From assembly GCA_001898625.1 (NCBI GenBank), contig MKUP01000022.1:124001-188000 (forward strand): a DNA stretch of 64,000 bases, read 5' to 3'. How positions within the stretch are numbered: position 1 is the first letter of the stretch; every line of letters begins with the position of its first letter. The notes beneath the pieces were generated by a model. It worked only from the letters and a program-made list of their open reading frames with translations. It had not been told where the DNA came from and did not search any database. This DNA comes from Burkholderiales bacterium 67-32. GTDB lineage: Bacteria; Pseudomonadota; Gammaproteobacteria; Burkholderiales; Burkholderiaceae_B. The position numbers were made by a program, and so were the translations under genes. Of the stretch, positions 1 through 64,000 are shown in pieces.

Positions 1-1058
1 TGATGGTTGATACCGACGCTGAACGCGCGGTTGCCCGCCGTCATGTTGCCGATGTCGTTGGCGTTCCACACCCGGTAGAACCCCGTGGGCGAGGTGTTGG
101 AGGCCTTGTTGTCGATATAGGCGTACGACGTGTACAGGCTGGTGCGCTTGGACAGCGAATAGACGTAGCCGATCGCGTATTGCTGCGCGTCGAAGTTGTC
201 GGCCGACCGGTCGTTCTTGTTGATGTAGGAAAGGATCAGCCGCCCCTGGCCGATCGGCACCACCGCGCCCACCAGAAGGTCCTGGGACTTGTAGTTGGGC
301 GTGCCGGGCACGATGGCGCCGCGGTTGATGACGTAGTTCAGGTAGCCGATCACCGGACCGAAGTCGTAGCGGATGCCCAGGAAGGTTTCCTTCGCGTCCT
401 TGCCCGGGCCGTTCGCGTCCTTAGCGTTGGCGTAGGCGATCTTGCCGCGGAACGGTCCGCGCACATAGCCCAGCGCGGCGCCGTACTGGTCGTTCTGGCT
501 GCCGTTCGTGGTCTCGCCCGGTGCGTACGACGCTTCCAGTTCCAGGCCGTGCAGCGACGGCGAGTTGTATTTCACCGCGTTGTCGAAGCGGTTGCTGCCG
601 CCGCGCCCGCCGGCCGAGATCATGTTGGCGGACGTGCCCGCCATGCCGGTCGAGAACGGGTCGAGTTCCGCCTGGGCCACGGCCAGCGTGGTGTATTGCC
701 GGCCCAGCGTGAGGCGGCCATAGGGCGTGCCCAGCCCGACCAGCGCTTGCCGGCCGAACAGGGTGCCACCCTGGCCGGACATGCCGGTGTCCATCAGGAC
801 GCCGGCCTCCAGCGCGAAAAAGGCGCTCATGCCCGAGCCCAGGTTCTCCTGGCCGCGGAAACCCAGGCGCGAGCCGGACATCATGCCGCTGGTGAGCTTG
901 TTGCGCGAACCGTCGGCCGCGCCGCTTTCATGGACGAAGCCCATGTCGGCGATGCCGTACAGGGTGACGCCCGTGGTCTGGGCGTGGGCGGAGCCCGCGC
1001 CCGCCAGCAGGCAGGCGAACGCGTACCGCTTCATGGTGGTGTGACCGACCTTGAACAT
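1..1058 (-). CDS. Outer-membrane porin, neisserial type (3' end beyond window)
   Basis: Translation of the minus strand gives a signal peptide ending in Ala-His-Ala followed by QTTGVTLYGIADMGF, the first beta-strand typical of the Gram-negative porin family that forms trimeric general diffusion channels. Later stretches such as SGSRLGFRGQENLG, YGRLTLGRQ and YINKNDRSADNF fit the alternating strands of this 16-strand barrel. About 352 codons are visible, so only the last 15-30 residues (usually ending in Phe) lie off the left edge. I chose the ATG at 1058 because GGAAGA lies just upstream; an internal ATG at 1034 would give a shorter 18-residue signal peptide. It is followed by nothing visible; upstream is a divergently unrelated Bug gene on the same strand. 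Confidence 0.9.
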   Translation of the reverse strand, partial: MFKVGHTTMKRYAFACLLAGAGSAHAQTTGVTLYGIADMGFVHESGAADGSRNKLTSGMMSGSRLGFRGQENLGSGMSAFFALEAGVLMDTGMSGQGGTLFGRQALVGLGTPYGRLTLGRQYTTLAVAQAELDPFSTGMAGTSANMISAGGRGGSNRFDNAVKYNSPSLHGLELEASYAPGETTNGSQNDQYGAALGYVRGPFRGKIAYANAKDANGPGKDAKETFLGIRYDFGPVIGYLNYVINRGAIVPGTPNYKSQDLLVGAVVPIGQGRLILSYINKNDRSADNFDAQQYAIGYVYSLSKRTSLYTSYAYIDNKASNTSPTGFYRVWNANDIGNMTAGNRAFSVGINH

Positions 1059-1155
1059 TGTTGTCTTCCAAAGGAGAAAGCGTGCCCGTGGGTGGGCACA
1101 GCAGGGGAGGGGCGCGGGCGACCTGCCCCCCGGCGTGGTCGCCCGCGTACGGCGC

Positions 1156-2151
1156 TCAGTTGGCCTGGATGCCGAATTCCTTGATGATGCGGGCGTAGCG
1201 CGTGTCCTCGGCGGTGATGCGCCGGGCCAGCGCGTCGGGCGTGCCGCCCGTGGGCGTCAGTCCCATCACGGCCGCGCGGGAAACGATGTCCGGCATCCTG
1301 ATGATCTCGTTCACCGCCGCGTTCAACTTCTGCACGACCTCGGCCGGCAAGCCGCGCGGCCCGAGCAGGGCCTGCCAGGCGCCGACCTCGACGTTCTTGT
1401 AGCCCAGCTCGGCGAAGGTGGGGACCTCGGGCGCGAAGGGCGAACGCTGCGGGTCGGCCACGGCCAGCAGGTGCAGCTTGCCGTTGGCGACGTACGAGGT
1501 GATGGGGCCGAGGGTGGTGTACATCAGCGGGACCTGCCCGCCCACCAGGTCGACGATGGCCGGCGCGCTGCCGCGATACGGGATCTGGTTGATCCGGGTG
1601 CCCGCCGCCTTGTCGAACAGCTCCGCCAGGATGTGCATGGGCGATCCCGCGCCTGGGCTGGCATAGCTTTGCAGCGTGCCCGCCTTCACTCCCGCCACCA
1701 CGTCCTTGACCGACTTCACGCCGGATTGCTGGGAACTGGCCAGGAACAGCGACTGCGTGCCGATCTCGGCGATGGGCGTGAAGTCGGTCTGGGCGTTGTA
1801 GTCAGCGCCGGTGCCGGGCTTGAGGACGTGGGGCACGATGGCCAGTGTGTTGGGCGCCAGCAGCAGCGTGTAGCCGTCGGCGGTGGCCCGGGCCACGTAG
1901 GCGCTGCCGATCGAGCCGGCCGCGCCGCTGCGGTTCTCGACCACGACGGGCTGGCCCCATTTGGTGCTGAGCTTCTCGCCTATCCAGCGGGCCAGGACGT
2001 CGGTGTCGCCGCCCGCGGGGTAGGCGACGATGATCTTGACAGGCTTGTCGGGATAGCCGGCGGCTGCCACGGAGGCGGGCAGCATGGCGAAGGAAAGCGC
2101 CGCGGCGAGGGCGGCGTACGTGGTGCGTCTTGCGAGATCGGTCATGGCCAT
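1156..2151 (-). CDS. Bug family tripartite tricarboxylate transporter substrate-binding protein
   Basis: Periplasmic receptor of the TctC/Bug family, 331 aa, the usual length. A cleavable signal peptide covers about residues 1-31 (hydrophobic core followed by SVAAAG), then the family hallmark PDKPVKIIVAYPAGGDTDVLARW. Bug proteins bind small carboxylates or related organic acids and may deliver them to TctAB-type membrane subunits, but no TctA/TctB genes lie here, which is usual for the expanded orphan Bug genes of Bordetella-like bacteria. The ATG at 2145 is a possible alternative start. The gene is divergent from a GntR regulator and close to an esterase, so the ligand may be an ester hydrolysis product; that is inference. 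Confidence 0.9.
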   Translation of the reverse strand: MAMTDLARRTTYAALAAALSFAMLPASVAAAGYPDKPVKIIVAYPAGGDTDVLARWIGEKLSTKWGQPVVVENRSGAAGSIGSAYVARATADGYTLLLAPNTLAIVPHVLKPGTGADYNAQTDFTPIAEIGTQSLFLASSQQSGVKSVKDVVAGVKAGTLQSYASPGAGSPMHILAELFDKAAGTRINQIPYRGSAPAIVDLVGGQVPLMYTTLGPITSYVANGKLHLLAVADPQRSPFAPEVPTFAELGYKNVEVGAWQALLGPRGLPAEVVQKLNAAVNEIIRMPDIVSRAAVMGLTPTGGTPDALARRITAEDTRYARIIKEFGIQAN

Positions 2152-2313
2152 CCCTGAAAGCCTCGTTGGTTAAATTTATATGAAACTATGAAAATATAAG
2201 AAGTATGGAAAATATAAATTATTTGGAGTTGTGTGAATTTAGGGAAAAACCCTGGCCCTACATGAACCACCGATGAAACAAGCTCATGGGCTAAAATTTA
2301 TGAATAACGGATT

Positions 2314-2327
2314 TTGTATATATTCAA
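2314..2327. promoter_or_regulatory. Candidate GntR operator in AT-rich divergent promoter region
   Basis: The 198-bp interval between the divergent Bug and GntR genes is strongly AT-rich compared with its surroundings. It contains TTGTATATATTCAA, a 14-bp inverted repeat with one mismatched pair, about 22 bp before the GntR start. FCD-type GntR regulators typically bind short palindromes of this kind near their own promoter. Assignment is by position and symmetry only. Confidence 0.3.
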
Positions 2328-2349
2328 CCGTCGTCGGAGCGGTACCCTC

Positions 2350-3069
2350 ATGCGATCAGCCGAAACGCCCGCCAAGGCCCGGATGCCCGCCCCCAAGGCG
2401 CCTTCGGAGACCATGTCCGAACGGGCGTACCAGCACTTGCGCGCCGACGTGATCGCCGGCGCGTTGGCGCCCGGCCAGAAGCTCAGGCTGCAGGCCTTGC
2501 AGCAGCGCTACGAGCTGGGCATCAGCCCCATACGCGAAGCCCTCATGCAGCTGTCCGGTGAAGGCCTGGTCAGCAACGACGGCCAGCGCGGTTTCAGCGT
2601 GTCCCCGTTGTCCAAGGAGGACATGCTCGACCTGATGCATGCGCGCATCTCGGTCGAGACGCTGCTGCTCCAGGACGCGATCGAACACGGCGACGACGAC
2701 TGGGGCGCCAGCATCACGGCCGCCTACTACAAGCTGACGCGGGCGCGCCTGCCGCAGGACCCCAACGACCTCGTGGCGGTGGAGTTGTGGGAAGCGGCCC
2801 ACCGGGGATTCCACGCCGCGCTGCTGGCCGCCGCGCGGTCGAAGTGGCTGATGCGCATCGACGAGCAATTGATCGATCATTCCGAACGCTACCGCCGGAT
2901 CCGGCTGGCCTATACGGCCTCGGCGCAACAACTCGAGGACGATGTGATGAGCGAACACGCGCAGTTGATGGAGGCCGCCCTGGCGCGCAACGCGGGCCTG
3001 GCCTGCGAGCTGCTGCGCAGCCACTTGATGCGGACCGCGCAGGTGCTGGGCGAGCGCTTCGCCGAATAG
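2350..3069 (+). CDS. GntR family transcriptional regulator, FCD (FadR) subfamily
   Basis: 239-aa regulator. The N-terminal winged helix includes SERAYQHLRADVIAGALAPGQKL and the recognition-helix region LGISPIREALMQLSGEGLV; the C-terminal all-helical FCD domain begins around DMLDLMHARISVETLLL and carries the Asp/His pattern used for metal or carboxylate ligands. The ATG at 2350 is preceded by GGAGCGG; an upstream in-frame TTG at 2314 would overlap the candidate operator, so it is less likely. It probably controls the divergent Bug receptor gene and possibly the following esterase, with a small organic acid as effector (inference from family behaviour and position). Confidence 0.88.
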   Translation: MRSAETPAKARMPAPKAPSETMSERAYQHLRADVIAGALAPGQKLRLQALQQRYELGISPIREALMQLSGEGLVSNDGQRGFSVSPLSKEDMLDLMHARISVETLLLQDAIEHGDDDWGASITAAYYKLTRARLPQDPNDLVAVELWEAAHRGFHAALLAAARSKWLMRIDEQLIDHSERYRRIRLAYTASAQQLEDDVMSEHAQLMEAALARNAGLACELLRSHLMRTAQVLGERFAE

Positions 3070-3072
3070 GCG

Positions 3073-3939
3073 CTAGCGGCAGGTCCGCGCCACCAGCGAC
3101 TCCAGCTGCCCGTACCAGGCGTGGGCCGGGTCGGCCAGCATCAGGTGGGTGTCGAAGTGATCGAGGTCCTTCCAGGCGTGCAGGCCGGCGCTGGCGGGCT
3201 GGCGCTTCAACAGTTCGTGCATGCGCGTGTTGGCGCCGATCACGCGGGCGCTGTCCCGTTCTCCATAGCTCGACATCATCGGCACGGGATTGCCGGCGGT
3301 CCAACTGATGGCGCTCATCAGCGCATCCTCGCACGGCTGCTCCAGCAGCGTGGAATACACCCGGTCTTCAAGGCTGTCGGGCTCGGGGCAGGGGTGGTGC
3401 AGGTCCATGACGCCGCTGATGGGCAGACAGCCGCGGATGTCGCCGGGCGGCATGCCCGCCTGTTCCAGCGCCGGCTTGCGCAGGGCCGCCATCGCGGCGG
3501 TGCCGCCGCCAGCCGAGTGTCCCGACAGATAAAGATTCCGGCAATCGCCTCCCCACTTGCCGACGGTCCGCCGCAACTCGCCCAGCAGCAGGGCTGCGTC
3601 GTCGTACGCGGCGGGCAGCCGGTGGCGGGGTGCCAGCCGGTAGGTGGGCGCGACGAACACCAGCCCCCGCCGGATCACGGCTTCGGCCATGAAGTGCACA
3701 TATTCCTTGTAGCCGTTGGTCCAGCCGCCGCCATGCCAGAACACCAGCACCGGCGCGTCGCGCATGCCCGCGGCGGCGAACACGTCGTAGCGGTGCTGGG
3801 GATCGGGCCCGTAGGCCTGGTTCCGGGCGAGCAGCTTGCTTGCGTCTTGCCCGCGGGCCCATTCCAGCACCGTGTCTTCATAACGCTGCGCGGCGGGGAA
3901 GGGCAGGGGAGGTTGCGGGGGGAGTGGGTCGTGGTGCAT
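3073..3939 (-). CDS. Alpha/beta-hydrolase, HGGG-type esterase
   Basis: 288-aa cytoplasmic hydrolase of the hormone-sensitive-lipase-like carboxylesterase family: no signal peptide, oxyanion-hole HGGGW at residues 69-73, nucleophile elbow GHSAGG at 140-145 (Ser142), and a C-terminal LDHFDTH that should supply the catalytic His. Substrate is unknown; related enzymes hydrolyse small esters or N-formylkynurenine-like amides. The gene converges on the GntR regulator, with its stop only 3 bp from that gene's end, and its promoter lies in the AT-rich stretch 3940-4026 shared with the SOS-boxed radical SAM gene. Together with the Bug receptor and GntR regulator it may form a small uptake-and-hydrolysis locus. 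Confidence 0.85.
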   Translation of the reverse strand: MHHDPLPPQPPLPFPAAQRYEDTVLEWARGQDASKLLARNQAYGPDPQHRYDVFAAAGMRDAPVLVFWHGGGWTNGYKEYVHFMAEAVIRRGLVFVAPTYRLAPRHRLPAAYDDAALLLGELRRTVGKWGGDCRNLYLSGHSAGGGTAAMAALRKPALEQAGMPPGDIRGCLPISGVMDLHHPCPEPDSLEDRVYSTLLEQPCEDALMSAISWTAGNPVPMMSSYGERDSARVIGANTRMHELLKRQPASAGLHAWKDLDHFDTHLMLADPAHAWYGQLESLVARTCR

Positions 3940-4026
3940 AGATCGTCTCGTAAATTTCTAATTAATTATATAAATTATATATTTTTAGGAAAATATTTTT
4001 TATTGTGTGATGGAGAGTCAATTGTG

Positions 4027-4058
4027 CCGAGATACTGTATGGATATACAGTATCTCGG
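4027..4058. promoter_or_regulatory. LexA (SOS) box inside a 32-bp perfect palindrome
   Basis: Two 14-bp arms, CCGAGATACTGTAT and ATACAGTATCTCGG, flank a 4-bp spacer GGAT. The core TACTGTATGGATATACAGTA at 4033-4052 is CTGT-N8-ACAG, the enterobacterial/beta-proteobacterial LexA recognition sequence, and differs from the ideal E. coli consensus only in the centre. The palindrome ends one base before the GTG start of the downstream radical SAM gene, so bound LexA would block its promoter and start site. Confidence 0.85.
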
Positions 4059-5195
4059 GTGGAAAACGATGATCTGCCGCCAGACGGCTATCCCCAGGCG
4101 CCCCCCGCCCCGCAGCGCGGGCGCGGCGCCGTGCTCAACGTCAGGCACCGGTTCGAGGGTGACCAGCGCGACGTGGTCGACGACGGCTGGGCCGCTCCGG
4201 AAGAAGAGCCGCCCCCGCTCAGGACCGAGGTTGCCATCGAGCGCGCGCGCAAGATCCTGTCTCGCAACGACTCCCCGGACATTCCCTTCGATCGGGCCAT
4301 CAATCCCTATCGCGGCTGCGAGCACGGCTGCGTCTACTGCTTCGCGCGGCCCACGCATGCCTACCTGGGCTGGTCGCCCGGCCTGGATTTCGAAACCCGG
4401 CTCGTCGCCAAGGCCAACGCGGTCGAGGCGCTCCGGGCCGAACTGGGGCGTCCGGGCTACCGGGTGGACGTCATCAACATCGGCTCGGCCACCGACGCCT
4501 ACCAGCCCATCGAACGCCAATGGAAGCTGACGCGAGGGCTGCTGGAGCTGCTGCTGGAAACCCGGCATCCCGTATCGCTGGTCACCAAGGGCGGGCTGGT
4601 CGCGCGCGACGTCGATCTGCTGGCGAAGCTGGCGGAGCTGAAGCTGGTCGCGGTCTACGTATCGGTGGCCACGCTGGACGGACGCGTGGCGCGGACGCTC
4701 GAACCGCGCGCGGCCGCGCCATGGCGGCGGCTGGATGCGATCCGGACGCTGGCCGGCGCCGGCGTGCCGGTCGGCGTTTCGCTCGCGCCGGTCATTCCCT
4801 TCATCACCGACGACCACATCGAGCGCGTGCTGGAAGCCGCCAAGGACGCGGGCGCGCGGGCGGCGTTCTACACCATGCTGCGCCTGCCCTGGGAGGTCAA
4901 GGACGTGTTTTCGGACTGGCTGGACGCGCACTTTCCCGACCGCAAGGCCCGGGTGCTGCACTGCCTGGAGGACCTGCGCGGCGGCAAGCTCAACGACGCG
5001 CGTTTCGGCAGCCGCATGCGCGGCCAGGGCATCTGGGCCGACCTGGTCGCGCAGCGCTTCGGGCGCGCCGCGCGCCGGCATGGGCTGGCGGACCGGCGCA
5101 TCGAGCTGGAAACGGGGTTGTTCAGGCCGCCGGCCCGCGAGCCCCGGGGCGGGGAGTCGCCCGTCGACACGCGGCAGATGCCGCTGTTCGGCTAG
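4059..5195 (+). CDS. PA0069-family radical SAM protein (SplB-like, COG1533)
   Basis: 378-aa protein with the radical-SAM cluster motif C87-x3-C91-x2-C94 (RGCEHGCVYC) and the family signature RGRGAVLN near the N-terminus. Spore photoproduct lyase and relatives share this fold and bind a 4Fe-4S cluster and S-adenosylmethionine; the reaction of this branch is not established. The GTG at 4059 is the first usable start in frame after a stop at 4008-4010, and there is no ribosome-binding site, so the message may be leaderless. The start abuts a strong LexA box, implying induction on DNA damage; a DNA-repair or nucleic-acid-modifying role is therefore plausible but inferred. Confidence 0.88.
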   Translation: MENDDLPPDGYPQAPPAPQRGRGAVLNVRHRFEGDQRDVVDDGWAAPEEEPPPLRTEVAIERARKILSRNDSPDIPFDRAINPYRGCEHGCVYCFARPTHAYLGWSPGLDFETRLVAKANAVEALRAELGRPGYRVDVINIGSATDAYQPIERQWKLTRGLLELLLETRHPVSLVTKGGLVARDVDLLAKLAELKLVAVYVSVATLDGRVARTLEPRAAAPWRRLDAIRTLAGAGVPVGVSLAPVIPFITDDHIERVLEAAKDAGARAAFYTMLRLPWEVKDVFSDWLDAHFPDRKARVLHCLEDLRGGKLNDARFGSRMRGQGIWADLVAQRFGRAARRHGLADRRIELETGLFRPPAREPRGGESPVDTRQMPLFG

Positions 5196-5202
5196 CCGGC
5201 GA

Positions 5203-5664
5203 TCAGGCGGGGATGCCTTCGAACAGGCTCTGGAACATCAGGACGATGCCCAGCATCAGGATGGCGGTGCCCACGGCCAGCGTGATGCCGGCCACCAGCA
5301 CCGGCCCCCAGCCGGTGCGCGACTGCCGCGCCTGGCCCGGGTTGTACCTGGCATCGAACTTGGCATCGGAGGTCAGGCAGAGGACGATGGCCTCGATGAA
5401 GCCCGCGACGGCCGGGACGAGGAACAGGAAGAAGGCGGGGTGGAAATACCACGCTTCGCTGCGCAGCGCGGTGCCTATCATGATCAGCGAAAACAGGAGG
5501 ACGATCCAGCCGTGGCGGCGGCCCAGGTACCACCAGTGCGCGCCGGCCCAGCCCAGCACGGCGGCCAGCAGTCCCGCCACGGTTTTGTGGCGGAATCCTC
5601 GGGTCGGCGGGGGGATAGGGGACGTATCGTCGGCGGAAGAGGTGGACATGTGGTGGGAATCCAT
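5203..5664 (-). CDS. TM2-domain-like small integral membrane protein
   Basis: 153 aa. A polar N-terminus of about 25 residues is followed by a hydrophobic segment with GWAGAHWWYLGRRHGW, the Gly-x-H-x2-Y-x-G arrangement typical of TM2/NINE-type domains, and then by two or three further membrane segments (about residues 53-70, 76-95 and 122-145). Function is unknown. The ATG at 5649 (MSTSSADD) is an alternative start. It converges on the radical SAM gene and is divergent from rpsP. Confidence 0.6.
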   Translation of the reverse strand: MDSHHMSTSSADDTSPIPPPTRGFRHKTVAGLLAAVLGWAGAHWWYLGRRHGWIVLLFSLIMIGTALRSEAWYFHPAFFLFLVPAVAGFIEAIVLCLTSDAKFDARYNPGQARQSRTGWGPVLVAGITLAVGTAILMLGIVLMFQSLFEGIPA

Positions 5665-5774
5665 CGTAGAAGACCTTGATTTTGAAGGACTTTACCGCAT
5701 CCTTGCTTGCTAGGCCTAGCAGGCCGGGCTATACTTTAGGGCTTTTCTCAGTCAACTTTTCCAAGGAATTACCT

Positions 5775-6035
5775 ATGGTGGTGATTCGTATGTCCCGCGG
5801 CGGCTCCAAGAAGCGCCCCTTCTACAACCTCGTTGCTGCCGATTCGCGCAATCGCCGCGATGGCCGTTTCATCGAGCGTGTGGGTTTCTACAACCCCGTC
5901 GCCTCCGAGGGTGAAGAAGGCCTGCGCATCGCGCTCGACCGCGTCGAGCACTGGACCAAGAACGGCGCCCAACTGTCGCCGGCCGTGGCCCGTCTCGTCA
6001 AGGAATACGGCGCCAAGGTCGCGCCGGCTGCCTGA
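5775..6035 (+). CDS. rpsP: 30S ribosomal protein S16
   Basis: 86-aa S16 with the conserved [17 protein letters not shown] start and the [12 protein letters not shown] motif. It binds 16S rRNA early in 30S assembly. The ATG at 5775 is chosen because AAGGAA lies 7 bp upstream and the resulting protein matches S16 length; an open frame extends further upstream without support. First gene of the widely conserved rpsP-rimM-trmD-rplS operon. Confidence 0.98.
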
Positions 6036-6039
6036 TTTC

Positions 6040-6651
6040 GTGGTGCCCGCCGTGTCCACGGTGTCCGGTAGCGATCCCGCCCTTCCCGCCGACCTCGTCG
6101 AGGTCGGGCATGTGGCGGAGGCCTTTGGCGTGCGCGGCGGTCTCAAGGTCCAGCCGTACTCGGCCCAGTCCGAAGCCTTGTTGGGCAGCCGCGCATGGTG
6201 GCTGCGCAAGGGCACGGAAGTGCGCCGTATCGAAGTGGCCGACGCCAAGCGCCATGGCGCGGTGGTGACGGTCGCTTTTCCCGGCGTGTCCGACCGGGAC
6301 CAGGCCCTGGCCTGGAAGGGTTGGACGGTGCTGGTGCCGCGCAGTCAGTTCCCCCGGCCCGCCGAAGGCGAGTTCTATTGGGTGGACCTGATCGGCTGCG
6401 AGTTGACGGGCAAGAATGACTCGGACCAGGAAGTCGTCCTGGGCACGGTGTCGGAAGTCAGCGACAACGGGGTGCATGCGATCCTGCACGTGGCCTGTGT
6501 CGAACCCGTGGCTCCCGGCCAGCCGACGCAGCCGCTGCTCGATGCGCGTGGCAGGCAGCGCGAGACCCTGGTGCCTTTCGTCGACGCGTATATCCGTGGT
6601 GTCGATCTGGACGCCCGGCGCATAGACAGCGATTGGCCCGAGGGGTTCTGA
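6040..6651 (+). CDS. rimM: Ribosome maturation factor RimM
   Basis: About 203 aa. The N-terminal RimM domain is visible as [21 protein letters not shown], and the C-terminal PRC-barrel begins around [12 protein letters not shown] and ends [19 protein letters not shown]. RimM assists late 30S maturation and contacts S19. No ATG is available; GTG codons at 6040, 6043, 6052 and 6061 are all possible starts and none has a clear ribosome-binding site, so the exact N-terminus is uncertain. The gene begins only a few bases after rpsP, which suggests translational coupling. Confidence 0.93.
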
Positions 6652-6694
6652 CCCGTCGGGCGTGAACAAAGGGCTTGCCCGGGCCATGGACGAG

Positions 6695-7471
6695 ATGTTG
6701 CGGTTCGACGTGATCACGCTGTTCGGCCCGATGTTCGAGGCCGTCAGCCAGCAGGGCGTGACCGGCCGGGCGCATGCGCAGGGCCGGTGGCGGTTGCAGG
6801 CCTGGAATCCGCGCGATTTCACGGTGGACGTGCATCGCACGGTGGATGACAGGCCCTACGGCGGCGGACCCGGCATGGTGATGCGGGTCGAGCCTCTGGA
6901 GAAAGCGGTATGCGCGGCGCGTGACCAGCGTGCGCAGGCCGGCTTGCCCGAGGCGCCGGTGGTATTGCTGTCGCCGCAGGGGCGGCGTTTCGACCAGGCC
7001 CAGGCTCACGCGCTGGCCGGCGGAACGGGGGCCATCCTGGTGTGCGGCCGCTATGAAGGCATCGACCAGCGGTTCATCGACCGCTGGGTGACGCAGGAAG
7101 TGTCGTTGGGCGATTTCGTGCTATCCGGCGGGGAAATCGCCGCGATGGCGATGATGGATGCCGTGGTCAGGCTGTTGCCCGGCGTCCTGAACGACGACGA
7201 GTCCGCCGTACAGGATTCGTTCAACGAGCGGTTGTCCGGCCTTTTGGACTGTCCGCACTATACTCGGCCGGAAGTCTATGACGGCCAGCCGGTGCCCGAC
7301 GTGCTGTTGTCCGGGCATCATGCCAACATCGAGCGTTGGCGGCGCCGGCAGTCGCTGGAAGCGACGAGCAGGAAGCGCCCCGACCTGATCGAGGCGGCAC
7401 GCGAGCGCGGTTGGTTGAGCCGCGACGACGAGAAGTTTCTGTCCGACCTGCAAAGGGAAGACAAGCGCTGA
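6695..7471 (+). CDS. trmD: tRNA (guanine-37-N1)-methyltransferase
   Basis: SPOUT methyltransferase of about 258 aa that makes m1G37 in tRNAs and so prevents +1 frameshifting. Seen are [17 protein letters not shown] at the N-terminus, YGGGPGMVM, the SAM-binding trefoil knot [15 protein letters not shown] and [15 protein letters not shown]. In-frame alternatives at GTG 6662 and ATG 6686 exist; I chose 6695 because the family normally begins within one to three residues of FDVITLF and GGACGAG precedes it. Third gene of the S16 operon. Confidence 0.96.
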
Positions 7472-7593
7472 CCGCCCCGGCGGCCGGCGTTGCAGCAAGC
7501 CTGCCGGGCATGAGTCCGGCGGGAAACCCCATCCTCTGGTAGCGGTGCCATCAAAAGCAGAACCGCCACGTATGATGGTTATTGGAGATAGAA

Positions 7594-7977
7594 ATGGACC
7601 TGATCCAAGTCCTCGAGCAAGAAGAGCTGGCCCGCTTGACGGCCAACAAGACCATTCCCGAATTCGCCCCCGGCGACACCGTGGTGGTCAACGTCAACGT
7701 GGTTGAAGGCACCCGCAAGCGTGTCCAGGCCTACGAAGGCGTGGTCATTGCCAAGCGCAATCGCGGCCTGAACTCGTCGTTCATCGTCCGCAAGATTTCG
7801 TCGGGCGAAGGCGTGGAGCGTACGTTCCAACTGTACGCGCCGACCATCGCGTCGATCGAAGTCAAGCGTCGCGGCGACGTGCGCCGTGCGAAGCTGTACT
7901 ACCTGCGTTTCCGTTCGGGCAAGTCGGCCCGGATCAAGGAAAAGCTGGTCCGCAATACGCCGGCTGCCAAGGCTTGA
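7594..7977 (+). CDS. rplS: 50S ribosomal protein L19
   Basis: 127-aa L19 with the [16 protein letters not shown] and [22 protein letters not shown] blocks; sits at the 30S-50S interface. The ATG at 7594 follows GGAGATAG at an ideal distance. A 122-bp spacer separates it from trmD, so it may have extra initiation signals. A strong terminator follows, closing the operon. Confidence 0.97.
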
Positions 7978-8000
7978 TCCTCGCGGTACTGCAAGACGAA

Positions 8001-8026
8001 GCGCCCCTCGTGGGGCGCTTTTTTTT
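8001..8026 (+). terminator. Rho-independent terminator of the rpsP-rplS operon
   Basis: Stem GCGCCCC / GGGGCGC with loop TCGT, followed by eight T. It lies 23 bp after the rplS stop. Confidence 0.92.
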
Positions 8027-8101
8027 GCTGGAGCGACCTGCGGGAGTATGCTCTAGCCATGCCGACAATGACGGCGTTTTTCGCCGGGATTTCCGTTTCA
8101 C

Positions 8102-8884
8102 ATGTCATCATCCATTCCGACCGATCAACCTAGCGACGCTCCGGCAGACCAGATCGACGATACGCCGGAGGAAATCCAGCCCGACTCCCTCGCTCCGCCC
8201 GTCCGGCGTCCGCCGCAGCGCCCGGCTTTCGATCCCGTCGCCCAGCCCTGGGTCGCCAATCCGGGCGGATTGTTGGCGGTGCCCGAGACGCGCCTGACGC
8301 CGACGGCGCTGCGCGACCATTTCGCCGCGCCGCCGATCTGGACGCCGGATGCGCAGGACATCAATCCGGCGCGGGCCGCGGACCGGTCCCTGCGGCTGGC
8401 ATCGGTGCTGGTGCCGATGATGCTGCGGCCCGAGGGCATCCAGGTCATGCTGACCCAGCGTACCGCGCACTTGCACGACCACGCCGGCCAGGTCAGTTTT
8501 CCGGGCGGGCGGGTGGAACCCAGCGATTCGTCGGTGACGGATGCCGCGCTGCGCGAGACCGAGGAAGAAACCGGCCTGCCGCGCGGACTGGTGGAAATCA
8601 TCGGGCAGTTGCCGGACTATTTCACCGGTACGGGTTTCCGTGTCGTGCCGCTGGTGGGGCTGGTGCGCCCGGATTTCGCGCCGCGCCCGGATCCCTTCGA
8701 GGTGGCTGAGGTCTTCGAGGTGCCGCTGCGCTTCCTGATGGATCCGTCCAATCATCGGCTGCACAGCGCCGCGTTGCCGGCCGGCGGCCTGCGTTCCTAC
8801 TATTCGATGCCGTGGAGGCAGTTCTTCATCTGGGGCGCGACGGCGGGCATGCTGCGCAATCTTTACCAATTCCTGCGCGCGTGA
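8102..8884 (+). CDS. CoA pyrophosphatase, NUDIX family (NudL-like)
   Basis: 260 aa. A complete Nudix box, G-x5-E-x7-REUxEExGU, runs from GGRVEPSDSS to ALRETEEETGL in the middle of the protein, preceded by LTQRTAHLHDHAGQVSFPGG, which is the UPF0035/CoA-specific signature (QVSFPGG) of this subfamily. The enzyme should split CoA or acyl-CoA into 3',5'-ADP and phosphopantetheine. The first 80 residues are Pro/Asp-rich and likely flexible. It starts 75 bp after the rplS terminator and is followed by a CbiB-like gene. Confidence 0.87.
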   Translation: MSSSIPTDQPSDAPADQIDDTPEEIQPDSLAPPVRRPPQRPAFDPVAQPWVANPGGLLAVPETRLTPTALRDHFAAPPIWTPDAQDINPARAADRSLRLASVLVPMMLRPEGIQVMLTQRTAHLHDHAGQVSFPGGRVEPSDSSVTDAALRETEEETGLPRGLVEIIGQLPDYFTGTGFRVVPLVGLVRPDFAPRPDPFEVAEVFEVPLRFLMDPSNHRLHSAALPAGGLRSYYSMPWRQFFIWGATAGMLRNLYQFLRA

Positions 8885-8952
8885 TCCCCGTGTCCTCCTC
8901 GCGCATGCGAGGGATGATGCCAAACCATGGCTATGCAATCTAGAATGCGCTC

Positions 8953-9948
8953 ATGAGCTTCTTCGCACTCCTTCTTGCCTTTCTTGCCGAACAAGTCCGG
9001 CCCCTGCCGCGTTCCAACGCCGTCCATGAAGCCGCCCGTGCCGCGTGCCGATGGGCCGGCCACGCGCTGGACGCGGGCAGCCGCGGCTATGCCGTGCTGG
9101 GTTGGCTGCTGGTGGTGGTGGTCCCGACGCTGGCGATATGGCTGATCGGGTCGCTGGCGTGGTCGGTGCACCCGGTGTTTTCGCTGGTCTTCCACGTGGT
9201 CGTCCTGTGGTTCACGCTGGGGTTCCGGCAGTTCAGCCATCATTTCACCGAGATCCAGTTCGCGTTGGCCCGTGGCGACGTCACGCTGGCGCGCAGCCAC
9301 CTGCAGGAATGGCTGCGGGCATCCGGCGACACCGTGTCCGCCGAGACCATGACCGTGCCGGAGATCTGCCGCACCGCGATCGAGGAAGGCGTGGTCGCCT
9401 CGCATCGGAACGTCTACGGCGTGTTGTTCTGGTATGCGCTGCTGCCTGGCCCATCTGGCGCTGTGCTGTACAAGCTGGCGGGGGTCGCGCGCCAGGAGTG
9501 GGGCGATCGTGCCGATGCTTTCGGCGACGTGGCCCGCCGGGCGTTCTACCTGCTGGACTGGATCCCGGCCCGGATGACGGCGGTCGGGTTCGCCATCGTC
9601 GGCAATTTCGAGGATGCCCTGTACGGGTGGCGCCAGCGAGCCTCCAGCTGGGACGACCCCCAGCGCGGGGTGGTGGTCGAAAGCGCGGCGGGCGCGCTGG
9701 GCGTGCGCCTGGCGCCGGTGTCGAGCAAGTGGCAGCCACCGGCCGAGCCCGTCGATCCCGACCTGGTGGGGCCGGTCCTGCCGGCCTCCGCCGCCAGCGA
9801 GTTCACCGCCGCCGCCGAGGCGCCCGACGAGCCGGTCCGGCTGCCGGATCCGGCCACCCTGCATGCGGCGGTGGGGCTGCTGTGGCGGGCGGTGGTGCTC
9901 TGGATGGCGCTGCTGTTGCTGCTGTCGCTGGTGTCCTGGGCGTCCTGA
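8953..9948 (+). CDS. CobD/CbiB family membrane protein
   Basis: 331 aa. MSFFALLLAFLAEQVRPLP resembles the N-terminus of adenosylcobinamide-phosphate synthase relatives (CbiB/CobD), and hydrophobic segments lie around residues 45-65, 70-90, 160-175 and at the extreme C-terminus (ALWMALLLLLSLVSW). No other cobalamin gene is nearby, so a true B12 role cannot be assumed; in related beta-proteobacteria this orphan gene follows the NUDIX gene. An Ala/Pro-rich linker precedes the last membrane segment. Confidence 0.7.
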   Translation: MSFFALLLAFLAEQVRPLPRSNAVHEAARAACRWAGHALDAGSRGYAVLGWLLVVVVPTLAIWLIGSLAWSVHPVFSLVFHVVVLWFTLGFRQFSHHFTEIQFALARGDVTLARSHLQEWLRASGDTVSAETMTVPEICRTAIEEGVVASHRNVYGVLFWYALLPGPSGAVLYKLAGVARQEWGDRADAFGDVARRAFYLLDWIPARMTAVGFAIVGNFEDALYGWRQRASSWDDPQRGVVVESAAGALGVRLAPVSSKWQPPAEPVDPDLVGPVLPASAASEFTAAAEAPDEPVRLPDPATLHAAVGLLWRAVVLWMALLLLLSLVSWAS

Positions 9949-10059
9949 CGCTTGACGGACCAGGCATGGTGGCATGCCGCCATGCTGCACTGCATGAGGC
10001 CAGGCGCGGTTTCCGGCGCTATAGTGGCTCGGTTCGAACTGACCGGAGCGGGGCCAGCC

Positions 10060-10311
10060 ATGTTCTCTTTCCAATATTGCCCGAATCGCACTTCCCGTGT
10101 GCTGGAAGTGGAGATAGACCCGCTGCAGCGTGGCCCGGGCACGTGGGATGTCAACTGCAAGATCTACGAACAGAGCGAGGGCAGGCGGCTGCTGCTCGGG
10201 CCGACGCTGGCGCTGCGCGACATTCCGGCCCAGTCCGAGCAGGAATGCCTGGACGAAGCCGAGATCCGCATCGCCGATGAAATCGAGAACGACCGTTGGT
10301 TCAAGCTGTAG
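10060..10311 (+). CDS. Small hypothetical protein
   Basis: 83-residue soluble protein, MFSFQYCPNRTSRVLEVEID to the end NDRWFKL, acidic in its second half (ECLDEAEIRIADEIEND). No recognised domain. The ATG at 10060 is preceded by CGGAGCGGGG; the frame stays open back to a TTG at 9952, but the upstream part has no coding character I trust. Flanked by the CbiB-like and DUF3597 genes on the same strand. Confidence 0.55.
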   Translation: MFSFQYCPNRTSRVLEVEIDPLQRGPGTWDVNCKIYEQSEGRRLLLGPTLALRDIPAQSEQECLDEAEIRIADEIENDRWFKL

Positions 10312-10424
10312 CGGCTGGCGTTTCTCAGTTATTGCATCCCGTTACATCCCAGGGCTTGGCACCCTGCGACGGTCTATACAATCGACCGCAGGCATGTGCC
10401 GTTCACGACGATTAGGGGGAAGAT

Positions 10425-10802
10425 GTGAGCATTTTCAAAGCCATACTCGACAAGATTTTCCCATCCAGCCATCCCGCGGTGGCCCAGGAAGCGCCTCCCG
10501 CCGCCGCCCCGGCGCCCGGCGGGGCGGCGGCTCCGGCCATGCCGGCCGTGGATGTGGAAACCATCCTGAACGCCCTGGCGGCCAAGAGCCCCGAGAAGCT
10601 GAACTGGAAGACTTCCATCGTCGACCTGATGAAGCTACTGGGACTGGACAGCAGCCTGGGGGCCCGCAAGCAGCTCGCGACCGAACTGCACTACAGCGGC
10701 GACACCAACGATTCCGCCTCGATGAACATCTGGCTGCACAAGCAGGTGATGCAGAAGCTGGCGGACAACGGCGGCAAGGTTCCCGACGACCTCAGGAAGT
10801 GA
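10425..10802 (+). CDS. DUF3597 family protein
   Basis: 125 aa. The N-terminus MSIFKAILDKIF is followed by an Ala/Pro-rich linker (about residues 18-42) and a compact C-terminal domain with VDLMKLLGLDSSLGARKQLATEL and NIWLHKQVMQKLADNGG, the DUF3597 signature, related to LysM-less partner domains of unknown function. GTG start at 10425 is preceded by AGGGGGA. Followed directly by its own terminator. Confidence 0.8.
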   Translation: MSIFKAILDKIFPSSHPAVAQEAPPAAAPAPGGAAAPAMPAVDVETILNALAAKSPEKLNWKTSIVDLMKLLGLDSSLGARKQLATELHYSGDTNDSASMNIWLHKQVMQKLADNGGKVPDDLRK

Positions 10803-10811
10803 TCGACGGCA

Positions 10812-10837
10812 GGGCGCTCCACGGAGCGCCCTTTTTG
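10812..10837 (+). terminator. Rho-independent terminator after the DUF3597 gene
   Basis: Stem GGGCGCTC / GAGCGCCC around CACG, then TTTTTGTTT. It also lies between two convergent genes and could act in both directions. Confidence 0.88.
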
Positions 10838-10856
10838 TTTCAGGTCCTGTTTTATC

Positions 10857-11840
10857 TCATTCGGGCAGGATGTCGATTTCCTTCGTGATCTGCGCCCATC
10901 GCGCGTGCTCCCGTTTGAGGAACTCGCCGGTCTGGGCCGGGCTGTAGCCCGGCGCGGCGATGGGGCCGATGGTGGCGATACGCCCGGCCACTTCCTCGTC
11001 GGACAGCAGCGCATTGATGTCGCGGTTGACCCGCTCGACCGCCGCCGTGGGCGTGCCGGCGGGCGCGACGATGGCGAACCAGCCCACCATGTCGAAATCG
11101 GGCAGCAGCTCGGACACCGCCGGCACCTGCGGCCAGTCCGGCAGGCGCTTGTCCGAGGTCACCGCCAGCAGCCGCAGGCGTCCTTGCCTGGCGAGCTGCG
11201 CGGTCGAGGCCACGTCGGCCACGATTGCATCCACGTGGCCGCCCATCAGGTTCTGCGCCGAAACACCTACCGACACGTAGGGCACCAGGTTGGCCTGGGC
11301 GCCGGAGCGGGCATTGAACAGGCGGGCGATCATGCCGCCGAAGGTGCGCGGTCCCTCGTTGCCCAGCGTGAACGTGCCCGGCGTGGCCTTGGACCTGGCG
11401 ACCAGTTCCTCGACGGTGCGGATGGGCGAATCGGCCTTGACCAGGATGCCGAACGGGCTGCGGGCGACGAAGGCCACGGGCACGAAGTCCTTGGCGGGGT
11501 CATAGGGCAGCTGCTTGAACAGGAAGGCGTTGGTGACCAGCGCCGCGGTCGTCGCGAAATAGAAGTTGTAGCCGTCGGCGGGCGACCGGGCGGCGGCCTG
11601 CGCGCCCACCGTGTTCTGGCCGCCCGGTTTGTTCTCGATCACGACCGCCTGGCCCCAGCGCGGGTACAGGCGCTCGGACAGCAGCCGGGCGATGTTGTCC
11701 GGGCCGGACCCGGGCGGCTGCGACAGCAGCAGCCGCACCGGTTTGTCCGGCCAGGCCTGGGCCAGCGCCGACCGCAGGGGGGAAAGCGCCGGGACGGCGG
11801 CCAGGGCGGCCAGGGTCTGGATGGCGTGTCTTCTGTTCAT
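10857..11840 (-). CDS. Bug family substrate-binding protein of the aromatic cluster
   Basis: 327-aa periplasmic receptor. Signal peptide MNRRHAIQTLAALAAVPAL with a Tat-like RR but cleaved near SALAQA, then WPDKPVRLLLSQPPGSGPDNIARLL, matching Bug/TctC proteins. The reading frame stays open far upstream into the next gene, but the ATG at 11840 with a GGAGACAACG upstream and the obvious signal peptide fix the start. It is the last gene of a minus-strand cluster with an FAD hydroxylase and a ring-cleavage-type dioxygenase, so it probably binds an aromatic acid or related carboxylate. Confidence 0.9.
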   Translation of the reverse strand: MNRRHAIQTLAALAAVPALSPLRSALAQAWPDKPVRLLLSQPPGSGPDNIARLLSERLYPRWGQAVVIENKPGGQNTVGAQAAARSPADGYNFYFATTAALVTNAFLFKQLPYDPAKDFVPVAFVARSPFGILVKADSPIRTVEELVARSKATPGTFTLGNEGPRTFGGMIARLFNARSGAQANLVPYVSVGVSAQNLMGGHVDAIVADVASTAQLARQGRLRLLAVTSDKRLPDWPQVPAVSELLPDFDMVGWFAIVAPAGTPTAAVERVNRDINALLSDEEVAGRIATIGPIAAPGYSPAQTGEFLKREHARWAQITKEIDILPE

Positions 11841-11863
11841 CGTTGTCTCCTCGCTTGGTGGGG

Positions 11864-13408
11864 TCAATGCAGCGCGTTGCGTAGTTCGTCCAGCAAGGCG
11901 TCCAGTTCTCGCGCATCGGACGCGACGCCATAGACATAGCGGTCGGGGCGCACCACGGCCGCCGTGCAGCGGTGGCGCTCGAACCACGCCGCGCATACGC
12001 CTTCGGTTTCGGCCAGCTCGCCCAGGTCCAGCGTGGCCATGCCCCACTCGGAGGGAAGGGCGGGCACGGCTCCCGCATGGCGGGTGTCCAGCACCAGCCA
12101 CCAGCCGTCTCCCGCCATTTGGTCCAGGTGGACCGCGGTGCCGGCCTGCCTGATCCAGGGCTGGGGGAACAGCGTGCCACGCGCGGGCGTGCCGGCGTGG
12201 GCCAGCAGGCCTTGCTCCAGCGGCGGAATGACTTCCTGGCGCGGCATGTCGCGTACCGTGCCGCCGCATTCGTCCAGCAGGTGGGCGTCGCGGGCGCGGG
12301 CCCGGGCCTCGTCGCGTTCGCAGATCACCGCGCCTATGGCCTTGATGCGGCTGGTCAGGCTGCGCACGTGCTGCTTGCGCTCGATGCCGTAGCTGTCCAG
12401 CAGCGCGTCGGCCCGGGCGTCCGTCATCGCCTGCCGCAGCACGGCGGCCAGCTTCCAGTTCAGATTGGCGACGTCGCGTATGCCCTGGCACATGCCCTGG
12501 CCCAGGAAGGGCGGCTGCTGGTGGGCGGCATCGCCGGCGACGAACACGCGGCCGCGGCGCCAGTCGCGCGCGACCAGCGCGTGGAAGCGGTAGCTGGCCT
12601 GGCGCCAGAGTTCGGCGTCCTCCGGGGTCAGCCAGCGCGACAGCAGCTTCCAGGTTTCTCCGGGCTGCGTGATGGCCTGGGGATCCTCGCCGGGCTTGAG
12701 GGAGATCTCCCAGCGGCGGTGATTGCCCGGGCCGATGACCAGCGTGCAGGGCCGGTCGGGTTCGCAGTACTGCACGCTGGTACGCGGCAGCTTGGCCAGG
12801 CCGCGTTCGTTGGCCAGGACGTCCACCACCAGCCAGGGTTCGTCGAATTCCAGGTCTTCCAGTTCGATGCCCGCCAGCTCGCGTACCGTGCTGGAAGCGC
12901 CGTCGCAGCCGATGACGTATTTCGCGCGCAGGCTGGCGCGGCGGCCGTCCGTGTGGGCCAGGTCCAGCCGGGCGCCCGAGGCGTCCTGCTCCAGGCCGAC
13001 CAGCGTCGTGTCCAGTTCGACGCGGACGTTCGGCAATTGCTGGACGTGGTCGCGCAGGATGCGCTCCACCGGCGGCTGGGTGAAGACGTTCGAGGGCGTG
13101 TAGCCCAGGGGGTAGGGCGGCTCCACCATCGTGAGCCGCTTGATCAACTGGCCATCCACGCCGAAGTACTCCGACGGCGTGAAGGGCTCCACGTACCGGG
13201 AAATGCGATCGACCAGCCCCAGTTGCTGGAAGACCCGCATGATCTCGTGATCGACCGCGATCGCGCGCGGCTTGTCGTAGACGTCGTGTTGCCGGTCGCA
13301 GACATAGACCTTGAAGCCCTGGTTGCCCAGCAGCCCGGCGGCTACCGCCCCGGAAGGACCGAAGCCGACGATGGCGACGTCGTAAAGGGGATGCGCGAAG
13401 GCGTTCAT
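11864..13408 (-). CDS. FAD-dependent aromatic hydroxylase, MhpA-like
   Basis: 514-aa class A flavoprotein monooxygenase. The Rossmann dinucleotide motif is at residues 14-20 (VGFGPSG, a GxGxxG variant), the DG-type region appears as VIGCDGASSTVRE, and the second FAD motif is GDAAHQQPPFLGQGM. This arrangement and the C-terminal thioredoxin-like domain match 3-(3-hydroxyphenyl)propionate hydroxylase and 2-polyprenylphenol-type hydroxylases, which ortho-hydroxylate phenolic acids with NAD(P)H and O2. It stands immediately downstream of an extradiol-like dioxygenase gene, as expected for catechol-forming and ring-opening steps. The true substrate is not evident. Confidence 0.88.
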   Translation of the reverse strand: MNAFAHPLYDVAIVGFGPSGAVAAGLLGNQGFKVYVCDRQHDVYDKPRAIAVDHEIMRVFQQLGLVDRISRYVEPFTPSEYFGVDGQLIKRLTMVEPPYPLGYTPSNVFTQPPVERILRDHVQQLPNVRVELDTTLVGLEQDASGARLDLAHTDGRRASLRAKYVIGCDGASSTVRELAGIELEDLEFDEPWLVVDVLANERGLAKLPRTSVQYCEPDRPCTLVIGPGNHRRWEISLKPGEDPQAITQPGETWKLLSRWLTPEDAELWRQASYRFHALVARDWRRGRVFVAGDAAHQQPPFLGQGMCQGIRDVANLNWKLAAVLRQAMTDARADALLDSYGIERKQHVRSLTSRIKAIGAVICERDEARARARDAHLLDECGGTVRDMPRQEVIPPLEQGLLAHAGTPARGTLFPQPWIRQAGTAVHLDQMAGDGWWLVLDTRHAGAVPALPSEWGMATLDLGELAETEGVCAAWFERHRCTAAVVRPDRYVYGVASDARELDALLDELRNALH

Positions 13409-13513
13409 GCCCGGCCTCCGGACGCGGGGTGTTTCTTCAGGGCGAGACGGGCCGTGCCCGCCAGCCGGACGTGGGGGTGTCGCATGATGGATCCGTGGTT
13501 CGGGAAAGAGGCG

Positions 13514-14416
13514 TCAGGCGGACGAGGGCACGAAGAACACTTCGCTTTGCGCCGTCTTCAGGCGCGCCGATGGCGGCGGCGAGATGCCCCACTGGTCCAC
13601 GCGCCCCGGCGGCCATTTCCAGTCGTCGGGGCTGCCGGCGGCGTAGCCATCGTCGATCTGTTCCACTTCCGCCGTGTATTCGATCACCTCGCCGAAGGGG
13701 CCGATGAAATAGTTGAACGCGTTGTCGCCGGGGCCGTGGCGGCCCGGGCCCCATTCGATCGCGTAGCCGGCGTCTTTCATCCGGCCGCCGCCGCGCATGA
13801 CCGACTCCAGGTCCGGCATGACGAAGGCGATGTGATTCAGCGCGTTGTTGTCCGTGATGCCCACCGCGATCGTGTGATGGTCGGCATTGCAGTTCATGAA
13901 CGCCATGATGCGGGTGAGGTCGGCCAGCCGGAAATCCAGCGCCCGTTCGAAGAAACGCCGGGTGGCGGCGACGTCGGCGCTGTTCAGCACCGCGTGCGCG
14001 AGGCGCACGGGCCGGTCGGGCACGTCGTCCGCGTGGGCATGCCGGGCGTCGCCGGTCACGACCTGGATCAGCCTGCCGTCGGGGTCGCGCAGCAGCAGTC
14101 CGCGGCCGCCGGCCGGGTCGGCCACGGGGCCGATAGGGGCCGCCAGCGTTCCGCCCGCTTCAATGCCGGCGCGGGCGATCGCGTGCAGGGCGTCCTCGCC
14201 GTGCGCCCGCAGCGTGACGTGGCGGATGGCCGTGCGCGGGCCGCGGTGCAGCGCCAACAGATGGTGGTCCGGGCCGGTGCCGCGGAAATACAGGGCGTCG
14301 GGCTTGCGGACGACGACGTCCAGGTGCCAGGTGCGGGTGTAGAAGTCTTCCGCCTTGTCGAGGTCGGGGACTTCCAGGGCTACGCTGCGCAGCCCTTGTA
14401 TGGTGGACGATGCCAT
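13514..14416 (-). CDS. VOC-superfamily extradiol-type dioxygenase
   Basis: 300 aa with two glyoxalase/bleomycin folds. The second contains the metal triad in the expected order: His in RLAHAVLN, His in LNHIAFV and Glu in GEVIEYTAEVEQ, like type I extradiol (catechol 2,3-) dioxygenases. A first inactive-looking module spans about residues 5-120. The ATG at 14416 follows GGAGCAATCACCC. Together with the hydroxylase next door it would open a dihydroxylated ring, but no hydratase or C-C hydrolase gene is present in the window, so downstream steps must lie elsewhere or the role differs. Confidence 0.85.
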   Translation of the reverse strand: MASSTIQGLRSVALEVPDLDKAEDFYTRTWHLDVVVRKPDALYFRGTGPDHHLLALHRGPRTAIRHVTLRAHGEDALHAIARAGIEAGGTLAAPIGPVADPAGGRGLLLRDPDGRLIQVVTGDARHAHADDVPDRPVRLAHAVLNSADVAATRRFFERALDFRLADLTRIMAFMNCNADHHTIAVGITDNNALNHIAFVMPDLESVMRGGGRMKDAGYAIEWGPGRHGPGDNAFNYFIGPFGEVIEYTAEVEQIDDGYAAGSPDDWKWPPGRVDQWGISPPPSARLKTAQSEVFFVPSSA

Positions 14417-14444
14417 GGGTGATTGCTCCGTGATGCGTGCCGCG

Positions 14445-14870
14445 TCAACCCGCCTGCAGGCCGGCGGCGGTGGCGCCGGCGATGCAGATTTCCTCGTCCT
14501 CGTCGCCTGTGCCGCCGCTGGCGCCAGCCGCGCCCAGGATGGCGCCGCTGGCATCGCGGATCAGGATGGCGCCGGTCTGCGGCAGGAAGCGTCCTTGCGC
14601 GGTGGCCGCCAGTGCGACGAAGAAGTTCGGGTTGTCCTTGGCGCGCTGCGCCAGCGTGCGGCTGGAGGCGTCCATGCCCACCGCGGCCCAGGCCTTGCCG
14701 GTCGCGACGTCCACGCGGAACATGCTGGCGCCGTCCTGGCGCTGGGCCGACTTCAGATGCCCGGCGTGGTCCAGCACCACCACGGCCATGGGCTTGTAGC
14801 CTTTGCGGGCGGAATGGGCCAGCGCGCCGGCGATGATGGCATTCGCCTGTTCCAGGGTCAGGCCGGACAT
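14445..14870 (-). CDS. GlcG/HbpS family (heme-binding-like) protein
   Basis: 141 aa. MSGLTLEQANAIIAGALAHARK-like N-terminus, PMAVVVLDHAGHL and GAILGAAGASGGTGDEDEEICIAG are the hallmarks of the GlcG/HbpS family (DUF336), whose members are often found beside aromatic or glycolate catabolic genes and may bind heme or small ligands. The ATG at 14870 with GGAGACGCCCC upstream is preferred to an in-frame start at 14888. First gene of the minus-strand aromatic cluster, divergent from the LysR regulator. Confidence 0.85.
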   Translation of the reverse strand: MSGLTLEQANAIIAGALAHSARKGYKPMAVVVLDHAGHLKSAQRQDGASMFRVDVATGKAWAAVGMDASSRTLAQRAKDNPNFFVALAATAQGRFLPQTGAILIRDASGAILGAAGASGGTGDEDEEICIAGATAAGLQAG

Positions 14871-14962
14871 GGGGCGTCTCCGTTCCAATGAGTGATGCGG
14901 GCAGTCTACGGGGTGGGTAAGTATCTATCCAGACGATTGGGCGAATAGTTAAAATCCATGCC

Positions 14963-15862
14963 ATGGATATTCGTCATGTGGACCTGAACTTGCTGCGCGT
15001 GTTCGACGCCATGCTGGAGCACCGCAGCGTGTCGCGCGCGGCCGAGGCCATCGGCCTGAGCCAGCCGGCCATGAGCGCGGCCGTGGCCCGCCTGCGCACG
15101 CTGTTCAACGACGCCCTGTTCGTGCGGACCGGGGCGCAGATGCAACCTACGCCGCGCGCGCTGGCGCTGGCCCCGGCGGTGCGCCGCGTCATGGAGACGG
15201 TCAAGAGCGAGATCCTGCAGGCCCATACCTTCGACCCGGCCACCAGCGAACGCACCTTCACGCTGATCACGCCCGACATCGGCGAGATCAACTTCGTGCC
15301 CAAGCTGCTGGCGCGCTTCGTCCAGGCCGGCCCGGGGCTGAATCTGCGCACCCTGGCCATGCCGCGCCACGCGGCGGCCGAGGCGCTGGAGTCGGGCGAG
15401 GCCGAGCTGGCCATCGGCTATTTTCCCGACCTGCACAAGGCGGGCATGTTCCAGCAACTGCTGTTCCGCAATCCCTACGTCTGCATCGTGCGCCGCGGCC
15501 ATCCGGACGTGGGCGCTACGCTCACGCTCAAGCAATACCTGGCCTTGCCGCATGCGGCGGTCAGGCCGGGGCGGGAGCACCTGTTCGAGGAATATCTTCA
15601 GCGCAAGAAGCTACGGCGCAGGATCCTGCTGGAGACCTCGCATTTCACCAGCCTGCTGCCCATCATCGAGAGTTCGGACCTGATCGCCACCGTGCCGCAC
15701 GACATGGCTACCGTCTGCGTGCAGCACGCCGACATCCGCATGGTGGACGTGCCGCTGAAGGTGCCCACCATCGAAGTCCACCAATTCTGGCCGCGCCGCT
15801 TCCACAAGGACGCCGGCAACATGTGGCTGCGGGCGCAAGTGCACGAGCTGTTCAGGGGGTAG
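14963..15862 (+). CDS. LysR family regulator of the aromatic cluster
   Basis: 299 aa. The N-terminal HTH reads DLNLLRVFDAMLEHRSVSRA followed by IGLSQPAMSAAVARLRTLF, as in NodD/PcpR-type LysR proteins; the effector domain starts near residue 90 (ERTFTLITPDIGEINF). It is divergent from the GlcG-like gene across 92 bp, the typical arrangement for a LysR activator of an adjacent catabolic operon. Its stop codon TAG runs directly into repeat copy A. Confidence 0.92.
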   Translation: MDIRHVDLNLLRVFDAMLEHRSVSRAAEAIGLSQPAMSAAVARLRTLFNDALFVRTGAQMQPTPRALALAPAVRRVMETVKSEILQAHTFDPATSERTFTLITPDIGEINFVPKLLARFVQAGPGLNLRTLAMPRHAAAEALESGEAELAIGYFPDLHKAGMFQQLLFRNPYVCIVRRGHPDVGATLTLKQYLALPHAAVRPGREHLFEEYLQRKKLRRRILLETSHFTSLLPIIESSDLIATVPHDMATVCVQHADIRMVDVPLKVPTIEVHQFWPRRFHKDAGNMWLRAQVHELFRG

Positions 15863-15945
15863 AGGCCCCCCCCTACGCGCTGACGCGCGCCCCCCAGGGG
15901 GCGATGCGGGTGGACCGGCGGAGCCGGATCCACCGCATCCTGGGT
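15863..15945 (-). repeat. Three-hairpin dispersed element, copy A
   Basis: Begins at the base after the lysR stop codon with AGGCCCCCCCCTACGCGC. Read from the gene outward it contains hairpin 3 (GCGC...GCGC), hairpin 2 (CGCCCCC/GGGGGCG type) and hairpin 1 at about 15903-15939 with arms GATGCGGGTGGACCGGC and GCCGGATCCACCGCATC. Each arm of hairpin 1 carries one unpaired base, at the same positions as in the other four copies. It ends CCTGGGTCTAGT, which is mirrored at copy B. Confidence 0.9.
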
Positions 15946-15968
15946 CTAGTACCGTTATCTTGGGGTGT

Positions 15969-16013
15969 GGCTCCGTTGCTATCGCTGGCTGCCAGCGGTA
16001 GCAATCGTGAGCC
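15969..16013. repeat. Central hairpin between repeat copies A and B
   Basis: GGCTC and GAGCC bracket an inner 13-bp stem, TTGCTATCGCTGG at 15976-15988 and CCAGCGGTAGCAA at 15992-16004, with loop CTG and one wobble pair. With CCTGGGTCTAGT before it and ACTAGACCCAGG after it, it forms the middle of the large palindrome joining copies A and B. Confidence 0.85.
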
Positions 16014-16034
16014 AATCCGAGAGGATGGACTAGA

Positions 16035-16116
16035 CCCAGGAAACCGCGGATCTGGCTTTGCCAGTCCGCCGGTTTCGCCCCCTGGGGGGCGCCCGAAGGG
16101 CGTAGGGGGGGGACCT
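16035..16116 (+). repeat. Three-hairpin dispersed element, copy B
   Basis: Reverse orientation to copy A and ends at the base next to the thioesterase stop codon. Hairpin 1 has arms GAAACCGCGGATCTGGC (its first G shared with the preceding CCAGG) and GCCAGTCCGCCGGTTTC; hairpin 3 is GCCC-GAA-GGGC. Sequences of the stems differ from copy A but pairing is retained by compensatory changes, and the two single-base bulges are in the same places. Confidence 0.9.
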
Positions 16117-16527
16117 CTACCCTATTGCAGTTCGCAAATCGTCGGGCAGGGCGATCGACTTGTGCGTGTCCAGCGAGGTGGTGACCAGGGTCTGGACCGC
16201 CGACATCCGCACCACGTCGTCCGTGCCCACGCAGCGCCAGGCCAGCGTGATCGAACGGTTGCCCAGGCGCGTGACCTCCAGTTCCAGCCATACCTGTTCG
16301 CCGAAGCGGCTGATCGCCCGGAAGTCCGATTCGATGTGCACGGTCGGCATGCCCACCCGCCGCTCGCCCACCAGGCCGTGGTAGCCGCCGGGCAGGATCG
16401 CGTCTATCCAGCTCTCGACCAGGTCGTTGAACAGGATGAAGTACTGTGGATAGAAAATGATGCCGGCCGGGTCGCAGCGCGAGAAGTGGATCTTGTAGGG
16501 AAGGCGGAAGGTGTGCGCGGTTTGCAT
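16117..16527 (-). CDS. Acyl-CoA thioesterase, 4-hydroxybenzoyl-CoA thioesterase type
   Basis: 136-aa hotdog-fold protein. FSRCDPAGIIFYPQYFILFNDLVESW near residue 15 is the 4HBT motif with the catalytic Asp19. The family hydrolyses aromatic or short acyl-CoAs in the cytoplasm. Its end converges on the LysR gene across the A/B palindrome. Physiological substrate is not visible; proximity to aromatic genes makes an aroyl-CoA possible. Confidence 0.88.
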   Translation of the reverse strand: MQTAHTFRLPYKIHFSRCDPAGIIFYPQYFILFNDLVESWIDAILPGGYHGLVGERRVGMPTVHIESDFRAISRFGEQVWLELEVTRLGNRSITLAWRCVGTDDVVRMSAVQTLVTTSLDTHKSIALPDDLRTAIG

Positions 16528-16694
16528 GGGGAGGCAGGCAGGGTTCGTCAGGGAAGGGCGGGCGCGATCGGCTGGCGGAAGCTTACGCGATACTGGCTCG
16601 GACCCGCATGATCGAGATGGACGGGGACGACGTCGACGACGCCGGTCCCGGACGGGCTTGACAGTCGGTGCAGCAGGCTGCGCATGGGTGGGGC

Positions 16695-17003
16695 CTAGGC
16701 CGTGACAGCGTGCGCATGCCGTTTGATCTGCGCCAGGGTTTCCTTCCCGATGGCTTCCCTGGCTCGTTCGGTATCGTAGTGCGCTTGCAGGTTCATCCAG
16801 CTTTGCGCGTCGGTCCCGAAATAAATGCCCAGTCGCACGGCGGTATCGGCGGTAATGGCGCGCTGTCCCTTGACGATTTCGTTGATGCGCCGGGGCGGCA
16901 CACCGATGGCCTTGGCCAGGGCGTACTGTGTAATACCCATCGGCTCCAGCCAGTCGTGGAGCAGGGTCTCGCCGGGAGTGGCGAGGGGAACTTGTCGGGG
17001 CAC
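16695..17003 (-). CDS. higA: HigA-type antitoxin
   Basis: 102-aa XRE-family helix-turn-helix protein: PGETLLHDWLEPMGITQYALAKAIGVPPRRINEIVKG is diagnostic of HigA addiction-module antitoxins, followed by a C-terminal helix region DAQSWMNLQAHYD. It should bind the HigB toxin and repress the operon. GTG start at 17003, 13 bp after the end of the higB reading frame, so toxin precedes antitoxin as usual for higBA. Confidence 0.93.
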   Translation of the reverse strand: MPRQVPLATPGETLLHDWLEPMGITQYALAKAIGVPPRRINEIVKGQRAITADTAVRLGIYFGTDAQSWMNLQAHYDTERAREAIGKETLAQIKRHAHAVTA

Positions 17004-17016
17004 GGTGTTCTCCCTG

Positions 17017-17296
17017 TTAGTGATAATCCACGATCTCGACGTCGCTGGTGATCCCCGCGCTGAAGCGAAAGCACACGCGCCATTGAGCGTTGATCCGAAT
17101 GCTGTATTGTCCGGCCCGGTCGCCCGAGAGCGCCTCCAGCCTGTTTCCGGGGGGGCACGCGCAGGAAATCCAGTGTGGCAGCTGCGTGGATCTGCTGGAG
17201 TCTACGCATCGCCACCACTTCGATGTTGGCGAATCGTTTGACGTGTCTGCCCTGGAACAGGGCTTCAGTGTGGGGACACTTGAATGACAGGATCAT
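17017..17296 (-). pseudogene. higB: HigB-type toxin, frameshifted at a C7 run
   Basis: From ATG 17296 the frame encodes MILSFKCPHTEALFQG... up to DFLRVPP, then a run of seven C on the coding strand (G7 at 17149-17155) shifts it. With one C fewer the frame continues GNRLEALSGDRAGQYSIRINAQWRVCFRF and ends VEIVDYH just before higA, giving 92 aa, exactly the RelE/HigB mRNA-interferase length. The span is 280 bp, one more than 93 codons. The truncated product lacks the RelE-fold core (R-x-NAQWRVCFRF), so it should be inactive unless ribosomal or replication slippage restores the frame. A sequencing error in the homopolymer is possible. Confidence 0.88.
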
Positions 17297-17430
17297 TGGA
17301 TGGATAGTAACGTGTCGCGTTATTAATGTCGAGCGTCAATAACGCGGTATGTGGGGGGCCTTGCGGTGCGTCGTGCACCGCGAGTCTGCCATCCATTTCC
17401 CCGCTGTCGAACGGATCTAGGACATCCGCA

Positions 17431-18897
<1,467 letters not shown>

Positions 18898-18970
18898 GGA
18901 ATGTGCCGGTGGCGTGCGCGACTGCGACTATCCGCAGCTTACCGCGAGTCGGGTGCCGGCGGGGCGGGGA

Positions 18971-19567
18971 TCAGGGCAGGACGATGCCGGCCAGTCCCAG
19001 CAGCCGTGCCGTCTCGTACAGCGGCAGGCCCATCACGCCGGTGAAGCTACCGGCGATGTGCTGCACGAATACGCCGCCCAGGCCTTGTATCCCGTAGGCG
19101 CCGGCCTTGTCGTAGGGCTCGCCGGTATCGCAGTAGCGCGCGATGTCGCGCGGCGTCAGTGCGCGAAAGCGCACGCGGGTGATCGAGACGTCTTCGTGCA
19201 GCGCGCCGCGATGGACCAGCGCGAGGGCCGTGTGCACCTCGTGCTCGGACCCCGACAGCCGGCCCAGGATGCGTTGCGCGTCGTCGCGGTCGACCGGCTT
19301 GCCCAGCACTTCGCCGCCAAGGATGACGGTGGTGTCCGCCGCCAGGATGGGGCGTTCCGCCAGCTTGCGCTGCTTCAGCAGTTCGGCGCCCGTCAGCGCT
19401 TTTTCCCGGGCCGTGCGGCGCACGTAGTCAGCGGCGGGTTCGCCCGGCAACTGCGGCTCGTCGGGGCCGTCCGAGGGCGGCGGCAGCAGCAGTTCGTGCT
19501 CGACGCCCAGTTGCGCCAGCAGTTCCCGGCGGCGCGGGCTGCGCGAGGCGAGGTAGATGGGGGGCAT
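18971..19567 (-). CDS. maf: Maf-family nucleotide pyrophosphatase
   Basis: 198 aa. LASRSPRRRELLAQLG at residues 6-21 is the Maf signature and ADTTVILGGEVLGKP the second conserved block, as in YhdE-type dTTP/UTP pyrophosphatases that remove nucleotides from the pool and affect septum formation. Lies between rlmH (with repeat copy C in between) and rng, a conserved order in beta-proteobacteria. Confidence 0.95.
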   Translation of the reverse strand: MPPIYLASRSPRRRELLAQLGVEHELLLPPPSDGPDEPQLPGEPAADYVRRTAREKALTGAELLKQRKLAERPILAADTTVILGGEVLGKPVDRDDAQRILGRLSGSEHEVHTALALVHRGALHEDVSITRVRFRALTPRDIARYCDTGEPYDKAGAYGIQGLGGVFVQHIAGSFTGVMGLPLYETARLLGLAGIVLP

Positions 19568-19623
19568 GTCAGCGCCCCATGGCGCGATGCGCCTTTCGTG
19601 ACGGATGAAGCGGGTGCTGGTTG

Positions 19624-19710
19624 ATCCAGGACGCCGCGGATCCGGCTTTGCCGGTCCGCCAGCGTCGCCCCCTTGAGGGGGCCCGCGTAAGCGGGTAGGG
19701 GGTGGGTTTC
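19624..19710 (+). repeat. Three-hairpin dispersed element, copy C
   Basis: Lies 3 bp beyond the rlmH stop codon. Hairpin 1 arms are GACGCCGCGGATCCGGC and GCCGGTCCGCCAGCGTC; hairpin 2 is GCCCCC-TTGA-GGGGGC and hairpin 3 CCCGC-GTAA-GCGGG. The G run at the gene-proximal side is shorter and interrupted (GGGGGTGGG). Most divergent copy, yet all three hairpins and both bulges are kept. Confidence 0.85.
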
Positions 19711-19713
19711 ATC

Positions 19714-20187
19714 CTAGCCGCCTCGATGATAGGGATGGTTGGCCAGGATGGACCAGGCCCGGTACAGTTGCTCGGCCAGCAGCACGCGCACCATGCCGTG
19801 CGGCAGCGTCAGGCTGGACAGCCGCAGCATGCCGTGGCAGCGGCGCTTCAGGTCGGGGTCGAGCCCATCGGGCCCGCCGATCAGCAGGGCGACGTCCTGG
19901 CCGTCGTCGCGCCATTGCCGCATCTGCCCGGACAGGTCCATCGTGGTCAGGTCGCGGCCCCGTTCGTCCAGGGCCAGCCAGCGTCCGCCGGCGGGCAGGG
20001 CGGCTTCGATGCGCCGGGCTTCCAGGGCCTGCATCTGCGCGGCGGTCTTGCCCGTGGTGCGGGGCTCCGGCCGCACCTCGCGCAGCTCGATGGGCAGGTC
20101 GGGCGGCATGCGCTTGGCATAGTCCGCGTAGGCCTCGTCCACCCAGCCCGGCATGCGATGCCCCACGGCGATGATGATGAGTTTCAT
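19714..20187 (-). CDS. rlmH: 23S rRNA (pseudouridine1915-N3)-methyltransferase RlmH
   Basis: 157-aa SPOUT methyltransferase. [11 protein letters not shown] and the C-terminal knot [33 protein letters not shown] are diagnostic. It methylates pseudouridine 1915 in helix 69 of 23S rRNA. It follows rsfS by 19 bp, as in most proteobacteria. Confidence 0.97.
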
Positions 20188-20206
20188 GCGGGGCCGCCCG
20201 GAATGC

Positions 20207-20557
20207 CTATTGGTCCAGCAGCTTCACCCGGACGGGCTTGCCGCCCCAGACCTCTTCGAGGTTGTAGTACTGGCGGATGGCCGGTTGCATGATGTGGACG
20301 ACGATGTCGCCCAGGTCCACCAGCACCCACTCGCCGGTTTCCTCGCCTTCGGTGGCGATGACCTCGCCGCCCAGGGCCTTGATCTTCTCGCTCACGCTGG
20401 AAGCCAGGGCGCGGGTCTGCCGGTTCGAGGTGCCGCTTGCGATGACGACGCGGTCGAACAGACTGGTGAGGTGGGTGGTGTTCAGCACCGTGATGTTCTG
20501 CGCCTTGACGTCCTCGAGGGCATCGACGACGGCGCGTTGTAGTTTGCGTATGTCCAT
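20207..20557 (-). CDS. rsfS: Ribosome silencing factor RsfS
   Basis: 116 aa. [43 protein letters not shown] and [30 protein letters not shown] are the Iojap/RsfS signature. It binds L14 and blocks subunit joining in starvation. ATG at 20557, two bp after the nadD stop, so the two are translationally close. Confidence 0.96.
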
Positions 20558-20559
20558 AT

Positions 20560-21186
20560 TCAGGCCTGATACAGGCGATGCTGTGTGATATACCGAAGTA
20601 CGGCGGGGGGAACGAGGCCGTCGACCGATTCGCCGCGGGCCAGCCGCTGCCGGATGCCGGAGCTGGACACTGCCATCTCGGGCATGGGCAGCCGGTGCAG
20701 GGTGCGCCCGTGCCGTGCCAGCTCCGTATGGAGCGAGGCGGGCGGCTCGGGTTCGTTGCCAGGGCGGCCGGCCACCGCGAGATCGGCCAGCGCGACGATG
20801 CCCTGCCATTCATTCCAGGTGCAGAAATTCGCCAGTTGGTCCGCGCCCAGGATCCAGACGTAGCGGGCGCCAGCCGCCGGCGTACCCGTGCCGCCCGCCA
20901 GGGCGCGCAGGGTGTCGATGGTGTAGCTGGGGCCGCCGCGGTCGATCTCGATCCGGTTCAGGGCCAGGCCGGGCTGGCCGGCAATGGCCAGCGCGACCAT
21001 GTCGGCGCGCTGCTCCGCCGTGGCGGCCAGCGGCTGGCGCTGCCAGGGCGCGGCGGCGGGTATGAGCTGGACCGAAGCCGCGCCCAGATGGGTAAGCGCG
21101 GTGCGGGCCAGGGTCAGGTGCGCTTCGTGGATGGGGTCGAAGCTGCCTCCCAGCAAACCGATGCGCGGTGCCGTGGACGCGCTCAA
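20560..21186 (-). CDS. nadD: Nicotinate-nucleotide adenylyltransferase
   Basis: 208 aa. [15 protein letters not shown] holds the (H/T)xxH nucleotidyltransferase motif and [12 protein letters not shown] the ISSTxIR-like motif. It makes deamido-NAD in NAD synthesis. There is no ATG: the TTG at 21186 overlaps the hemF stop (TTGA), which points to translational coupling and a start at [14 protein letters not shown]. The longer open frame upstream is only the hemF antisense frame. Confidence 0.95.
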
Positions 21187-22091
21187 ACCCAGTCCCGGGG
21201 GGGCAGCAGTTCGTAGAGGCGAGCCTCGGGCGAACCGGGTTCGGGGTGCCAGTCGTAGCGCCATTGCGCCAGCGGCGGCATGGACATCAGGATGGACTCC
21301 GTGCGCCCGCCCGATTGCAGGCCGAACAGCGTGCCGCGGTCGAACACCAGGTTGAATTCGACGTAGCGTCCGCGGCGGTAGGCCTGGAAGTCGCGTTCGC
21401 GTTCGCCGTAGGGAAGCGCCAGGCGCTGGCGCACGATGGGCAGGTAGGCTTCCAGGAAGGCATCGCCCACCGAACGGGTGGCGGCGAAGGCATGGTCGAA
21501 GCCGCCTTCGTTGAAATCGTCGAAGAAGATGCCGCCCAGGCCCCGCGCTTCCTTGCGGTGCTTGAGGTAGAAGTACTCGTCGCACCACTTCTTGAAGCGC
21601 GGATGGAGATCGCCGCCGCTGGGGTCCAGCGCGGCCTTGCAGGCGCGGTGGAAATGGACCGCGTCTTCCTCGAAGGGATAGTACGGCGTGAGGTCCATGC
21701 CGCCGCCGAACCAGAACACGTCATCGTCGTCCGAGGCATGCACGGACTTGGCGATGAAGACGCGTACGTTCATGTGCACGGTGGGCACGTAAGGGTTGCG
21801 CGGGTGGATCACCAGCGAGACACCCATGGCTTCCCAGGGGCGTCCGGCCAGCTCGGGGCGATGGGCGCTGGCCGAGGGCGGCAGCGTGGCGCCGGTCACG
21901 TGGCTGAACAGCACGCCACCGCGTTCGAACACCCGCCCGCCTTCGATCAACCGGGAGACGCCGCCTCCGCCTTCGGCCCGTTCCCAGGCGTCCGAGCGGA
22001 AGGGATCGCCTTCGATTTCCTCCAGGCCCTGGACGATGCGGGACTGCAGGCCGGTGAAATAGGCGCGGGTCAGCGCGGTGTCTATCTTCAT
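21183..22091 (-). CDS. hemF: Oxygen-dependent coproporphyrinogen III oxidase
   Basis: 302 aa, typical length. [31 protein letters not shown] and [33 protein letters not shown] are the conserved HemF blocks. It converts coproporphyrinogen III to protoporphyrinogen IX with O2 in heme synthesis. Its ATG overlaps the purD stop by 3 bp (ATGA-type junction), and its stop overlaps nadD. Confidence 0.97.
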
Positions 22092-23383
22092 GCCGTGCCG
22101 GGCTCCGCCGGGGCGTTGCGGCGCGTGATGGCCCGCCAGCCGATGTCGCGGCGATACTGCGCACCGTCGAAATGGATGGATTGCAGCACGTCGTAGGCGC
22201 GCTGCTGCGCCAGCCGGGCGGAGTCGCCCAGCGCCGTGACGCACAGCACCCGGCCGCCGCTGGTCCGGACCTCGCCGCCGCTTTCGGTGGTGCCGGCATG
22301 GAACACCATGCTGTCGGGCGTCTCGGCGGGCAGGCCGTGGATGACGTCGCCGGCGCGCGGGGTGTCGGGATAGTTGTGGGCGGCCATGACCACGCCCAGC
22401 GCGGTGCGGCGGTCCCAGTCGATGTTGGCCTGGTCCAGCGTGCCGGCCACCGCGTGCTCGAAGACTTCCAGCAGGTCGCTCTTGACGCGCATCATGATGG
22501 GCTGCGTTTCCGGATCGCCCATGCGGCAGTTGAATTCCAGCACCTTGATGCCGTTCGGGCCGATCATGAGCCCGGCGTACAGGAAACCGGTGAACGGAAT
22601 GCCGTCCTTGGCCATGCCCTGGATGGTGGGCCAGATGACTTCGCGCATGATGCGGCCATGCAGCTCGGGCGTGACCACCGGGGCGGGCGAATAGGCGCCC
22701 ATGCCGCCGGTGTTGGGGCCTTCGTCGTTGTCCTTGAGGCGCTTGTGGTCCTGGCTGGTGGCCAGCGGCAGCACGTGCTTGCCGTCGCACAGCACGATGA
22801 AGCTGGCTTCCTCGCCCTCGAGGCATTCCTCGATCACCACGCGGGCGCCCGCCTGGCCCAGCTTGCCGTCGCCCAGCATGGCGTCGACCGCGGCGTGGGC
22901 TTCCTGGACCGACGTGGCGACCACCACGCCCTTGCCGGCGGCCAGGCCGTCGGCCTTGATGACGATGGGCGCGCCTTCCTGGTCGATGTAGGCGTGCGCC
23001 TGCGCGGGGTCGGTGAAGGTCTGGTACTTGGCGGTGGGAATGCTGTGCCGGACCATGAAGGCCTTGGCGAAGTCCTTGGAGCTTTCCAACTGCGCGGCGG
23101 CCTTGGTCGGGCCGAAGATCTTCAGTCCGCGCGCGCGGAAGATGTCCACCACGCCGGCCGCGAGCGGGGCCTCGGGGCCGACCACGGTCAGGCCTATGCC
23201 TTCCTTCTCGACGAAGTCGGCCAGTTGCGTCGGGTCGGTGATGGGAATGTTCTGCAGGTGCGAGGTCAGGGCCGTGCCGCCGTTGCCGGGGGCGACGAAC
23301 ACCTTCTGGGTCTTCGCGGCTTTGGCCAGTTGCCAGGCCAGGGCGTGTTCACGGCCGCCGGAGCCGATGACGAGAAGCTTCAT
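22088..23383 (-). CDS. purD: Phosphoribosylamine-glycine ligase
   Basis: 431-aa GARS with [19 protein letters not shown] at the start, the ATP-grasp region ([31 protein letters not shown]), [12 protein letters not shown] and [12 protein letters not shown]. Second step after phosphoribosylamine in purine synthesis. It lies 5 bp downstream of yebC and overlaps hemF, so yebC-purD-hemF-nadD-rsfS-rlmH is very likely one transcript. Confidence 0.97.
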
Positions 23384-23388
23384 GTGGG

Positions 23389-24114
23389 TTACTCGTCCAT
23401 GACCGCGGTGGTGTAGACCTCCTGGACGTCGTCCAGGGATTCCAGCACGTCCAGCAACTTCTGCATTTTCTCGGCATCCTCGCCGGACAGGGGTGTTTCG
23501 TTCAGCGCTTTCATCACGATGCCGTCCATCTCGGCCTTCAGGCCGGCGCCGTCGAAGGCCTGCTTGACGGCGACGTAGTCGGTGGGGGCACAGATGACTT
23601 CGATCACGCCTTCGTCGTCGGTGATGACGTCCTCGGCGCCGGCATCGAGCGCGAGCTCCATGACCTTGTCCTCGGGCGTGCCGGGGGCGAACAGGAACTG
23701 GCCGCAGTGCTTGAACATGAAAGCAACCGAGCCTTCCTGGCCCAGGTTGCCGCCGTGCTTGGCGAAGGCGTGGCGGACCTCGGCCACGGTGCGCGTGCGG
23801 TTGTCGGTCATGCAGTCGACGATGACGGCCGCTCCGCCGATGCCGTAGCCTTCGTAGCGGACTTCCTCGTAGTTGTCGCCGTCGGCTCCGCCGGCGCCCC
23901 GCGCAATGGCCCGGTGGATGGTGTCCTTGGGCATGTTGGCGTCGGTCGCCTTGTCCCACGCCAGGCGCAGGCGGGGGTTGGTGTCGGGGTCGGCGCCGCC
24001 GGCGCGGGCGGCCACGGTGACTTCACGTATCAGTTTGGTCCACAGCTTGCCGCGCTTGGCGTCTTGGCGCCCTTTGCGGTGCTGGATATTGGCCCATTTG
24101 CTATGTCCGGCCAT
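23389..24114 (-). CDS. yebC: YebC/PmpR family regulatory protein
   Basis: 241 aa. [23 protein letters not shown] and [37 protein letters not shown] are the family hallmarks. Members are reported as transcription factors and, more recently, as translation factors that relieve ribosome stalling at proline stretches. First gene of the minus-strand housekeeping run; promoter must lie in 24115-24349. Confidence 0.96.
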
Positions 24115-24349
24115 GGAAATCGCTTGTGTCGTAACGATGAAAGGGGCATTTTAGCTTGACCGGCAGGTGGCGGCTCCTGGCGGAGCGTCCACTTGCTGCC
24201 AATACCACAGACTGCGCGCCATCCCAGCCCTGCGAAAGGTGCCGGAGCGGGGCGCGGAGCCAGGCCCGGCGCGGCTTTTGACAAGAGCGGGGCCTTGCGC
24301 ACAGAATCCCCGCAACCCCCCGCCGCCCAGTTTGCCCAACGGAATCATC

Positions 24350-25873
24350 ATGGCCGCTCCCATTCTCCTTGCCAAGAACGCCAAAACCGAGCTTTTCCTG
24401 CTGCCGGGCATGGCCAACCGCCATGGTTGCATCACCGGCGCGACCGGCACCGGCAAGACGGTCACCCTGCAGGTCATGGCCGAAGCTTTTTCGCGCCAGG
24501 GCGTGCCGGTGTTCATGGCCGACGTCAAGGGCGACCTGACCGGGATTTCCCAGGCCGGCGTGTCCACGCCCAAGCTCCAGGAGCGGCTCAAGTCGCTGGG
24601 GCTGGACGAACCGGCCTGGGGCGCGAGCCCGGCCACGCTGTGGGACGTCTTCGGCGAGCAGGGGCATCCGGTGCGGGCCACGATCTCCGACATGGGGCCG
24701 CTGCTCCTGGGCCGCATGCTGAACCTGAATGACACCCAGGCCGGCGTGCTGAACATGGTGTTCCGCATCGCCGACGACAACGGCCTGCTGCTGCTGGACC
24801 TGAAGGACCTGCGGGCCATGCTGCAGTACGTGGGTGACAACGCCGCCCAGTTCAAGACGCGCTACGGCAACGTCTCGGCCGCCTCGGTGGGAGCGATCCA
24901 GCGCGGCCTGTTGGCGCTCGAGTCGCAGGGCGGCGACCGCTTCTTCGGCGAACCCATGCTGAACATCGACGATCTGATGCAGACGGACGCCCAGGGGCGC
25001 GGCATGGTCAACATCCTGGCCGCCGACAAGCTGATGCAGTCCCCGACGCTGTACGCGACCTTCCTGCTATGGATGCTGTCCACGCTGTTCGAGCACCTGC
25101 CCGAGGCCGGCGACACCGACAAGCCGAAGTTCGTATTCTTCTTCGACGAGGCGCACCTGCTGTTCAACGACGCGCCCAAGGCCCTGCTGGACAAGATCGA
25201 GCAGGTGGTCCGGTTGATCCGCTCCAAGGCGGTGGGCGTCTATTTCTGCACCCAGAACCCGCTGGACATTCCCGAGACGGTGCTGGGCCAGCTCGGCAAC
25301 CGCGTGCAGCATGCGCTGCGGGCCTTCACGCCGCGCGACCAGAAGGCCGTGAAATCGGCGGCCGATACGATGCGGCCCAATCCGGGCCTGGACATCGCCG
25401 CCGCCATCACCGAGCTGGGCGTGGGCGAGGCGCTGGTCTCGCTGCTGGACGAAAAGGGCCGGCCGGGGCCGACCGAGCGCGCCTACGTCGTTGCGCCGGG
25501 CAGCCGGATCGGCCCGGCCACCGACGCCGAGCGGCAGGCGCTGCGCCAGTCGTCGCTGGTGGCGGGGGTCTATGAAAAGGCCGTCGATCGGGAGTCGGCC
25601 TACGAAATCCTGGTTGCCCGCGCTGGCGGCGCAGGCCCGGCCACGGGCGGTACCGCGGCGCCGGCCCAGCCCTCCGGCCAGCAACCGGCGGCCGAGGGCG
25701 GGCTGGCCGACGGCCTGCGCGACATCCTGTTCGGTTCCACCGGCCCCCGGGGCGGCCGCCGCGAAGGCATGCTGGAGTCGGCCGCCCGCAGCGCCGTGCG
25801 TTCGGTGGGCACCCAGCTCGCGCGCGACCTGACCCGCGGGCTGCTCGGTTCGTTGCTGGGCAAGCGGCGCTGA
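24350..25873 (+). CDS. HerA-like helicase/ATPase, DUF853 (YjgR) family
   Basis: 507 aa. Walker A GATGTGKT near residue 27 and Walker [12 protein letters not shown] near residue 265 define an AAA+/FtsK-HerA ATPase; FFDEAH and [29 protein letters not shown] are typical for DUF853. An Ala/Pro/Gly-rich linker (about residues 423-455) precedes a C-terminal helix-rich end. Cellular role unknown, predicted nucleic-acid or secretion-related motor. Start chosen as [10 protein letters not shown] after an ATC-ATC-ATG context; the frame is open further upstream. The 235-bp gap before it (24115-24349) holds promoters for both divergent genes; I saw nothing else in it. Confidence 0.85.
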
Positions 25874-25953
25874 TATCCGCCGCGCATGACGCGGCCACGA
25901 AGTCCCTGCTGCGAGCAGGGACTATAAGTGAGTCTATTACTGCATTGACAACC

Positions 25954-25970
25954 ATTGCCTATGCAGCAAT
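25954..25970. promoter_or_regulatory. Probable MarR operator upstream of marR gene
   Basis: ATTGC-CTATGCA-GCAAT inverted repeat 9 bp before the MarR start. On the minus strand it reads GCTGCATAGGCAATG, closely matching CTGCTTAGGCAGT at the second site (26509-26522), which suggests one protein binds both. Confidence 0.6.
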
Positions 25971-25979
25971 AATGCCGGC

Positions 25980-26468
25980 ATGGCAGATTCCACCTCGTCC
26001 CCCCGCATTTCTCCGGAGCTGGCCGAACTGATTCGGCGCTACGACCCGGAAGAAAGCGTGGGCTACCTGATCAAGCAGGCTCATTTGTCGCTGCAGCGCG
26101 CCGTCGATGCCGAGATGACGGCGCTCGACCTGACCGCCATGCAATGGGGCCCGCTGATGCTGCTCGCCATGGGGCGGGGGGAAACGGCTGCCGAACTGGC
26201 GCGCAGCGCCTGTTCGGACACCGGCGCCATGACGCGCATGCTCGACCGCCTCGAATCCAAGGGATTGATACGGCGGGTACGCAGCGCGGAAGACCGCCGG
26301 GTCATCAAGCTGGAGTTGACGGAAGAGGGCGTTCGCGCCACCGAGCAGGTTCCGCAGCGCCTGCATGACGCGGTCGACCTGCACACCCGCGATTTTTCCG
26401 AACAGGAAGTCCAGCAGTTGAAGTCCTTGCTGCGCCGCATGGCGGCCAACGGCGCCCAGCGCGGCTGA
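25980..26468 (+). CDS. MarR family repressor of the EmrAB-type efflux operon
   Basis: 162 aa. Winged-helix core: DLTAMQWGPLMLLAMGRGETAAELARS, then DTGAMTRMLDRLESKGLIRRVRSAEDRRVIKLELTEEG, the MarR recognition helix and wing. It precedes, in the same direction, a three-gene efflux system, and near-identical palindromes lie before it and before the first efflux gene, so it very likely represses both itself and the pump and is released by a phenolic or drug ligand, as EmrR/MprA does in E. coli. Confidence 0.92.
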   Translation: MADSTSSPRISPELAELIRRYDPEESVGYLIKQAHLSLQRAVDAEMTALDLTAMQWGPLMLLAMGRGETAAELARSACSDTGAMTRMLDRLESKGLIRRVRSAEDRRVIKLELTEEGVRATEQVPQRLHDAVDLHTRDFSEQEVQQLKSLLRRMAANGAQRG

Positions 26469-26508
26469 GGCCGGGCCACCGGGGCGCGGCCCTTGTTTCG
26501 TTTTTATG

Positions 26509-26522
26509 ACTGCCTAAGCAGT
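26509..26522. promoter_or_regulatory. Probable MarR operator upstream of efflux genes
   Basis: ACTGC-CTAA-GCAGT, a perfect 5-bp inverted repeat, 41 bp before the outer-membrane gene start, followed by an AT-rich stretch GTAATAGGTAAGGCAATTAA that could hold the -10 region. Confidence 0.6.
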
Positions 26523-26562
26523 AATAGGTAAGGCAATTAAATTCAGCGGATCGTAAGCTTCC

Positions 26563-27990
26563 ATGAAAAAATTCTTGCTAGTGCCCCTGGTCGCCGCCCT
26601 GGCCGCGTGCGCAGGCATGGACCGGGACGGCGCGTCGCACGCCCGCCTGGTCGATGCGCCCACGCTGGGCATGGCGCAGGCCGACGTGCAGTGGCCGGTG
26701 CAGCAGTGGTGGCACCGCTACGGCGATGCGCAACTGGACGGCCTGGTCGACGAGGCCATCGCGGGCAGCCCGTCCATCGTCATCGCCCAGGCTCGCCTGA
26801 CGCGTGCCGAGGCGGCCGTGGGGTCCGCCCGTGCGAACGGCCTGCCCCAGGTCGACGGCACCTTCACTTCCACCCGCCAGCGCTATACCGAGCACGGCGC
26901 CATCCCGGCCCCGCTGGCCGGCGGTGTGCGCACCGATTCACGGCTGGCGCTGAACGTGAGCTATGAGCTGGACTTCTGGAACAAGAACGGGTCGCTGCTG
27001 AAGGCGGCGCTGTCCGAAAGCCGGGCGGCGCAGGCGGAGAACCAGGCGGCGGTGGGCATCCTGGCCAGCGCGGTGGGATCGGCCTACTTCAACCTGCAGC
27101 GCCTGTTCGCGCAGCGCGACGTACTCCAGGCCGCCATCGGGCAGCGCGAGGGCGTGGCCGACCTGACCCGCCAGCGCTATGCCTCGGGCCTGGATACGCA
27201 GGTGGAGGTCAAGCAGGCAGATTCGGCGCTGGCCGAGGCCCGTACGCAACTGGCGCAGGTCGATGAAAGCATCGCCCTGCAACGCAACGAACTGGCCGCG
27301 CTGGCGGGGGCCGGCCCCGAGCGCGGCGCGGCCATCCGGCCCGTGCCGCTGGTGTCGCCGGGTACCGAGGTGCCGGCCAGCGTGCCGCTGTCCCTGCTGG
27401 GCCGGCGCGCCGACATCGTCGCCGCCCGGTGGCGGGTCGAGTCGGCCCAGCGCAACGTCGACGCCGCCAAGGCCATGTTCTATCCCGACATCAACCTGGC
27501 GGGCTTCGTCGGCACGTCGGCACTGGGGCTGGGCAATCTGTTCAAGTCCGGTAGCCAGATCATCGGCGTCGGTCCGGCCATCACCCTGCCGATCTTCGAG
27601 GGCGGGCGGCTCAACGCCAACCTGAAGGGCAGGGCGGCGGACACCGACCTGGCCATCGCGTCCTACAACCAGACCGTGCTGCACGCCGTCAACGAAGTGG
27701 CCGACACGCTGGCGTCGATCCGGGCGCTGGACCGCGAGAGTACCGAGCAGCGCAAGGCCCGCGAGGCCATCGAGCAGGCCTACGAGCTGGCGGTCAAACG
27801 CTACCGCGCCGGCCTGGGCAATTACCTGAGCGTGCTGACCGCGCAGAGCGCGGTGCTGACGCAGACTCGGCTGGATACCGATCTGAAGGCCCGCGCCCTG
27901 ACGCTGGACGTCGCGCTGGCCAAGGCGCTGGGCGGCGGCGCGGAACTGCCCGCCGGCCCGGTCGAGCCGGTCGCCGCGGCCGTGCGCTAG
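26563..27990 (+). CDS. Outer-membrane efflux lipoprotein, NodT/OprM family
   Basis: 475 aa. Lipobox LAACAG near residue 16 (Cys16), then the TolC-type repeat pattern with WWHRYGDAQLDGLVDEAI, an early family signature. The C-terminal half has PLSLLGRRADIVAARWRVESAQRNVDAAKAMFYPDINLAGFVG, the RND/EmrAB outer-membrane factor hallmark. Forms the trimeric exit duct for the EmrAB-type pump encoded by the next two genes. Confidence 0.92.
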   Translation: MKKFLLVPLVAALAACAGMDRDGASHARLVDAPTLGMAQADVQWPVQQWWHRYGDAQLDGLVDEAIAGSPSIVIAQARLTRAEAAVGSARANGLPQVDGTFTSTRQRYTEHGAIPAPLAGGVRTDSRLALNVSYELDFWNKNGSLLKAALSESRAAQAENQAAVGILASAVGSAYFNLQRLFAQRDVLQAAIGQREGVADLTRQRYASGLDTQVEVKQADSALAEARTQLAQVDESIALQRNELAALAGAGPERGAAIRPVPLVSPGTEVPASVPLSLLGRRADIVAARWRVESAQRNVDAAKAMFYPDINLAGFVGTSALGLGNLFKSGSQIIGVGPAITLPIFEGGRLNANLKGRAADTDLAIASYNQTVLHAVNEVADTLASIRALDRESTEQRKAREAIEQAYELAVKRYRAGLGNYLSVLTAQSAVLTQTRLDTDLKARALTLDVALAKALGGGAELPAGPVEPVAAAVR

Positions 27991-28047
27991 CCGAACGAGT
28001 CGAACACCTGTTCATGCCGCGCGCAGCGCGGCGCAAGGGAAAACGAG

Positions 28048-29364
28048 ATGGAAACCGCACAACAAGCTTCCAAGAATCCCCGCAAGAAACTGCTGCTGGG
28101 CGCCGCCGGCGTGTTCGCCGTGGCCGCCGTCGCCTACGGCGCGTGGTGGGCGCTGGTGGCCCGCCACTACGAAGGTACCGACGACGCCTATGTGCAGGGC
28201 AACCTGGTACAGATCACGCCCCAGATCGCCAGCACGGTCGTCGCCATCCAGGCCGATGACACCGACTACGTGAAGTCCGGCGAGCCGCTGATCCTGCTGG
28301 ACAAGGCCGACGCGCAGGTCGCGCTCGACCAGGCCCAGGCGGCGCTGGCCCAGACCGTGCGCCAGGTGCGCACGCTGTATGCCAACAACGGCGCGTTGAC
28401 CGCGAACATCGCGGTGCGCCAGGCCGACATCGAACGCGCGAAAGCCGATCTTGCCAAGGCCCAGAACGACGCCAAGCGCCGCCAGGAGCTGGCCTCGTCC
28501 GGCGCGGTCAGCGGCGAGGAACTGCTGCACGCCGAAACCGCGGTCAGCAACGCCAAGTCGGCGCTGGCCTCGGCGCAGGCGGCCCTGGTGGCCGCGCGCG
28601 AGCAACTCGCCACCAATACCGCGCTCACCGACGGCACCAGCGTCGAACAGCATCCCAACGTCCTGGGCGCCGCGGCCAAGGTCCGCGAGGCCTTCATCAA
28701 TCTGTCGCGCACCTCGCTGCCCGCGCCCGTGACCGGCTACGTGGCCAAGCGCAGCGCGCAGGTGGGGCAGCGCGTGGCGCCCGGCGCCTCGCTGATGACC
28801 ATCGTGCCGCTGGACCAGGTGTGGGTGGATGCCAACTTCAAGGAAGTGCAGCTGGGCCGCATGCGCATCGGCCAGCCCGTCACGCTGGAGGCGGATGTCT
28901 ACGGTTCCAAGGTCGAGTACCACGGCAAGGTCGCCGGCCTGGGCGCCGGCACCGGCAGCGCCTTCGCGCTGCTGCCGGCGCAGAACGCCACCGGCAACTG
29001 GATCAAGGTGGTGCAGCGCGTGCCGGTGCGCATCGCCCTGGAGCCCAAGGAAATCGAGGCGCATCCGCTGCGCGTGGGCCTGTCGATGAACGTCTCGGTG
29101 GACGTGTCGTCCACCGACGGTCCGGCGCTGGCCGAGGCGGCGCGCACCGCGCCCGCCTATTCGACCACGGTCATGGACCATGCCCGCGAGGATGCCGATG
29201 CCCTGGTGGCCGCCACCATCGCCCAGAACCTGGGCGGCCGCGCGGCCGAGGCCAAGCCGGCGGTGGCCAAGACCTCGCCGCTGCACATCTCGACCTCCGT
29301 TCGCGCCGACCAGGGCGACACGGTCACGGCCACCGTCGCGCGCCACGGCGCGGGCGTGATGTAG
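28048..29364 (+). CDS. EmrA-like membrane-fusion adaptor (HlyD family)
   Basis: 438 aa. One N-terminal membrane segment (about residues 15-35), the biotinyl-lipoyl half-motif TDDAYVQGNLVQITPQIASTV near residue 47, a long alpha-helical hairpin (about 90-200) and a beta-barrel region ending ISLPAPVTGYVAKRSAQVGQRV-like. This links the inner-membrane MFS pump to the outer-membrane factor. An unusual 55-60 residue tail after residue 380 is rich in Ala/Thr and not typical of EmrA. Confidence 0.92.
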   Translation: METAQQASKNPRKKLLLGAAGVFAVAAVAYGAWWALVARHYEGTDDAYVQGNLVQITPQIASTVVAIQADDTDYVKSGEPLILLDKADAQVALDQAQAALAQTVRQVRTLYANNGALTANIAVRQADIERAKADLAKAQNDAKRRQELASSGAVSGEELLHAETAVSNAKSALASAQAALVAAREQLATNTALTDGTSVEQHPNVLGAAAKVREAFINLSRTSLPAPVTGYVAKRSAQVGQRVAPGASLMTIVPLDQVWVDANFKEVQLGRMRIGQPVTLEADVYGSKVEYHGKVAGLGAGTGSAFALLPAQNATGNWIKVVQRVPVRIALEPKEIEAHPLRVGLSMNVSVDVSSTDGPALAEAARTAPAYSTTVMDHAREDADALVAATIAQNLGGRAAEAKPAVAKTSPLHISTSVRADQGDTVTATVARHGAGVM

Positions 29365-29389
29365 GACCGCGCCGGCCACGGATGCTGCC

Positions 29390-31003
29390 ATGACGACCAA
29401 CGCTTCTTCTCCGGCCCCGGCCGACGAGCCCGCCGCGCAACCGGCGCCCGGCGGCCCGCCGGCGGCCCATCCGCCGCTCCAGGGCGGCCAGCGCCTGCTG
29501 GGCACCGTCGCCCTGTCGGCGGCGGTGTTCATGAACGTGCTCGATACGTCCATCGCCAACGTCTCGCTGCCGGCCATCTCGGGCGACCTGGGGGTCAGCA
29601 CCAGCCAGGGCACCTGGGTGATCACCTCGTTCGCGGTGGCCAATGCCATCGCGCTGCCCCTGACGGGCTGGCTGACCATGCGCTTCGGCCAGGTGCGGCT
29701 GTTCGTCGCCTCGGTGCTGCTGTTCATCGTCGCGTCGTGGCTGTGCGGCCTCGCGCCGAACCTGGAGTCGCTGATCGCGTTCCGCGTGCTCCAGGGCCTG
29801 GTGGCGGGCCCGATGATCCCGCTGTCACAGACCCTGATGCTGGGCAGCTATCCCCGCGAGAAGTCCGGCATGGCGCTCGCGCTCTGGGCCATGACCACGC
29901 TGGTGGCGCCGGTGGCGGGTCCCTTGCTGGGCGGCTGGATCTCCGACAACTACTCGTGGCCGTGGATCTTCTACATCAACATTCCGGTCGGCCTGGTGGC
30001 GGCGTGGGTGAGCTGGAGCATCTACCACAAGCGCGAGTCGCCGATCCGCAAACTGCCCATCGACACCGTGGGCCTGGTTCTGCTGGTGGGATGGATCGCC
30101 GCGTTGCAGATCATGCTGGACAAAGGCAAGGAGCTCGACTGGTTCGCCAGCGGCACCATCGTGATGCTGGCGGTGGTCGCGGTGGTCGGCCTGGTGTTCT
30201 TCGTCATCTGGGAACTGACCGAGCGGCATCCCGTCGTGGACTTGCGCCTGTTCGCGGGTCGCAACTTCACCGTGGGCGCGCTGACGCTGTCGATCGCCTA
30301 TGCGGTGTTCTTCGGCAACGTGGTGCTGCTGCCGCTGTGGTTGCAGACGCAGATGGGCTACACGGCCACCGACGCCGGCATGGTGACCGCGCCCATCGGG
30401 CTGCTGGCCATCGTGTTCACGCCCATCGTCGGCCGCATGCTGGCGCGTACGGATCCCCGCATCCTGGTCACGATCGCCTTCGGCGTGTTCGCCGCCGTCA
30501 GCTTCATGCGCTCGAATTTCACGCCGCAGGCCGACATCGTGACCCTGCTCGAACCCACCGTGCTGCAAGGCGCGGGGATGGCCGCCTTCTTCGTGCCGCT
30601 GGTATCGCTGACGCTGGCCGGGTTGCCGCCCGACAAGATCGCCAGCGCCTCGGGCCTGTCGAATTTCCTGCGTATCACCGCGGGGGCATTCGGCACGTCC
30701 ATTTCGACGACGATGTGGGAAGACCGGGCGGCCATGCACCATGCCCACCTGACCGAGCACATCGCTTCCGGCAGCGGGGCCACGTCGCAGGCGCTCTCGA
30801 CCATGCAGGGCGCGGGCATGTCGCCGGACCAGGCGCTGGCCTCGATCAACAACCTGATCAGCGGGCAGGCGCTGACGATGTCGGTGGTCGACATCTTCTA
30901 CGGCTCGGCCATCATCTTCCTGGTCCTGACCGCGATGGTCTGGCTGGCCAAGCCCGGCAAGCGCGGGGCGGGGGCGCCGGCCGATGCGGGGGGCGCGCAC
31001 TGA
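29390..31003 (+). CDS. EmrB-like drug:H+ antiporter (DHA2, 14 TM)
   Basis: 537 aa. After a 40-residue Pro/Ala-rich start come about 14 hydrophobic segments. Motifs: VFMNVLDTSIANVSLPAISGDLGVS (motif D1/TM1 of DHA2) and WLTMRFGQVRLFVAS (motif A). DHA2 pumps with a membrane-fusion partner export hydrophobic toxicants directly across both membranes. Third gene of the MarR-controlled operon, 25 bp after the adaptor. Confidence 0.93.
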   Translation: MTTNASSPAPADEPAAQPAPGGPPAAHPPLQGGQRLLGTVALSAAVFMNVLDTSIANVSLPAISGDLGVSTSQGTWVITSFAVANAIALPLTGWLTMRFGQVRLFVASVLLFIVASWLCGLAPNLESLIAFRVLQGLVAGPMIPLSQTLMLGSYPREKSGMALALWAMTTLVAPVAGPLLGGWISDNYSWPWIFYINIPVGLVAAWVSWSIYHKRESPIRKLPIDTVGLVLLVGWIAALQIMLDKGKELDWFASGTIVMLAVVAVVGLVFFVIWELTERHPVVDLRLFAGRNFTVGALTLSIAYAVFFGNVVLLPLWLQTQMGYTATDAGMVTAPIGLLAIVFTPIVGRMLARTDPRILVTIAFGVFAAVSFMRSNFTPQADIVTLLEPTVLQGAGMAAFFVPLVSLTLAGLPPDKIASASGLSNFLRITAGAFGTSISTTMWEDRAAMHHAHLTEHIASGSGATSQALSTMQGAGMSPDQALASINNLISGQALTMSVVDIFYGSAIIFLVLTAMVWLAKPGKRGAGAPADAGGAH

Positions 31004-31081
31004 GTACGAGGTCCCGGCCGTGAAATTTACGAGGGTGCCGCGAACGACTATATTGCACCGGACTTCCCCCGCAGGAATCCG

Positions 31082-31945
31082 ATGACGCGGTCTTTCCTTT
31101 CCCGCCCCGTGGCCATGCTCGGCCTGGCCGGCCTGCTCGCGCTCCAGGGCTGTGCCCCGATGGCGCCCGGCAGGCACGGCCTGGACATCGACACGTCCAT
31201 CAGCGCGCGCAGCCAGGGCAGCCGCGTGCGCTTCATCGTGCTCCACTACACGGTGTCCGAATCGTCGCGGGCCCTGGGCACGCTCAGCCAGGGCGAGGTC
31301 AGCAGCCACTACCTGGTCACCGACGACGAACCCCCGCGCATCTACCGGCTGGTGGACGAGAGCCGCGCTGCCTGGCATGCCGGCCAGAGCGAGTGGGGCG
31401 GCTACACCTGGCTCAATCGCAGTTCCATAGGCATAGAAATCGTCAATCGCGGGCCGGTCGGAACGGCCGCCGACGGCACGCCCGCCTGGCAGCCGTACCG
31501 GCCGTCGCAGATCCGGGCGGTGCAGGCGTTGGTGCGCGATATTGCCGACCGCCACGGTATCGCGCCGGAGAACATCGTTGGCCACAGCGATGTCGCGCCG
31601 CTGCGCAAGCAGGATCCCGGCCCGCTGTTTCCGTGGCGCGAGCTGGCTCGCGAGGGCGTGGGACGGTGGTATGACGAGTCGGTGGCCCAGGCCCTGGGCG
31701 CGCGCTTCGCGGCCCAGGGCCTGCCCGACGCGGCCTCGGTCCGGCAGCAACTGTCCCGGCTGGGCTACGGGGTGCCGCCGGTCGACGCGCCCGAGCGCGA
31801 GATGCGGGCGGTCATCGCGGCGTTCCAGATGCACTACCGGCCCGTGCGCTACGACGGCGTGCTCGATGCCGAGACCGCCGGGGTGCTGGCGGCGCTGGTG
31901 GCGTCGGCGGGGCCGGCGGGGGCGGGCGATGCGTCGGCCTGGTAG
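31082..31945 (+). CDS. N-acetylmuramoyl-L-alanine amidase, AmiD/AmpD-like lipoprotein
   Basis: 287 aa. Lipobox LLALQGCAP puts Cys at about 23, so the protein is likely lipidated. The amidase_2 fold shows FIVLHYTVS (first zinc His), EIVNRG, and VGHSDVAPLRKQDPGPLFPW (second His and Asp/Lys). The last ~75 residues resemble a peptidoglycan-binding repeat (REMRAVIAAFQMHYRP). Cleaves the amide between MurNAc and the peptide in wall recycling. Transcribed after emrB with a 78-bp gap. Confidence 0.9.
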   Translation: MTRSFLSRPVAMLGLAGLLALQGCAPMAPGRHGLDIDTSISARSQGSRVRFIVLHYTVSESSRALGTLSQGEVSSHYLVTDDEPPRIYRLVDESRAAWHAGQSEWGGYTWLNRSSIGIEIVNRGPVGTAADGTPAWQPYRPSQIRAVQALVRDIADRHGIAPENIVGHSDVAPLRKQDPGPLFPWRELAREGVGRWYDESVAQALGARFAAQGLPDAASVRQQLSRLGYGVPPVDAPEREMRAVIAAFQMHYRPVRYDGVLDAETAGVLAALVASAGPAGAGDASAW

Positions 31946-31949
31946 GAAC

Positions 31950-32600
31950 CTAGTTCTTGGTGCCGAAGAGCCGGTCGCCGGCATCGCCCAGCCCCGGCAC
32001 GATGTAGGCGTTCTCGTCCAGGTAGTCGTCCAGCGACGCCAGGTACATGGGCACGTCGGGATGGTGGTCGCAATACACCTGCATGCCCTCGGGCGAGGCC
32101 ACCAGCGCGACGAAGATGATGCTCGAGGCCGGCACGCCGCGCTTTTTCAGCGCCTCCACCGCATGGGCGGCCGAATAGCCTGTGCCTATCATCGGATCGC
32201 ACAGGATGAAGGTGCGGCCTTCGAGTTCGGGCAGGCGCACGAGATATTCCACCGGCCGGTGCTGTTCGTCCCGGTACAGGCCGATATGGCCGACCCGGGC
32301 CGAAGGCACCAGGTCCAGCAGTCCGTCCGCCATGCCGCTGCCCGCGCGCAGTACCGGCACCACCGCGAGCTTCTTGCCGGCGATGACCGGCGCGTCCATG
32401 GGTGTCATGGGCGTCTCGATGGGGCGCAGCGCCAGCGGCAGGTTGCGGGTGACCTCGTAGCCCATCAGTTGCGAGATTTCGCGCAGCAACTGGCGGAACG
32501 TCCGCGTCGACGTGTTCTTGTCGCGCATGTGGGTCAGCTTGTGCTGGATCAGCGGGTGATCGAGGATGAACAGGTTGGGAAAGCGCGGATCGGTCTTCAC
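31950..32600 (-). CDS. upp: Uracil phosphoribosyltransferase
   Basis: 216 aa. [15 protein letters not shown] and [18 protein letters not shown] (PRPP-binding loop) plus the C-terminal [18 protein letters not shown] identify Upp, which salvages uracil to UMP. ATG at 32600 is preceded by GGTACGCATGT; the end converges on the amidase gene. Confidence 0.97.
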
Positions 32601-32716
32601 ATGCGTACCTTGAGGGTGGGCGGACGACGCCCCGCATCGGGGCGCGGCCGATATTCTCCGCGATTGTATGCGCGATTAGAATGCGGCATGACCATTGCCC
32701 ATCAAGGAGATTCCAG

Positions 32717-33691
32717 ATGTCCAAGGCGATACGCATCGAGCAGCATGGCGGCCCCGAAGTGCTCAAGCTGGTTGACGTCGACGTGCCGGCTCCCGGCCCC
32801 GGCGAAGTCCGGATCCGGCAGCACGCCGTCGGCCTGAATTTCATCGACATCTATTTTCGTACCGGCCTGTATCCCACCCGGCTGCCTGCCGTGCTGGGGT
32901 TCGAGGCGGCCGGCGTGGTGGACGCGGTGGGGCCCAAGGTCCGGCACCTGAAGGTGGGTGACCGCGTGGCCTATGGGCAGAGCCCGCTGGGCGCCTATGC
33001 GGAAGTGCGCAACATGCCCGCGTTCCAGGTGGTCCGCATTCCCGACGGCGTCGGTTTCGACCAGGCCGCGGCCATCATGCTCAAGGGGCTGACGGTGCAG
33101 TACCTGTTCCGCCAGACCTACCGCCTGCAGGGCAACGAGACCATCCTGTTCCACGCCGCGGCCGGCGGCGTCGGCCTGATCGCGTGCCAGTGGGCGAAGG
33201 CTTTGGGCGTAAAATTGATCGGCACGGTGTCGTCCCCGGAAAAGGCGGCGCTGGCCAAGGCAAACGGCGCGTGGCAGGTCATCGACTACTCCCGCGAGAA
33301 CGTCGCCCAGCGCGTGCTCGAACTGACCAAGGGCAAGAAGGTGCCGGTGGTCTACGACGGCGTGGGCAAGGACACCTGGGAAACGTCGCTCGATTGCCTG
33401 CAGCAGCGGGGCCTGATGGTCAGCTTCGGCAACGCGTCCGGCGCGGTCGCCGGGGTCAACCTGGGCGTCCTGGCGCAGAAGGGCTCGCTGTTCGTGACGC
33501 GGCCCACCGTGGCGCATCACGTGGACACCCTGGAAAAAATGCAGGCTGCGGCGGCCGATCTGTTTGAACTGGTCGTGGCGGGCAAGATCAAGCCGCGCAT
33601 CGAGCAGCGCTTCAGGCTCGAAGACATCGCCCAGGCCCACGAATCGCTGGCCGCCCGCAAGACCACCGGCTCCACCGTACTCGAGGTGTAG
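32717..33691 (+). CDS. qor: NADPH:quinone oxidoreductase (zeta-crystallin type)
   Basis: 324 aa, zinc-free medium-chain reductase. MSKAIRIEQHGGPEVLKLVDVDVP at the start, FIDIYFRTGLYP, the nucleotide motif AAAGGVGLIACQWAKALG. One-electron reduction of quinones with NADPH. AAGGAGA seven bp before ATG 32717 fixes the start; the frame remains open upstream. Divergent from upp. Confidence 0.93.
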   Translation: MSKAIRIEQHGGPEVLKLVDVDVPAPGPGEVRIRQHAVGLNFIDIYFRTGLYPTRLPAVLGFEAAGVVDAVGPKVRHLKVGDRVAYGQSPLGAYAEVRNMPAFQVVRIPDGVGFDQAAAIMLKGLTVQYLFRQTYRLQGNETILFHAAAGGVGLIACQWAKALGVKLIGTVSSPEKAALAKANGAWQVIDYSRENVAQRVLELTKGKKVPVVYDGVGKDTWETSLDCLQQRGLMVSFGNASGAVAGVNLGVLAQKGSLFVTRPTVAHHVDTLEKMQAAAADLFELVVAGKIKPRIEQRFRLEDIAQAHESLAARKTTGSTVLEV

Positions 33692-33707
33692 GGGGATAGG
33701 ACTGAAC

Positions 33708-34607
33708 ATGAAATGGATCATCGTCGCGCTGTACCTGGGCGCCATCGGCTATGTGCACTTCCGGGGCAAGGTCCGGCTGCGCTTCTTCAGGCAGTTGTTC
33801 GACCATTCCTCGATCGTGGCGCCCGTGAACGCGTTCATGTACCTGTTTTCCCGGGTGCCCGCCGTGCCGTACATCCCGGTGCGGCAATTGCCGGCGCTGC
33901 AGGCGCTGGACGACAACTGGGAGGTCATCCGCGACGAGGCGGTGCAGCTGCGCGACGCGCAGCGCATACGCGCGGCGGAAAAGAACAACGATGCGGGCTT
34001 CAATTCCTTCTTCAAGTCGGGCTGGAAACGGTTCTACCTGAAGTGGTACGAGGCCCAGCATCCGTCCGCGCATGAGTACTGCCCCCGCACGGTCGAGATC
34101 CTGCGCGGCATTCCCGAGGTCAAGGCGGCCATGTTCGCCGAACTGCCGCCCGGGGCGAAGCTCAATCCCCATCGCGATCCGTTCGCCGGCTCGCTGCGCT
34201 ACCACCTCGGGCTGGAGACGCCCAACGACGACCGCTGCTTCATCGAGGTGGACGGCGAACGCTACAGCTGGCGCGACGGGCAGAGCGTGGTGTTCGACGA
34301 GACCTTCATCCACTGGGCCGAGAACGGGACCGACCGCGACCGCATCATCCTGTTCTGCGACGTCGAGCGGCCGCTGCGCTACCGTTGGGCGCAGGCCTTC
34401 AACAAGTGGATGGGGCGCAAGGTCATGACCGCCGCCAGTTCGCCCAATGAAGAGGGCGACAAGACGGGCCTGATCAACAAGCTGTTCTATGTTGTGTGGG
34501 TGGCGGGGCAGTATCGCCGCCGGCTCAAGAACTGGAACCGCACGGTCTACCGCCTGACCAGGGCGGCGCTGATCATCGGCGTGGTCGCGCTGATCATCTA
34601 CATCTGA
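33708..34607 (+). CDS. lpxO: Aspartyl/asparaginyl beta-hydroxylase-like, LpxO-type lipid A hydroxylase
   Basis: 299 aa. An N-terminal membrane helix (about 2-20) and a C-terminal one (about 280-297) flank a soluble domain with H-x-D in LNPHRDPFAGSLRYHLGL and later DETFIHWAENGTDRDRI, the Fe(II)/2-oxoglutarate jelly-roll triad of the aspartyl/asparaginyl hydroxylase family. In Bordetella-like bacteria LpxO homologues 2-hydroxylate acyl chains of lipid A. Follows qor by 16 bp with a strong GGGGGATAGGA site. Confidence 0.85.
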   Translation: MKWIIVALYLGAIGYVHFRGKVRLRFFRQLFDHSSIVAPVNAFMYLFSRVPAVPYIPVRQLPALQALDDNWEVIRDEAVQLRDAQRIRAAEKNNDAGFNSFFKSGWKRFYLKWYEAQHPSAHEYCPRTVEILRGIPEVKAAMFAELPPGAKLNPHRDPFAGSLRYHLGLETPNDDRCFIEVDGERYSWRDGQSVVFDETFIHWAENGTDRDRIILFCDVERPLRYRWAQAFNKWMGRKVMTAASSPNEEGDKTGLINKLFYVVWVAGQYRRRLKNWNRTVYRLTRAALIIGVVALIIYI

Positions 34608-34614
34608 CGTTTTT

Positions 34615-35817
34615 TCACAGGCCCCGAGAGCGGGCGAATATTCCCAGGCTCAGGCCGATCGTGGCGCACAGCGCCATCAGCGGCAGCGCATGGGACCAGT
34701 CCGGCACCGCGCCGGACTGCGTGACGGCCCAGGTCACCAGCGGGGCGGCCGCGAACTGCCCCAGATTGGAGCCTTGCAGGAACAGCCCTTGCAGGCTGGC
34801 GATCTGGTCCGGGCTCTTGGCCAGGCGCGGCGACGCCGACAAGGTGGCGGCGGGCAGGGTTCCGCCGATCAGGTTCAGGCTCAGGCAGGCTCCGAAGCGG
34901 ACGGCGTCCGGCAGCCAGTCCGAGAAGATCGCGCAGGCGGACAGGCCGACGACGACGTGGGCCGTCATGATCAGCGAACTGCCGCGCAGGCCGCGTTGCA
35001 GCAGCGAGGCGCCCAGCACCGAGCCGCCGGCGTTGAAGAAGATCACGACGGCGGTCAGCAGCGAAGCGGTGCGCAGCGACAATCCGCGTTCCTGGATGGC
35101 CCAGGTCGGCAGGAAGGTCATGACCGTGAAGAACTGGATGGCGTAGAACGTGAACGACAGCGCCAGCACCCAGGGCACGACCTGGCGCAGCCCGCCCGTG
35201 AGCTTGCGCCAGTCCAGCGAGCGCGCCGCCGGCCTGGGGTGGGCATAGCGCGAGCGCCAGAGCCCCATCCAGACCGCGCAGACCGCCGTCACGCCGGCGA
35301 TCAGCATCCACAAGAGGCGCCAGCGGCCGTCCTCGAGCAGCAGCGGCGCCGTCAGCAGCGCGAGACTGATGCCCAGCGGCATGTAGGCCGACCACAGGGC
35401 CAGCACCAGGCGGGTCTGGTGCGGCGCGCTGAGCGCCGTCAACATCGCGGGAACCGACACGACGATGGCGATCTGCCCGGTGCCTTCCAGGATGCGGCTG
35501 GCCAGCAGCACGGCGTAGCTGTCGGACACCGCGCCCAGCAGCCCTCCCGCCACCAGCGCGCACAGGCCGACCAGAGTGAAACGCCAGGCGCCGATGCGGC
35601 CGGAGAGAAGACCCATGCCGGCCGCGCACAAGGTGGCGATGGTGCTGAACAGGGAGACGACCCAGCCCACCTCGCGCAGGTTCAACCCCAGGTCCTGCTG
35701 CAGCAGCGGCAGCGCGGGTGGCATCTTGCCCACGCACAGCGCGACCAGGATGCCGCAGGTCACGCCCAGGGCGACGCCGGGCCAGTCGGTATGTTGCGGT
35801 CGTCCGTCGGTGGCCAT
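34615..35817 (-). CDS. MFS transporter, cyanate/nitrate-importer-like
   Basis: 400 aa, about 12 membrane segments. GVTCGILVALCVGKMPPALPLLQQDLGLNLREVGWVVSLFS at the N-terminus is typical of MFS_1 carriers of the CynX/NimT type. Substrate unknown; gene order with the upstream GntR and the Rieske/GS operon suggests import of the amine or aromatic acid handled there. It ends 7 bp from lpxO (convergent). Confidence 0.85.
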   Translation of the reverse strand: MATDGRPQHTDWPGVALGVTCGILVALCVGKMPPALPLLQQDLGLNLREVGWVVSLFSTIATLCAAGMGLLSGRIGAWRFTLVGLCALVAGGLLGAVSDSYAVLLASRILEGTGQIAIVVSVPAMLTALSAPHQTRLVLALWSAYMPLGISLALLTAPLLLEDGRWRLLWMLIAGVTAVCAVWMGLWRSRYAHPRPAARSLDWRKLTGGLRQVVPWVLALSFTFYAIQFFTVMTFLPTWAIQERGLSLRTASLLTAVVIFFNAGGSVLGASLLQRGLRGSSLIMTAHVVVGLSACAIFSDWLPDAVRFGACLSLNLIGGTLPAATLSASPRLAKSPDQIASLQGLFLQGSNLGQFAAAPLVTWAVTQSGAVPDWSHALPLMALCATIGLSLGIFARSRGL

Positions 35818-35820
35818 GCG

Positions 35821-36549
35821 TCAGGCCTTGCCCAGGACGATCTTCATGGCCGGCAGGAGCTGGGCGGCGGTTTCCGGGCGCTCGAGCGCGTATTCCAGGT
35901 TCATTTGCGCGACATCCACGTGTTCCTCGGCCAGCGCCTGGGCGCGGGCGCCTTCGCCCTTCTCCATGGCCTGCACCAGCCGGTGGTGTTGCAGGTGGGC
36001 GTAGACCATCCATTTCTGCCGCTCATCCCCGGTGTTCTGCATCGGCAGCATGGTGCTGGGCGAGGCGAAGGGCAGGCGGTTGTTCATCTCTATGGCGCGC
36101 GCCAGCGCGAAGTTGCCGGCGGCGTCGATGACGAGCTTGTGGAAGCGATCGTTCATTTCCCCGTACAGGGCATAGTCGTCGTAAGTCATCTCGGCCTTGT
36201 TGACGGCGCGATCGCCGTCCTGCAGGCAGGCCCGCAGATCCAGCGACAACTGGCGCGAGACGCCGTGTTCGGCCACCAGGCGGGCGGCCATGCCTTCCAG
36301 GTGCCCGCGCACCGCGATGGCGTCATGGATCTCGCGCGGGGTGAAGCGCCGCATCATGTAGCCGTTGGTGGGCGAGGGCTCGATCAGCCCTTCCTGTTCC
36401 AGGGCGGCCAGTGCCAGGCGGATGGGCGTGCGCGACACGCCCAGTTTCTCGGCTAGCGGAATCTCGGCCAGGCGCTCGCCGGGCGCGAATTCCCCTTTCA
36501 GTATCAGGTCCCGCAGTTGCACCAATACGCGCGTCTGTTGCGATTCCAA
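35821..36549 (-). CDS. GntR family regulator (FCD type) of the Rieske/GS locus
   Basis: 242 aa. HTH: RLAEIPLAEKLGVSRTPIRLALAALEQEGLIEPSP; FCD domain from about residue 80 with RFHKLVIDAAGNFALARAIEM. It is divergent from the Rieske gene and 3 bp upstream of the MFS gene, forming a regulator-transporter pair. Two TGGATCCA palindromes in the 313-bp intergenic region are candidate operators. Confidence 0.9.
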   Translation of the reverse strand: MESQQTRVLVQLRDLILKGEFAPGERLAEIPLAEKLGVSRTPIRLALAALEQEGLIEPSPTNGYMMRRFTPREIHDAIAVRGHLEGMAARLVAEHGVSRQLSLDLRACLQDGDRAVNKAEMTYDDYALYGEMNDRFHKLVIDAAGNFALARAIEMNNRLPFASPSTMLPMQNTGDERQKWMVYAHLQHHRLVQAMEKGEGARAQALAEEHVDVAQMNLEYALERPETAAQLLPAMKIVLGKA

Positions 36550-36862
36550 TGTCGCTCTCCTTTGCGAGTGCAGCGCATGCCCGCTCGTGGTGCGGCGCGA
36601 TTCACTTGGCGCCTCATTGTATCGAATTGAACGGCTGGATCCAGTTTTGAGGAAACCGGCTATTCCTGGCCTGATCGCGACTTGTGGGTCACATGGTTAG
36701 GGAAAACGATGTTTTTATTTAAGTATTTGAAAATAAAGAATTATTTTTATATTTTTCGATTTACTTCAGTCTCGGGAAGAGGAAGGGGCAGGGCACGGGT
36801 TTACATCATTGGATCCATAGAATAGTATCCTGCATACATCGCACCACCCCAATGGAGTTCGT
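36550..36862. promoter_or_regulatory. Divergent promoter region with paired TGGATCCA palindromes
   Basis: 313 bp between the GntR and Rieske genes. AT-rich centre (36700-36770) with runs of A/T; CTGGATCCAG at 36635-36644 is a perfect 10-bp palindrome and TTGGATCCAT at 36809-36818 has the same 8-bp core, 173 bp apart, one near each gene. This spacing would allow GntR-mediated looping. No RNA gene or ORF seen in the stretch. Confidence 0.45.
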
Positions 36863-38167
36863 ATGTCCCCTGAGCAGAATGAACGCATCACCCGTGTGGG
36901 GATGGGCACGCCGGCCGGCACCTTGCTGCGCCAGTATTGGCAGCCCGTTGCCCTGGTCGACGAACTGGAGGGCGACCGCCCCATCCGTCCCGTCAAGCTG
37001 ATGGGGCAGGATTTCGTCCTGTTCCGGGACGAGGAAGGCCGCTATGGCCTGCTCGATCGCGACTGTCCGCACCGCGGCGCCGACCTGGCTTTCGGCCGCC
37101 TGGAGGATGGCGGATTGCGCTGCCTGTTCCATGGCTGGCTGTTCGACGTCAACGGCGCCTGTCTGGAAACGCCGGCCGAACCGGAAGGCAGCAAGCTGCC
37201 CCAGCGCATCAAGCAAAAGGCCTATCCCGTGGTCGAGAAGAGCGGCCTCCTGTTCGCCTACATCGGCGAAGGCGAGCCCCCGGCATTTCCCCACTTCGAC
37301 TGTTTCGTCGCCCCGAACGAATACACCTTCGCCTTCAAGGGCTACCTCGACTGCAACTGGCTGCAGGCGCTGGAGGTCGGCATCGATCCCGCCCATGCCT
37401 CGTACCTGCACCGCTTCTTCGAGGACGGCGATACCGACGCCAGCTACGGCAAGCAGTTCCGCGGCGCGTCGGCCGACTCCAACCTGCCCATCACCAAGGT
37501 GCTGCGCGAGTACGACCGCCCCGAGATCAAGGTCGATCCCGCCAACTACGGGTTGCGCCTGACCGCGCTGCGCCGGCTGGGCGACGAGCAGACCCACGTG
37601 CGCGTGACCAACCTCGTCTTTCCGCAGGCCTTCATCATCCCGATGAGTTCCGAAATGACGATCGCGCAATGGCATGTGCCGATCGATGACGAGAGCTGCT
37701 ACTGGTACGCCATCTTCACCAGCTTCGGCCAGCCGGTGAACAAGCAGCAGATGCGCGACCAGCGCCTGGCGCTGTACGAACTGCCGGACTACATGCCGCG
37801 CGTGGGCCGTTTCAACAACTATGGCTACGATTCGAAAGAGCAGGCGACGCAGACCTACACCGGGATGGGGCACGACATCAACGTGCACGACCAGTGGGCC
37901 GTCGAATCGCAGGGCAGGATCCAGGACCGCACCCGCGAGCACCTGGGCTCGACCGACAAGGGCATCGTCGCCTATCGCCGCCTGCTGCTCGAGGCCATCG
38001 ACCAGGCCGGGCGCGGCGAGAAAGCCTTGATGGTGATCGACGAATCGAAGGCGGACGAGTTCACCGGTCCGCCTTCCATCGACGGCATCGGGCCGGACGA
38101 TACCTGGAGCGATTACTGGAAGGTCGCGGACGAGAAGCGCCGCAAGAGTTCCGAGTGGGCGGCGTAG
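36863..38167 (+). CDS. Rieske non-heme iron oxygenase, phthalate-dioxygenase-like alpha subunit
   Basis: 434 aa. The [2Fe-2S] Rieske site is DRDCPHRGADLAFGRLEDG...RCLFHGW (C-x-H, then C-x2-H). The mononuclear iron motif is EVGIDPAHASYLHRFF, with D-x2-H-x4-H. The protein resembles the one-component oxygenases of the phthalate 4,5-dioxygenase / vanillate demethylase class, which need a separate reductase; none is encoded near here. Paired in an operon with a glutamine-synthetase-like gene starting 9 bp after its stop. Start ATG has GGAG upstream. Confidence 0.92.
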   Translation: MSPEQNERITRVGMGTPAGTLLRQYWQPVALVDELEGDRPIRPVKLMGQDFVLFRDEEGRYGLLDRDCPHRGADLAFGRLEDGGLRCLFHGWLFDVNGACLETPAEPEGSKLPQRIKQKAYPVVEKSGLLFAYIGEGEPPAFPHFDCFVAPNEYTFAFKGYLDCNWLQALEVGIDPAHASYLHRFFEDGDTDASYGKQFRGASADSNLPITKVLREYDRPEIKVDPANYGLRLTALRRLGDEQTHVRVTNLVFPQAFIIPMSSEMTIAQWHVPIDDESCYWYAIFTSFGQPVNKQQMRDQRLALYELPDYMPRVGRFNNYGYDSKEQATQTYTGMGHDINVHDQWAVESQGRIQDRTREHLGSTDKGIVAYRRLLLEAIDQAGRGEKALMVIDESKADEFTGPPSIDGIGPDDTWSDYWKVADEKRRKSSEWAA

Positions 38168-38175
38168 GGGGCGAC

Positions 38176-39621
38176 ATGTCTTTCGTTGATCGGTTCGGCC
38201 TGTGGTCCGAGGCCCAGCAGCAGGCCGCGCGTGACGTGATCGCCGCCCTCGAGGGCGGCAAGCTGGACGTCGTGCGCTTTTCCTTCCCCGACCAGCACGG
38301 GATCCTGCGCGGCAAGACGCTGGTGGCCCAGGAGGCGGTGCGCGCGCTCAAGAGCGGCGTCACCATCACCACCACCATGTATGCCAAGGATACGTCGCAC
38401 CGGACGGTGTTCCCGGTGTTCACGTCCGGCGGCGGCTTCAGCCGCCCCGAGATGCAAGGCGCCGCCGACGTCCTGATGGTGGCCGACCCCACCACGTTCA
38501 AGGTCCTGCCCTGGGCGCCCAATACCGGCTGGCTGTTGTGCGACACGTATTTCCAGAGCGGCGTACCCGTGCCGTTCGATACCCGCCAGCTGTTCCGCAG
38601 GACGCTGGCGAACCTGAACGAGGCGGGGTATGGCCTGGTCACGGGTCTGGAGGTCGAGTGCCACGTTTTCAAGGTGGCGCAGCATCACATGCGCCCGGAA
38701 GACGCGGGCCAGCCCGGCCAGCCTGGCGTGCCCCCCGACGTCGAGCTGATGTCGCACGGCTACCAGTACCTGACCGAGCTGCGCTATGACGCGGTCGATT
38801 CGGTCATGGAACTGGTGCGCAAGACGACGCAACAGCTGGACTTGCCGCTGCGCTCGCTGGAGGTGGAGTTCGGTCCCAGCCAGTTCGAGTTCACCTTCGC
38901 GCCGGGCGATGCGCTGAAGACGGCCGACGACATGATCCTGTTCCGCAACGCGGTCAAGCAGGTGTGCCGCCGCGAAGGATTCCACGCCACCTTCATGTGC
39001 CGTCCGCGTATCCCGAATGTGGTGTCCAGCGGTTGGCACCTGCATCAGTCCCTGCGTCGCCTGGCCGATGGCAGCAATGCCTTCATGCCCACCGAGGCGG
39101 GCCAGGATTTGTCGCCGGTGGGGCGCCACTACCTGGGCGGGCTGCTCGCCCACGCCTGCGGCGCCACCGCGCTGTCGACGCCGACCCTGAATGGCTACAA
39201 GCGCTACCGGCCGTATTCGCTCGCGCCCGATCGGGCGATCTGGGGGCGGGACAATCGGGGGGTGATGCTGCGTGTGCTGGGCGGCGCGGGCGACTCCGCG
39301 ACCCGCATCGAGAACCGGGTGGGCGAGCCCGCGGCGAATCCCTATCTGTATTTCGCCTCGCAGGTGTTGTCGGGCATGGATGGCATCGCCCGCGGCCTCG
39401 ATCCCGGGCCGTCGGCCGACGCCCCCTACGAGACGCAGGCCGCCAGCCTGCCGCATACCCTGACCGAGGCGCTGGGATGCCTGCGCGAGGATGCGGTGCT
39501 GAGCGAGGGGCTGGGAGCCGGCTTCGTGGATTACTTCTGCCACATCAAGGAAGCCGAGATCGCCCGCTTCAATCTCGAAGTGAGCGAGTGGGAACAGCGC
39601 GAGTATTTCGAACTGTTCTGA
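38176..39621 (+). CDS. Glutamine-synthetase-like gamma-glutamyl ligase
   Basis: 481 aa. The GS fold is complete: N-terminal DVVRFSFPDQHGILRGKTL, active-site EVECHVF, EVEFGPSQFEF (E-x-GPxQ-E), SSGWHLHQSL, NGYKRYRPYSLAPDRAIWGRDNRG and RIENRVGEPAANPYLYFASQVL, so ATP, metal and glutamate pockets appear intact. Such GS-like enzymes (as PuuA, GlnT, aniline AtdA1) glutamylate amines rather than ammonia. Coupling to a Rieske oxygenase recalls aniline-type degradation, where glutamylation precedes ring oxidation. Small amine identity is unknown. Strong terminator 2 bp after the stop. Confidence 0.88.
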   Translation: MSFVDRFGLWSEAQQQAARDVIAALEGGKLDVVRFSFPDQHGILRGKTLVAQEAVRALKSGVTITTTMYAKDTSHRTVFPVFTSGGGFSRPEMQGAADVLMVADPTTFKVLPWAPNTGWLLCDTYFQSGVPVPFDTRQLFRRTLANLNEAGYGLVTGLEVECHVFKVAQHHMRPEDAGQPGQPGVPPDVELMSHGYQYLTELRYDAVDSVMELVRKTTQQLDLPLRSLEVEFGPSQFEFTFAPGDALKTADDMILFRNAVKQVCRREGFHATFMCRPRIPNVVSSGWHLHQSLRRLADGSNAFMPTEAGQDLSPVGRHYLGGLLAHACGATALSTPTLNGYKRYRPYSLAPDRAIWGRDNRGVMLRVLGGAGDSATRIENRVGEPAANPYLYFASQVLSGMDGIARGLDPGPSADAPYETQAASLPHTLTEALGCLREDAVLSEGLGAGFVDYFCHIKEAEIARFNLEVSEWEQREYFELF

Positions 39622-39622
39622 G

Positions 39623-39654
39623 CCCCCTGCGCGCGAGGCGCGCAGGGGGTTTTC
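39623..39654. terminator. Bidirectional terminator between GS-like gene and fbp
   Basis: Stem CCCCCTGCGCGC / GCGCGCAGGGGG with loop GAG, then TTTT on the plus strand; on the minus strand it begins before the fbp stop's downstream side. 12-bp stem, near-perfect, 1 bp after the GS-like stop codon. Confidence 0.9.
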
Positions 39655-40668
39655 TCAACCCGCCTCGTGATGATATTTGGTGACGAGGTCGACTTCGTTC
39701 TTCGAGCCCAGGATCACGCTGACGCGTTCGTGCAGCGCGGCGGGCTCGATGTCCAGGATGCGCTGCAGGCCGTTGGTCGATGCGCCGCCGGCCTGTTCCA
39801 CCAGCATGCTCATCGGGTTGGCTTCGTACATCAGGCGCAGCTTGCCGGGCTTGGTCGGTTCGCGCGCGTCCCACGGATACATGAAGATGCCGCCGCGGTT
39901 CAGGATGCGATGCACGTCGGCCACCATGGAGGCGATCCAGCGCATGTTGAAGTCCTTGCCGCGCGGGCCGGTCTTGCCCGCCAGGCATTCCTCGACGTAG
40001 CGGCGCACGGGCGGTGCCCAGTGGCGCATGTTGGACATGTTGATCGCGAATTCCTTGGTGTCGGCCGGAATACGGATGTTTTCCTGGGTCAGTACCCACG
40101 AACCGAGCTCGCGGTCCAGGGTGAAGCCGAACACGCCGGTGCCCACGGTCAGGATCAGCATGGTCTGCGGGCCGTACAGCGCGTAGCCCGCCACCACCTG
40201 CTGCGTGCCCGGCTGCAGGAAATCCTGCTCGGTGATCTCGCGGCCGTGGGCCTCGGCGGGCGCGCGCAGCACCGAGAAGATCGTGCCGATGGACACGTTC
40301 ACGTCGATGTTGCTGGAGCCGTCCAGCGGGTCGAACAGCAGCAGGTATTCGCCCTTGGGGTAGTGGGTGGGGATGAGGTGGACGGTTTCCATTTCCTCGG
40401 AGGCCATGGCCGCCAACTGGCCACCCCATTCGTTGGCTTCCAGCAGGATCTCGTTGGACAGCACGTCCAGCTTCTTCTGCACTTCGCCCTGGACGTTCTC
40501 GGACTCCAGGCTGCCGAGCACGCCGCCCAGCGCACCCTTGCCGACCGCGTGGCCGATGGCCTTGCAGGCGCGGGCGACGATTTCGATCAGCAGGCGGACT
40601 TCGGCGGGCAGGGCGGCGGATCCGCGCTGCTGCTCGATCAGGAATTGGGTGAGCGTCTTGCGCTTCAT
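39655..40668 (-). CDS. fbp: Class 1 fructose-1,6-bisphosphatase
   Basis: 337 aa. [26 protein letters not shown] (metal-binding DPLDGSS) and [15 protein letters not shown] are the family marks. Makes fructose-6-phosphate in gluconeogenesis. Its ATG overlaps the pepN stop (ATGA), so pepN-fbp is a coupled operon, an order seen in related beta-proteobacteria. Confidence 0.97.
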
Positions 40669-43361
40669 GCGGCGATCTCCAGGGCTTTAGAAACGATTTC
40701 GGTAACGTTGCGCGACAGGCCGGGATGGCTGCGCACCTGTTGCAGGGCCTGCCGCATCGGTTCGCTCAGCTCGGGCACGTAGCGGACCCAGCGGTCCAGC
40801 GCGCGGGCCAGGCGGGCGGCGATTTCGGGGTTGAGGGCGTCCAGCGCCAGGACCTGGCTGGCCCAGTAGCGGTAGCCGCTGCCGTCGGCGCGGTGAAAGC
40901 CGTAGGGGTTGTTCAGGCAGAACTGGAAGACCAGCGAACGGGCGCGGTTGGGATTGCGCAGCGAGAACGCGGGGTGGGCCATCAGGCCTTCCACGGTCTG
41001 GACCGTGGTACCCCGGGCCGTCGCCTGCAGGGTGAACCATTTGTCCACTACCAGCGGGTCGTCCTGCCAGTGCTCGTAGAAGTGGGCCAGCACCCGCGCG
41101 GCGGCGTCGGGCGCGCCGAAGTTGACCAGCGCCGACAACGCCGACAGCCGGTCCGTCATGTTGCGCGCCGTGTCGTATTGGCCCCGTGCCAGTTCCGCCG
41201 CGCCGTCCACGCGGCCGGCCATCAGCGTGGCCAGCGCGAGATTCTTCAGCGCGCGCTTGCCCGCGCTGATGGGGTCGGGCGAGTAGTCTCCCGGCGTCTG
41301 GTTGGCATCGACCGCGGCGCGCCAGTCGTTCGCCAGCGCGCGGCCGAGCGCGCCCAGCGTGTCGTCGCGCACGGCGGCCAGCGCCACCGGGTCGACCTTG
41401 GCCATGTGTTCGGCCAGCGTCTTTTCCGACGGCAGCGTCAGGGCGCGGGCCCGGTAGGCGGCATCCAGTCCCGGCGCGGTCAGCACCGAGCGCCAGGCCT
41501 CGATGAAGTCGCGGTGCAGCGCGAAGGGCTTGCCTTCCTGCCGTTCGCGGGTGGCGGCCAGGATGACGCGGGTGGCCAGTTGCTGTCCGGCTTCCCAGCG
41601 GGCGAAGGCATTGCCGTCGTGCTGCATCAGCAGCGCCAGTTCGTGGTCGGCGTAGTCGTACTCGACGATGACCGGCGCGGAGAAGTCGCGCAACAGCGAC
41701 GGCACGGGCCTGGCATCGATGTTCTCGAAGGTCCATTGCGCGCGCTCGGTGGTCAGTTCGAGCAGGGCGGTGTCGCGCACCTCGTGGCCGTCCGCCTGTT
41801 TCAGCGGCAAGGGGCGGCCCTGCGCATCGAGCAGGCCGATGGCGAAGGGAATGTGGAAGGGCTGCTTGGCCGGCGCGCCCGGCAGGCGTTCCACGCCCAC
41901 CGGCTCGCAGCGCTGGGCCAGCGTGACGGTGCAGCGCCGCGTGGCGGCGTCGTGCTCGATCGTCACCCGCACTCGTGGCGTGCCGGCCTGGCTGTACCAG
42001 CGCCTGAACAAGGACAGGTCGCGCCCGGGGTGATCCTGTGCGTACACCGATTCCATCGCGGCCACGAAGTCGTCGCAGGTCACGGCCTGGCCGTCGTGCC
42101 GGCGGAAGTACTCGGCCAGCCCGCGCGTGAACCCCGCCGGCGTCAGCAGCGTCTGCTGCATGCGGATGACTTCCGCGCCTTTCTCGTAGACGGTGGCGGT
42201 GTAGAAGTTGCCGATCTCCTGGTAGCTTTCGGGCCGGATGGGATGGGCCATCGGGCCGGCGTCCTCGGGGAACTGGGCCGCGCGCAGCGTCACGACGTCG
42301 TCGATGCGCTTGACCGTGCGCGCGCTGGCGGCCGCCTCGGCGTCCAGGCCCTGCGCCATCATGTCGGCGGTGAACTCCTGGTCGCGGAAGACCGTCAGGC
42401 CTTCCTTCAGGCTGAGCTGGAACCAGTCGCGGCAGGTGACGCGGTTGCCGGTCCAGTTGTGGAAGTATTCGTGGCCGATCACCGCCTCGATGGCGCTGAA
42501 GTTGGCATCGGTGGCGCTTTCCGGGTCGGCCAGCACGTAGGCGGCGTTGAAGATGTTCAGGCCCTTGTTCTCCATGGCCCCCATGTTGAAGTCGCGCGCC
42601 GCCACGATCATGAAGCGGTCCAGGTCCAGTTCGAGCGAGAAGCGCCGTTCGTCCCAGCGCACCGCGCGTTCCAGCGACTCCAGCGCGTACTGGGTCTTGC
42701 TCTCGCCGCCGGGATCGCTGTAGACCTGCAGCAGCACCTCGCGGCCCGAGCGGGTGCGCATGCGGGACTCGCGCCAGGTCAGGGTGCCGGCCACCAGCGC
42801 GAACAGGTAGCAGGGCTTGGGGAACGGGTCTTCCCAGTGCGCCTCGTGGCGGCCGTCGGCAAGGTCGGCCTGCTTGACCAGGTTGCCGTTGGACAGCAAC
42901 TGCGGGAAACGCTTCTTGTCGGCCCGCAGCACCACCGAATATCGCGACATGACGTCGGGCCGGTCGGGAAACCAGGTGATGCGGCGAAAACCCTCGGCCT
43001 CGCACTGGGTGAAGAAGACGCCATTCGAGACGTAGAGCCCCATCAGCGCGGAATTGGCCTCGGGCCGGCAGCGCGAGACGATCTCGACCTGGGCCTGGGC
43101 GCCCAGGCCGTCCAGCGTCAGGGTGTCGCCGTCCTCTTGATAGTGTCCGGCCCAGTCGCGGCCGTCCACCTTGACCGAGACCAGCTCCAGGTCTTCGCCG
43201 TTCAGGACCAGGGGGCCTTCGCCGGTGCGCCGCACCTCCAGCAGCGAACGGACCAGGGTATCCGCGGGGTCGAGGTCGAATTCCAGCCTGACCGTCGCGA
43301 TGTCATACGGAAACGGAAGGTAATTCTGGCGTCTGATGGTGACGGGAGTATCGGTACGCAT
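40665..43361 (-). CDS. pepN: Aminopeptidase N
   Basis: 898-aa M1 family metallopeptidase, full length. GAMENKGLN at residues 261-269 (exopeptidase motif) and HEYFHNW at 297-303 (HExxH zinc site), third ligand Glu downstream in [13 protein letters not shown]. Cytoplasmic broad-specificity N-terminal peptidase. ATG at 43361; the reading frame is open further upstream without a plausible start. Coupled to fbp. Confidence 0.97.
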
Positions 43362-43505
43362 GATGGCGGGGAAACGAGTGACGGCGCAGGGATGGGATTG
43401 TAGCGGGGTGGGGCGGGGCGCGTCGGCGGAGAACCGAAACACCCCGTGTCGGTCCAAGCGCCATAACGGTTAAATTACGATTCTTGCTGCGGACGCGAAA
43501 GCATC

Positions 43506-44189
43506 ATGTCGATATCCAAATGTAATTCTTTCTTCGGGCGGGGCGGCTGGGCATGGGCCAGCCGCGTCGCGAAGGTCGCCGCGGTGGCCTTGCTCGCGGG
43601 CTGCGCGACCACCGTGCCGGCTCGCGTCACGACCTTCCAGCAATGGCCGGCCGATGCGGTGGGCGCCACCTGGAAATTCGATACGCCGGCGGCGCAACGG
43701 GACAGCCTCGAGTATCGCGAATATGCCGACATGATCCGTTCGGGCATCGGCCCCACCGGCATGGTCGAGGCCCAGGCGGGCCAGCCCGCCCGCTTCAGCG
43801 TCAACTTCTCGTACGGCGTCGAGCCGGTGCAGGTGCGCGTCGAGCGCCCGGCCTACGATCCCTTCTACGGACCGTGGGGGCCCTGGGGCTACGGCTGGGG
43901 CGGCTTCGGCTATCGCGGCCGCGGCGGCATGGGCTTCGCCTGGGGGCCTCCGTATCCGCCGACCTGGACGTCCACCACGGTGGACGCGTCCCGCGCCTCG
44001 CTGCGGGTGGAGATCCGCGATACCCGGCAGAACGGACAGAAGGTCTACGAGTCCACGGCCGTGAGCACCGGCTCGGGCGACTCCATTCCGCAAGTGATGC
44101 CCTATCTGGTGCGGGCGATCTTCGATCGCTTTCCCGATACGAACGGGCAGGTCAGGGACGTGACCTACGAGGTCGAGCAGCGCAAGTAG
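43506..44189 (+). CDS. DUF4136 lipoprotein
   Basis: 227 aa. Signal peptide with lipobox LLAGCATT (Cys about 34), then VTTFQQWPADAVGATWKFDTPAAQRDSLEYREYADMI, typical of DUF4136 outer-membrane lipoproteins. The middle is strikingly Gly/Trp/Tyr/Pro-rich (YGPWGPWGYGWGGFGYRGRG), likely an extended or aggregation-prone loop. Function unknown; often found with envelope-stress genes. Converges on the TetR gene. Confidence 0.85.
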   Translation: MSISKCNSFFGRGGWAWASRVAKVAAVALLAGCATTVPARVTTFQQWPADAVGATWKFDTPAAQRDSLEYREYADMIRSGIGPTGMVEAQAGQPARFSVNFSYGVEPVQVRVERPAYDPFYGPWGPWGYGWGGFGYRGRGGMGFAWGPPYPPTWTSTTVDASRASLRVEIRDTRQNGQKVYESTAVSTGSGDSIPQVMPYLVRAIFDRFPDTNGQVRDVTYEVEQRK

Positions 44190-44203
44190 CGCGCCGCTTC
44201 CCG

Positions 44204-44848
44204 TCAGCCCGCCGGCGTTTCCGGCGGGCTGATCTTCAGCCCGGCCAGGAAGTCGTCGATGACCCGGCCGCCCACTTCGGTGATGTCGAAATCGCCCGGC
44301 TCCAGCATCCAGTCCATGAACAGGCCGTGCATGATGGCGTGCAGGCCCAGCGCGGCGATCCGGGGATTGGTGTGTGTGGGCAACTGCCCCAGGGCGATGG
44401 CACGGCGGAAGCCGTCTTCGTAGCGGCCCAGGGCTATCTTGCGGCTGTCGACATGGCGGCGGCGCATGTCCGCCGTTTCCGCCACGTATTCGCACTTGAA
44501 CAGCAGGATTTCACAGACCCGCTGCGCGCTCGCGCCTTCGGAGATCAATTGCATGGCGCCGACGGCGCTGCGCCGCAACTGGCTGAGCGGGTCGGGGGAG
44601 TTGGCGTCGCAACTGCGTTCGAGCGCGTCCTCGATAGGCATCTTGACCCGCTGCAACATCGCGTCCAGCAGGTCCGTCTTGTTCTTGAAGTGCCAGTAGA
44701 TCGCGCCGCGGGTTACATTGGCGGCCGCCGCGATATCTTGCAGCGACGTGTGCGAGACACCTTGTTCGCTGAAGATCTGCTCGGCGGTTTCGAGTATGCG
44801 GGTGCGGGTTTCGAGCGCTTCCTCTTTCGTTTTGCGTACCATGGCCAT
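44204..44848 (-). CDS. TetR family repressor, AcrR/TtgR-like
   Basis: 214 aa. HTH from about residue 30: TSLQDIAAAANVTRGAIYWHFKNKTDLL; GAIYWHFKNK is the recognition helix typical of RND-pump repressors (AcrR, TtgR, BpeR). A palindrome in front of it matches one before the distant RND operon at 49.5 kb, so that operon is its probable target, with autoregulation. Nearby genes give no other RND target. It is separated from the pump by five unrelated genes. Confidence 0.9.
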   Translation of the reverse strand: MAMVRKTKEEALETRTRILETAEQIFSEQGVSHTSLQDIAAAANVTRGAIYWHFKNKTDLLDAMLQRVKMPIEDALERSCDANSPDPLSQLRRSAVGAMQLISEGASAQRVCEILLFKCEYVAETADMRRRHVDSRKIALGRYEDGFRRAIALGQLPTHTNPRIAALGLHAIMHGLFMDWMLEPGDFDITEVGGRVIDDFLAGLKISPPETPAG

Positions 44849-44942
44849 GCCCAGCCGGTCGTGTCCGGCATCAGCCAGGAAGGCCGCCGGACGCAGGTGT
44901 GTGAGTGAACGGGCTATCTAGGTAAGGTGCCCCTGTGCAGTA

Positions 44943-44970
44943 CTTATATACATGCATGAATGTATGTAAG
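44943..44970. promoter_or_regulatory. TetR/TtgR-type operator upstream of tetR
   Basis: 28-bp palindrome with two mismatched pairs, CTTATATACATGCATGAATG... TAAG end; core ACATGCATGAATGT. Same core as the operator at 49335-49362. It lies about 95 bp upstream of the repressor start and could also control the DMT-type gene downstream at 45011. Confidence 0.7.
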
Positions 44971-45010
44971 CATACCATGTTTTGGCTTGATTGACTGAGG
45001 TGGAGGGTGC

Positions 45011-45355
45011 ATGGCTGCCCAGATACTGGGGTTCGTGGGGCTCCTGGCGTTATCCAATATGTTCATGACGTTCGCCTGGTACGGACACCTGCGCTATGCG
45101 CACGGCAGTCCCTGGTACCTCGCCCTGCTGGCGAGCTGGGGGCTTGCTTTTTTTGAATATGCAATCATGGTGCCCGCGAATCGCTATGGCTTCGACTTTC
45201 TTAGCGTAACGCAGATGAAGATATTGCAGGAGGTGGTGACCCTGACGGTGTTCGTGCCGTTCGCGCTGCTGTTCATGGACGAGCGGTTGCGGCTGAACCA
45301 TTTATGGGCGGCGTGCTGCCTGGTCGGTGCGGTCTATTTCGCCTTCAAGAAATAA
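45011..45355 (+). CDS. DMT family / DUF486 membrane protein
   Basis: 114 aa, four hydrophobic segments (about residues 5-25, 33-55, 68-88, 95-112) typical of DUF486, a small drug/metabolite-transporter-like group. MFMTFAWYGHLRY and AFFEYAIMVPANRYGF are family signatures. Function unknown. Stands just after the TetR operator on the opposite strand and may be regulated by it. Confidence 0.85.
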   Translation: MAAQILGFVGLLALSNMFMTFAWYGHLRYAHGSPWYLALLASWGLAFFEYAIMVPANRYGFDFLSVTQMKILQEVVTLTVFVPFALLFMDERLRLNHLWAACCLVGAVYFAFKK

Positions 45356-45416
45356 TTTCACGACCGTAATAATCGAAGGCTTGGGTGTGTAAAGCTTTCC
45401 GGATGGTAACAATCAA

Positions 45417-45455
45417 AAAGGTGGTTTTACGATTATGAATCGTAAAACCACCTTT
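45417..45455. terminator. Perfect 18-bp palindrome, probable bidirectional terminator
   Basis: Arms AAAGGTGGTTTTACGATT and AATCGTAAAACCACCTTT separated by ATG, with no mismatch. It lies between the convergent DMT gene and the H-NS-like gene; on the minus strand it is followed by TTTTT. The stem is AT-rich and long rather than GC-rich, unusual for this genome. Confidence 0.8.
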
Positions 45456-45484
45456 ATAAAAGAACCCTGTCGGCCTGCGCCGTG

Positions 45485-45841
45485 TTACTGGGCGATGAGA
45501 AACTGGTCGCGCGTCGCGCCGCCGGCTTCCGCGGCCACCAGCCAGCGCGGGGGTTTGCCGCGGCCGGTCCAGGTTTCGCCGGTTTCGGGGTGGCGGTACT
45601 TGGGGGCGACCTGCTTGGCGGGTTTTGCCGCGCTGGTCTTGGCGGCGCCGCCCACCCGCTTGCGGGGAGCTACGCCCTTGGCCTGGGCGGCTTTCAACTC
45701 GTCCAGCGTGATCGAGAATTCCTGCATCGAGCGAAGAATGGAGGCGATGACAGGCTGGCGTTGCTTCTGGCGAACGCTTTCCGCTTTTTCCTGAAGCTTG
45801 CGGATTTGGGCTTGCAGGGTTTGGTAGGTATCTTTAGCCAT
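45485..45841 (-). CDS. H-NS family nucleoid protein (BpH3-like)
   Basis: 118 aa. Coiled-coil oligomerisation region at residues about 1-50 (LQAQIRKLQEKAESVRQKQRQ) and the C-terminal DNA-binding motif YRHPETGETWTGRGKPPRWL (TGRGK-PP-W, the H-NS AT-hook-like loop). A Lys/Ala-rich linker joins them. Known H-NS proteins silence AT-rich foreign DNA; the family in Bordetella is BpH3. Promoter region 45842-46108. Confidence 0.92.
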   Translation of the reverse strand: MAKDTYQTLQAQIRKLQEKAESVRQKQRQPVIASILRSMQEFSITLDELKAAQAKGVAPRKRVGGAAKTSAAKPAKQVAPKYRHPETGETWTGRGKPPRWLVAAEAGGATRDQFLIAQ

Positions 45842-46108
45842 TTTTGTCCAAGTGATTTTTCAGGCGAAGGGCAGGGGAAATGCTCGATTTGAGGCGCGAG
45901 GATAACCAACGCATTTTAGAATCGAATTTTCCAAACTGGGAAGCTGTTATTGAAAACGGATACATTTTCAAATGAATAGAGCGGAACGGTCGCTCGAAGT
46001 TCATTCGGAAACATCCTTAGGTAATTCCCCGGAACGCCAGGCGCGGTGCGTCGGCCTGATTCCGGCTTTTAAGAGGAAAGGCCGCCGCGCGGGCGGCCGG
46101 TGAAAGAC

Positions 46109-46651
46109 ATGGCTCTACGTTCGGTGGTTTACAAGGCGGTGCTGCAGGTGGCGGACATGGACAGGGGTTACTACGCGGAGCATCCGCTGGTCATCGCCCG
46201 CCATCCCTCGGAGACCGATGAAAGAATGATGGTGCGGGTCTTGGCTTTCGCGCTGAATGCCGACGAGGACCTGGCGTTCGGCCGGGGCCTGTCGACCGAC
46301 GATGAGCCGGATTTGTGGCGCAAGGACCTGACCGGGGCGGTGGACCTATGGGTAGAAGTGGGCCTGCCGGACGAGAAATGGCTGCGCAAGGCCTGCGCGC
46401 GGGCCGCGCAGGTGGTGCTTTACGCCTATGGGCGCACCGCCGACGCATGGTGGCGCCAGAACGAGGACAAGCTGGCGCGGCTGGATAACCTGCAGGTTTT
46501 CCGCCTGGCTCCCGACGATACCGCCGCGCTGGCCCGGTTGGCGGAACGGAACATGCAGCTTCAATGCAACGTGCAGGAGGGGCAGGCCTGGATGGGGAAT
46601 GGCGGGCGGGACGCGACGTTGACGCCGGAAAGGCTGCATCCCTCATTATGA
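46109..46651 (+). CDS. yaeQ: YaeQ family protein
   Basis: 180 aa. MALRSVVYKAVLQVADMDRGYY, RHPSETDERMMVRVLAFALNADE and GLSTDDEPDLW are the YaeQ signatures; the protein has a PD-(D/E)xK nuclease-like fold in structures but its function is not settled. An upstream in-frame GTG at 46100 is less likely. Confidence 0.92.
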   Translation: MALRSVVYKAVLQVADMDRGYYAEHPLVIARHPSETDERMMVRVLAFALNADEDLAFGRGLSTDDEPDLWRKDLTGAVDLWVEVGLPDEKWLRKACARAAQVVLYAYGRTADAWWRQNEDKLARLDNLQVFRLAPDDTAALARLAERNMQLQCNVQEGQAWMGNGGRDATLTPERLHPSL

Positions 46652-46844
46652 ATAGGGTTTTTTAAGCGTGCCGCGGGCCATGAACGTCCGCGCGTTTGGT
46701 GCTAGGATAAAAAAGCAAAGTGGTTACGAAGCTGGTCTACCGAAGAGCGCCGACCTAGGGGGATCTTTGCCTGATGTGGGTTGAGCGCCGATAAAAAACG
46801 CGTCTGTCGCGATTTGACAGGTTGTGGAATACGGAAAAACCTAC

Positions 46845-48098
46845 ATGAATGCACTTTTTTCCCAGGCAGAACGTCAACTCTCCGCATTACCCGTTCCCGT
46901 TCAACTCATACTGCCCGACGGCACCCGGCTGGGGGCCGACGATCCGAAAGTCGGGTTCACGCTCAAGACATTGCGTTCCGTGTCCCACCTGGTCCGGGGC
47001 CGCATCGGCCAACTGGGCGAGGACTACGTCGAGGGGCGGGTCGACATAACCGGCAAGATGCGCGATCTGATGGCGGCGGCCGCCGCCATCCTGACAGAAT
47101 CGCCGGTCGACAATTCCCAGCCCGGCTGGCTCTCGGAACTCGGGCGCAAGGCGACGTCGGTCATGCGCCACACGGTGGACCGCGACGCGCGGCAGATCCA
47201 GTTCCACTACGATCTATCCGACGATTTCTATGGCCTGTGGCAGGATCCGCGCCGCGTCTATTCATGCGCCTATTACCGCGATTCCAGCATGACGCTGGCG
47301 CAGGCGCAGGAAGCCAAGCTCGACCATATCTGCCGCAAGCTGCGGCTGCACGAAGGCGAGCGTTTCCTGGACATCGGCGCGGGATGGGGCGGCCTGCTGC
47401 TGTGGGCGGCCGAAAACTACGGCGTCGACGCCACCGGCATCACTCTGTCCAAGAACCAGCATGCGCACGTCAACCGCCTGATCGAGGAAAAGGGGCTCCA
47501 GAACCGCGTCCGGATGGTATTGCTGGATTACCGCCAACTGGAAGAAACCCGGCCGTTCGACAAAATCGCATCGGTCGGGATGTTCGAGCATGTCGGGCGC
47601 GCCCAATTGACCGCTTATTTCTCGAAAATCCGCCGGCTCCTGCGCCCGGGCGGCCTGGTGATGAACCACGGCATTACGTCCGGCGGCACCTATAACGCCC
47701 AGCTCGGCAGCGGCATGGGCGATTTCATCGAGAAGTACATATTCCCAGGCGGGGAACTGGTGCACGTCAGCAAGGTATTGGAAACGCTCAGCGACGGCGG
47801 ACTGGAGGCCGTCGACGTCGAGAATCTGCGGCCTCATTACGCGCGTACGCTCTGGGCCTGGAGCGACGGGCTGGAGGCCAGGCTGGACGAGGCCTACCGG
47901 ATATTGCCGGACGAGCAGGGCGCCAAATCCATCCGTGCCTACCGGCTGTATCTGGCCGGCTGTGCGATGGCGTTCGAGCAGGGATGGATTTCGCTGAACC
48001 AGGTGCTGTGCCAGCGCCAGGGCGTGTTCGATGAAAACCAGCTCGACGAGCCCCCGGGCCAGGCCTATCCGTTCCGCCGGGACTACATCTATCGCTGA
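46845..48098 (+). CDS. cfa: Cyclopropane-fatty-acyl-phospholipid synthase
   Basis: 417 aa. N-terminal domain with VGFTLKTLRSVSHLVRG, then the SAM-binding core FLDIGAGWGGLLLWAAENYGVDATGITLSKNQ and the cis-unsaturated-acyl pocket FEHVGRAQLTAYF. Converts membrane phospholipid double bonds to cyclopropanes using SAM. ATG at 46845 fits the family start better than the GTG at 46824. Ends in a perfect hairpin. Confidence 0.95.
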   Translation: MNALFSQAERQLSALPVPVQLILPDGTRLGADDPKVGFTLKTLRSVSHLVRGRIGQLGEDYVEGRVDITGKMRDLMAAAAAILTESPVDNSQPGWLSELGRKATSVMRHTVDRDARQIQFHYDLSDDFYGLWQDPRRVYSCAYYRDSSMTLAQAQEAKLDHICRKLRLHEGERFLDIGAGWGGLLLWAAENYGVDATGITLSKNQHAHVNRLIEEKGLQNRVRMVLLDYRQLEETRPFDKIASVGMFEHVGRAQLTAYFSKIRRLLRPGGLVMNHGITSGGTYNAQLGSGMGDFIEKYIFPGGELVHVSKVLETLSDGGLEAVDVENLRPHYARTLWAWSDGLEARLDEAYRILPDEQGAKSIRAYRLYLAGCAMAFEQGWISLNQVLCQRQGVFDENQLDEPPGQAYPFRRDYIYR

Positions 48099-48120
48099 TC
48101 CGCTTCGCGACCCGCAAACA

Positions 48121-48146
48121 ACGAGCCCCGCCTAGGCGGGGCTCGT
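48121..48146. terminator. Perfect hairpin terminator after cfa
   Basis: ACGAGCCCCGCC / GGCGGGGCTCGT with TA between, a 12-bp perfect stem, followed by GCGTTTC. It lies between convergent cfa and the metalloprotease gene. Confidence 0.75.
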
Positions 48147-48174
48147 GCGTTTCAGCAAGGCGTACGCGCGGCGC

Positions 48175-49026
48175 TCAGAGCGATGCGGCGGAGAACGTAT
48201 CGCAATTGCCGGGGTTGCCGGTTTCCAGGCCGCGCTTGAACCAGCGCACGCGCTGGGCCGAGGTGCCGTGCGTGAAGGCGTCCGGCACCACGTAGCCCTG
48301 GGCTTCCTTCTGCAGGCGGTCGTCGCCGATGGCCGAGGCGGCGTTCAGGGCCGCCTCGACGTCGCCGGGTTCCAGGATCTGCCGGGCGCGATTGGCGTGA
48401 TAGGCCCAGACGCCGGCGTAGCAGTCGGCCTGGAGTTCCATCCGTACCGACAATTGGTTGGCCTCGACCTGGCCGGAGCGCCGCTGCTGGCGATTGACCT
48501 TGTCGGCCGTGCCCAGAAGGTTCTGGACATGGTGTCCGATCTCGTGGGCGATCACGTAGGCGCGGGCGAAGTCGCCGGGGGCGTTCAGGCGGCGCTGCAT
48601 TTCCTCGAAAAAGCTCATGTCGAGGTAGACGCGGGCATCGCCGGGACAGTAGAACGGCCCCATGGCCGCCTGGCCGGTGCCGCAGGCGGTGTTGGTGGCG
48701 CCCGAATACAGCACCAGCTTGGGGTCGGTATAGCGGCTGCCGGACGCGGTGAAGATCTGGCTCCAGGTGTCCTCGGTGTCGGCCAGCACCTTCGAGACGA
48801 ACTGGGCCTGCTTGTCGTCGGCCGGCGGAGGGCCCGACGTTTCCTGGGCCGACTGGCCGGGACCGGACGCCAGGTCCAGCACCACCGAGGGGTCGACGCC
48901 GAAGTACATGGCGACCAGCGCCAGCACCACCGCGCCTATGCCCAGTGAACCGCGGCCCGCCAGGCGGGGGCCGCCGCCGCGCCGGTCTTCGATGTTGCTG
49001 CTTTCTCGGCCATTGTCCAGACGCAT
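48175..49026 (-). CDS. YpfJ family neutral zinc metallopeptidase
   Basis: 283 aa. One membrane anchor (about residues 22-45) and a periplasmic or soluble domain with HEIGHHVQNLLGTADKVN, a zinc HExxH site (YpfJ/KPN_02809 family), ADCYAGVW (third-ligand region) and QQRRSGQ. Substrate unknown; ygfJ homologues are coupled to phosphate/envelope stress. ATG at 49026 chosen; an upstream one at 49065 would add a basic stretch. Confidence 0.88.
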   Translation of the reverse strand: MRLDNGRESSNIEDRRGGGPRLAGRGSLGIGAVVLALVAMYFGVDPSVVLDLASGPGQSAQETSGPPPADDKQAQFVSKVLADTEDTWSQIFTASGSRYTDPKLVLYSGATNTACGTGQAAMGPFYCPGDARVYLDMSFFEEMQRRLNAPGDFARAYVIAHEIGHHVQNLLGTADKVNRQQRRSGQVEANQLSVRMELQADCYAGVWAYHANRARQILEPGDVEAALNAASAIGDDRLQKEAQGYVVPDAFTHGTSAQRVRWFKRGLETGNPGNCDTFSAASL

Positions 49027-49511
49027 GGGGCTTCCTCTGTCGTTCGATGCGGTGCGCGGGCGCACGGCCAGACTATAAACCGATCCGGTCCGGCGCGGCC
49101 GCGCGCCGGGAGGGCCGTAGAGGGGGCGAGGTGTTGTTTATGCCGCAACGATGGTGGAGCAAAATCGCAAAAGGCCCAGCAGTTGGCCGCAAAAGTGTGG
49201 GAGCATTTCCCCTCGGGAGCGCATGCTGCGCCGGGCGCGATGCAAGTCGGTAAAAGCCCTAGTCACGCCAGGGGTTAATGCCCACTTGACATATTCTGGC
49301 GCTCAACTGACGAAACAAAAAAATTCGTTCTTTTTATACAAACATCCATGAATGTTTGTATATAATCGCCTGCTTCATGATGTCCGCAATGTCTTCCCGT
49401 CCGCACCCGGCGCGCGCCAGGCCGCCGGACGCGCAAGGCTTTCGTCATCCCGGGATTTCGACTACGTTTCGGCTTCATCCGTGCCGCGACGTCTATGCCT
49501 AGAGGAATGCT
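49027..49511. other. Intergenic region upstream of the RND operon
   Basis: 485 bp. The first 300 bp show no clear ORF or RNA gene. TTGACA at 49286-49291 is a possible -35 box. The region 49320-49375 carries an A/T-rich stretch with the TetR-type operator, then TATAAT at 49361-49366, which suggests the main promoter for the pump lies at the operator. From 49376 to 49511 is a 5' leader of about 135 bp. Confidence 0.6.
49335..49366. promoter_or_regulatory. TtgR/AcrR-type operator overlapping the RND promoter
   Basis: 28-bp palindrome TATACAAACAT-CCATGA-ATGTTTGTATA at 49335-49362 with one mismatched pair. Core ACATCCATGAATGT equals the operator before the tetR gene except one base, and resembles the published P. 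putida TtgR operator. TATAAT overlaps its right edge, so repressor binding should block RNA polymerase. Confidence 0.85.
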
Positions 49512-50720
49512 ATGCAACGCAAAAGACGCTCACCTTATCTGCTAGGCGCGGTATCGCTGGCGACCCTGCTCGCGCTGTCGGCTTGCGGCAAAGGAAACGG
49601 TGGCGCGCAGCAGGGCGCGGGAGCGCCTCCTCCGATGGAGATCGGCACCGTCACCGTTACGCCGACCAAGGAAGTCATCGTCAACGAACTGCCCGGACGC
49701 CTGGAAGCGACCCGCATCGCCGAGGTCCGGGCGCGCGTGGCGGGCATCGTGCTCCAGCGTGTGTTCCGCGAAGGCAGCGACGTCAAGGCGGGCCAACTGC
49801 TGTTCAAGATCGACCCGGCGCCTTTCCAGGCCGACTACAACAGCGCCAAGGCCAACCTCGAGCGCGACGAAGCCAACCTGTACCAGGCCCGCATGCTGGC
49901 CGAACGCTATGAGCCGCTGGTGAAGGCGAACGCGGTCAGCAAGCAGGAGTACGACAACGCCGTCGCATCGTACAAGCAGGCGCAGGCGGCCGTGTCGGCC
50001 ACCAAGGCCGCGCTGGACCGGGCCAAGCTCAGCCTGGACTACGCCACCGTCACGGCCCCGATCTCCGGCCGCATCGGCCGCGCGCTGGTCACGGAAGGCG
50101 CGCTGGTCGGCCAGGGCGAGGTCACGCCGCTGGCGGTCATCCAGCGCCTGGATCCGGTCTACGCCAACTTCACGCAGTCCGTGGCGCAGCTGAGCCAGCT
50201 GCGCTCGGCCTTCGACAGCGGCAAGATCAAGCAGGTCGCGCCGAACGAAGCACGCGTGTCGCTGGTGCTGGACGATGGCTCGCGCTATCCGCTGACCGGC
50301 AAGCTGCTGTTCTCGGACGTCACGGTCGACCAGAGCACCGGCCAGGTCACGCTGCGCGCCGAGTTTCCGAACCCGAACAACGTCCTGCTGCCCGGGATGT
50401 ACGTGCGGGTGCGGGTCGAGCAGGGCATCGACGAAGCGGCGCTGACCGTGCCGCAGCAGGCCGTGCAGCGCGGCGCCAACGGCGATGCGTCGGTCTACGT
50501 GGTCGGCGCCGAGGACAAGATCGAGCCGCGCCAGGTCAAGACGGGTGCCGCCGTGGGCGATCGCTGGATCATCACCCAGGGCTTGAAGCCCAACGACGTG
50601 GTCATCGTCGAAGGCTTCCAGAAGGTGCGTCCGGGCGCGCAGGTCAAGCCCGTCCCCTGGAAGCCCGCGGCCGAGCCCGCGCCGGCGCAGCCGGCTGGCC
50701 AGCAAGGCAGCAAGTCGTGA
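49512..50720 (+). CDS. RND efflux periplasmic adaptor (AcrA/MexA-like)
   Basis: 402 aa. Lipobox LALSACGKG (Cys about 22), the lipoyl half-motif EVRARVAGIVLQRVFREGSDVKAGQLLF and the alpha-hairpin region (about 90-160) plus beta-barrel. It links the AcrB-type pump to the outer-membrane factor. First of the three genes of the pump operon; start ATG with AGGAATGCT upstream. Confidence 0.93.
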   Translation: MQRKRRSPYLLGAVSLATLLALSACGKGNGGAQQGAGAPPPMEIGTVTVTPTKEVIVNELPGRLEATRIAEVRARVAGIVLQRVFREGSDVKAGQLLFKIDPAPFQADYNSAKANLERDEANLYQARMLAERYEPLVKANAVSKQEYDNAVASYKQAQAAVSATKAALDRAKLSLDYATVTAPISGRIGRALVTEGALVGQGEVTPLAVIQRLDPVYANFTQSVAQLSQLRSAFDSGKIKQVAPNEARVSLVLDDGSRYPLTGKLLFSDVTVDQSTGQVTLRAEFPNPNNVLLPGMYVRVRVEQGIDEAALTVPQQAVQRGANGDASVYVVGAEDKIEPRQVKTGAAVGDRWIITQGLKPNDVVIVEGFQKVRPGAQVKPVPWKPAAEPAPAQPAGQQGSKS

Positions 50721-50871
50721 TTGGTACCGTGCCCGGCGCGCAATCCGCCCCGGGTACGCGGGCCGGTGAAGACCGGTCCGGTCGAGACGCAGGCAGGGCG
50801 AACCCGGCTTCGTCAAGATCGAGCCGGGTCCTGTCGGGCCGCCCGAAGCATCTCTAAGAGAGTCACCAGAC

Positions 50872-53800
50872 ATGTCGCAATTTTTCATTAGCAGGCCGAT
50901 TTTTGCCTGGGTGGTCGCGCTGTTCATCATCCTGGCAGGCGTCCTGGCCATTCCCAACCTGCCGGTGTCGCAGTACCCGGCGGTGGCGCCTCCGGTCATC
51001 TCGGTGTCGGCCACCTATCCCGGCGCGTCCGCCGAAACGGTGGCGCAGTCGATCACCAGCCTGATCGAGGACGAGCTCAACGGCGCCCAGGGCATGCTGT
51101 ATTTCGAGTCGCAGAGCAACTTTGGCCGCGCCGAAATCGACATCACCTTTGCGCCGGGCGTCGATCCCGACCTGGCCGCGGTGGATGTGCAGAACCGCAT
51201 CAAGCGGGTCGAGTCCCGCCTGCCGCAGTCCGTGCTGCAACAAGGGCTGCGGGTGGAGAAGGCCAGCACCAACTTCCTGCTGGTGCTGACCCTGTCCTCC
51301 GAAAGCGGCAGTACCGATGCCGTGGGCCTGGGCGATTACCTGACCCGGAACGTGCTGAGCGAAATCCGCCGTATCCCGGGTGTGGGCCGGGCGCAGTTGT
51401 TCGCCTCGCAGCGGGGCATGCGCATCTGGATCGACCCGGCCAAGCTGGTGGGCTTCAAGCTGTCCGCGGCGGACGTCAATGCCGCGATCGCGAGCCAGAA
51501 CGTGCAACTGCCGGCGGGCGCCATCGGCGACCAGCCCAACCTGCCGGACCAGCAGATCACCGCGACCATCTCGGTGCGCGGCCAGTTGGCCACGCCCGAG
51601 GAGTTCGGCAACATCGTGCTGCGCGCGAATCCGGACGGCTCGTCCGTGCGCCTGCGCGACGTCGCGCGCATCGAGGTCGGCGCCGAGTCCTACGCGTTCT
51701 CGTCGCGCCTGAACGGCAAGCCGACCGCCGCCGTGGCGGTGCAGTTGGCGCCGGGTGCCAACGCGCTGTCGGCGGCCGAGGGCGTCAAGGCCAAGATGGC
51801 TGAACTGTCGGCCTATTTCCCCGCCGACTACAAGTACGACATCCCCTACGACACCTCGCCCTTCGTGAAGGCGTCGATCGAGAAAGTGCTCCATACCCTG
51901 GTCGAGGCCATGGTGCTGGTGTTCCTGGTGATGTTCCTGTTCCTGCAGAACTTCCGCTACACGCTGATTCCGTCCATCGTGGTGCCGATCTGCCTGATGG
52001 GGTCGTTTGCGTGCATGCTGATCGCCGGGTTCTCGATCAACGTGCTGACCATGTTCGGCATGGTGCTGGTGATCGGTATCCTGGTGGACGATGCCATCGT
52101 GGTGGTGGAGAACGTCGAGCGGATCATGGTCGAGGAAGGGCTGCCGCCCAAGGAGGCCACCCGCAAGGCCATGGGCCAGATCAGCGGCGCCATCATCGGC
52201 ATCACGCTGGTGCTGACGGCCGTGTTCCTGCCGCTCGCCTTCATGAGCGGGTCGGTGGGGGTGATCTACCGGCAGTTCTCGCTGGCCATGGCCACGTCCA
52301 TCCTGTTCTCGGGCTTCCTCGCGCTGTCCTTGACGCCGGCACTGTGCGCCACGCTGCTCAAACCCATCCCCAAGGGCGCGCACGACGAGAAGAAGGGCTT
52401 CTTCGGCTGGTTCAACCGCAGCTTCAACCGCACCGCCGACCGCTACCAGAACTGGGTGGGACGCCTGCTGGCCAAGACCGGACGCTACATGGTCATCTAC
52501 GCGGCGATCCTGGCGGTGATGGCCTATACCTTCCTGCGCCTGCCGTCGTCGTTCCTGCCGGCGGAAGACCAGGGCTACGTGATCACCGACATCCAGACGC
52601 CCCCGGGCGCCTCGGTCAACCGCACCAGCGAGGCGGTCGATGTGATGGAAGCGCACTATGCCGCGCGGCCTTCGGTGAAATCCATCATCACGATCCTGGG
52701 CTTCAGCTTCTCGGGCATGGGCCAGAACGCGGCGCTGTCGTTCGCCACGCTCAAGGACTGGTCCGAGCGCGGCGCGGACGAATCGGCACAGGCCGAGGCC
52801 GCGCGCGCCAACGGCAGCTTCTTCGCGCGCATCAAGGACGCCATGGTGTTCTCGATCGTGCCGCCGGCCATTCCCGAACTGGGCAACGCGACCGGCTTCA
52901 CGTTCCGCCTGCAGGACCGGGGCGGACTGGGCCACAACGCGCTGCGCGACGCCCGCGACCAGTTGCTGGGCGCCGTCGCCAAGAGCTCCGTGATCGCGTA
53001 CGCCCGTGTCGAAGGCCTGGAAGACGCGCCCGAACTGCGCCTGCTGATCGATCGCGAAAAGGCCAACGCCCTGGGCGTGTCGTTCGATTCCATCCGTTCG
53101 TCGCTGTCCACGTCGGTGGGCTCGGCCGTGGTGAACGACTTCATCAACGCCGGCCGCGTCCAGCGCGTGGTCGTGCAGGCCGAGGCCAGGGACCGCATGT
53201 CGCCTGACGACCTGCTGCGCCTGTATGCCGCCAACTCGAGCGGGGGCCTGGTGCCGTTCTCGGCCTTCGCCTCGTCCGAGTGGGCCAAGGGTCCGGTGCA
53301 GGTGATCCGCTACAACGGCTATCCCGCCTACAAGATCTCGGGCGACGCCAAGCCGGGCTTCAGTACCGGCGAGGCCATGAGCGAGATGGAGCGCCTGGTG
53401 CGCGAACTGCCCCCGGGCATCGGCTACGAGTGGACCGGCCAGTCGCTGCAGGAGCGTGTGTCGGGTGCCCAGGTGCCCATCCTGCTGACGCTGTCGCTGC
53501 TGGTGGTGTTCCTGGTGCTGGCAGCGCTGTATGAAAGCTGGTCCATCCCGTTCTCGGTGATCCTGGTGGTGCCGCTGGGGATCCTGGGCGCGGTGCTGGC
53601 GGTGACGATGGTGGGCATGCCCAACGACGTATTCTTCAAGGTGGGCCTGATCACCATCATCGGCCTGTCGGCCAAGAACGCGATCCTGATCGTGGAGTTC
53701 GCCAAGGACCTCTATGCCGAAGGCAAGGGCCTGGCCGAGGCCACGATCGAGGCGGCGCGCCTGCGCTTCCGTCCCATCATCATGACGTCGCTGGCGTTCA

Positions 53801-54054
53801 TCCTGGGCGTACTGCCGCTGGCCATCGCCACCGGCGCGAGTTCGGGCGCGCAGCGCGCCATCGGTACCGGCGTGATGGGCGGCATGATCTCCGCCACGTT
53901 GCTGGCCGTGTTCCTGGTGCCCGTGTTCTTCGTGGTGGTGCTGAGGCTGTTCAAGACCAAGCCCGAATCGCTGCATATCATGGGACACCATGACGACGAG
54001 CCGAACAAGGGCGATGCCGGCGCGGCGGGAACGGTCAAGCATGAAGGAAACTGA
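50872..54054 (+). CDS. RND multidrug efflux pump, AcrB/MexB-like
   Basis: 1060 aa, full length for HAE1 RND pumps, about 12 membrane segments. The proton-relay aspartates are in MVLVIGILVDDAIVVVENVERIMVEEG (near residue 405), and the periplasmic porter domain includes QLFASQRGMRIWIDPAKLVG. Drugs, dyes or bile-like compounds are likely substrates. It lies 151 bp after the adaptor gene and ends just before the oprM-type gene. Confidence 0.97.
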   Translation: MSQFFISRPIFAWVVALFIILAGVLAIPNLPVSQYPAVAPPVISVSATYPGASAETVAQSITSLIEDELNGAQGMLYFESQSNFGRAEIDITFAPGVDPDLAAVDVQNRIKRVESRLPQSVLQQGLRVEKASTNFLLVLTLSSESGSTDAVGLGDYLTRNVLSEIRRIPGVGRAQLFASQRGMRIWIDPAKLVGFKLSAADVNAAIASQNVQLPAGAIGDQPNLPDQQITATISVRGQLATPEEFGNIVLRANPDGSSVRLRDVARIEVGAESYAFSSRLNGKPTAAVAVQLAPGANALSAAEGVKAKMAELSAYFPADYKYDIPYDTSPFVKASIEKVLHTLVEAMVLVFLVMFLFLQNFRYTLIPSIVVPICLMGSFACMLIAGFSINVLTMFGMVLVIGILVDDAIVVVENVERIMVEEGLPPKEATRKAMGQISGAIIGITLVLTAVFLPLAFMSGSVGVIYRQFSLAMATSILFSGFLALSLTPALCATLLKPIPKGAHDEKKGFFGWFNRSFNRTADRYQNWVGRLLAKTGRYMVIYAAILAVMAYTFLRLPSSFLPAEDQGYVITDIQTPPGASVNRTSEAVDVMEAHYAARPSVKSIITILGFSFSGMGQNAALSFATLKDWSERGADESAQAEAARANGSFFARIKDAMVFSIVPPAIPELGNATGFTFRLQDRGGLGHNALRDARDQLLGAVAKSSVIAYARVEGLEDAPELRLLIDREKANALGVSFDSIRSSLSTSVGSAVVNDFINAGRVQRVVVQAEARDRMSPDDLLRLYAANSSGGLVPFSAFASSEWAKGPVQVIRYNGYPAYKISGDAKPGFSTGEAMSEMERLVRELPPGIGYEWTGQSLQERVSGAQVPILLTLSLLVVFLVLAALYESWSIPFSVILVVPLGILGAVLAVTMVGMPNDVFFKVGLITIIGLSAKNAILIVEFAKDLYAEGKGLAEATIEAARLRFRPIIMTSLAFILGVLPLAIATGASSGAQRAIGTGVMGGMISATLLAVFLVPVFFVVVLRLFKTKPESLHIMGHHDDEPNKGDAGAAGTVKHEGN

Positions 54055-54055
54055 T

Positions 54056-55510
54056 ATGAAACGACCCGCACACTCACTCGTGGCGGTGGCCGTCGCCGCC
54101 CTGTTGGGGGGATGCTCGCTGATCCCGACCTATGAGCGCCCGGCGGCGCCGGTGGAGGCGGATTTCTCCGCCCACGGCGCCGCGCCGGCCGGCGCGCAGC
54201 CGGCCACGGCCGACATCGGCTGGCGCCAGTTCTTTGGCGACGAACGCCTGCAACGGCTGATCGCGCTGTCGCTGGAAAACAACCGTGATCTGCGCGTGGC
54301 GGTGCTGAACATCGAGGCGGCCCGGGCCCAGTACGGCGTGACGCGCGCCGACCAGTTTCCCGGCGTCAATGCCAACGCGAACGGCACGCGCCAGCGCACG
54401 CCGGGCGACCTGTCGTATTCCGGCCGCTCCACCATAGGTAGCCAGTACCAGGTCAACCTGGGCGTGACCGCGTTCGAACTGGACCTGTTCGGCCGCGTCC
54501 GCAGCCTGAGCCAGGCGGCGCTGGCGCAGTACCTGGCCAGCGAGGAAACCCGGCGCAGCACGCAGATCAGCCTGGTGGCCCAACTGGCCAATGCCTACCT
54601 GAACGAGCGCTCCAGCGACGAGCTGCTGGCGCTGGCGCAGCGTACGCTGAAGACCCGGCAGGACTCGTACGGCCTGATCAAGCTGCGCTATGACGCCGGC
54701 GCGGCGTCCGAGCTGGAGCTCCAGCAGGCTGAGTCGCTGGTTCAGAGCGCCTTGTCCGAGCAGGCCATCGCCGAGCGCAACCGCGCCCAGGCGACCAATG
54801 CCATGGTGTTGCTGGTCGGCCAGCCCTTGCCCGCCGACCTGCCGGCACCGCGGCCGTTGAGCGAGCAGGCCCTGCTGGCCGACGTGCCGGTGGGCCTGTC
54901 GTCCGACCTGATCGAGCGCCGGCCCGACATCCGTTCGGCCGAGCAGCAACTGCGCAGCACCAATGCCAGCATCGGCGCCGCTCGCGCCGCGTTCTTCCCG
55001 AGGATTTCGCTGACCGGTGCGTTCGGCACCGCCAGCAGCCAGTTGTCCGGGCTGTTCGACAGCGGTTCGCTGGCCTGGAGCTTCGCGCCCCAGATCAGTC
55101 TGCCCATCTTCGACGGTGGCCGTAACCGGGCCAATCTCGACCTGGCCGAAGTTCGCAAGAACGTCGCGGTGGCCCAGTACGAGAAGACGATACAGACGGC
55201 GTTCCGGGAAGTGGCGGACGCGCTCGACGCCAAGGGGACCTACGACCGGCAGATTCAGTCGCAGCAGACGCTGGTGGATGCGTCCCGCCGCAGCCTGGAG
55301 TTGTCCGACATGCGGTATCGCAACGGGGTCGACAGCTACCTGCAACTGCTGGATTCGCAGCGGGCGCTGTTCACCGCCGAGCAGAGCCTGTTGCAGGCGC
55401 GCACTCAGCGCCTGAACAACCTGGTGGGCTTGTACAAGTCGCTGGGTGGCGGTTGGGAAGAGAACACGGTGGCTGCCAAGGCGGCGGCGCCAACCTCTAC
55501 CGTGCAATGA
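54056..55510 (+). CDS. RND outer-membrane factor lipoprotein (OprM-like)
   Basis: 484 aa. Lipobox LLGGCSLIP (Cys about 20), then the TolC-type structure with GWRQFFGDERLQRLIALSLENN and the second repeat PVGLSSDLIERRPDIRSAEQQL. Completes the RND tripartite pump. ATG at 54056 is 1 bp after the acrB stop; the frame extends upstream inside acrB without significance. Confidence 0.95.
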   Translation: MKRPAHSLVAVAVAALLGGCSLIPTYERPAAPVEADFSAHGAAPAGAQPATADIGWRQFFGDERLQRLIALSLENNRDLRVAVLNIEAARAQYGVTRADQFPGVNANANGTRQRTPGDLSYSGRSTIGSQYQVNLGVTAFELDLFGRVRSLSQAALAQYLASEETRRSTQISLVAQLANAYLNERSSDELLALAQRTLKTRQDSYGLIKLRYDAGAASELELQQAESLVQSALSEQAIAERNRAQATNAMVLLVGQPLPADLPAPRPLSEQALLADVPVGLSSDLIERRPDIRSAEQQLRSTNASIGAARAAFFPRISLTGAFGTASSQLSGLFDSGSLAWSFAPQISLPIFDGGRNRANLDLAEVRKNVAVAQYEKTIQTAFREVADALDAKGTYDRQIQSQQTLVDASRRSLELSDMRYRNGVDSYLQLLDSQRALFTAEQSLLQARTQRLNNLVGLYKSLGGGWEENTVAAKAAAPTSTVQ

Positions 55511-55514
55511 AAAA

Positions 55515-55543
55515 ACAAGGGGCGCTTCGGCGCCCCTTGTCAT
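55515..55543 (+). terminator. Terminator of the RND operon
   Basis: 11-bp stem ACAAGGGGCGC / GCGCCCCTTGT with a TTCG tetraloop, five bases after the stop codon, followed by CATT; a UUCG-capped terminator-like hairpin. Confidence 0.85.
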
Positions 55544-55596
55544 TCATCCCCCAGTCAGTCGTTTTCTTCATGGCCGATGCCTTGTCCCAATAAACA

Positions 55597-55627
55597 AAGG
55601 GCGTCTCCCGCTGGCGGGGACGCCCTT
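55597..55627 (-). terminator. Hairpin terminator for the small minus-strand gene
   Basis: AAGGGCGTC-TCCCGC...GCGGGG-ACGCCCTT with a short loop; read on the minus strand the stem is followed by TGTTTATTG. It lies 24 bp after the stop of the small gene at 55651. Confidence 0.75.
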
Positions 55628-55650
55628 GCCGAGGCACCGCATGGCGGCGA

Positions 55651-55842
55651 TCAGCCGTTGACGTACTGGACGTTGTAGCGGCGAGCGTTAGCCTTCAGGT
55701 CGGCGAACAGGTTCAGGACCTGGGTGGCCGCGGCGCGCAGGGTTTCGAACGGGCGGGGCTGTTCGAGTTCGTTGGCCAGCTCGCCACGGATCAGTTCGCG
55801 CTCGAGCGTGTCGGTCAACTTGCTGTCTTGAACGTATTTCAT
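55651..55842 (-). CDS. Small hypothetical protein (63 aa)
   Basis: MKYVQDSKLTDTLERELIRGELANELEQPRPFETLRAAATQVLNLFADLKANARRYNVQYVNG. Predicted helical, acidic-basic mixed, no signal peptide or membrane segment. GGA and a weak site lie before the ATG. It has its own terminator and a conserved-looking promoter with a repeated motif, so it is likely a real gene of unknown function. Confidence 0.6.
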   Translation of the reverse strand: MKYVQDSKLTDTLERELIRGELANELEQPRPFETLRAAATQVLNLFADLKANARRYNVQYVNG

Positions 55843-55864
55843 GGCTGTATCCTTTACAGTGGTT

Positions 55865-55887
55865 GCCTAGGTGTTAGTGCCTAGGTG
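55865..55887. repeat. Direct repeat of GCCTAGGTG in the small gene's leader
   Basis: GCCTAGGTG at 55865-55873 and again at 55879-55887, 14 bp apart (about 1.3 helical turns). Each contains the palindrome CCTAGG. They lie between the start codon of the small gene and an AT-rich CCTATATTAGGG stretch that may be its -10, so they may be an operator or a 5' leader element. Confidence 0.5.
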
Positions 55888-56018
55888 ATAACCCTATATT
55901 AGGGGAAACCCCAGGATAAGGCAAGCCCTTGTCGCATCGCAGCATGAATGAGGGGCAAGTGTTGCTGTCCAGCCTCATTTTTGATGCTTATGAATCACAT
56001 TACGGGAAAAAACAAAGC

Positions 56019-56807
56019 TCAGAGACGCGCGCGATAGGCGGCCGGAGTTTCCCCGAAGGTGCGCTTGAAAAGTCCGATGAACGCACTCGCCGTCGAATAA
56101 CCCAGGTCGAATGCGATGGCCGTCACGGATATTCCTGCCGCGAGCATCTCCAGCGACCGCATCATGCGTGCGCGCTGCCGCCAGGCCGTGAAGTTGAACC
56201 CTGTCTCGGCCACGAATCGCCGGCTCAGGGTGCGTGAACTGACGGCGGCCCACGCCGCCCAGCGCTCGAGGTCCCGATCGTCGGCCGGATCGGCAATCAG
56301 CGCCCGTGCTATGCGCTGCAGGCGCGGATCGTGCGGCAGCGGCAGCCCGAAGGGCTCGACCGGCAGGCTGCGGATCTCGTCGAGAATCACCGCGGCGACG
56401 TGGGCACGGGGCCCGGTCAGCGGCGCTGCGGTCACGGGTTCCCAAGCGCATGCCCGCAGCACCGCTTCCCGCAGCAGGCCGGAGGTTCGAAGGGTGCAGG
56501 GATGCTGCGGCAGATTCGCGCAGGCGGGCTCGGCGACGTAGACGCTCCAGCCATGAAATGGTCCGTGCGACCGGCCCGAATGGGGGGTATGCGGCGGCAG
56601 CCATACGGCGTGGATTGCAGGAACCAGCCACAGACCGTCATCGACTCCCACTGACAGCAGGCCCCGCAGCGACCCGAACAGTTGCCCACGCGCATGTTGG
56701 TGGGGAATGGCGGCCAATTCACCGTCGTGCCGGCCCTGGGCGGCGACCAGGATCGGTCCCTCCGACATATCGAGAAAGTGGCGCAATTGGAGGATGGGAT
56801 CAGACAT
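56019..56807 (-). CDS. AraC family regulator with cupin-like N-terminus
   Basis: 262 aa. C-terminal tandem HTH: DLERWAAWAAVSSRTLSRRFVAETGFNFTAWRQRARMMRSLEML followed by GYSTASAFIGLFKRTFGETPAAYRARL. The N-terminal part (IPHQHARGQLFGSLRGLLSV, AIHAVWLPPHTPH) is a cupin-type sensor. It is divergent from the pyridoxamine-oxidase-like gene and may regulate it. Confidence 0.9.
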   Translation of the reverse strand: MSDPILQLRHFLDMSEGPILVAAQGRHDGELAAIPHQHARGQLFGSLRGLLSVGVDDGLWLVPAIHAVWLPPHTPHSGRSHGPFHGWSVYVAEPACANLPQHPCTLRTSGLLREAVLRACAWEPVTAAPLTGPRAHVAAVILDEIRSLPVEPFGLPLPHDPRLQRIARALIADPADDRDLERWAAWAAVSSRTLSRRFVAETGFNFTAWRQRARMMRSLEMLAAGISVTAIAFDLGYSTASAFIGLFKRTFGETPAAYRARL

Positions 56808-56898
56808 GGCGGATTCAAGCTATCGAATGTCCGATACATTTTACAGCCGCCACATGAAGTCTCCTTAGACTGAAGGCCGTTCATGCAGGAGACCGCCC

Positions 56899-57552
56899 AT
56901 GCGCGCACAAGACATTCTTCCGGACCACTCCGACGAACCCGATCTGGACGCGCTCTATGCGCAGCCATCCGAAAGGATCCAGAAGGCGGTGCTGGACCGC
57001 CTGGTCGATTTTCACGTGGACTACCTCAGGTTTGCCACGTTCTTCTGCCTTGCCACGGGCAGCGGGCGGGGTCTGGATGCCTCGCCCCGTGGCGGCCCGC
57101 CCGGGTTTGTCCACGTGCTCGATTCGCACACGGTCGCTTTTGCCGATTGGCCGGGCAACAATCGCATCGAGTCGATGCGCAATTTGCGGCGCGACGAACG
57201 TCTCGGCATGCTGTTCCTGTTCCCCGGCTTGGAGATCTTCCTGCGCATCAATGGCCGCGGTCGCGTTTCCACGGCCGAAGAACTGCTGACCCGGTTGCGT
57301 GAAGGCGAACGGACACCCAAGACCGCCACTGTGGTGCAGATCGACGAAGTGCTGCTGCATTGTGGCAGGGCCATCAACCGCGCGGGACTCTGGAAGGACA
57401 GCTCCAGGCTCGACCGCCAGGCCCTGCCGACGGTCGGCCGGATGATGGCTTCACTCGCCAAGTTGGGCGATGACCCGGCCGAGATCGGTGATGCGCAGGT
57501 CGAGCAGATCGATGCGCACTACGATCATTCGGTCCGGCACGACCTGTACTGA
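56899..57552 (+). CDS. Pyridoxamine 5'-phosphate oxidase-related flavin protein
   Basis: 217 aa of the split-barrel FMN-binding fold (MSMEG_1061-type PPOX family): FATFFCLATGSGRGLDASPRGGPPGFVHVLDSHTVAFADWPGNNRIESMRNLRRDERLGMLFLFPG. Such proteins bind FMN or F420 and often act on small molecules of unknown identity. Likely regulated by the divergent AraC gene. Confidence 0.87.
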   Translation: MRAQDILPDHSDEPDLDALYAQPSERIQKAVLDRLVDFHVDYLRFATFFCLATGSGRGLDASPRGGPPGFVHVLDSHTVAFADWPGNNRIESMRNLRRDERLGMLFLFPGLEIFLRINGRGRVSTAEELLTRLREGERTPKTATVVQIDEVLLHCGRAINRAGLWKDSSRLDRQALPTVGRMMASLAKLGDDPAEIGDAQVEQIDAHYDHSVRHDLY

Positions 57553-57560
57553 AAACTTGC

Positions 57561-57583
57561 CCGCCGCGCATCGACGGCGGTTT
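57561..57583. terminator. Weak hairpin between convergent genes
   Basis: CCGCCG and CGGCGG around CGCATCGA, followed by TTTGGGC. It lies between the stops of the flavin protein and the RNA methyltransferase; stem is short. Confidence 0.4.
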
Positions 57584-57598
57584 GGGCGAGCTTGACGT

Positions 57599-59083
57599 TC
57601 AGCGGCGGAAACTGCCCTTGACCAGTTGGAAACCGAACAGCCGGCAGGCCAGTGCGCCGTTGTAGACGGGCGTGCGCCGGAACGGATCCAGGCGCAGCTT
57701 GCGGGGGAATTCCATGTCGCTGGTGATGACGTGCAACTGCCAGCCGCCGAATTCCCGCTTGAGCGTGCTGGCCCATTCGGTCCAGAGCTGGCGGTCTTCT
57801 TCCAGGTCCAGGCGTTCCCCGTAGGGCGGGTTGGTGACGAGCCAGCCTGCGCGTTCGTCCAGCGGGCAGGTGTCGCGCGCGTCGGCCACTTCGAAATAGA
57901 CCGCGTCCTCGGTCAGCCCCGCCCGATGGGCATTGTCGCGCGCCGCGTCGATCGCGCGCGGATCAATGTCGGCGCCGGCCAGCTGCATGGGCAGCTCGGG
58001 CAGGATGCGGGCGCGGGCGTCATCCTTCAGGTCGCGCCAGCGGCGGTCCTGGTGGCCGCGCAGGCGTTCGAAGGCGAAGGGGCGGGAGATGCCGGGCGGC
58101 ACGCGCAGGCCCTTGAGCGCGGCCTCGATCAGGATGGTGCCGCTGCCGCAGAAGGGGTCGATCAGCGGCACGTCGGCGGGCCAGCCGGACAGGGCCAGGA
58201 GGCCCGCCGCCAGGTTCTCGCGCAGCGGCGCCTCGCCCTTGTCCAGCCGCCAGCCGCGCTTGAACAGCGATTCGCCGGAGGTGTCCAGGTAGAGCGTGGC
58301 GCTGGTTTCGTCCAGGAAAGCATGCACGCGCGCATCGGGCCGCACGGTATCGATGCTGGGGCGTTCCCCCTCGAGCTCGCGCAGGCGATCGCAGATGCCG
58401 TCCTTGACCCGCAGGTTGCAGAACTGCAGGCTCTTCATCGGGCTGCGAACGGCCGAGGTGTCCACGCGCAGGGTCTGCTCGGCGCCGAACCAGCGCTCCC
58501 AGGGGGTGGCGCGGGCCAGTTCCAGCAGTTCGTCCTCGTCGCGCACGATGCCGTGCGCGACCTGGACTAGGACGCGGGTGGCCAGCCGCGACTCCAGGTT
58601 GGCGCGCATCATACCGTTCCAGTCGGCCGTGAAATGGGCGCCGGCGCGGCCGGGGTGGGCATCGTCGTAGCCCAGCGCATGCAGCTCGTCGACCAGAGCA
58701 TGTTCCAGGCCCTGCGGGCAGGGGGCGAACATGGCGAAGACCTCGGCCTGCGTGCCGCGAGGCCGCCGTTCCGTCCGCGGCTCGGCCGCGGGGGCTGGGG
58801 CGGGGCGGCCCGCGTGCCGCTCGCGCCGGCGGGCAACAGGCTCGTCGTCGCGTCGCGGCTGCGGTTTGCGGGGCGGCGCGTCGGGAGCCTGCCTCGGCTC
58901 ATCCGCAGCGGCGGGCTGCTTGCCGCCTTCGAGCGCCGCCCGTGCCACGCGATGAGCACGCGGGCCCGACCGGCTGCGCCGGTCGGTGTCCTGCGGGTCG
59001 CCGGACTGCCGCGGGCGGGTGCCGGTGGGGAGGGAAAGCGTCGGTTTCTTGCGCTCGGGAGTATCGGACAAGACGTGGGCCAA
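57599..59083 (-). CDS. THUMP-domain class I RNA methyltransferase (RlmL/RlmK-N-like)
   Basis: 494 aa. THUMP region (about residues 115-215, from MFAPCPQGLEHALVDEL), then the MTase core with LIDPFCGSGTILIEAALKG and NPPYGERLDLEEDR (the NPPY catalytic site for N2-methylguanine). Homologous to the N-terminal half of E. coli RlmL. The first ~115 residues are an Arg/Pro/Ala-rich low-complexity stretch with no ATG; the frame opens at a TTG at 59083, and a second TTG at 59071 (giving SDTPERKKPTLSLP) is equally possible. Adjacent to hemJ-like gene with no gap. Confidence 0.85.
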   Translation of the reverse strand: MAHVLSDTPERKKPTLSLPTGTRPRQSGDPQDTDRRSRSGPRAHRVARAALEGGKQPAAADEPRQAPDAPPRKPQPRRDDEPVARRRERHAGRPAPAPAAEPRTERRPRGTQAEVFAMFAPCPQGLEHALVDELHALGYDDAHPGRAGAHFTADWNGMMRANLESRLATRVLVQVAHGIVRDEDELLELARATPWERWFGAEQTLRVDTSAVRSPMKSLQFCNLRVKDGICDRLRELEGERPSIDTVRPDARVHAFLDETSATLYLDTSGESLFKRGWRLDKGEAPLRENLAAGLLALSGWPADVPLIDPFCGSGTILIEAALKGLRVPPGISRPFAFERLRGHQDRRWRDLKDDARARILPELPMQLAGADIDPRAIDAARDNAHRAGLTEDAVYFEVADARDTCPLDERAGWLVTNPPYGERLDLEEDRQLWTEWASTLKREFGGWQLHVITSDMEFPRKLRLDPFRRTPVYNGALACRLFGFQLVKGSFRR

Positions 59084-59506
59084 TCAGAAGGGTTTGACGA
59101 CAACGAGGACGGTGGCGGCCAGCAGCAGCAGCACGGGAACCTCGTTGAACCAGCGGTAGAACACGTGGGACCGGGCGTTGCGGCCGGCCTCGAACTTGCG
59201 CAGCAGGCTGCCACAGGCATGGTGGTAGCCGATGACCAGCACGACCACGGCCAGCTTGGCGTGCATCCAGCCGTTGCCGGGGCCGCGGCCTATACCATAG
59301 CCCACATACAGCCACAGGCCCAGCAGGACGGCCGGCACGGCCAGGATGGTTGTGAAGCGGAACAGCCGGCGCGCCATGCCCAGCAGCCGCGTGGCGGCGG
59401 CCGCGTTGGTTTCCTGCGCCAGGTTGACGAAGATGCGCGGCAGGTAGAACAGGCCGGCGAACCACGAGGCGACGAAGACGATGTGAAAAGCTTTCACCCA
59501 CAGCAT
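59084..59506 (-). CDS. HemJ/CopD-like membrane protein
   Basis: 140 aa with four hydrophobic segments; KAFHIVFVASWFAGLFYLPRIFVNLA and GNGWMHAKLAVVVLVIGYHHACG contain the conserved His/Lys residues of HemJ, the heme-pathway protoporphyrinogen oxidase of many proteobacteria lacking HemG/HemY. ATG at 59506 fits the family size; the frame is open further upstream. Confidence 0.85.
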   Translation of the reverse strand: MLWVKAFHIVFVASWFAGLFYLPRIFVNLAQETNAAAATRLLGMARRLFRFTTILAVPAVLLGLWLYVGYGIGRGPGNGWMHAKLAVVVLVIGYHHACGSLLRKFEAGRNARSHVFYRWFNEVPVLLLLAATVLVVVKPF

Positions 59507-59606
59507 AAGCGCTTCCTTGTCGATGCATGCATGCCGCCAGGGCGGCGGGATCGGGCGGCGGAGCGGGCCGTCGGGCCCTGGCCGCCGCATGGTGTCGGGC
59601 GTGGCG

Positions 59607-60872
59607 TCAGCCCCGCGTCTGGCCGTCGCCGGTCAGAATCCATTTAAGCGTGGTCAGCCCTTCCAGTCCGACCGGACCGCGGGCGTGCAGCTTGTTGGTC
59701 GAGATGCCGATCTCGGCGCCCAGGCCGTATTCGTAGCCATCGGCGAAACAGGTCGGCAGGTTGACGTAGACCGAGCTCGAGTCGACCTCGCGCTGGAAGC
59801 GGCGGGCGGCGGACAGGTTCTCGGTGACGATGGAGTCGGTGTGCTGGGAGCCGTGGGCCTCGATGTGGCCAATGGCCTGGCCCAGGTCGTCCACCACTTT
59901 GATCGACAGGATGGGGCCCAGGTATTCGGTGTCCCAGTCTTCCTCGGCCGCCGGCACGGCCTGCGGCACGAGCGCGCGGGTGCGCTCGCAGCCCCGCATC
60001 TCGACGCCGTGTCCGGCAAACGCCTGTCCCATCGCGGGCAGGAAGGCCGCCGCCACGTCGGCATGGACCAGCAGGGTTTCCATCGAGCCGCAGATGCCGT
60101 AGCGGTAGGTCTTGGCGTTGAACGCGATGGTGTGGGCCTTGGCCAGGTCGGCGTCGCGGTCGACGTAGACGTGGCAGATGCCGTCCAGGTGCTTGATGAC
60201 CGGCACCCGCGCTTCCTCGGACAGGCGCTTGATCAGCCCCTTGCCGCCTCGGGGAACGATGACGTCCACGTATTCGGTCATGGTGGCGAGCTTGCCCACG
60301 GCAGCCCGGTCGGTGGTCTCGACTACCTGCACGGCGTCGGCGGGCAGGCCGGCGGCTTCCAGGCCCGCGCGCACGATGCGGCCCAGCGCGGTGTTGGAAT
60401 GGATGGCTTCCGAACCGCCGCGCAGGATGGTGGCGTTGCCCGATTTCAGGCACAGCGCGGCCGCGTCGATGGTGACGTTGGGGCGCGATTCGTAGACGAT
60501 GGCGATGACGCCCAGCGGGACCCGCATGCGGGCCACCTGCATGCCGTTCGGCCGCGTGCGGGTCTCGGTCAGCTCGCCCACGGGGTCGGGCATGGCGGCG
60601 ATCTGTTCCAGGCCGGCGGCCATCAGCCCCAGGGCCTTGTCGGACAGCGTCAGGCGGTCCACCAGGGCCGCGTCCAGTCCATTGGCCCGGGCCGCTTCCA
60701 GATCCTTGGCGTTTTCCGCCTGGAGCCAGTCCTTGCGGTCGCGCAGGCCGGCCGCCATGGCGCGCAGCGCGGCGGCCTTGGCGCGGTCGTCGGCGCGCGC
60801 GACCTGCCGGGCGGCGGCGCGGGCGCTGGCGCCGATCCGGCGCATGGTTTGGTCGAGCGTAGAGGTATCCAT
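59607..60872 (-). CDS. proA: Gamma-glutamyl phosphate reductase
   Basis: 421 aa, ALDH fold. [32 protein letters not shown] and the Cys of [15 protein letters not shown] (the nucleophile region), ending [31 protein letters not shown]. Makes glutamate semialdehyde in proline synthesis. Ordered after holA as in many beta-proteobacteria. Confidence 0.96.
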
Positions 60873-60900
60873 CCGTATGAATCGCAGGGGGCGGGGCGCC

Positions 60901-61935
60901 TCAGGCCGCGAGCCTGAGCGCCAGCCGCGTGATTTCGTGCCACGGGTCCGGGAGGCGTCCCGGAACACGCAGTCCTTTGATGATCTTGTCCACTTCGTGG
61001 GCGTGGTGGACGGCGGCGGTCCAGGCCTGGGGGGGCAGTCGTTTGAGTGCCTGGTTGGCCAATTGTTCATGCGTACCGAAAAAACGCAGCGTGCGCATCA
61101 GCGCCGGCACGCTTTGCCCCTGCTGCCCGGCCTGGGCCAGGCGGGCCAGCAGGCGGATTTCCTCGCCCACCGCCCACAGCACCAGTGGCAGGGCCTCGCC
61201 CTCGGCGCGCAGGCCTTCGATCAGGCGCACCATGCGCTTGCCGTCGCCCGCCAGCATGGCGTCGCGCAGCTTGAAGACGTCGTAGCGCGCCACGTTCATG
61301 ACCGCGTCCTGCACCTGTTCCAGCGTCAGCGCGCCTTCGGGATACAGCAGGCCGAGCTTGAGGATTTCCTGGTGCGCGGCCAGCAGGTTGCCTTCGACGC
61401 GGTCGGCCAGCCATTGCAGGACCTCGGCGCCGGCGCGCTGCTTCTGCCGTGCCAGCCGCTCGCCCACCCAGCCGGGCAGCATCGGCCGTTCGATGGTGGG
61501 CACGTCCACGACCATGCCATGTTCGGCCAGCGCCGAGAACCAGGCCGACGCGCGGGTGGTCTTGTCCAGCTTGGGCAGCATCACCACCGTGACGCAGTCG
61601 CCCTGCTGGCCCGGCGCCTGCCGGGCCAGCCGCGCGATCACTTCGCCACCGGTCTTGCCGGGCTTGCCCGTGGGGATCTTCAATTCCAGCAGCCGGCGGT
61701 CGCCGAACAGCGAGATCGACTGCGACGCGCTCAGCAGTGCGTTCCAGTCGCTGCGCGCATCCGCCACCACCGTTTCCCGTTCCGTGAACCCGCCGGCCGT
61801 GGCCGCCACCCGCAAGGCGTCGCAGGCCTCGATCACGAGCAGGGGCTCATCACCGGTCACCGTATATAGCGGTTCCAACTGCTCGCCCGCCCGCTGAAGC
61901 TGGGCGATGAGTTGTTCGGGACGCAATTGCCTCAT
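60901..61935 (-). CDS. holA: DNA polymerase III delta subunit
   Basis: 344 aa. [42 protein letters not shown] at the start and [28 protein letters not shown] in the middle match HolA, the clamp-loader subunit that opens the beta clamp. It lies in the leuS-lptE-holA-proA arrangement with repeat copy D upstream. Confidence 0.95.
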
Positions 61936-61994
61936 GGCGTGCCTCCAACGGACCGATGAGCACCGAGGCCGACGGCGAGATCGCGCCGCTGTGA

Positions 61995-62076
61995 CCCAGG
62001 ATGCGGTGGATCCGGCTCCGCCGGTCCACTCGCATCGCCCCCTGGGGGGCGCGCGAAGCGCGTAGGGGGGGGCCTC
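61995..62076 (+). repeat. Three-hairpin dispersed element, copy D
   Basis: Lies between lptE (stop 10 bp away) and holA. Hairpin 1 arms GATGCGGTGGATCCGGC and GCCGGTCCACTCGCATC, hairpin 2 CGCCCCC-TG-GGGGGCG, hairpin 3 GCGCGAAGCGC. The C8 run abuts lptE. One base of hairpin 1 differs from copy E at the bulge-adjacent pair. Confidence 0.9.
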
Positions 62077-62086
62077 ATCTTCTTCA

Positions 62087-62626
62087 TCAACTGGGTTGCT
62101 TGGTCTCGACCGCGGCCATGCGGCGCAGTACCTGCTGCACGGTTTCGTTCTGCATGTCGCGATACAGCAGGTTGGCTTCGGAGTCCTTGGCCAGGGTGTT
62201 CGCGTCGCTGAAGGTCAGGTCGCGCTTGAGCGCGATGGTCGTGGGCGGGATGTAGTCCTGGCCCTTGCCGTCGTGGACGCGGAAGGCGAACAGGTAGCGC
62301 AGCTCGAATTCGCGCACACGGCCCGAGGCGTCCAGCGACAGGATGCTGCGCTCGCGCGTTTCCTGCAGGATCTGCAACTGCGCTTCCGCCGTCTTGGGAT
62401 CCTCGACGATGCGCGTATTGGTCGTGTTGCGCACGTAGCGGCGCAATTGCGCGCCAAGCTCGGAGGTATCGGCGGCGCCGATGTAGAGCGTGGAGAAGGG
62501 CAGGTCGGCCGTGCCCCGCAGCGCGAAGCCGCAGCCCGCCAGAAGTGCCAGCCCGCCGCTTGCCGCGGCTTGCAGCAGCATACGGCGTCGCGTATCAGCA
62601 GAGGACGAAGAGGACAACGGTTTCAT
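62087..62626 (-). CDS. lptE: LPS-assembly lipoprotein LptE
   Basis: 179 aa. Signal peptide with lipobox LLAGCGFALRG (Cys about 32; RRR precedes the hydrophobic core), followed by STLYIGAADTSELGAQLRRYVRNTTNTRIVEDPKTAEAQLQIL. LptE plugs the LptD barrel and delivers LPS to the surface. ATG at 62626 preferred. Gene order leuS-lptE-holA is conserved. Confidence 0.92.
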   Translation of the reverse strand: MKPLSSSSSADTRRRMLLQAAASGGLALLAGCGFALRGTADLPFSTLYIGAADTSELGAQLRRYVRNTTNTRIVEDPKTAEAQLQILQETRERSILSLDASGRVREFELRYLFAFRVHDGKGQDYIPPTTIALKRDLTFSDANTLAKDSEANLLYRDMQNETVQQVLRRMAAVETKQPS

Positions 62627-62672
62627 GCCAGTTTCCAAATCAAGACTTCACCAACGAAGCCCGTTGAGTTTC

Positions 62673-62757
62673 CCCAGGATGCGGTGGATCCGGCTCTGCC
62701 GGTCCACCCGCATCGCCCCCTGGGGGGCGCGCGTAAGCGCGTAGGGGGGGGCAGCCT
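62673..62757 (+). repeat. Three-hairpin dispersed element, copy E
   Basis: Ends adjacent to the leuS stop codon. Hairpin 1 arms at 62678-62694 (GATGCGGTGGATCCGGC) and 62698-62714 (GCCGGTCCACCCGCATC) around TCT; hairpin 3 is GCGC-GTAA-GCGC and is followed by GTAGGGGGGGG. Most complete copy and the reference for the consensus. Confidence 0.9.
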
Positions 62758-64000
62758 CTAGCCCACCACGTTGACGAGTTTGCCAGGGACAACGATAACG
62801 CGTTTGGGGGGACGTCCTTCCAGGAACCTACCCACGGCTTCATGCGCGACGGCCAGGGCTTCGATCGCGGCCTTGTCGGCGCTGCTGGGCACCGACAACG
62901 AACCGCGCAGCTTGCCGTTCACCTGCAGCATCAGCTCGACCTCGTCGGTCACGAGCGCGGCCTCGTCCAACCGGGGCCAGGGCGCGTCCAGCAGGTCGCC
63001 ATGGGCTTGGCCGTAGCCCAGATCGAGCCAGGCCTGCCAGGTCAGGTGCGGCACGATGGGGTAGAGCACCGACAACAGGATGCGCGTGCCTTCGGCCAGC
63101 GCGGCGTCGCCGGTCTCGCCCTCGAGCTTGGCGTCCTCCAGCGTGTTCAGCAGCTTCATGCTGGCCGAGACCACGGTGTTGTACTGGATGCGCTGGTAGT
63201 CGTAGTCGGCCTGCTTCAGGATGGCATGGACGTCGCGGCGCAGCAGTTTGACGGCCTGGCTGGCGGACGACCAGTCGGCCGGCGCGGGGCGGCCCAGCGC
63301 CGCCTGGATGCGTTCGCGGTTTGCATGGCAGAAGGACCACAGGCGGCGCAGGAAGCGGTGCGCGCCGTCCACGCCCGAACCCGACCACTCCAGGGTCTGT
63401 TCGGGCGGGCTCGCGAACATCACGAACAGCCGCGCCGTGTCGGCCCCCTGGGTGTCGATCAGCGACTGCGGGTCGACACCGTTGTTCTTGGATTTGGACA
63501 TCGTGCCCACGCCGCCATAGTCCACCGGCGAGCCGTCGGCCTTGAGCTTGGCGCCCACGATGGCACCCTTGGCGTCGTAGAGGTTCTCGACCTCGTCGGG
63601 CCAGAAGTATTCGATGCCGCCTTTCTCGTTCCTGCGCGAATAGATGTGGTTGAGCACCATGCCCTGCGTCAGCAGCTTGACGAAGGGTTCGCCGAACTTG
63701 ACCAGGCCCATGTCGCGCATCACCTTGGTCCAGAAGCGGGCGTACAACAGGTGCAGCACGGCGTGCTCGATACCGCCGATGTACTGGTCCATCGGCATCC
63801 AGTAATCGTTGCGCTCGTCGACCATCGCGGCGTCGTTGCCCGGCGAGGTATAGCGCATGAAGTACCAGGACGAATCCACGAAGGTGTCCATGGTGTCGGT
63901 CTCGCGCCGGGCGGGCTTGCCGCACTGAGGGCAGACGCACTTCAGGAACGATTCGCTTTTGGCCAGCGGATTGCCGCTGCCGTCCGGGATCAGGTCCTCG
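62758..64000 (-). CDS. leuS: Leucyl-tRNA synthetase, C-terminal part (5' end beyond window)
   Basis: The visible 413 residues include [33 protein letters not shown] (zinc-like and class-I catalytic surroundings), the KMSKS loop as [13 protein letters not shown], the anticodon-binding helix region and the C-terminal LVNVVG domain. The enzyme charges tRNA-Leu. The start lies to the right of 64000. Ends directly at repeat copy E. Confidence 0.96.

Follow-up and report, generated by a model that had tools for sequence, protein, structure and literature searches.

Dispersed repeats resembling the element described here were catalogued between 2006 and 2011 in Bordetella and relatives, and the parts of this literature drawn on here report no tested function for them. 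The Betaproteobacterial repeat element (BRE; Hot et al. 2011, PMC3110155) was published with 1-29 copies per genome, some of them inside genes, and the sections of that paper used here give it no secondary structure, stop-codon rule or function; its Table 3 has 23 locus rows, none of which, by our own count, describes a gap between divergent genes. The Bor repeats are structured intergenic repeats of Bordetella lying near coding regions, for which a REP-like stabilisation of mRNA was proposed, and Bor-1 is 93-117 bp long with 128-196 copies (PMC1590033, PMC2267715). REPs of E. coli affect translation only when less than 16 nt from the stop codon (PMC12306157, citing an earlier study), and palindromic repeats at most 15 nt behind a stop amounted to 260 of 496 in the cited study and to 446 of 4,072 in that paper's own set. 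GTAG/CGTC repeats have GTAG termini that often provide a TAG stop (PMC3733652).

Five copies in the window

The window, that is, the whole 64-kb stretch of DNA analysed, contains five copies, all in the sense of the gene they adjoin (LysR-type regulator, thioesterase-like, rlmH, lptE and leuS). Copy 1 (15866..15943, plus strand) starts 3 nt past the TAG stop of the LysR-type regulator gene (14963-15862) and comprises a C-run (15866-15873), a hairpin (15876-15889), a C/G hairpin (15890-15902) and a bulged hairpin (15903-15939, extra bases at 15910 and 15928), followed by a CTGG tail. Copy 2 (16036..16112, minus strand) faces copy 1 and adjoins the thioesterase-like gene (16117-16527), its C-run beginning 4 nt past the stop of that gene (16117-16119). 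The core between both copies (15944..16035, no strand) is itself near-palindromic and, together with both cassettes, fills almost the entire gap between a convergent gene pair. In some relatives, types of core or cassette appear exchanged. Copy 3, of the CCCACCCCC subtype (19626..19706, minus strand), lies between rlmH and maf, with its main C-run beginning 11 nt past the rlmH stop (19714-19716). Copy 4 (61996..62072, minus strand) is found between lptE and holA, 14 nt separating its C-run from the lptE stop (62087-62089), and copy 5 (62674..62751, minus strand) between leuS and lptE, where the C-run begins 6 nt past the leuS stop (62758-62760).

A preliminary description of these copies had proposed a shared consensus, and all five can indeed be aligned over ~80 nt. 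It had further reported hairpin arms that vary and still pair, which was confirmed for one set of arms (GATGCGG/CCGCATC, GAAACCG/CGGTTTC and GACGCTG/CGGCGTC, the last with one wobble) and for another (CGCGC/GCGCG, CGCCC/GGGCG and CCCGC/GCGGG). One unpaired base is retained in each arm of the large hairpin, as described; on the 5' arm, its position shifts from copy to copy (columns 51-53 of alignment A2). The claimed start 0-11 bases after a stop is slightly off, the distances from stop to main C-run being 3, 4, 11, 14 and 6 nt.

The rsfS/rlmH gap (20188..20206, no strand) is element-free here and carries the element in P. kullae, NML030171, NML080357 and P. humi; in P. kullae (G004), the end of RsfS runs into it. 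The missing element may be a loss, the site being occupied in several species. No Rfam family reached its gathering score in the window; among Rfam families, whalefall-1 came closest, with 19.3 bits against 37.

Family size and spread

A sample of 1.6 Mb of the own genome (80 stretches of 20 kb from four large contigs plus one 60-kb stretch picked for its hits) gave 57 element matches. The element model has 82 positions, and the matches listed have a GC content of 0.64-0.84. Copy number is uneven: 7 of 11 Pigmentiphaga genomes have at least 150 copies each, and some genomes have a handful. The element was found in 74 of 268 genomes of the host's bacterial family and also in a second family (f49). 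Matches of model R1 occurred in Bordetella genomosp. 13 (9) and in two B. ansorpii genomes (6 and 5), Bordetella genomes having been sampled via named loci, with B. pertussis outside the sample. Some copies form tandem arrays, with a spacing of 86 nt at L198 and of about 124 nt at L197. Carriage by plasmids or phages was dismissed, as neither collection yielded a match at the sensitivity used.

Placement against stop codons

With a gene caller independent of the local open reading frame rule, 31 of 50 own-genome copies start 0-15 nt past a same-sense stop, compared with 2.6% for random intergenic placement (p about 1e-36; 7 of the 57 matches were omitted for a missing 5' end). Among the copies lying at most 300 nt past a gene end, 31 of 34 are in the first 15 nt (11.5% expected, p about 3e-26). 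The tail side is within 15 nt of a convergent stop in only 4 of 50. The local rule classified 34 of 50 as stop-adjacent, three more as having the stop inside the element and 10 as being without a clear same-sense gene end. Tandem copies were retained in the counts though distant from a stop by construction, and the first columns of the element model contain the tail of some stop codons.

Other genomes agree with this. Among best-scoring copies, 16 of 18 in other Pigmentiphaga and 36 of 47 in other genera are stop-adjacent, counts that omit two own-genome copies (L171, L180), and include orthologous copies (e.g. L201-L203, L199 and L205) as well as neighbours from a single tandem array (L198, L274, L279). 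The gene caller used for placement is a simple one that misses some genes and applies Pigmentiphaga codon usage to other genera too. In family f49, with strongly diverged sequence, the stop lies at the element start in 16 of 20 best-scoring copies and inside the first hairpin in one. The location at the 3' ends of genes and in their sense, already noted for the window, was borne out in the own genome, in other genera and in f49; random orientation and placement of genome copies, which the preliminary description had named as speaking against an RNA structure, was checked, and most sampled copies proved sense-oriented and stop-adjacent.

The first hairpin follows the stop after 8-14 nt in 26 of 34 measured copies and after 16-24 nt, past the E. 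coli limit, in the other 8. Nearly every copy displayed has a short C-run of 4-9 nt close to the stop. TAG accounts for 23 of 37 stops before own-genome copies as opposed to 376 of 1273 gene stops; before other Pigmentiphaga copies, TAA was counted 9 times, TAG 7 times and TGA not at all (n=16).

Structure and covariation

Double-sided changes occur at 9 of 25 pairs among 36 own-genome copies and at 14 of 25 pairs among 79 distinct relatives. They fall in two of the three hairpins, the middle one being almost without covariation (one of the 14). The double-sided changes support the hairpins, as proposed earlier; covariation alone is no proof of selection, because DNA palindromes are able to correct their own arms via template switching. 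Copy 5, taken as RNA together with its flanks, gives a better fold than any of 200 shuffles (z -4.05). The middle C/G hairpin is the weak part of the structure: its pairs are predicted at a probability of ~0.42, and the C-run, predicted to be about half paired, competes with it for the same G-run. An outer stem joining the two sides of the element, visible as GATGAAA...TTTCATC in a few copies, was discarded, as across all copies it did no better than shuffled partners.

Wobble cells are biased to the gene-sense RNA strand (58 G-U versus 15 A-C), although these rows were gathered with a sense-strand model, R1 counting a sense-strand G-U as a pair, and two pairs supply 42 of the 58 G-U cells. 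A strand-neutral set gave 9 G-U versus 2 A-C, which is not significant (p 0.065). Alignment A4 was fitted to the structure of the model. The strand-biased wobble is better evidence for an RNA role than the covariation.

Probable mobility and search for a mobiliser

Close genomes differ in presence of the element, and such sites lie at gene ends. The comparison of reading frames at these sites omits positions 101818 and 293135 (G000:C22) and one site occupied only in G008 (136214, joined stretch). At 4 of 5 resolved sites, which exclude a sixth (sample position 204346) where neither allele gave an open frame, the last codons differ between alleles; at 3 of 5, the reading frame enters the C-run (PPxTR) and ends at a stop in the loop of the first hairpin. 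The altered last codons look like insertion damage, not design. A possible 10-nt repeat at one site alone (L303) was insufficient as a target-site duplication.

The suggestion of a mobile REP-like element fits these presence/absence sites; an identity with RAYT/GTAG REPs was not sustained. The lack of a RAYT gene, first noted for the window, extends to the whole genome, with no Y1 transposase gene there (G000) or across G000-G009. Y1 is present in 16 of 74 element-bearing genomes versus 48 of 194 others of the bacterial family, and no element was detected near Y1 genes at E 0.1 in 19 stretches (16 from element-bearing genomes; four short, ended by contig ends). RAYT/Y1 mobilisation was therefore rejected for present-day genomes. 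A reverse transcriptase as general mobiliser is disfavoured, since RVT_1 had no match in G002, G004, G005 and G008.

Possible role and rival explanations

The best-supported reading, possible though short of probable, is that this dispersed and probably mobile repeat, lying mostly against gene stops, yields a sense RNA that would act on the ribosome as it terminates. The ribosome encloses about 9 nt of mRNA past the stop. When the A site holds the stop codon, the C-run would occupy the channel for the mRNA and the first hairpin would sit at its entrance; the structure would slow ribosome release or clearance, in the manner reported for E. coli REPs at most 15 nt from a stop, and may also block 3'-to-5' mRNA decay. 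Placement, including that in other genera and f49, the spacing to the first hairpin, the structure and the wobble bias speak for this reading. The 8 copies with a more distant first hairpin, the 10 lacking a clear gene end, the altered last codons, the weak middle hairpin and the limits of the wobble bias speak against it. Insertion preference by itself could yield stop-adjacent placement, and the element might accordingly be selfish mobile DNA landing at gene ends, its hairpins serving DNA movement, its RNA idle for the host and its fit to stops produced by insertion choice, loss of native tails and new stops at the junction. We regard this as doubtful. The differing presence in close genomes, the frames running through the C-run to a stop in the first loop, the richness in TAG before own-genome copies, the tandem arrays and the very uneven copy number speak for it; however, diverged f49 copies still obey the stop-codon rule, wobble pairs favour the sense RNA strand, the searches for Y1 and RVT_1 brought up no linked enzyme, and TAG richness is not universal, as other Pigmentiphaga show. 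Distinctly unlikely is a mobile family that homes to the ends of translated genes. Its spread would depend on translation termination, or on RNA cut at the stop, and not on a DNA target motif; it would use no known transposase, and it would put a Pro-rich tail of its own, together with a reserve stop in the loop of the first hairpin, in place of the last codons.

A role in fixing where the mRNA ends and in protecting that end, the C-run loading Rho behind the last ribosome and the hairpins halting exonucleases, appears unlikely. Poly(C) binds Rho strongly, nearly all displayed copies have the C-run by the stop, and intrinsic-terminator-like sites are rare at gene ends; in a crude scan, one followed 59 of 619 other gene ends and 6 of 34 element-bearing ones. 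Yet the latter 6 copies are followed by a terminator-like site of their own, the C-run is short and about half paired in prediction, and some of the copies are within probable operons (leuS-lptE-holA, rlmH-maf), where termination would silence downstream genes. An intrinsic terminator formed by the element, which would need a U-run directly behind the hairpins, was rejected, since the copies displayed have no T-run there. That the copies are leftovers surviving at gene ends only, insertions elsewhere being harmful, is very improbable: gene ends would be the safest places in short gaps, but even within 300 nt downstream the copies crowd into the first 15 nt.

Comparison with known repeats

What this analysis adds is the stop-codon rule and the evidence on the RNA strand, the repeat itself being very probably known. 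The rule, a start at the stop and reading in gene sense, holds for most sampled copies in two bacterial families, which opens function to direct test: the element may set the 3' ends or the expression level of many genes, leuS and lptE among them. A further question is how a repeat without recognised transposase locates gene ends.

The family is very probably BRE, alias Bor-1, matched by description and not by letters, because size, habit and taxa agree. Like the element here, BRE is a GC-rich unit of 75-91 bp (~90 bp), mainly intergenic and chromosomal, and forms tandem arrays of variable copy number whose units abut or nearly abut; its taxa are Alcaligenaceae and Comamonadaceae, its mobility was suspected, and it occurs in Bordetella, where the present element was matched too (PMC3110155). 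Bor and Bor-1, likened by description, come without a stop-codon placement in the parts of the reports used (PMC1590033, PMC2267715). With stop-proximal REPs, the element shares a hairpin repeat at most 15 nt behind the stop, as given by the element start in 31 of 50 own-genome copies, 36 of 47 from other genera and 16 of 20 from f49, and by the first hairpin itself, at most 14 nt away in 26 of 34. REP units measure 20-40 bp (PMC3733652), and many of them have a GTAG terminus and associated RAYT genes, whereas the element here has three hairpins, begins with the C-run and is without RAYT. GTAG/CGTC repeats likewise are dispersed palindromes with pairs in opposite orientation and subfamilies by stem sequence (PMC3733652); the unit here is much larger, and the 5' foot of its sense-orientation hairpin carries no GTAG.

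Structure of the element

All five copies in the window read as the three consecutive hairpins of the preliminary description. In gene sense, each consists of a stop codon, 3-14 nt (rather than the 0-11 bases first proposed), a C-run, hairpins A, B and C, and CTGG. The C-run is C8 in four of the five copies, as had been claimed for most of them, and CCCACCCCC in one. Hairpin A has a CGCGC/GCGCG stem or variants of it, hairpin B is C/G-rich, and hairpin C has 16 bp, a three-base loop and one extra base per arm, in agreement with the unpaired base described for both arms of the bulged hairpin. Copy 1 (15866-15943, +) touches a LysR-type regulator gene, copy 2 (16036-16112, -) a thioesterase-like gene, copy 3 (19626-19706, -) rlmH, copy 4 (61996-62072, -) lptE, and copy 5 (62674-62751, -) leuS; the names LysR-type regulator, thioesterase and lptE lie below model cut-offs, and leuS is named from partial sequence. 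Also in the window, a tRNA-Thr (CGT) at 20677-20765 (+) lies across the 5' portion of rsfS as read in its longest frame (20207-20809, -). The RsfS domain spans only residues 92-188 of that frame, so that the true rsfS start is probably internal.

Among 36 copies from the same genome, 97.3% of 900 pair cells held standard pairs, 9 of 25 pairs had two-sided changes, and covariation scored 0.257, against 0.095 for shuffles and no more than 0.07 for slid versions; further pair types showed no excess in this set (478 of 500 shuffles were as high). Across genera, 79 distinct rows, in an alignment that leans toward the model, gave 96.8% standard pairs, two-sided changes in 14 of 25 pairs and a score of 0.302 (slid versions at most 0.101). 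The signal sits in hairpins A and C, for which covariation had been proposed, and not in hairpin B, which barely varies and was held at only about 42% in single-strand folding, as the C-run can pair with the same G-run instead. DNA palindromes may correct their own arms, and covariation alone is therefore no proof of selection.

As an A-C cell here is a G-U cell on the opposite strand, the bias among wobble cells favours gene-sense RNA. Across genera, 58 G-U cells (12 pairs) stood against 15 A-C cells (4 pairs). Caveats to these counts are that two pairs supply 42 of the 58 and a single pair beside the bulge 10 of the 15, that the rows are related by descent, and that the model scores G-U favourably. 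The own-genome set gave 9 versus 2 (p 0.065).

Placement behind stop codons

The placement at gene 3' ends in gene sense, already suggested by the five copies, was strongly borne out in 50 own-genome copies having a 5' end. With an independent whole-sample gene caller, 31 of the 50 lay 0-15 nt past a same-sense stop, compared with 2.6% when intergenic positions and strands are picked at random; restricted to 300 nt from a gene end, the figures become 31 of 34 and 11.5% expected. By a local ORF rule, 34 of 50 lay in this range, the stop was inside the element in 3 and further upstream in 3, and 10 copies had no clear gene. The distance from stop to first hairpin was 8-24 nt in the 34 measured cases and 8-14 nt in 26 of them. 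A convergent stop within 15 nt of the other end was found in 4 of 50 copies.

The same position was seen in other Pigmentiphaga (16 of 18 copies) and in other genera (36 of 47, one more having the stop inside), not all of these copies being independent. In a second bacterial family, where copies reach only 48-71 bits against the model and hairpin A is often longer, 16 of 20 copies have the end of the stop within a range from 9 nt before to 2 nt after model position 5; the stop is inside hairpin A in one, 16 and 26 nt upstream in two, and one has no clear gene. TAG is enriched in the own genome (TAG 23, TGA 11, TAA 3; 23/37 versus 376/1273 among all gene stops, p ~4e-5). Stop types differ in other Pigmentiphaga (TAA 9, TAG 7, TGA 0; n=16) and other genera (TAG 18, TGA 11, TAA 7; n=36), and TAG is thus no universal rule.

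Distribution and forms

The own genome (G000) is of Pigmentiphaga type (6.66 Mb). A DNA profile run over 1.6 Mb gave 57 matches at E 1e-3, or about 240 copies by extrapolation to the whole genome. The genome-wide covariance-model search proposed in the preliminary description, run with the model built from the 36 copies, revealed a dispersed family: of the 11 genomes of the genus, 7 had at least 150 matches, three others had 43, 37 and 4, and one had none. With stricter filters, the element was seen in 74 of the 268 genomes of the bacterial family and in 7 of its 43 genera. Of 399 genomes drawn from the order, 13 carried it: 4 from the own family, 8 from the second family and one weak match in a third. 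Among genomes reached through named loci, 12 of 20 had it: P. kullae (at least 150 copies), P. litoralis (43), Achromobacter aloeverae (50), A. insolitus (29), A. denitrificans (28), A. aegrifaciens (21), Achromobacter sp. Root83 (15), A. xylosoxidans (12), A. piechaudii (3), Bordetella genomosp. 13 (9) and two B. ansorpii (6 and 5). No copies were found in two Herbaspirillum and one genome each of Massilia, Eoetvoesiella, Pusillimonas, Pollutimonas, Thiomonas and Caldimonas, and plasmid and phage collections gave no match at the search sensitivity applied.

Facing pairs between convergent genes can result in a palindrome of about 250 nt. Copies 1 and 2 enclose a 92-nt core, and cassettes and core span the stop-to-stop gap save a few bases; three relatives have a dimer of this kind in the orthologous gap. 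By eye, the cassette types are swapped at locus L091, and the L089 and L091 cores are reverse complements of each other. Judged from these sequences, the facing-pair element (window 15866-16112; L089, L090, L091) appears rearranged between strains, as if flipping in place. Part of the core is often kept as a tail of single copies. A long form at several loci, such as the orthologue of copy 5 in the related genome G008 and those of G000:C33:313442 and 317999 in G004 (taken as P. kullae), contains an additional GC-rich segment, some 80 nt long and with hairpins of its own, at a near-constant point in the middle hairpin.

Presence/absence sites and possible mobility

The own genome and G008 are mostly 94-97% identical over aligned blocks. 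Several element sites differ among these two and G004, gain versus loss being unpolarised. All five confidently read sites lie where the upstream gene ends; a sixth, with no open frame in either allele, was kept outside the five. Without and with the element, the genes end in WMLA* and WMSI*, SLAQA* or SPAQA* and QSPPSTR*, KLLDQ* and KLSPPPTR*, and LIK* and LIPPPTR*, and one in RY* in both alleles. At three of the five, the frame runs into the C-run and terminates at a TGA in the hairpin A loop. At L303 (4802-4882), a copy present in G004 and absent from the own genome is flanked by a 10-nt direct repeat, possibly a target-site duplication, which covers the stop codon of a gene together with the start of the following gene. 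The rsfS-rlmH gap at L093 resembles, by eye, a decayed element, so that in the window the lack of an element there may reflect loss.

The search for a mobiliser covered Y1 (RAYT/REP) transposase and reverse transcriptase. As claimed for the window, no Y1 gene was found there, nor in any of the ten genomes G000-G009, nine of them element-bearing. Y1 occurred in 16 of 74 element-bearing versus 48 of 194 other family genomes, and 19 stretches around Y1 genes held no element. Six of the 11 genomes of the genus, three of them with at least 150 copies, showed no reverse transcriptase.

The best inference, tentative and at somewhat less than even chances, is that sense-strand RNA of the element would act on the ribosome terminating at the stop codon; the wobble bias points to RNA of this strand. 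Its main rival, considered possible rather than probable, is insertion targeting, which would explain the stop-codon placement; the five confidently read differing sites lie at gene ends.

Comparison with known repeats

The element is a real and structured repeat, of a kind already known, with a predicted function and a new, strong placement rule. The Betaproteobacterial repeat element (BRE), reported in 2011 in a study of small RNAs of B. pertussis, is described in the available part of that paper as GC-rich, 75-91 bp, tandem and chromosomal, present in Alcaligenaceae and Comamonadaceae with one Azoarcus copy, and without assigned function (PMC3110155). Tandem arrays of 4-5 copies, as described for BRE, were also observed here in other genera (L197, ~124-nt spacing; L198, 86-nt spacing). 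The Bordetella repeat Bor-1 is, in the portion available, 93-117 bp, intergenic and structured, with 128-196 copies (PMC2267715). Since size, habit and taxa fit, the window element is very probably BRE/Bor-1, amplified in Pigmentiphaga, a match made on description. Neither account, in its available parts, mentions a stop-codon rule, evidence for the sense strand or altered ends of genes (PMC3110155, PMC2267715). According to the accessible text on E. coli REPs, these affect translation only when less than 16 nt from the stop, and the stop-proximal share of the present element (31/50) is higher than that of the REPs (260/496 or 446/4,072) (PMC12306157).
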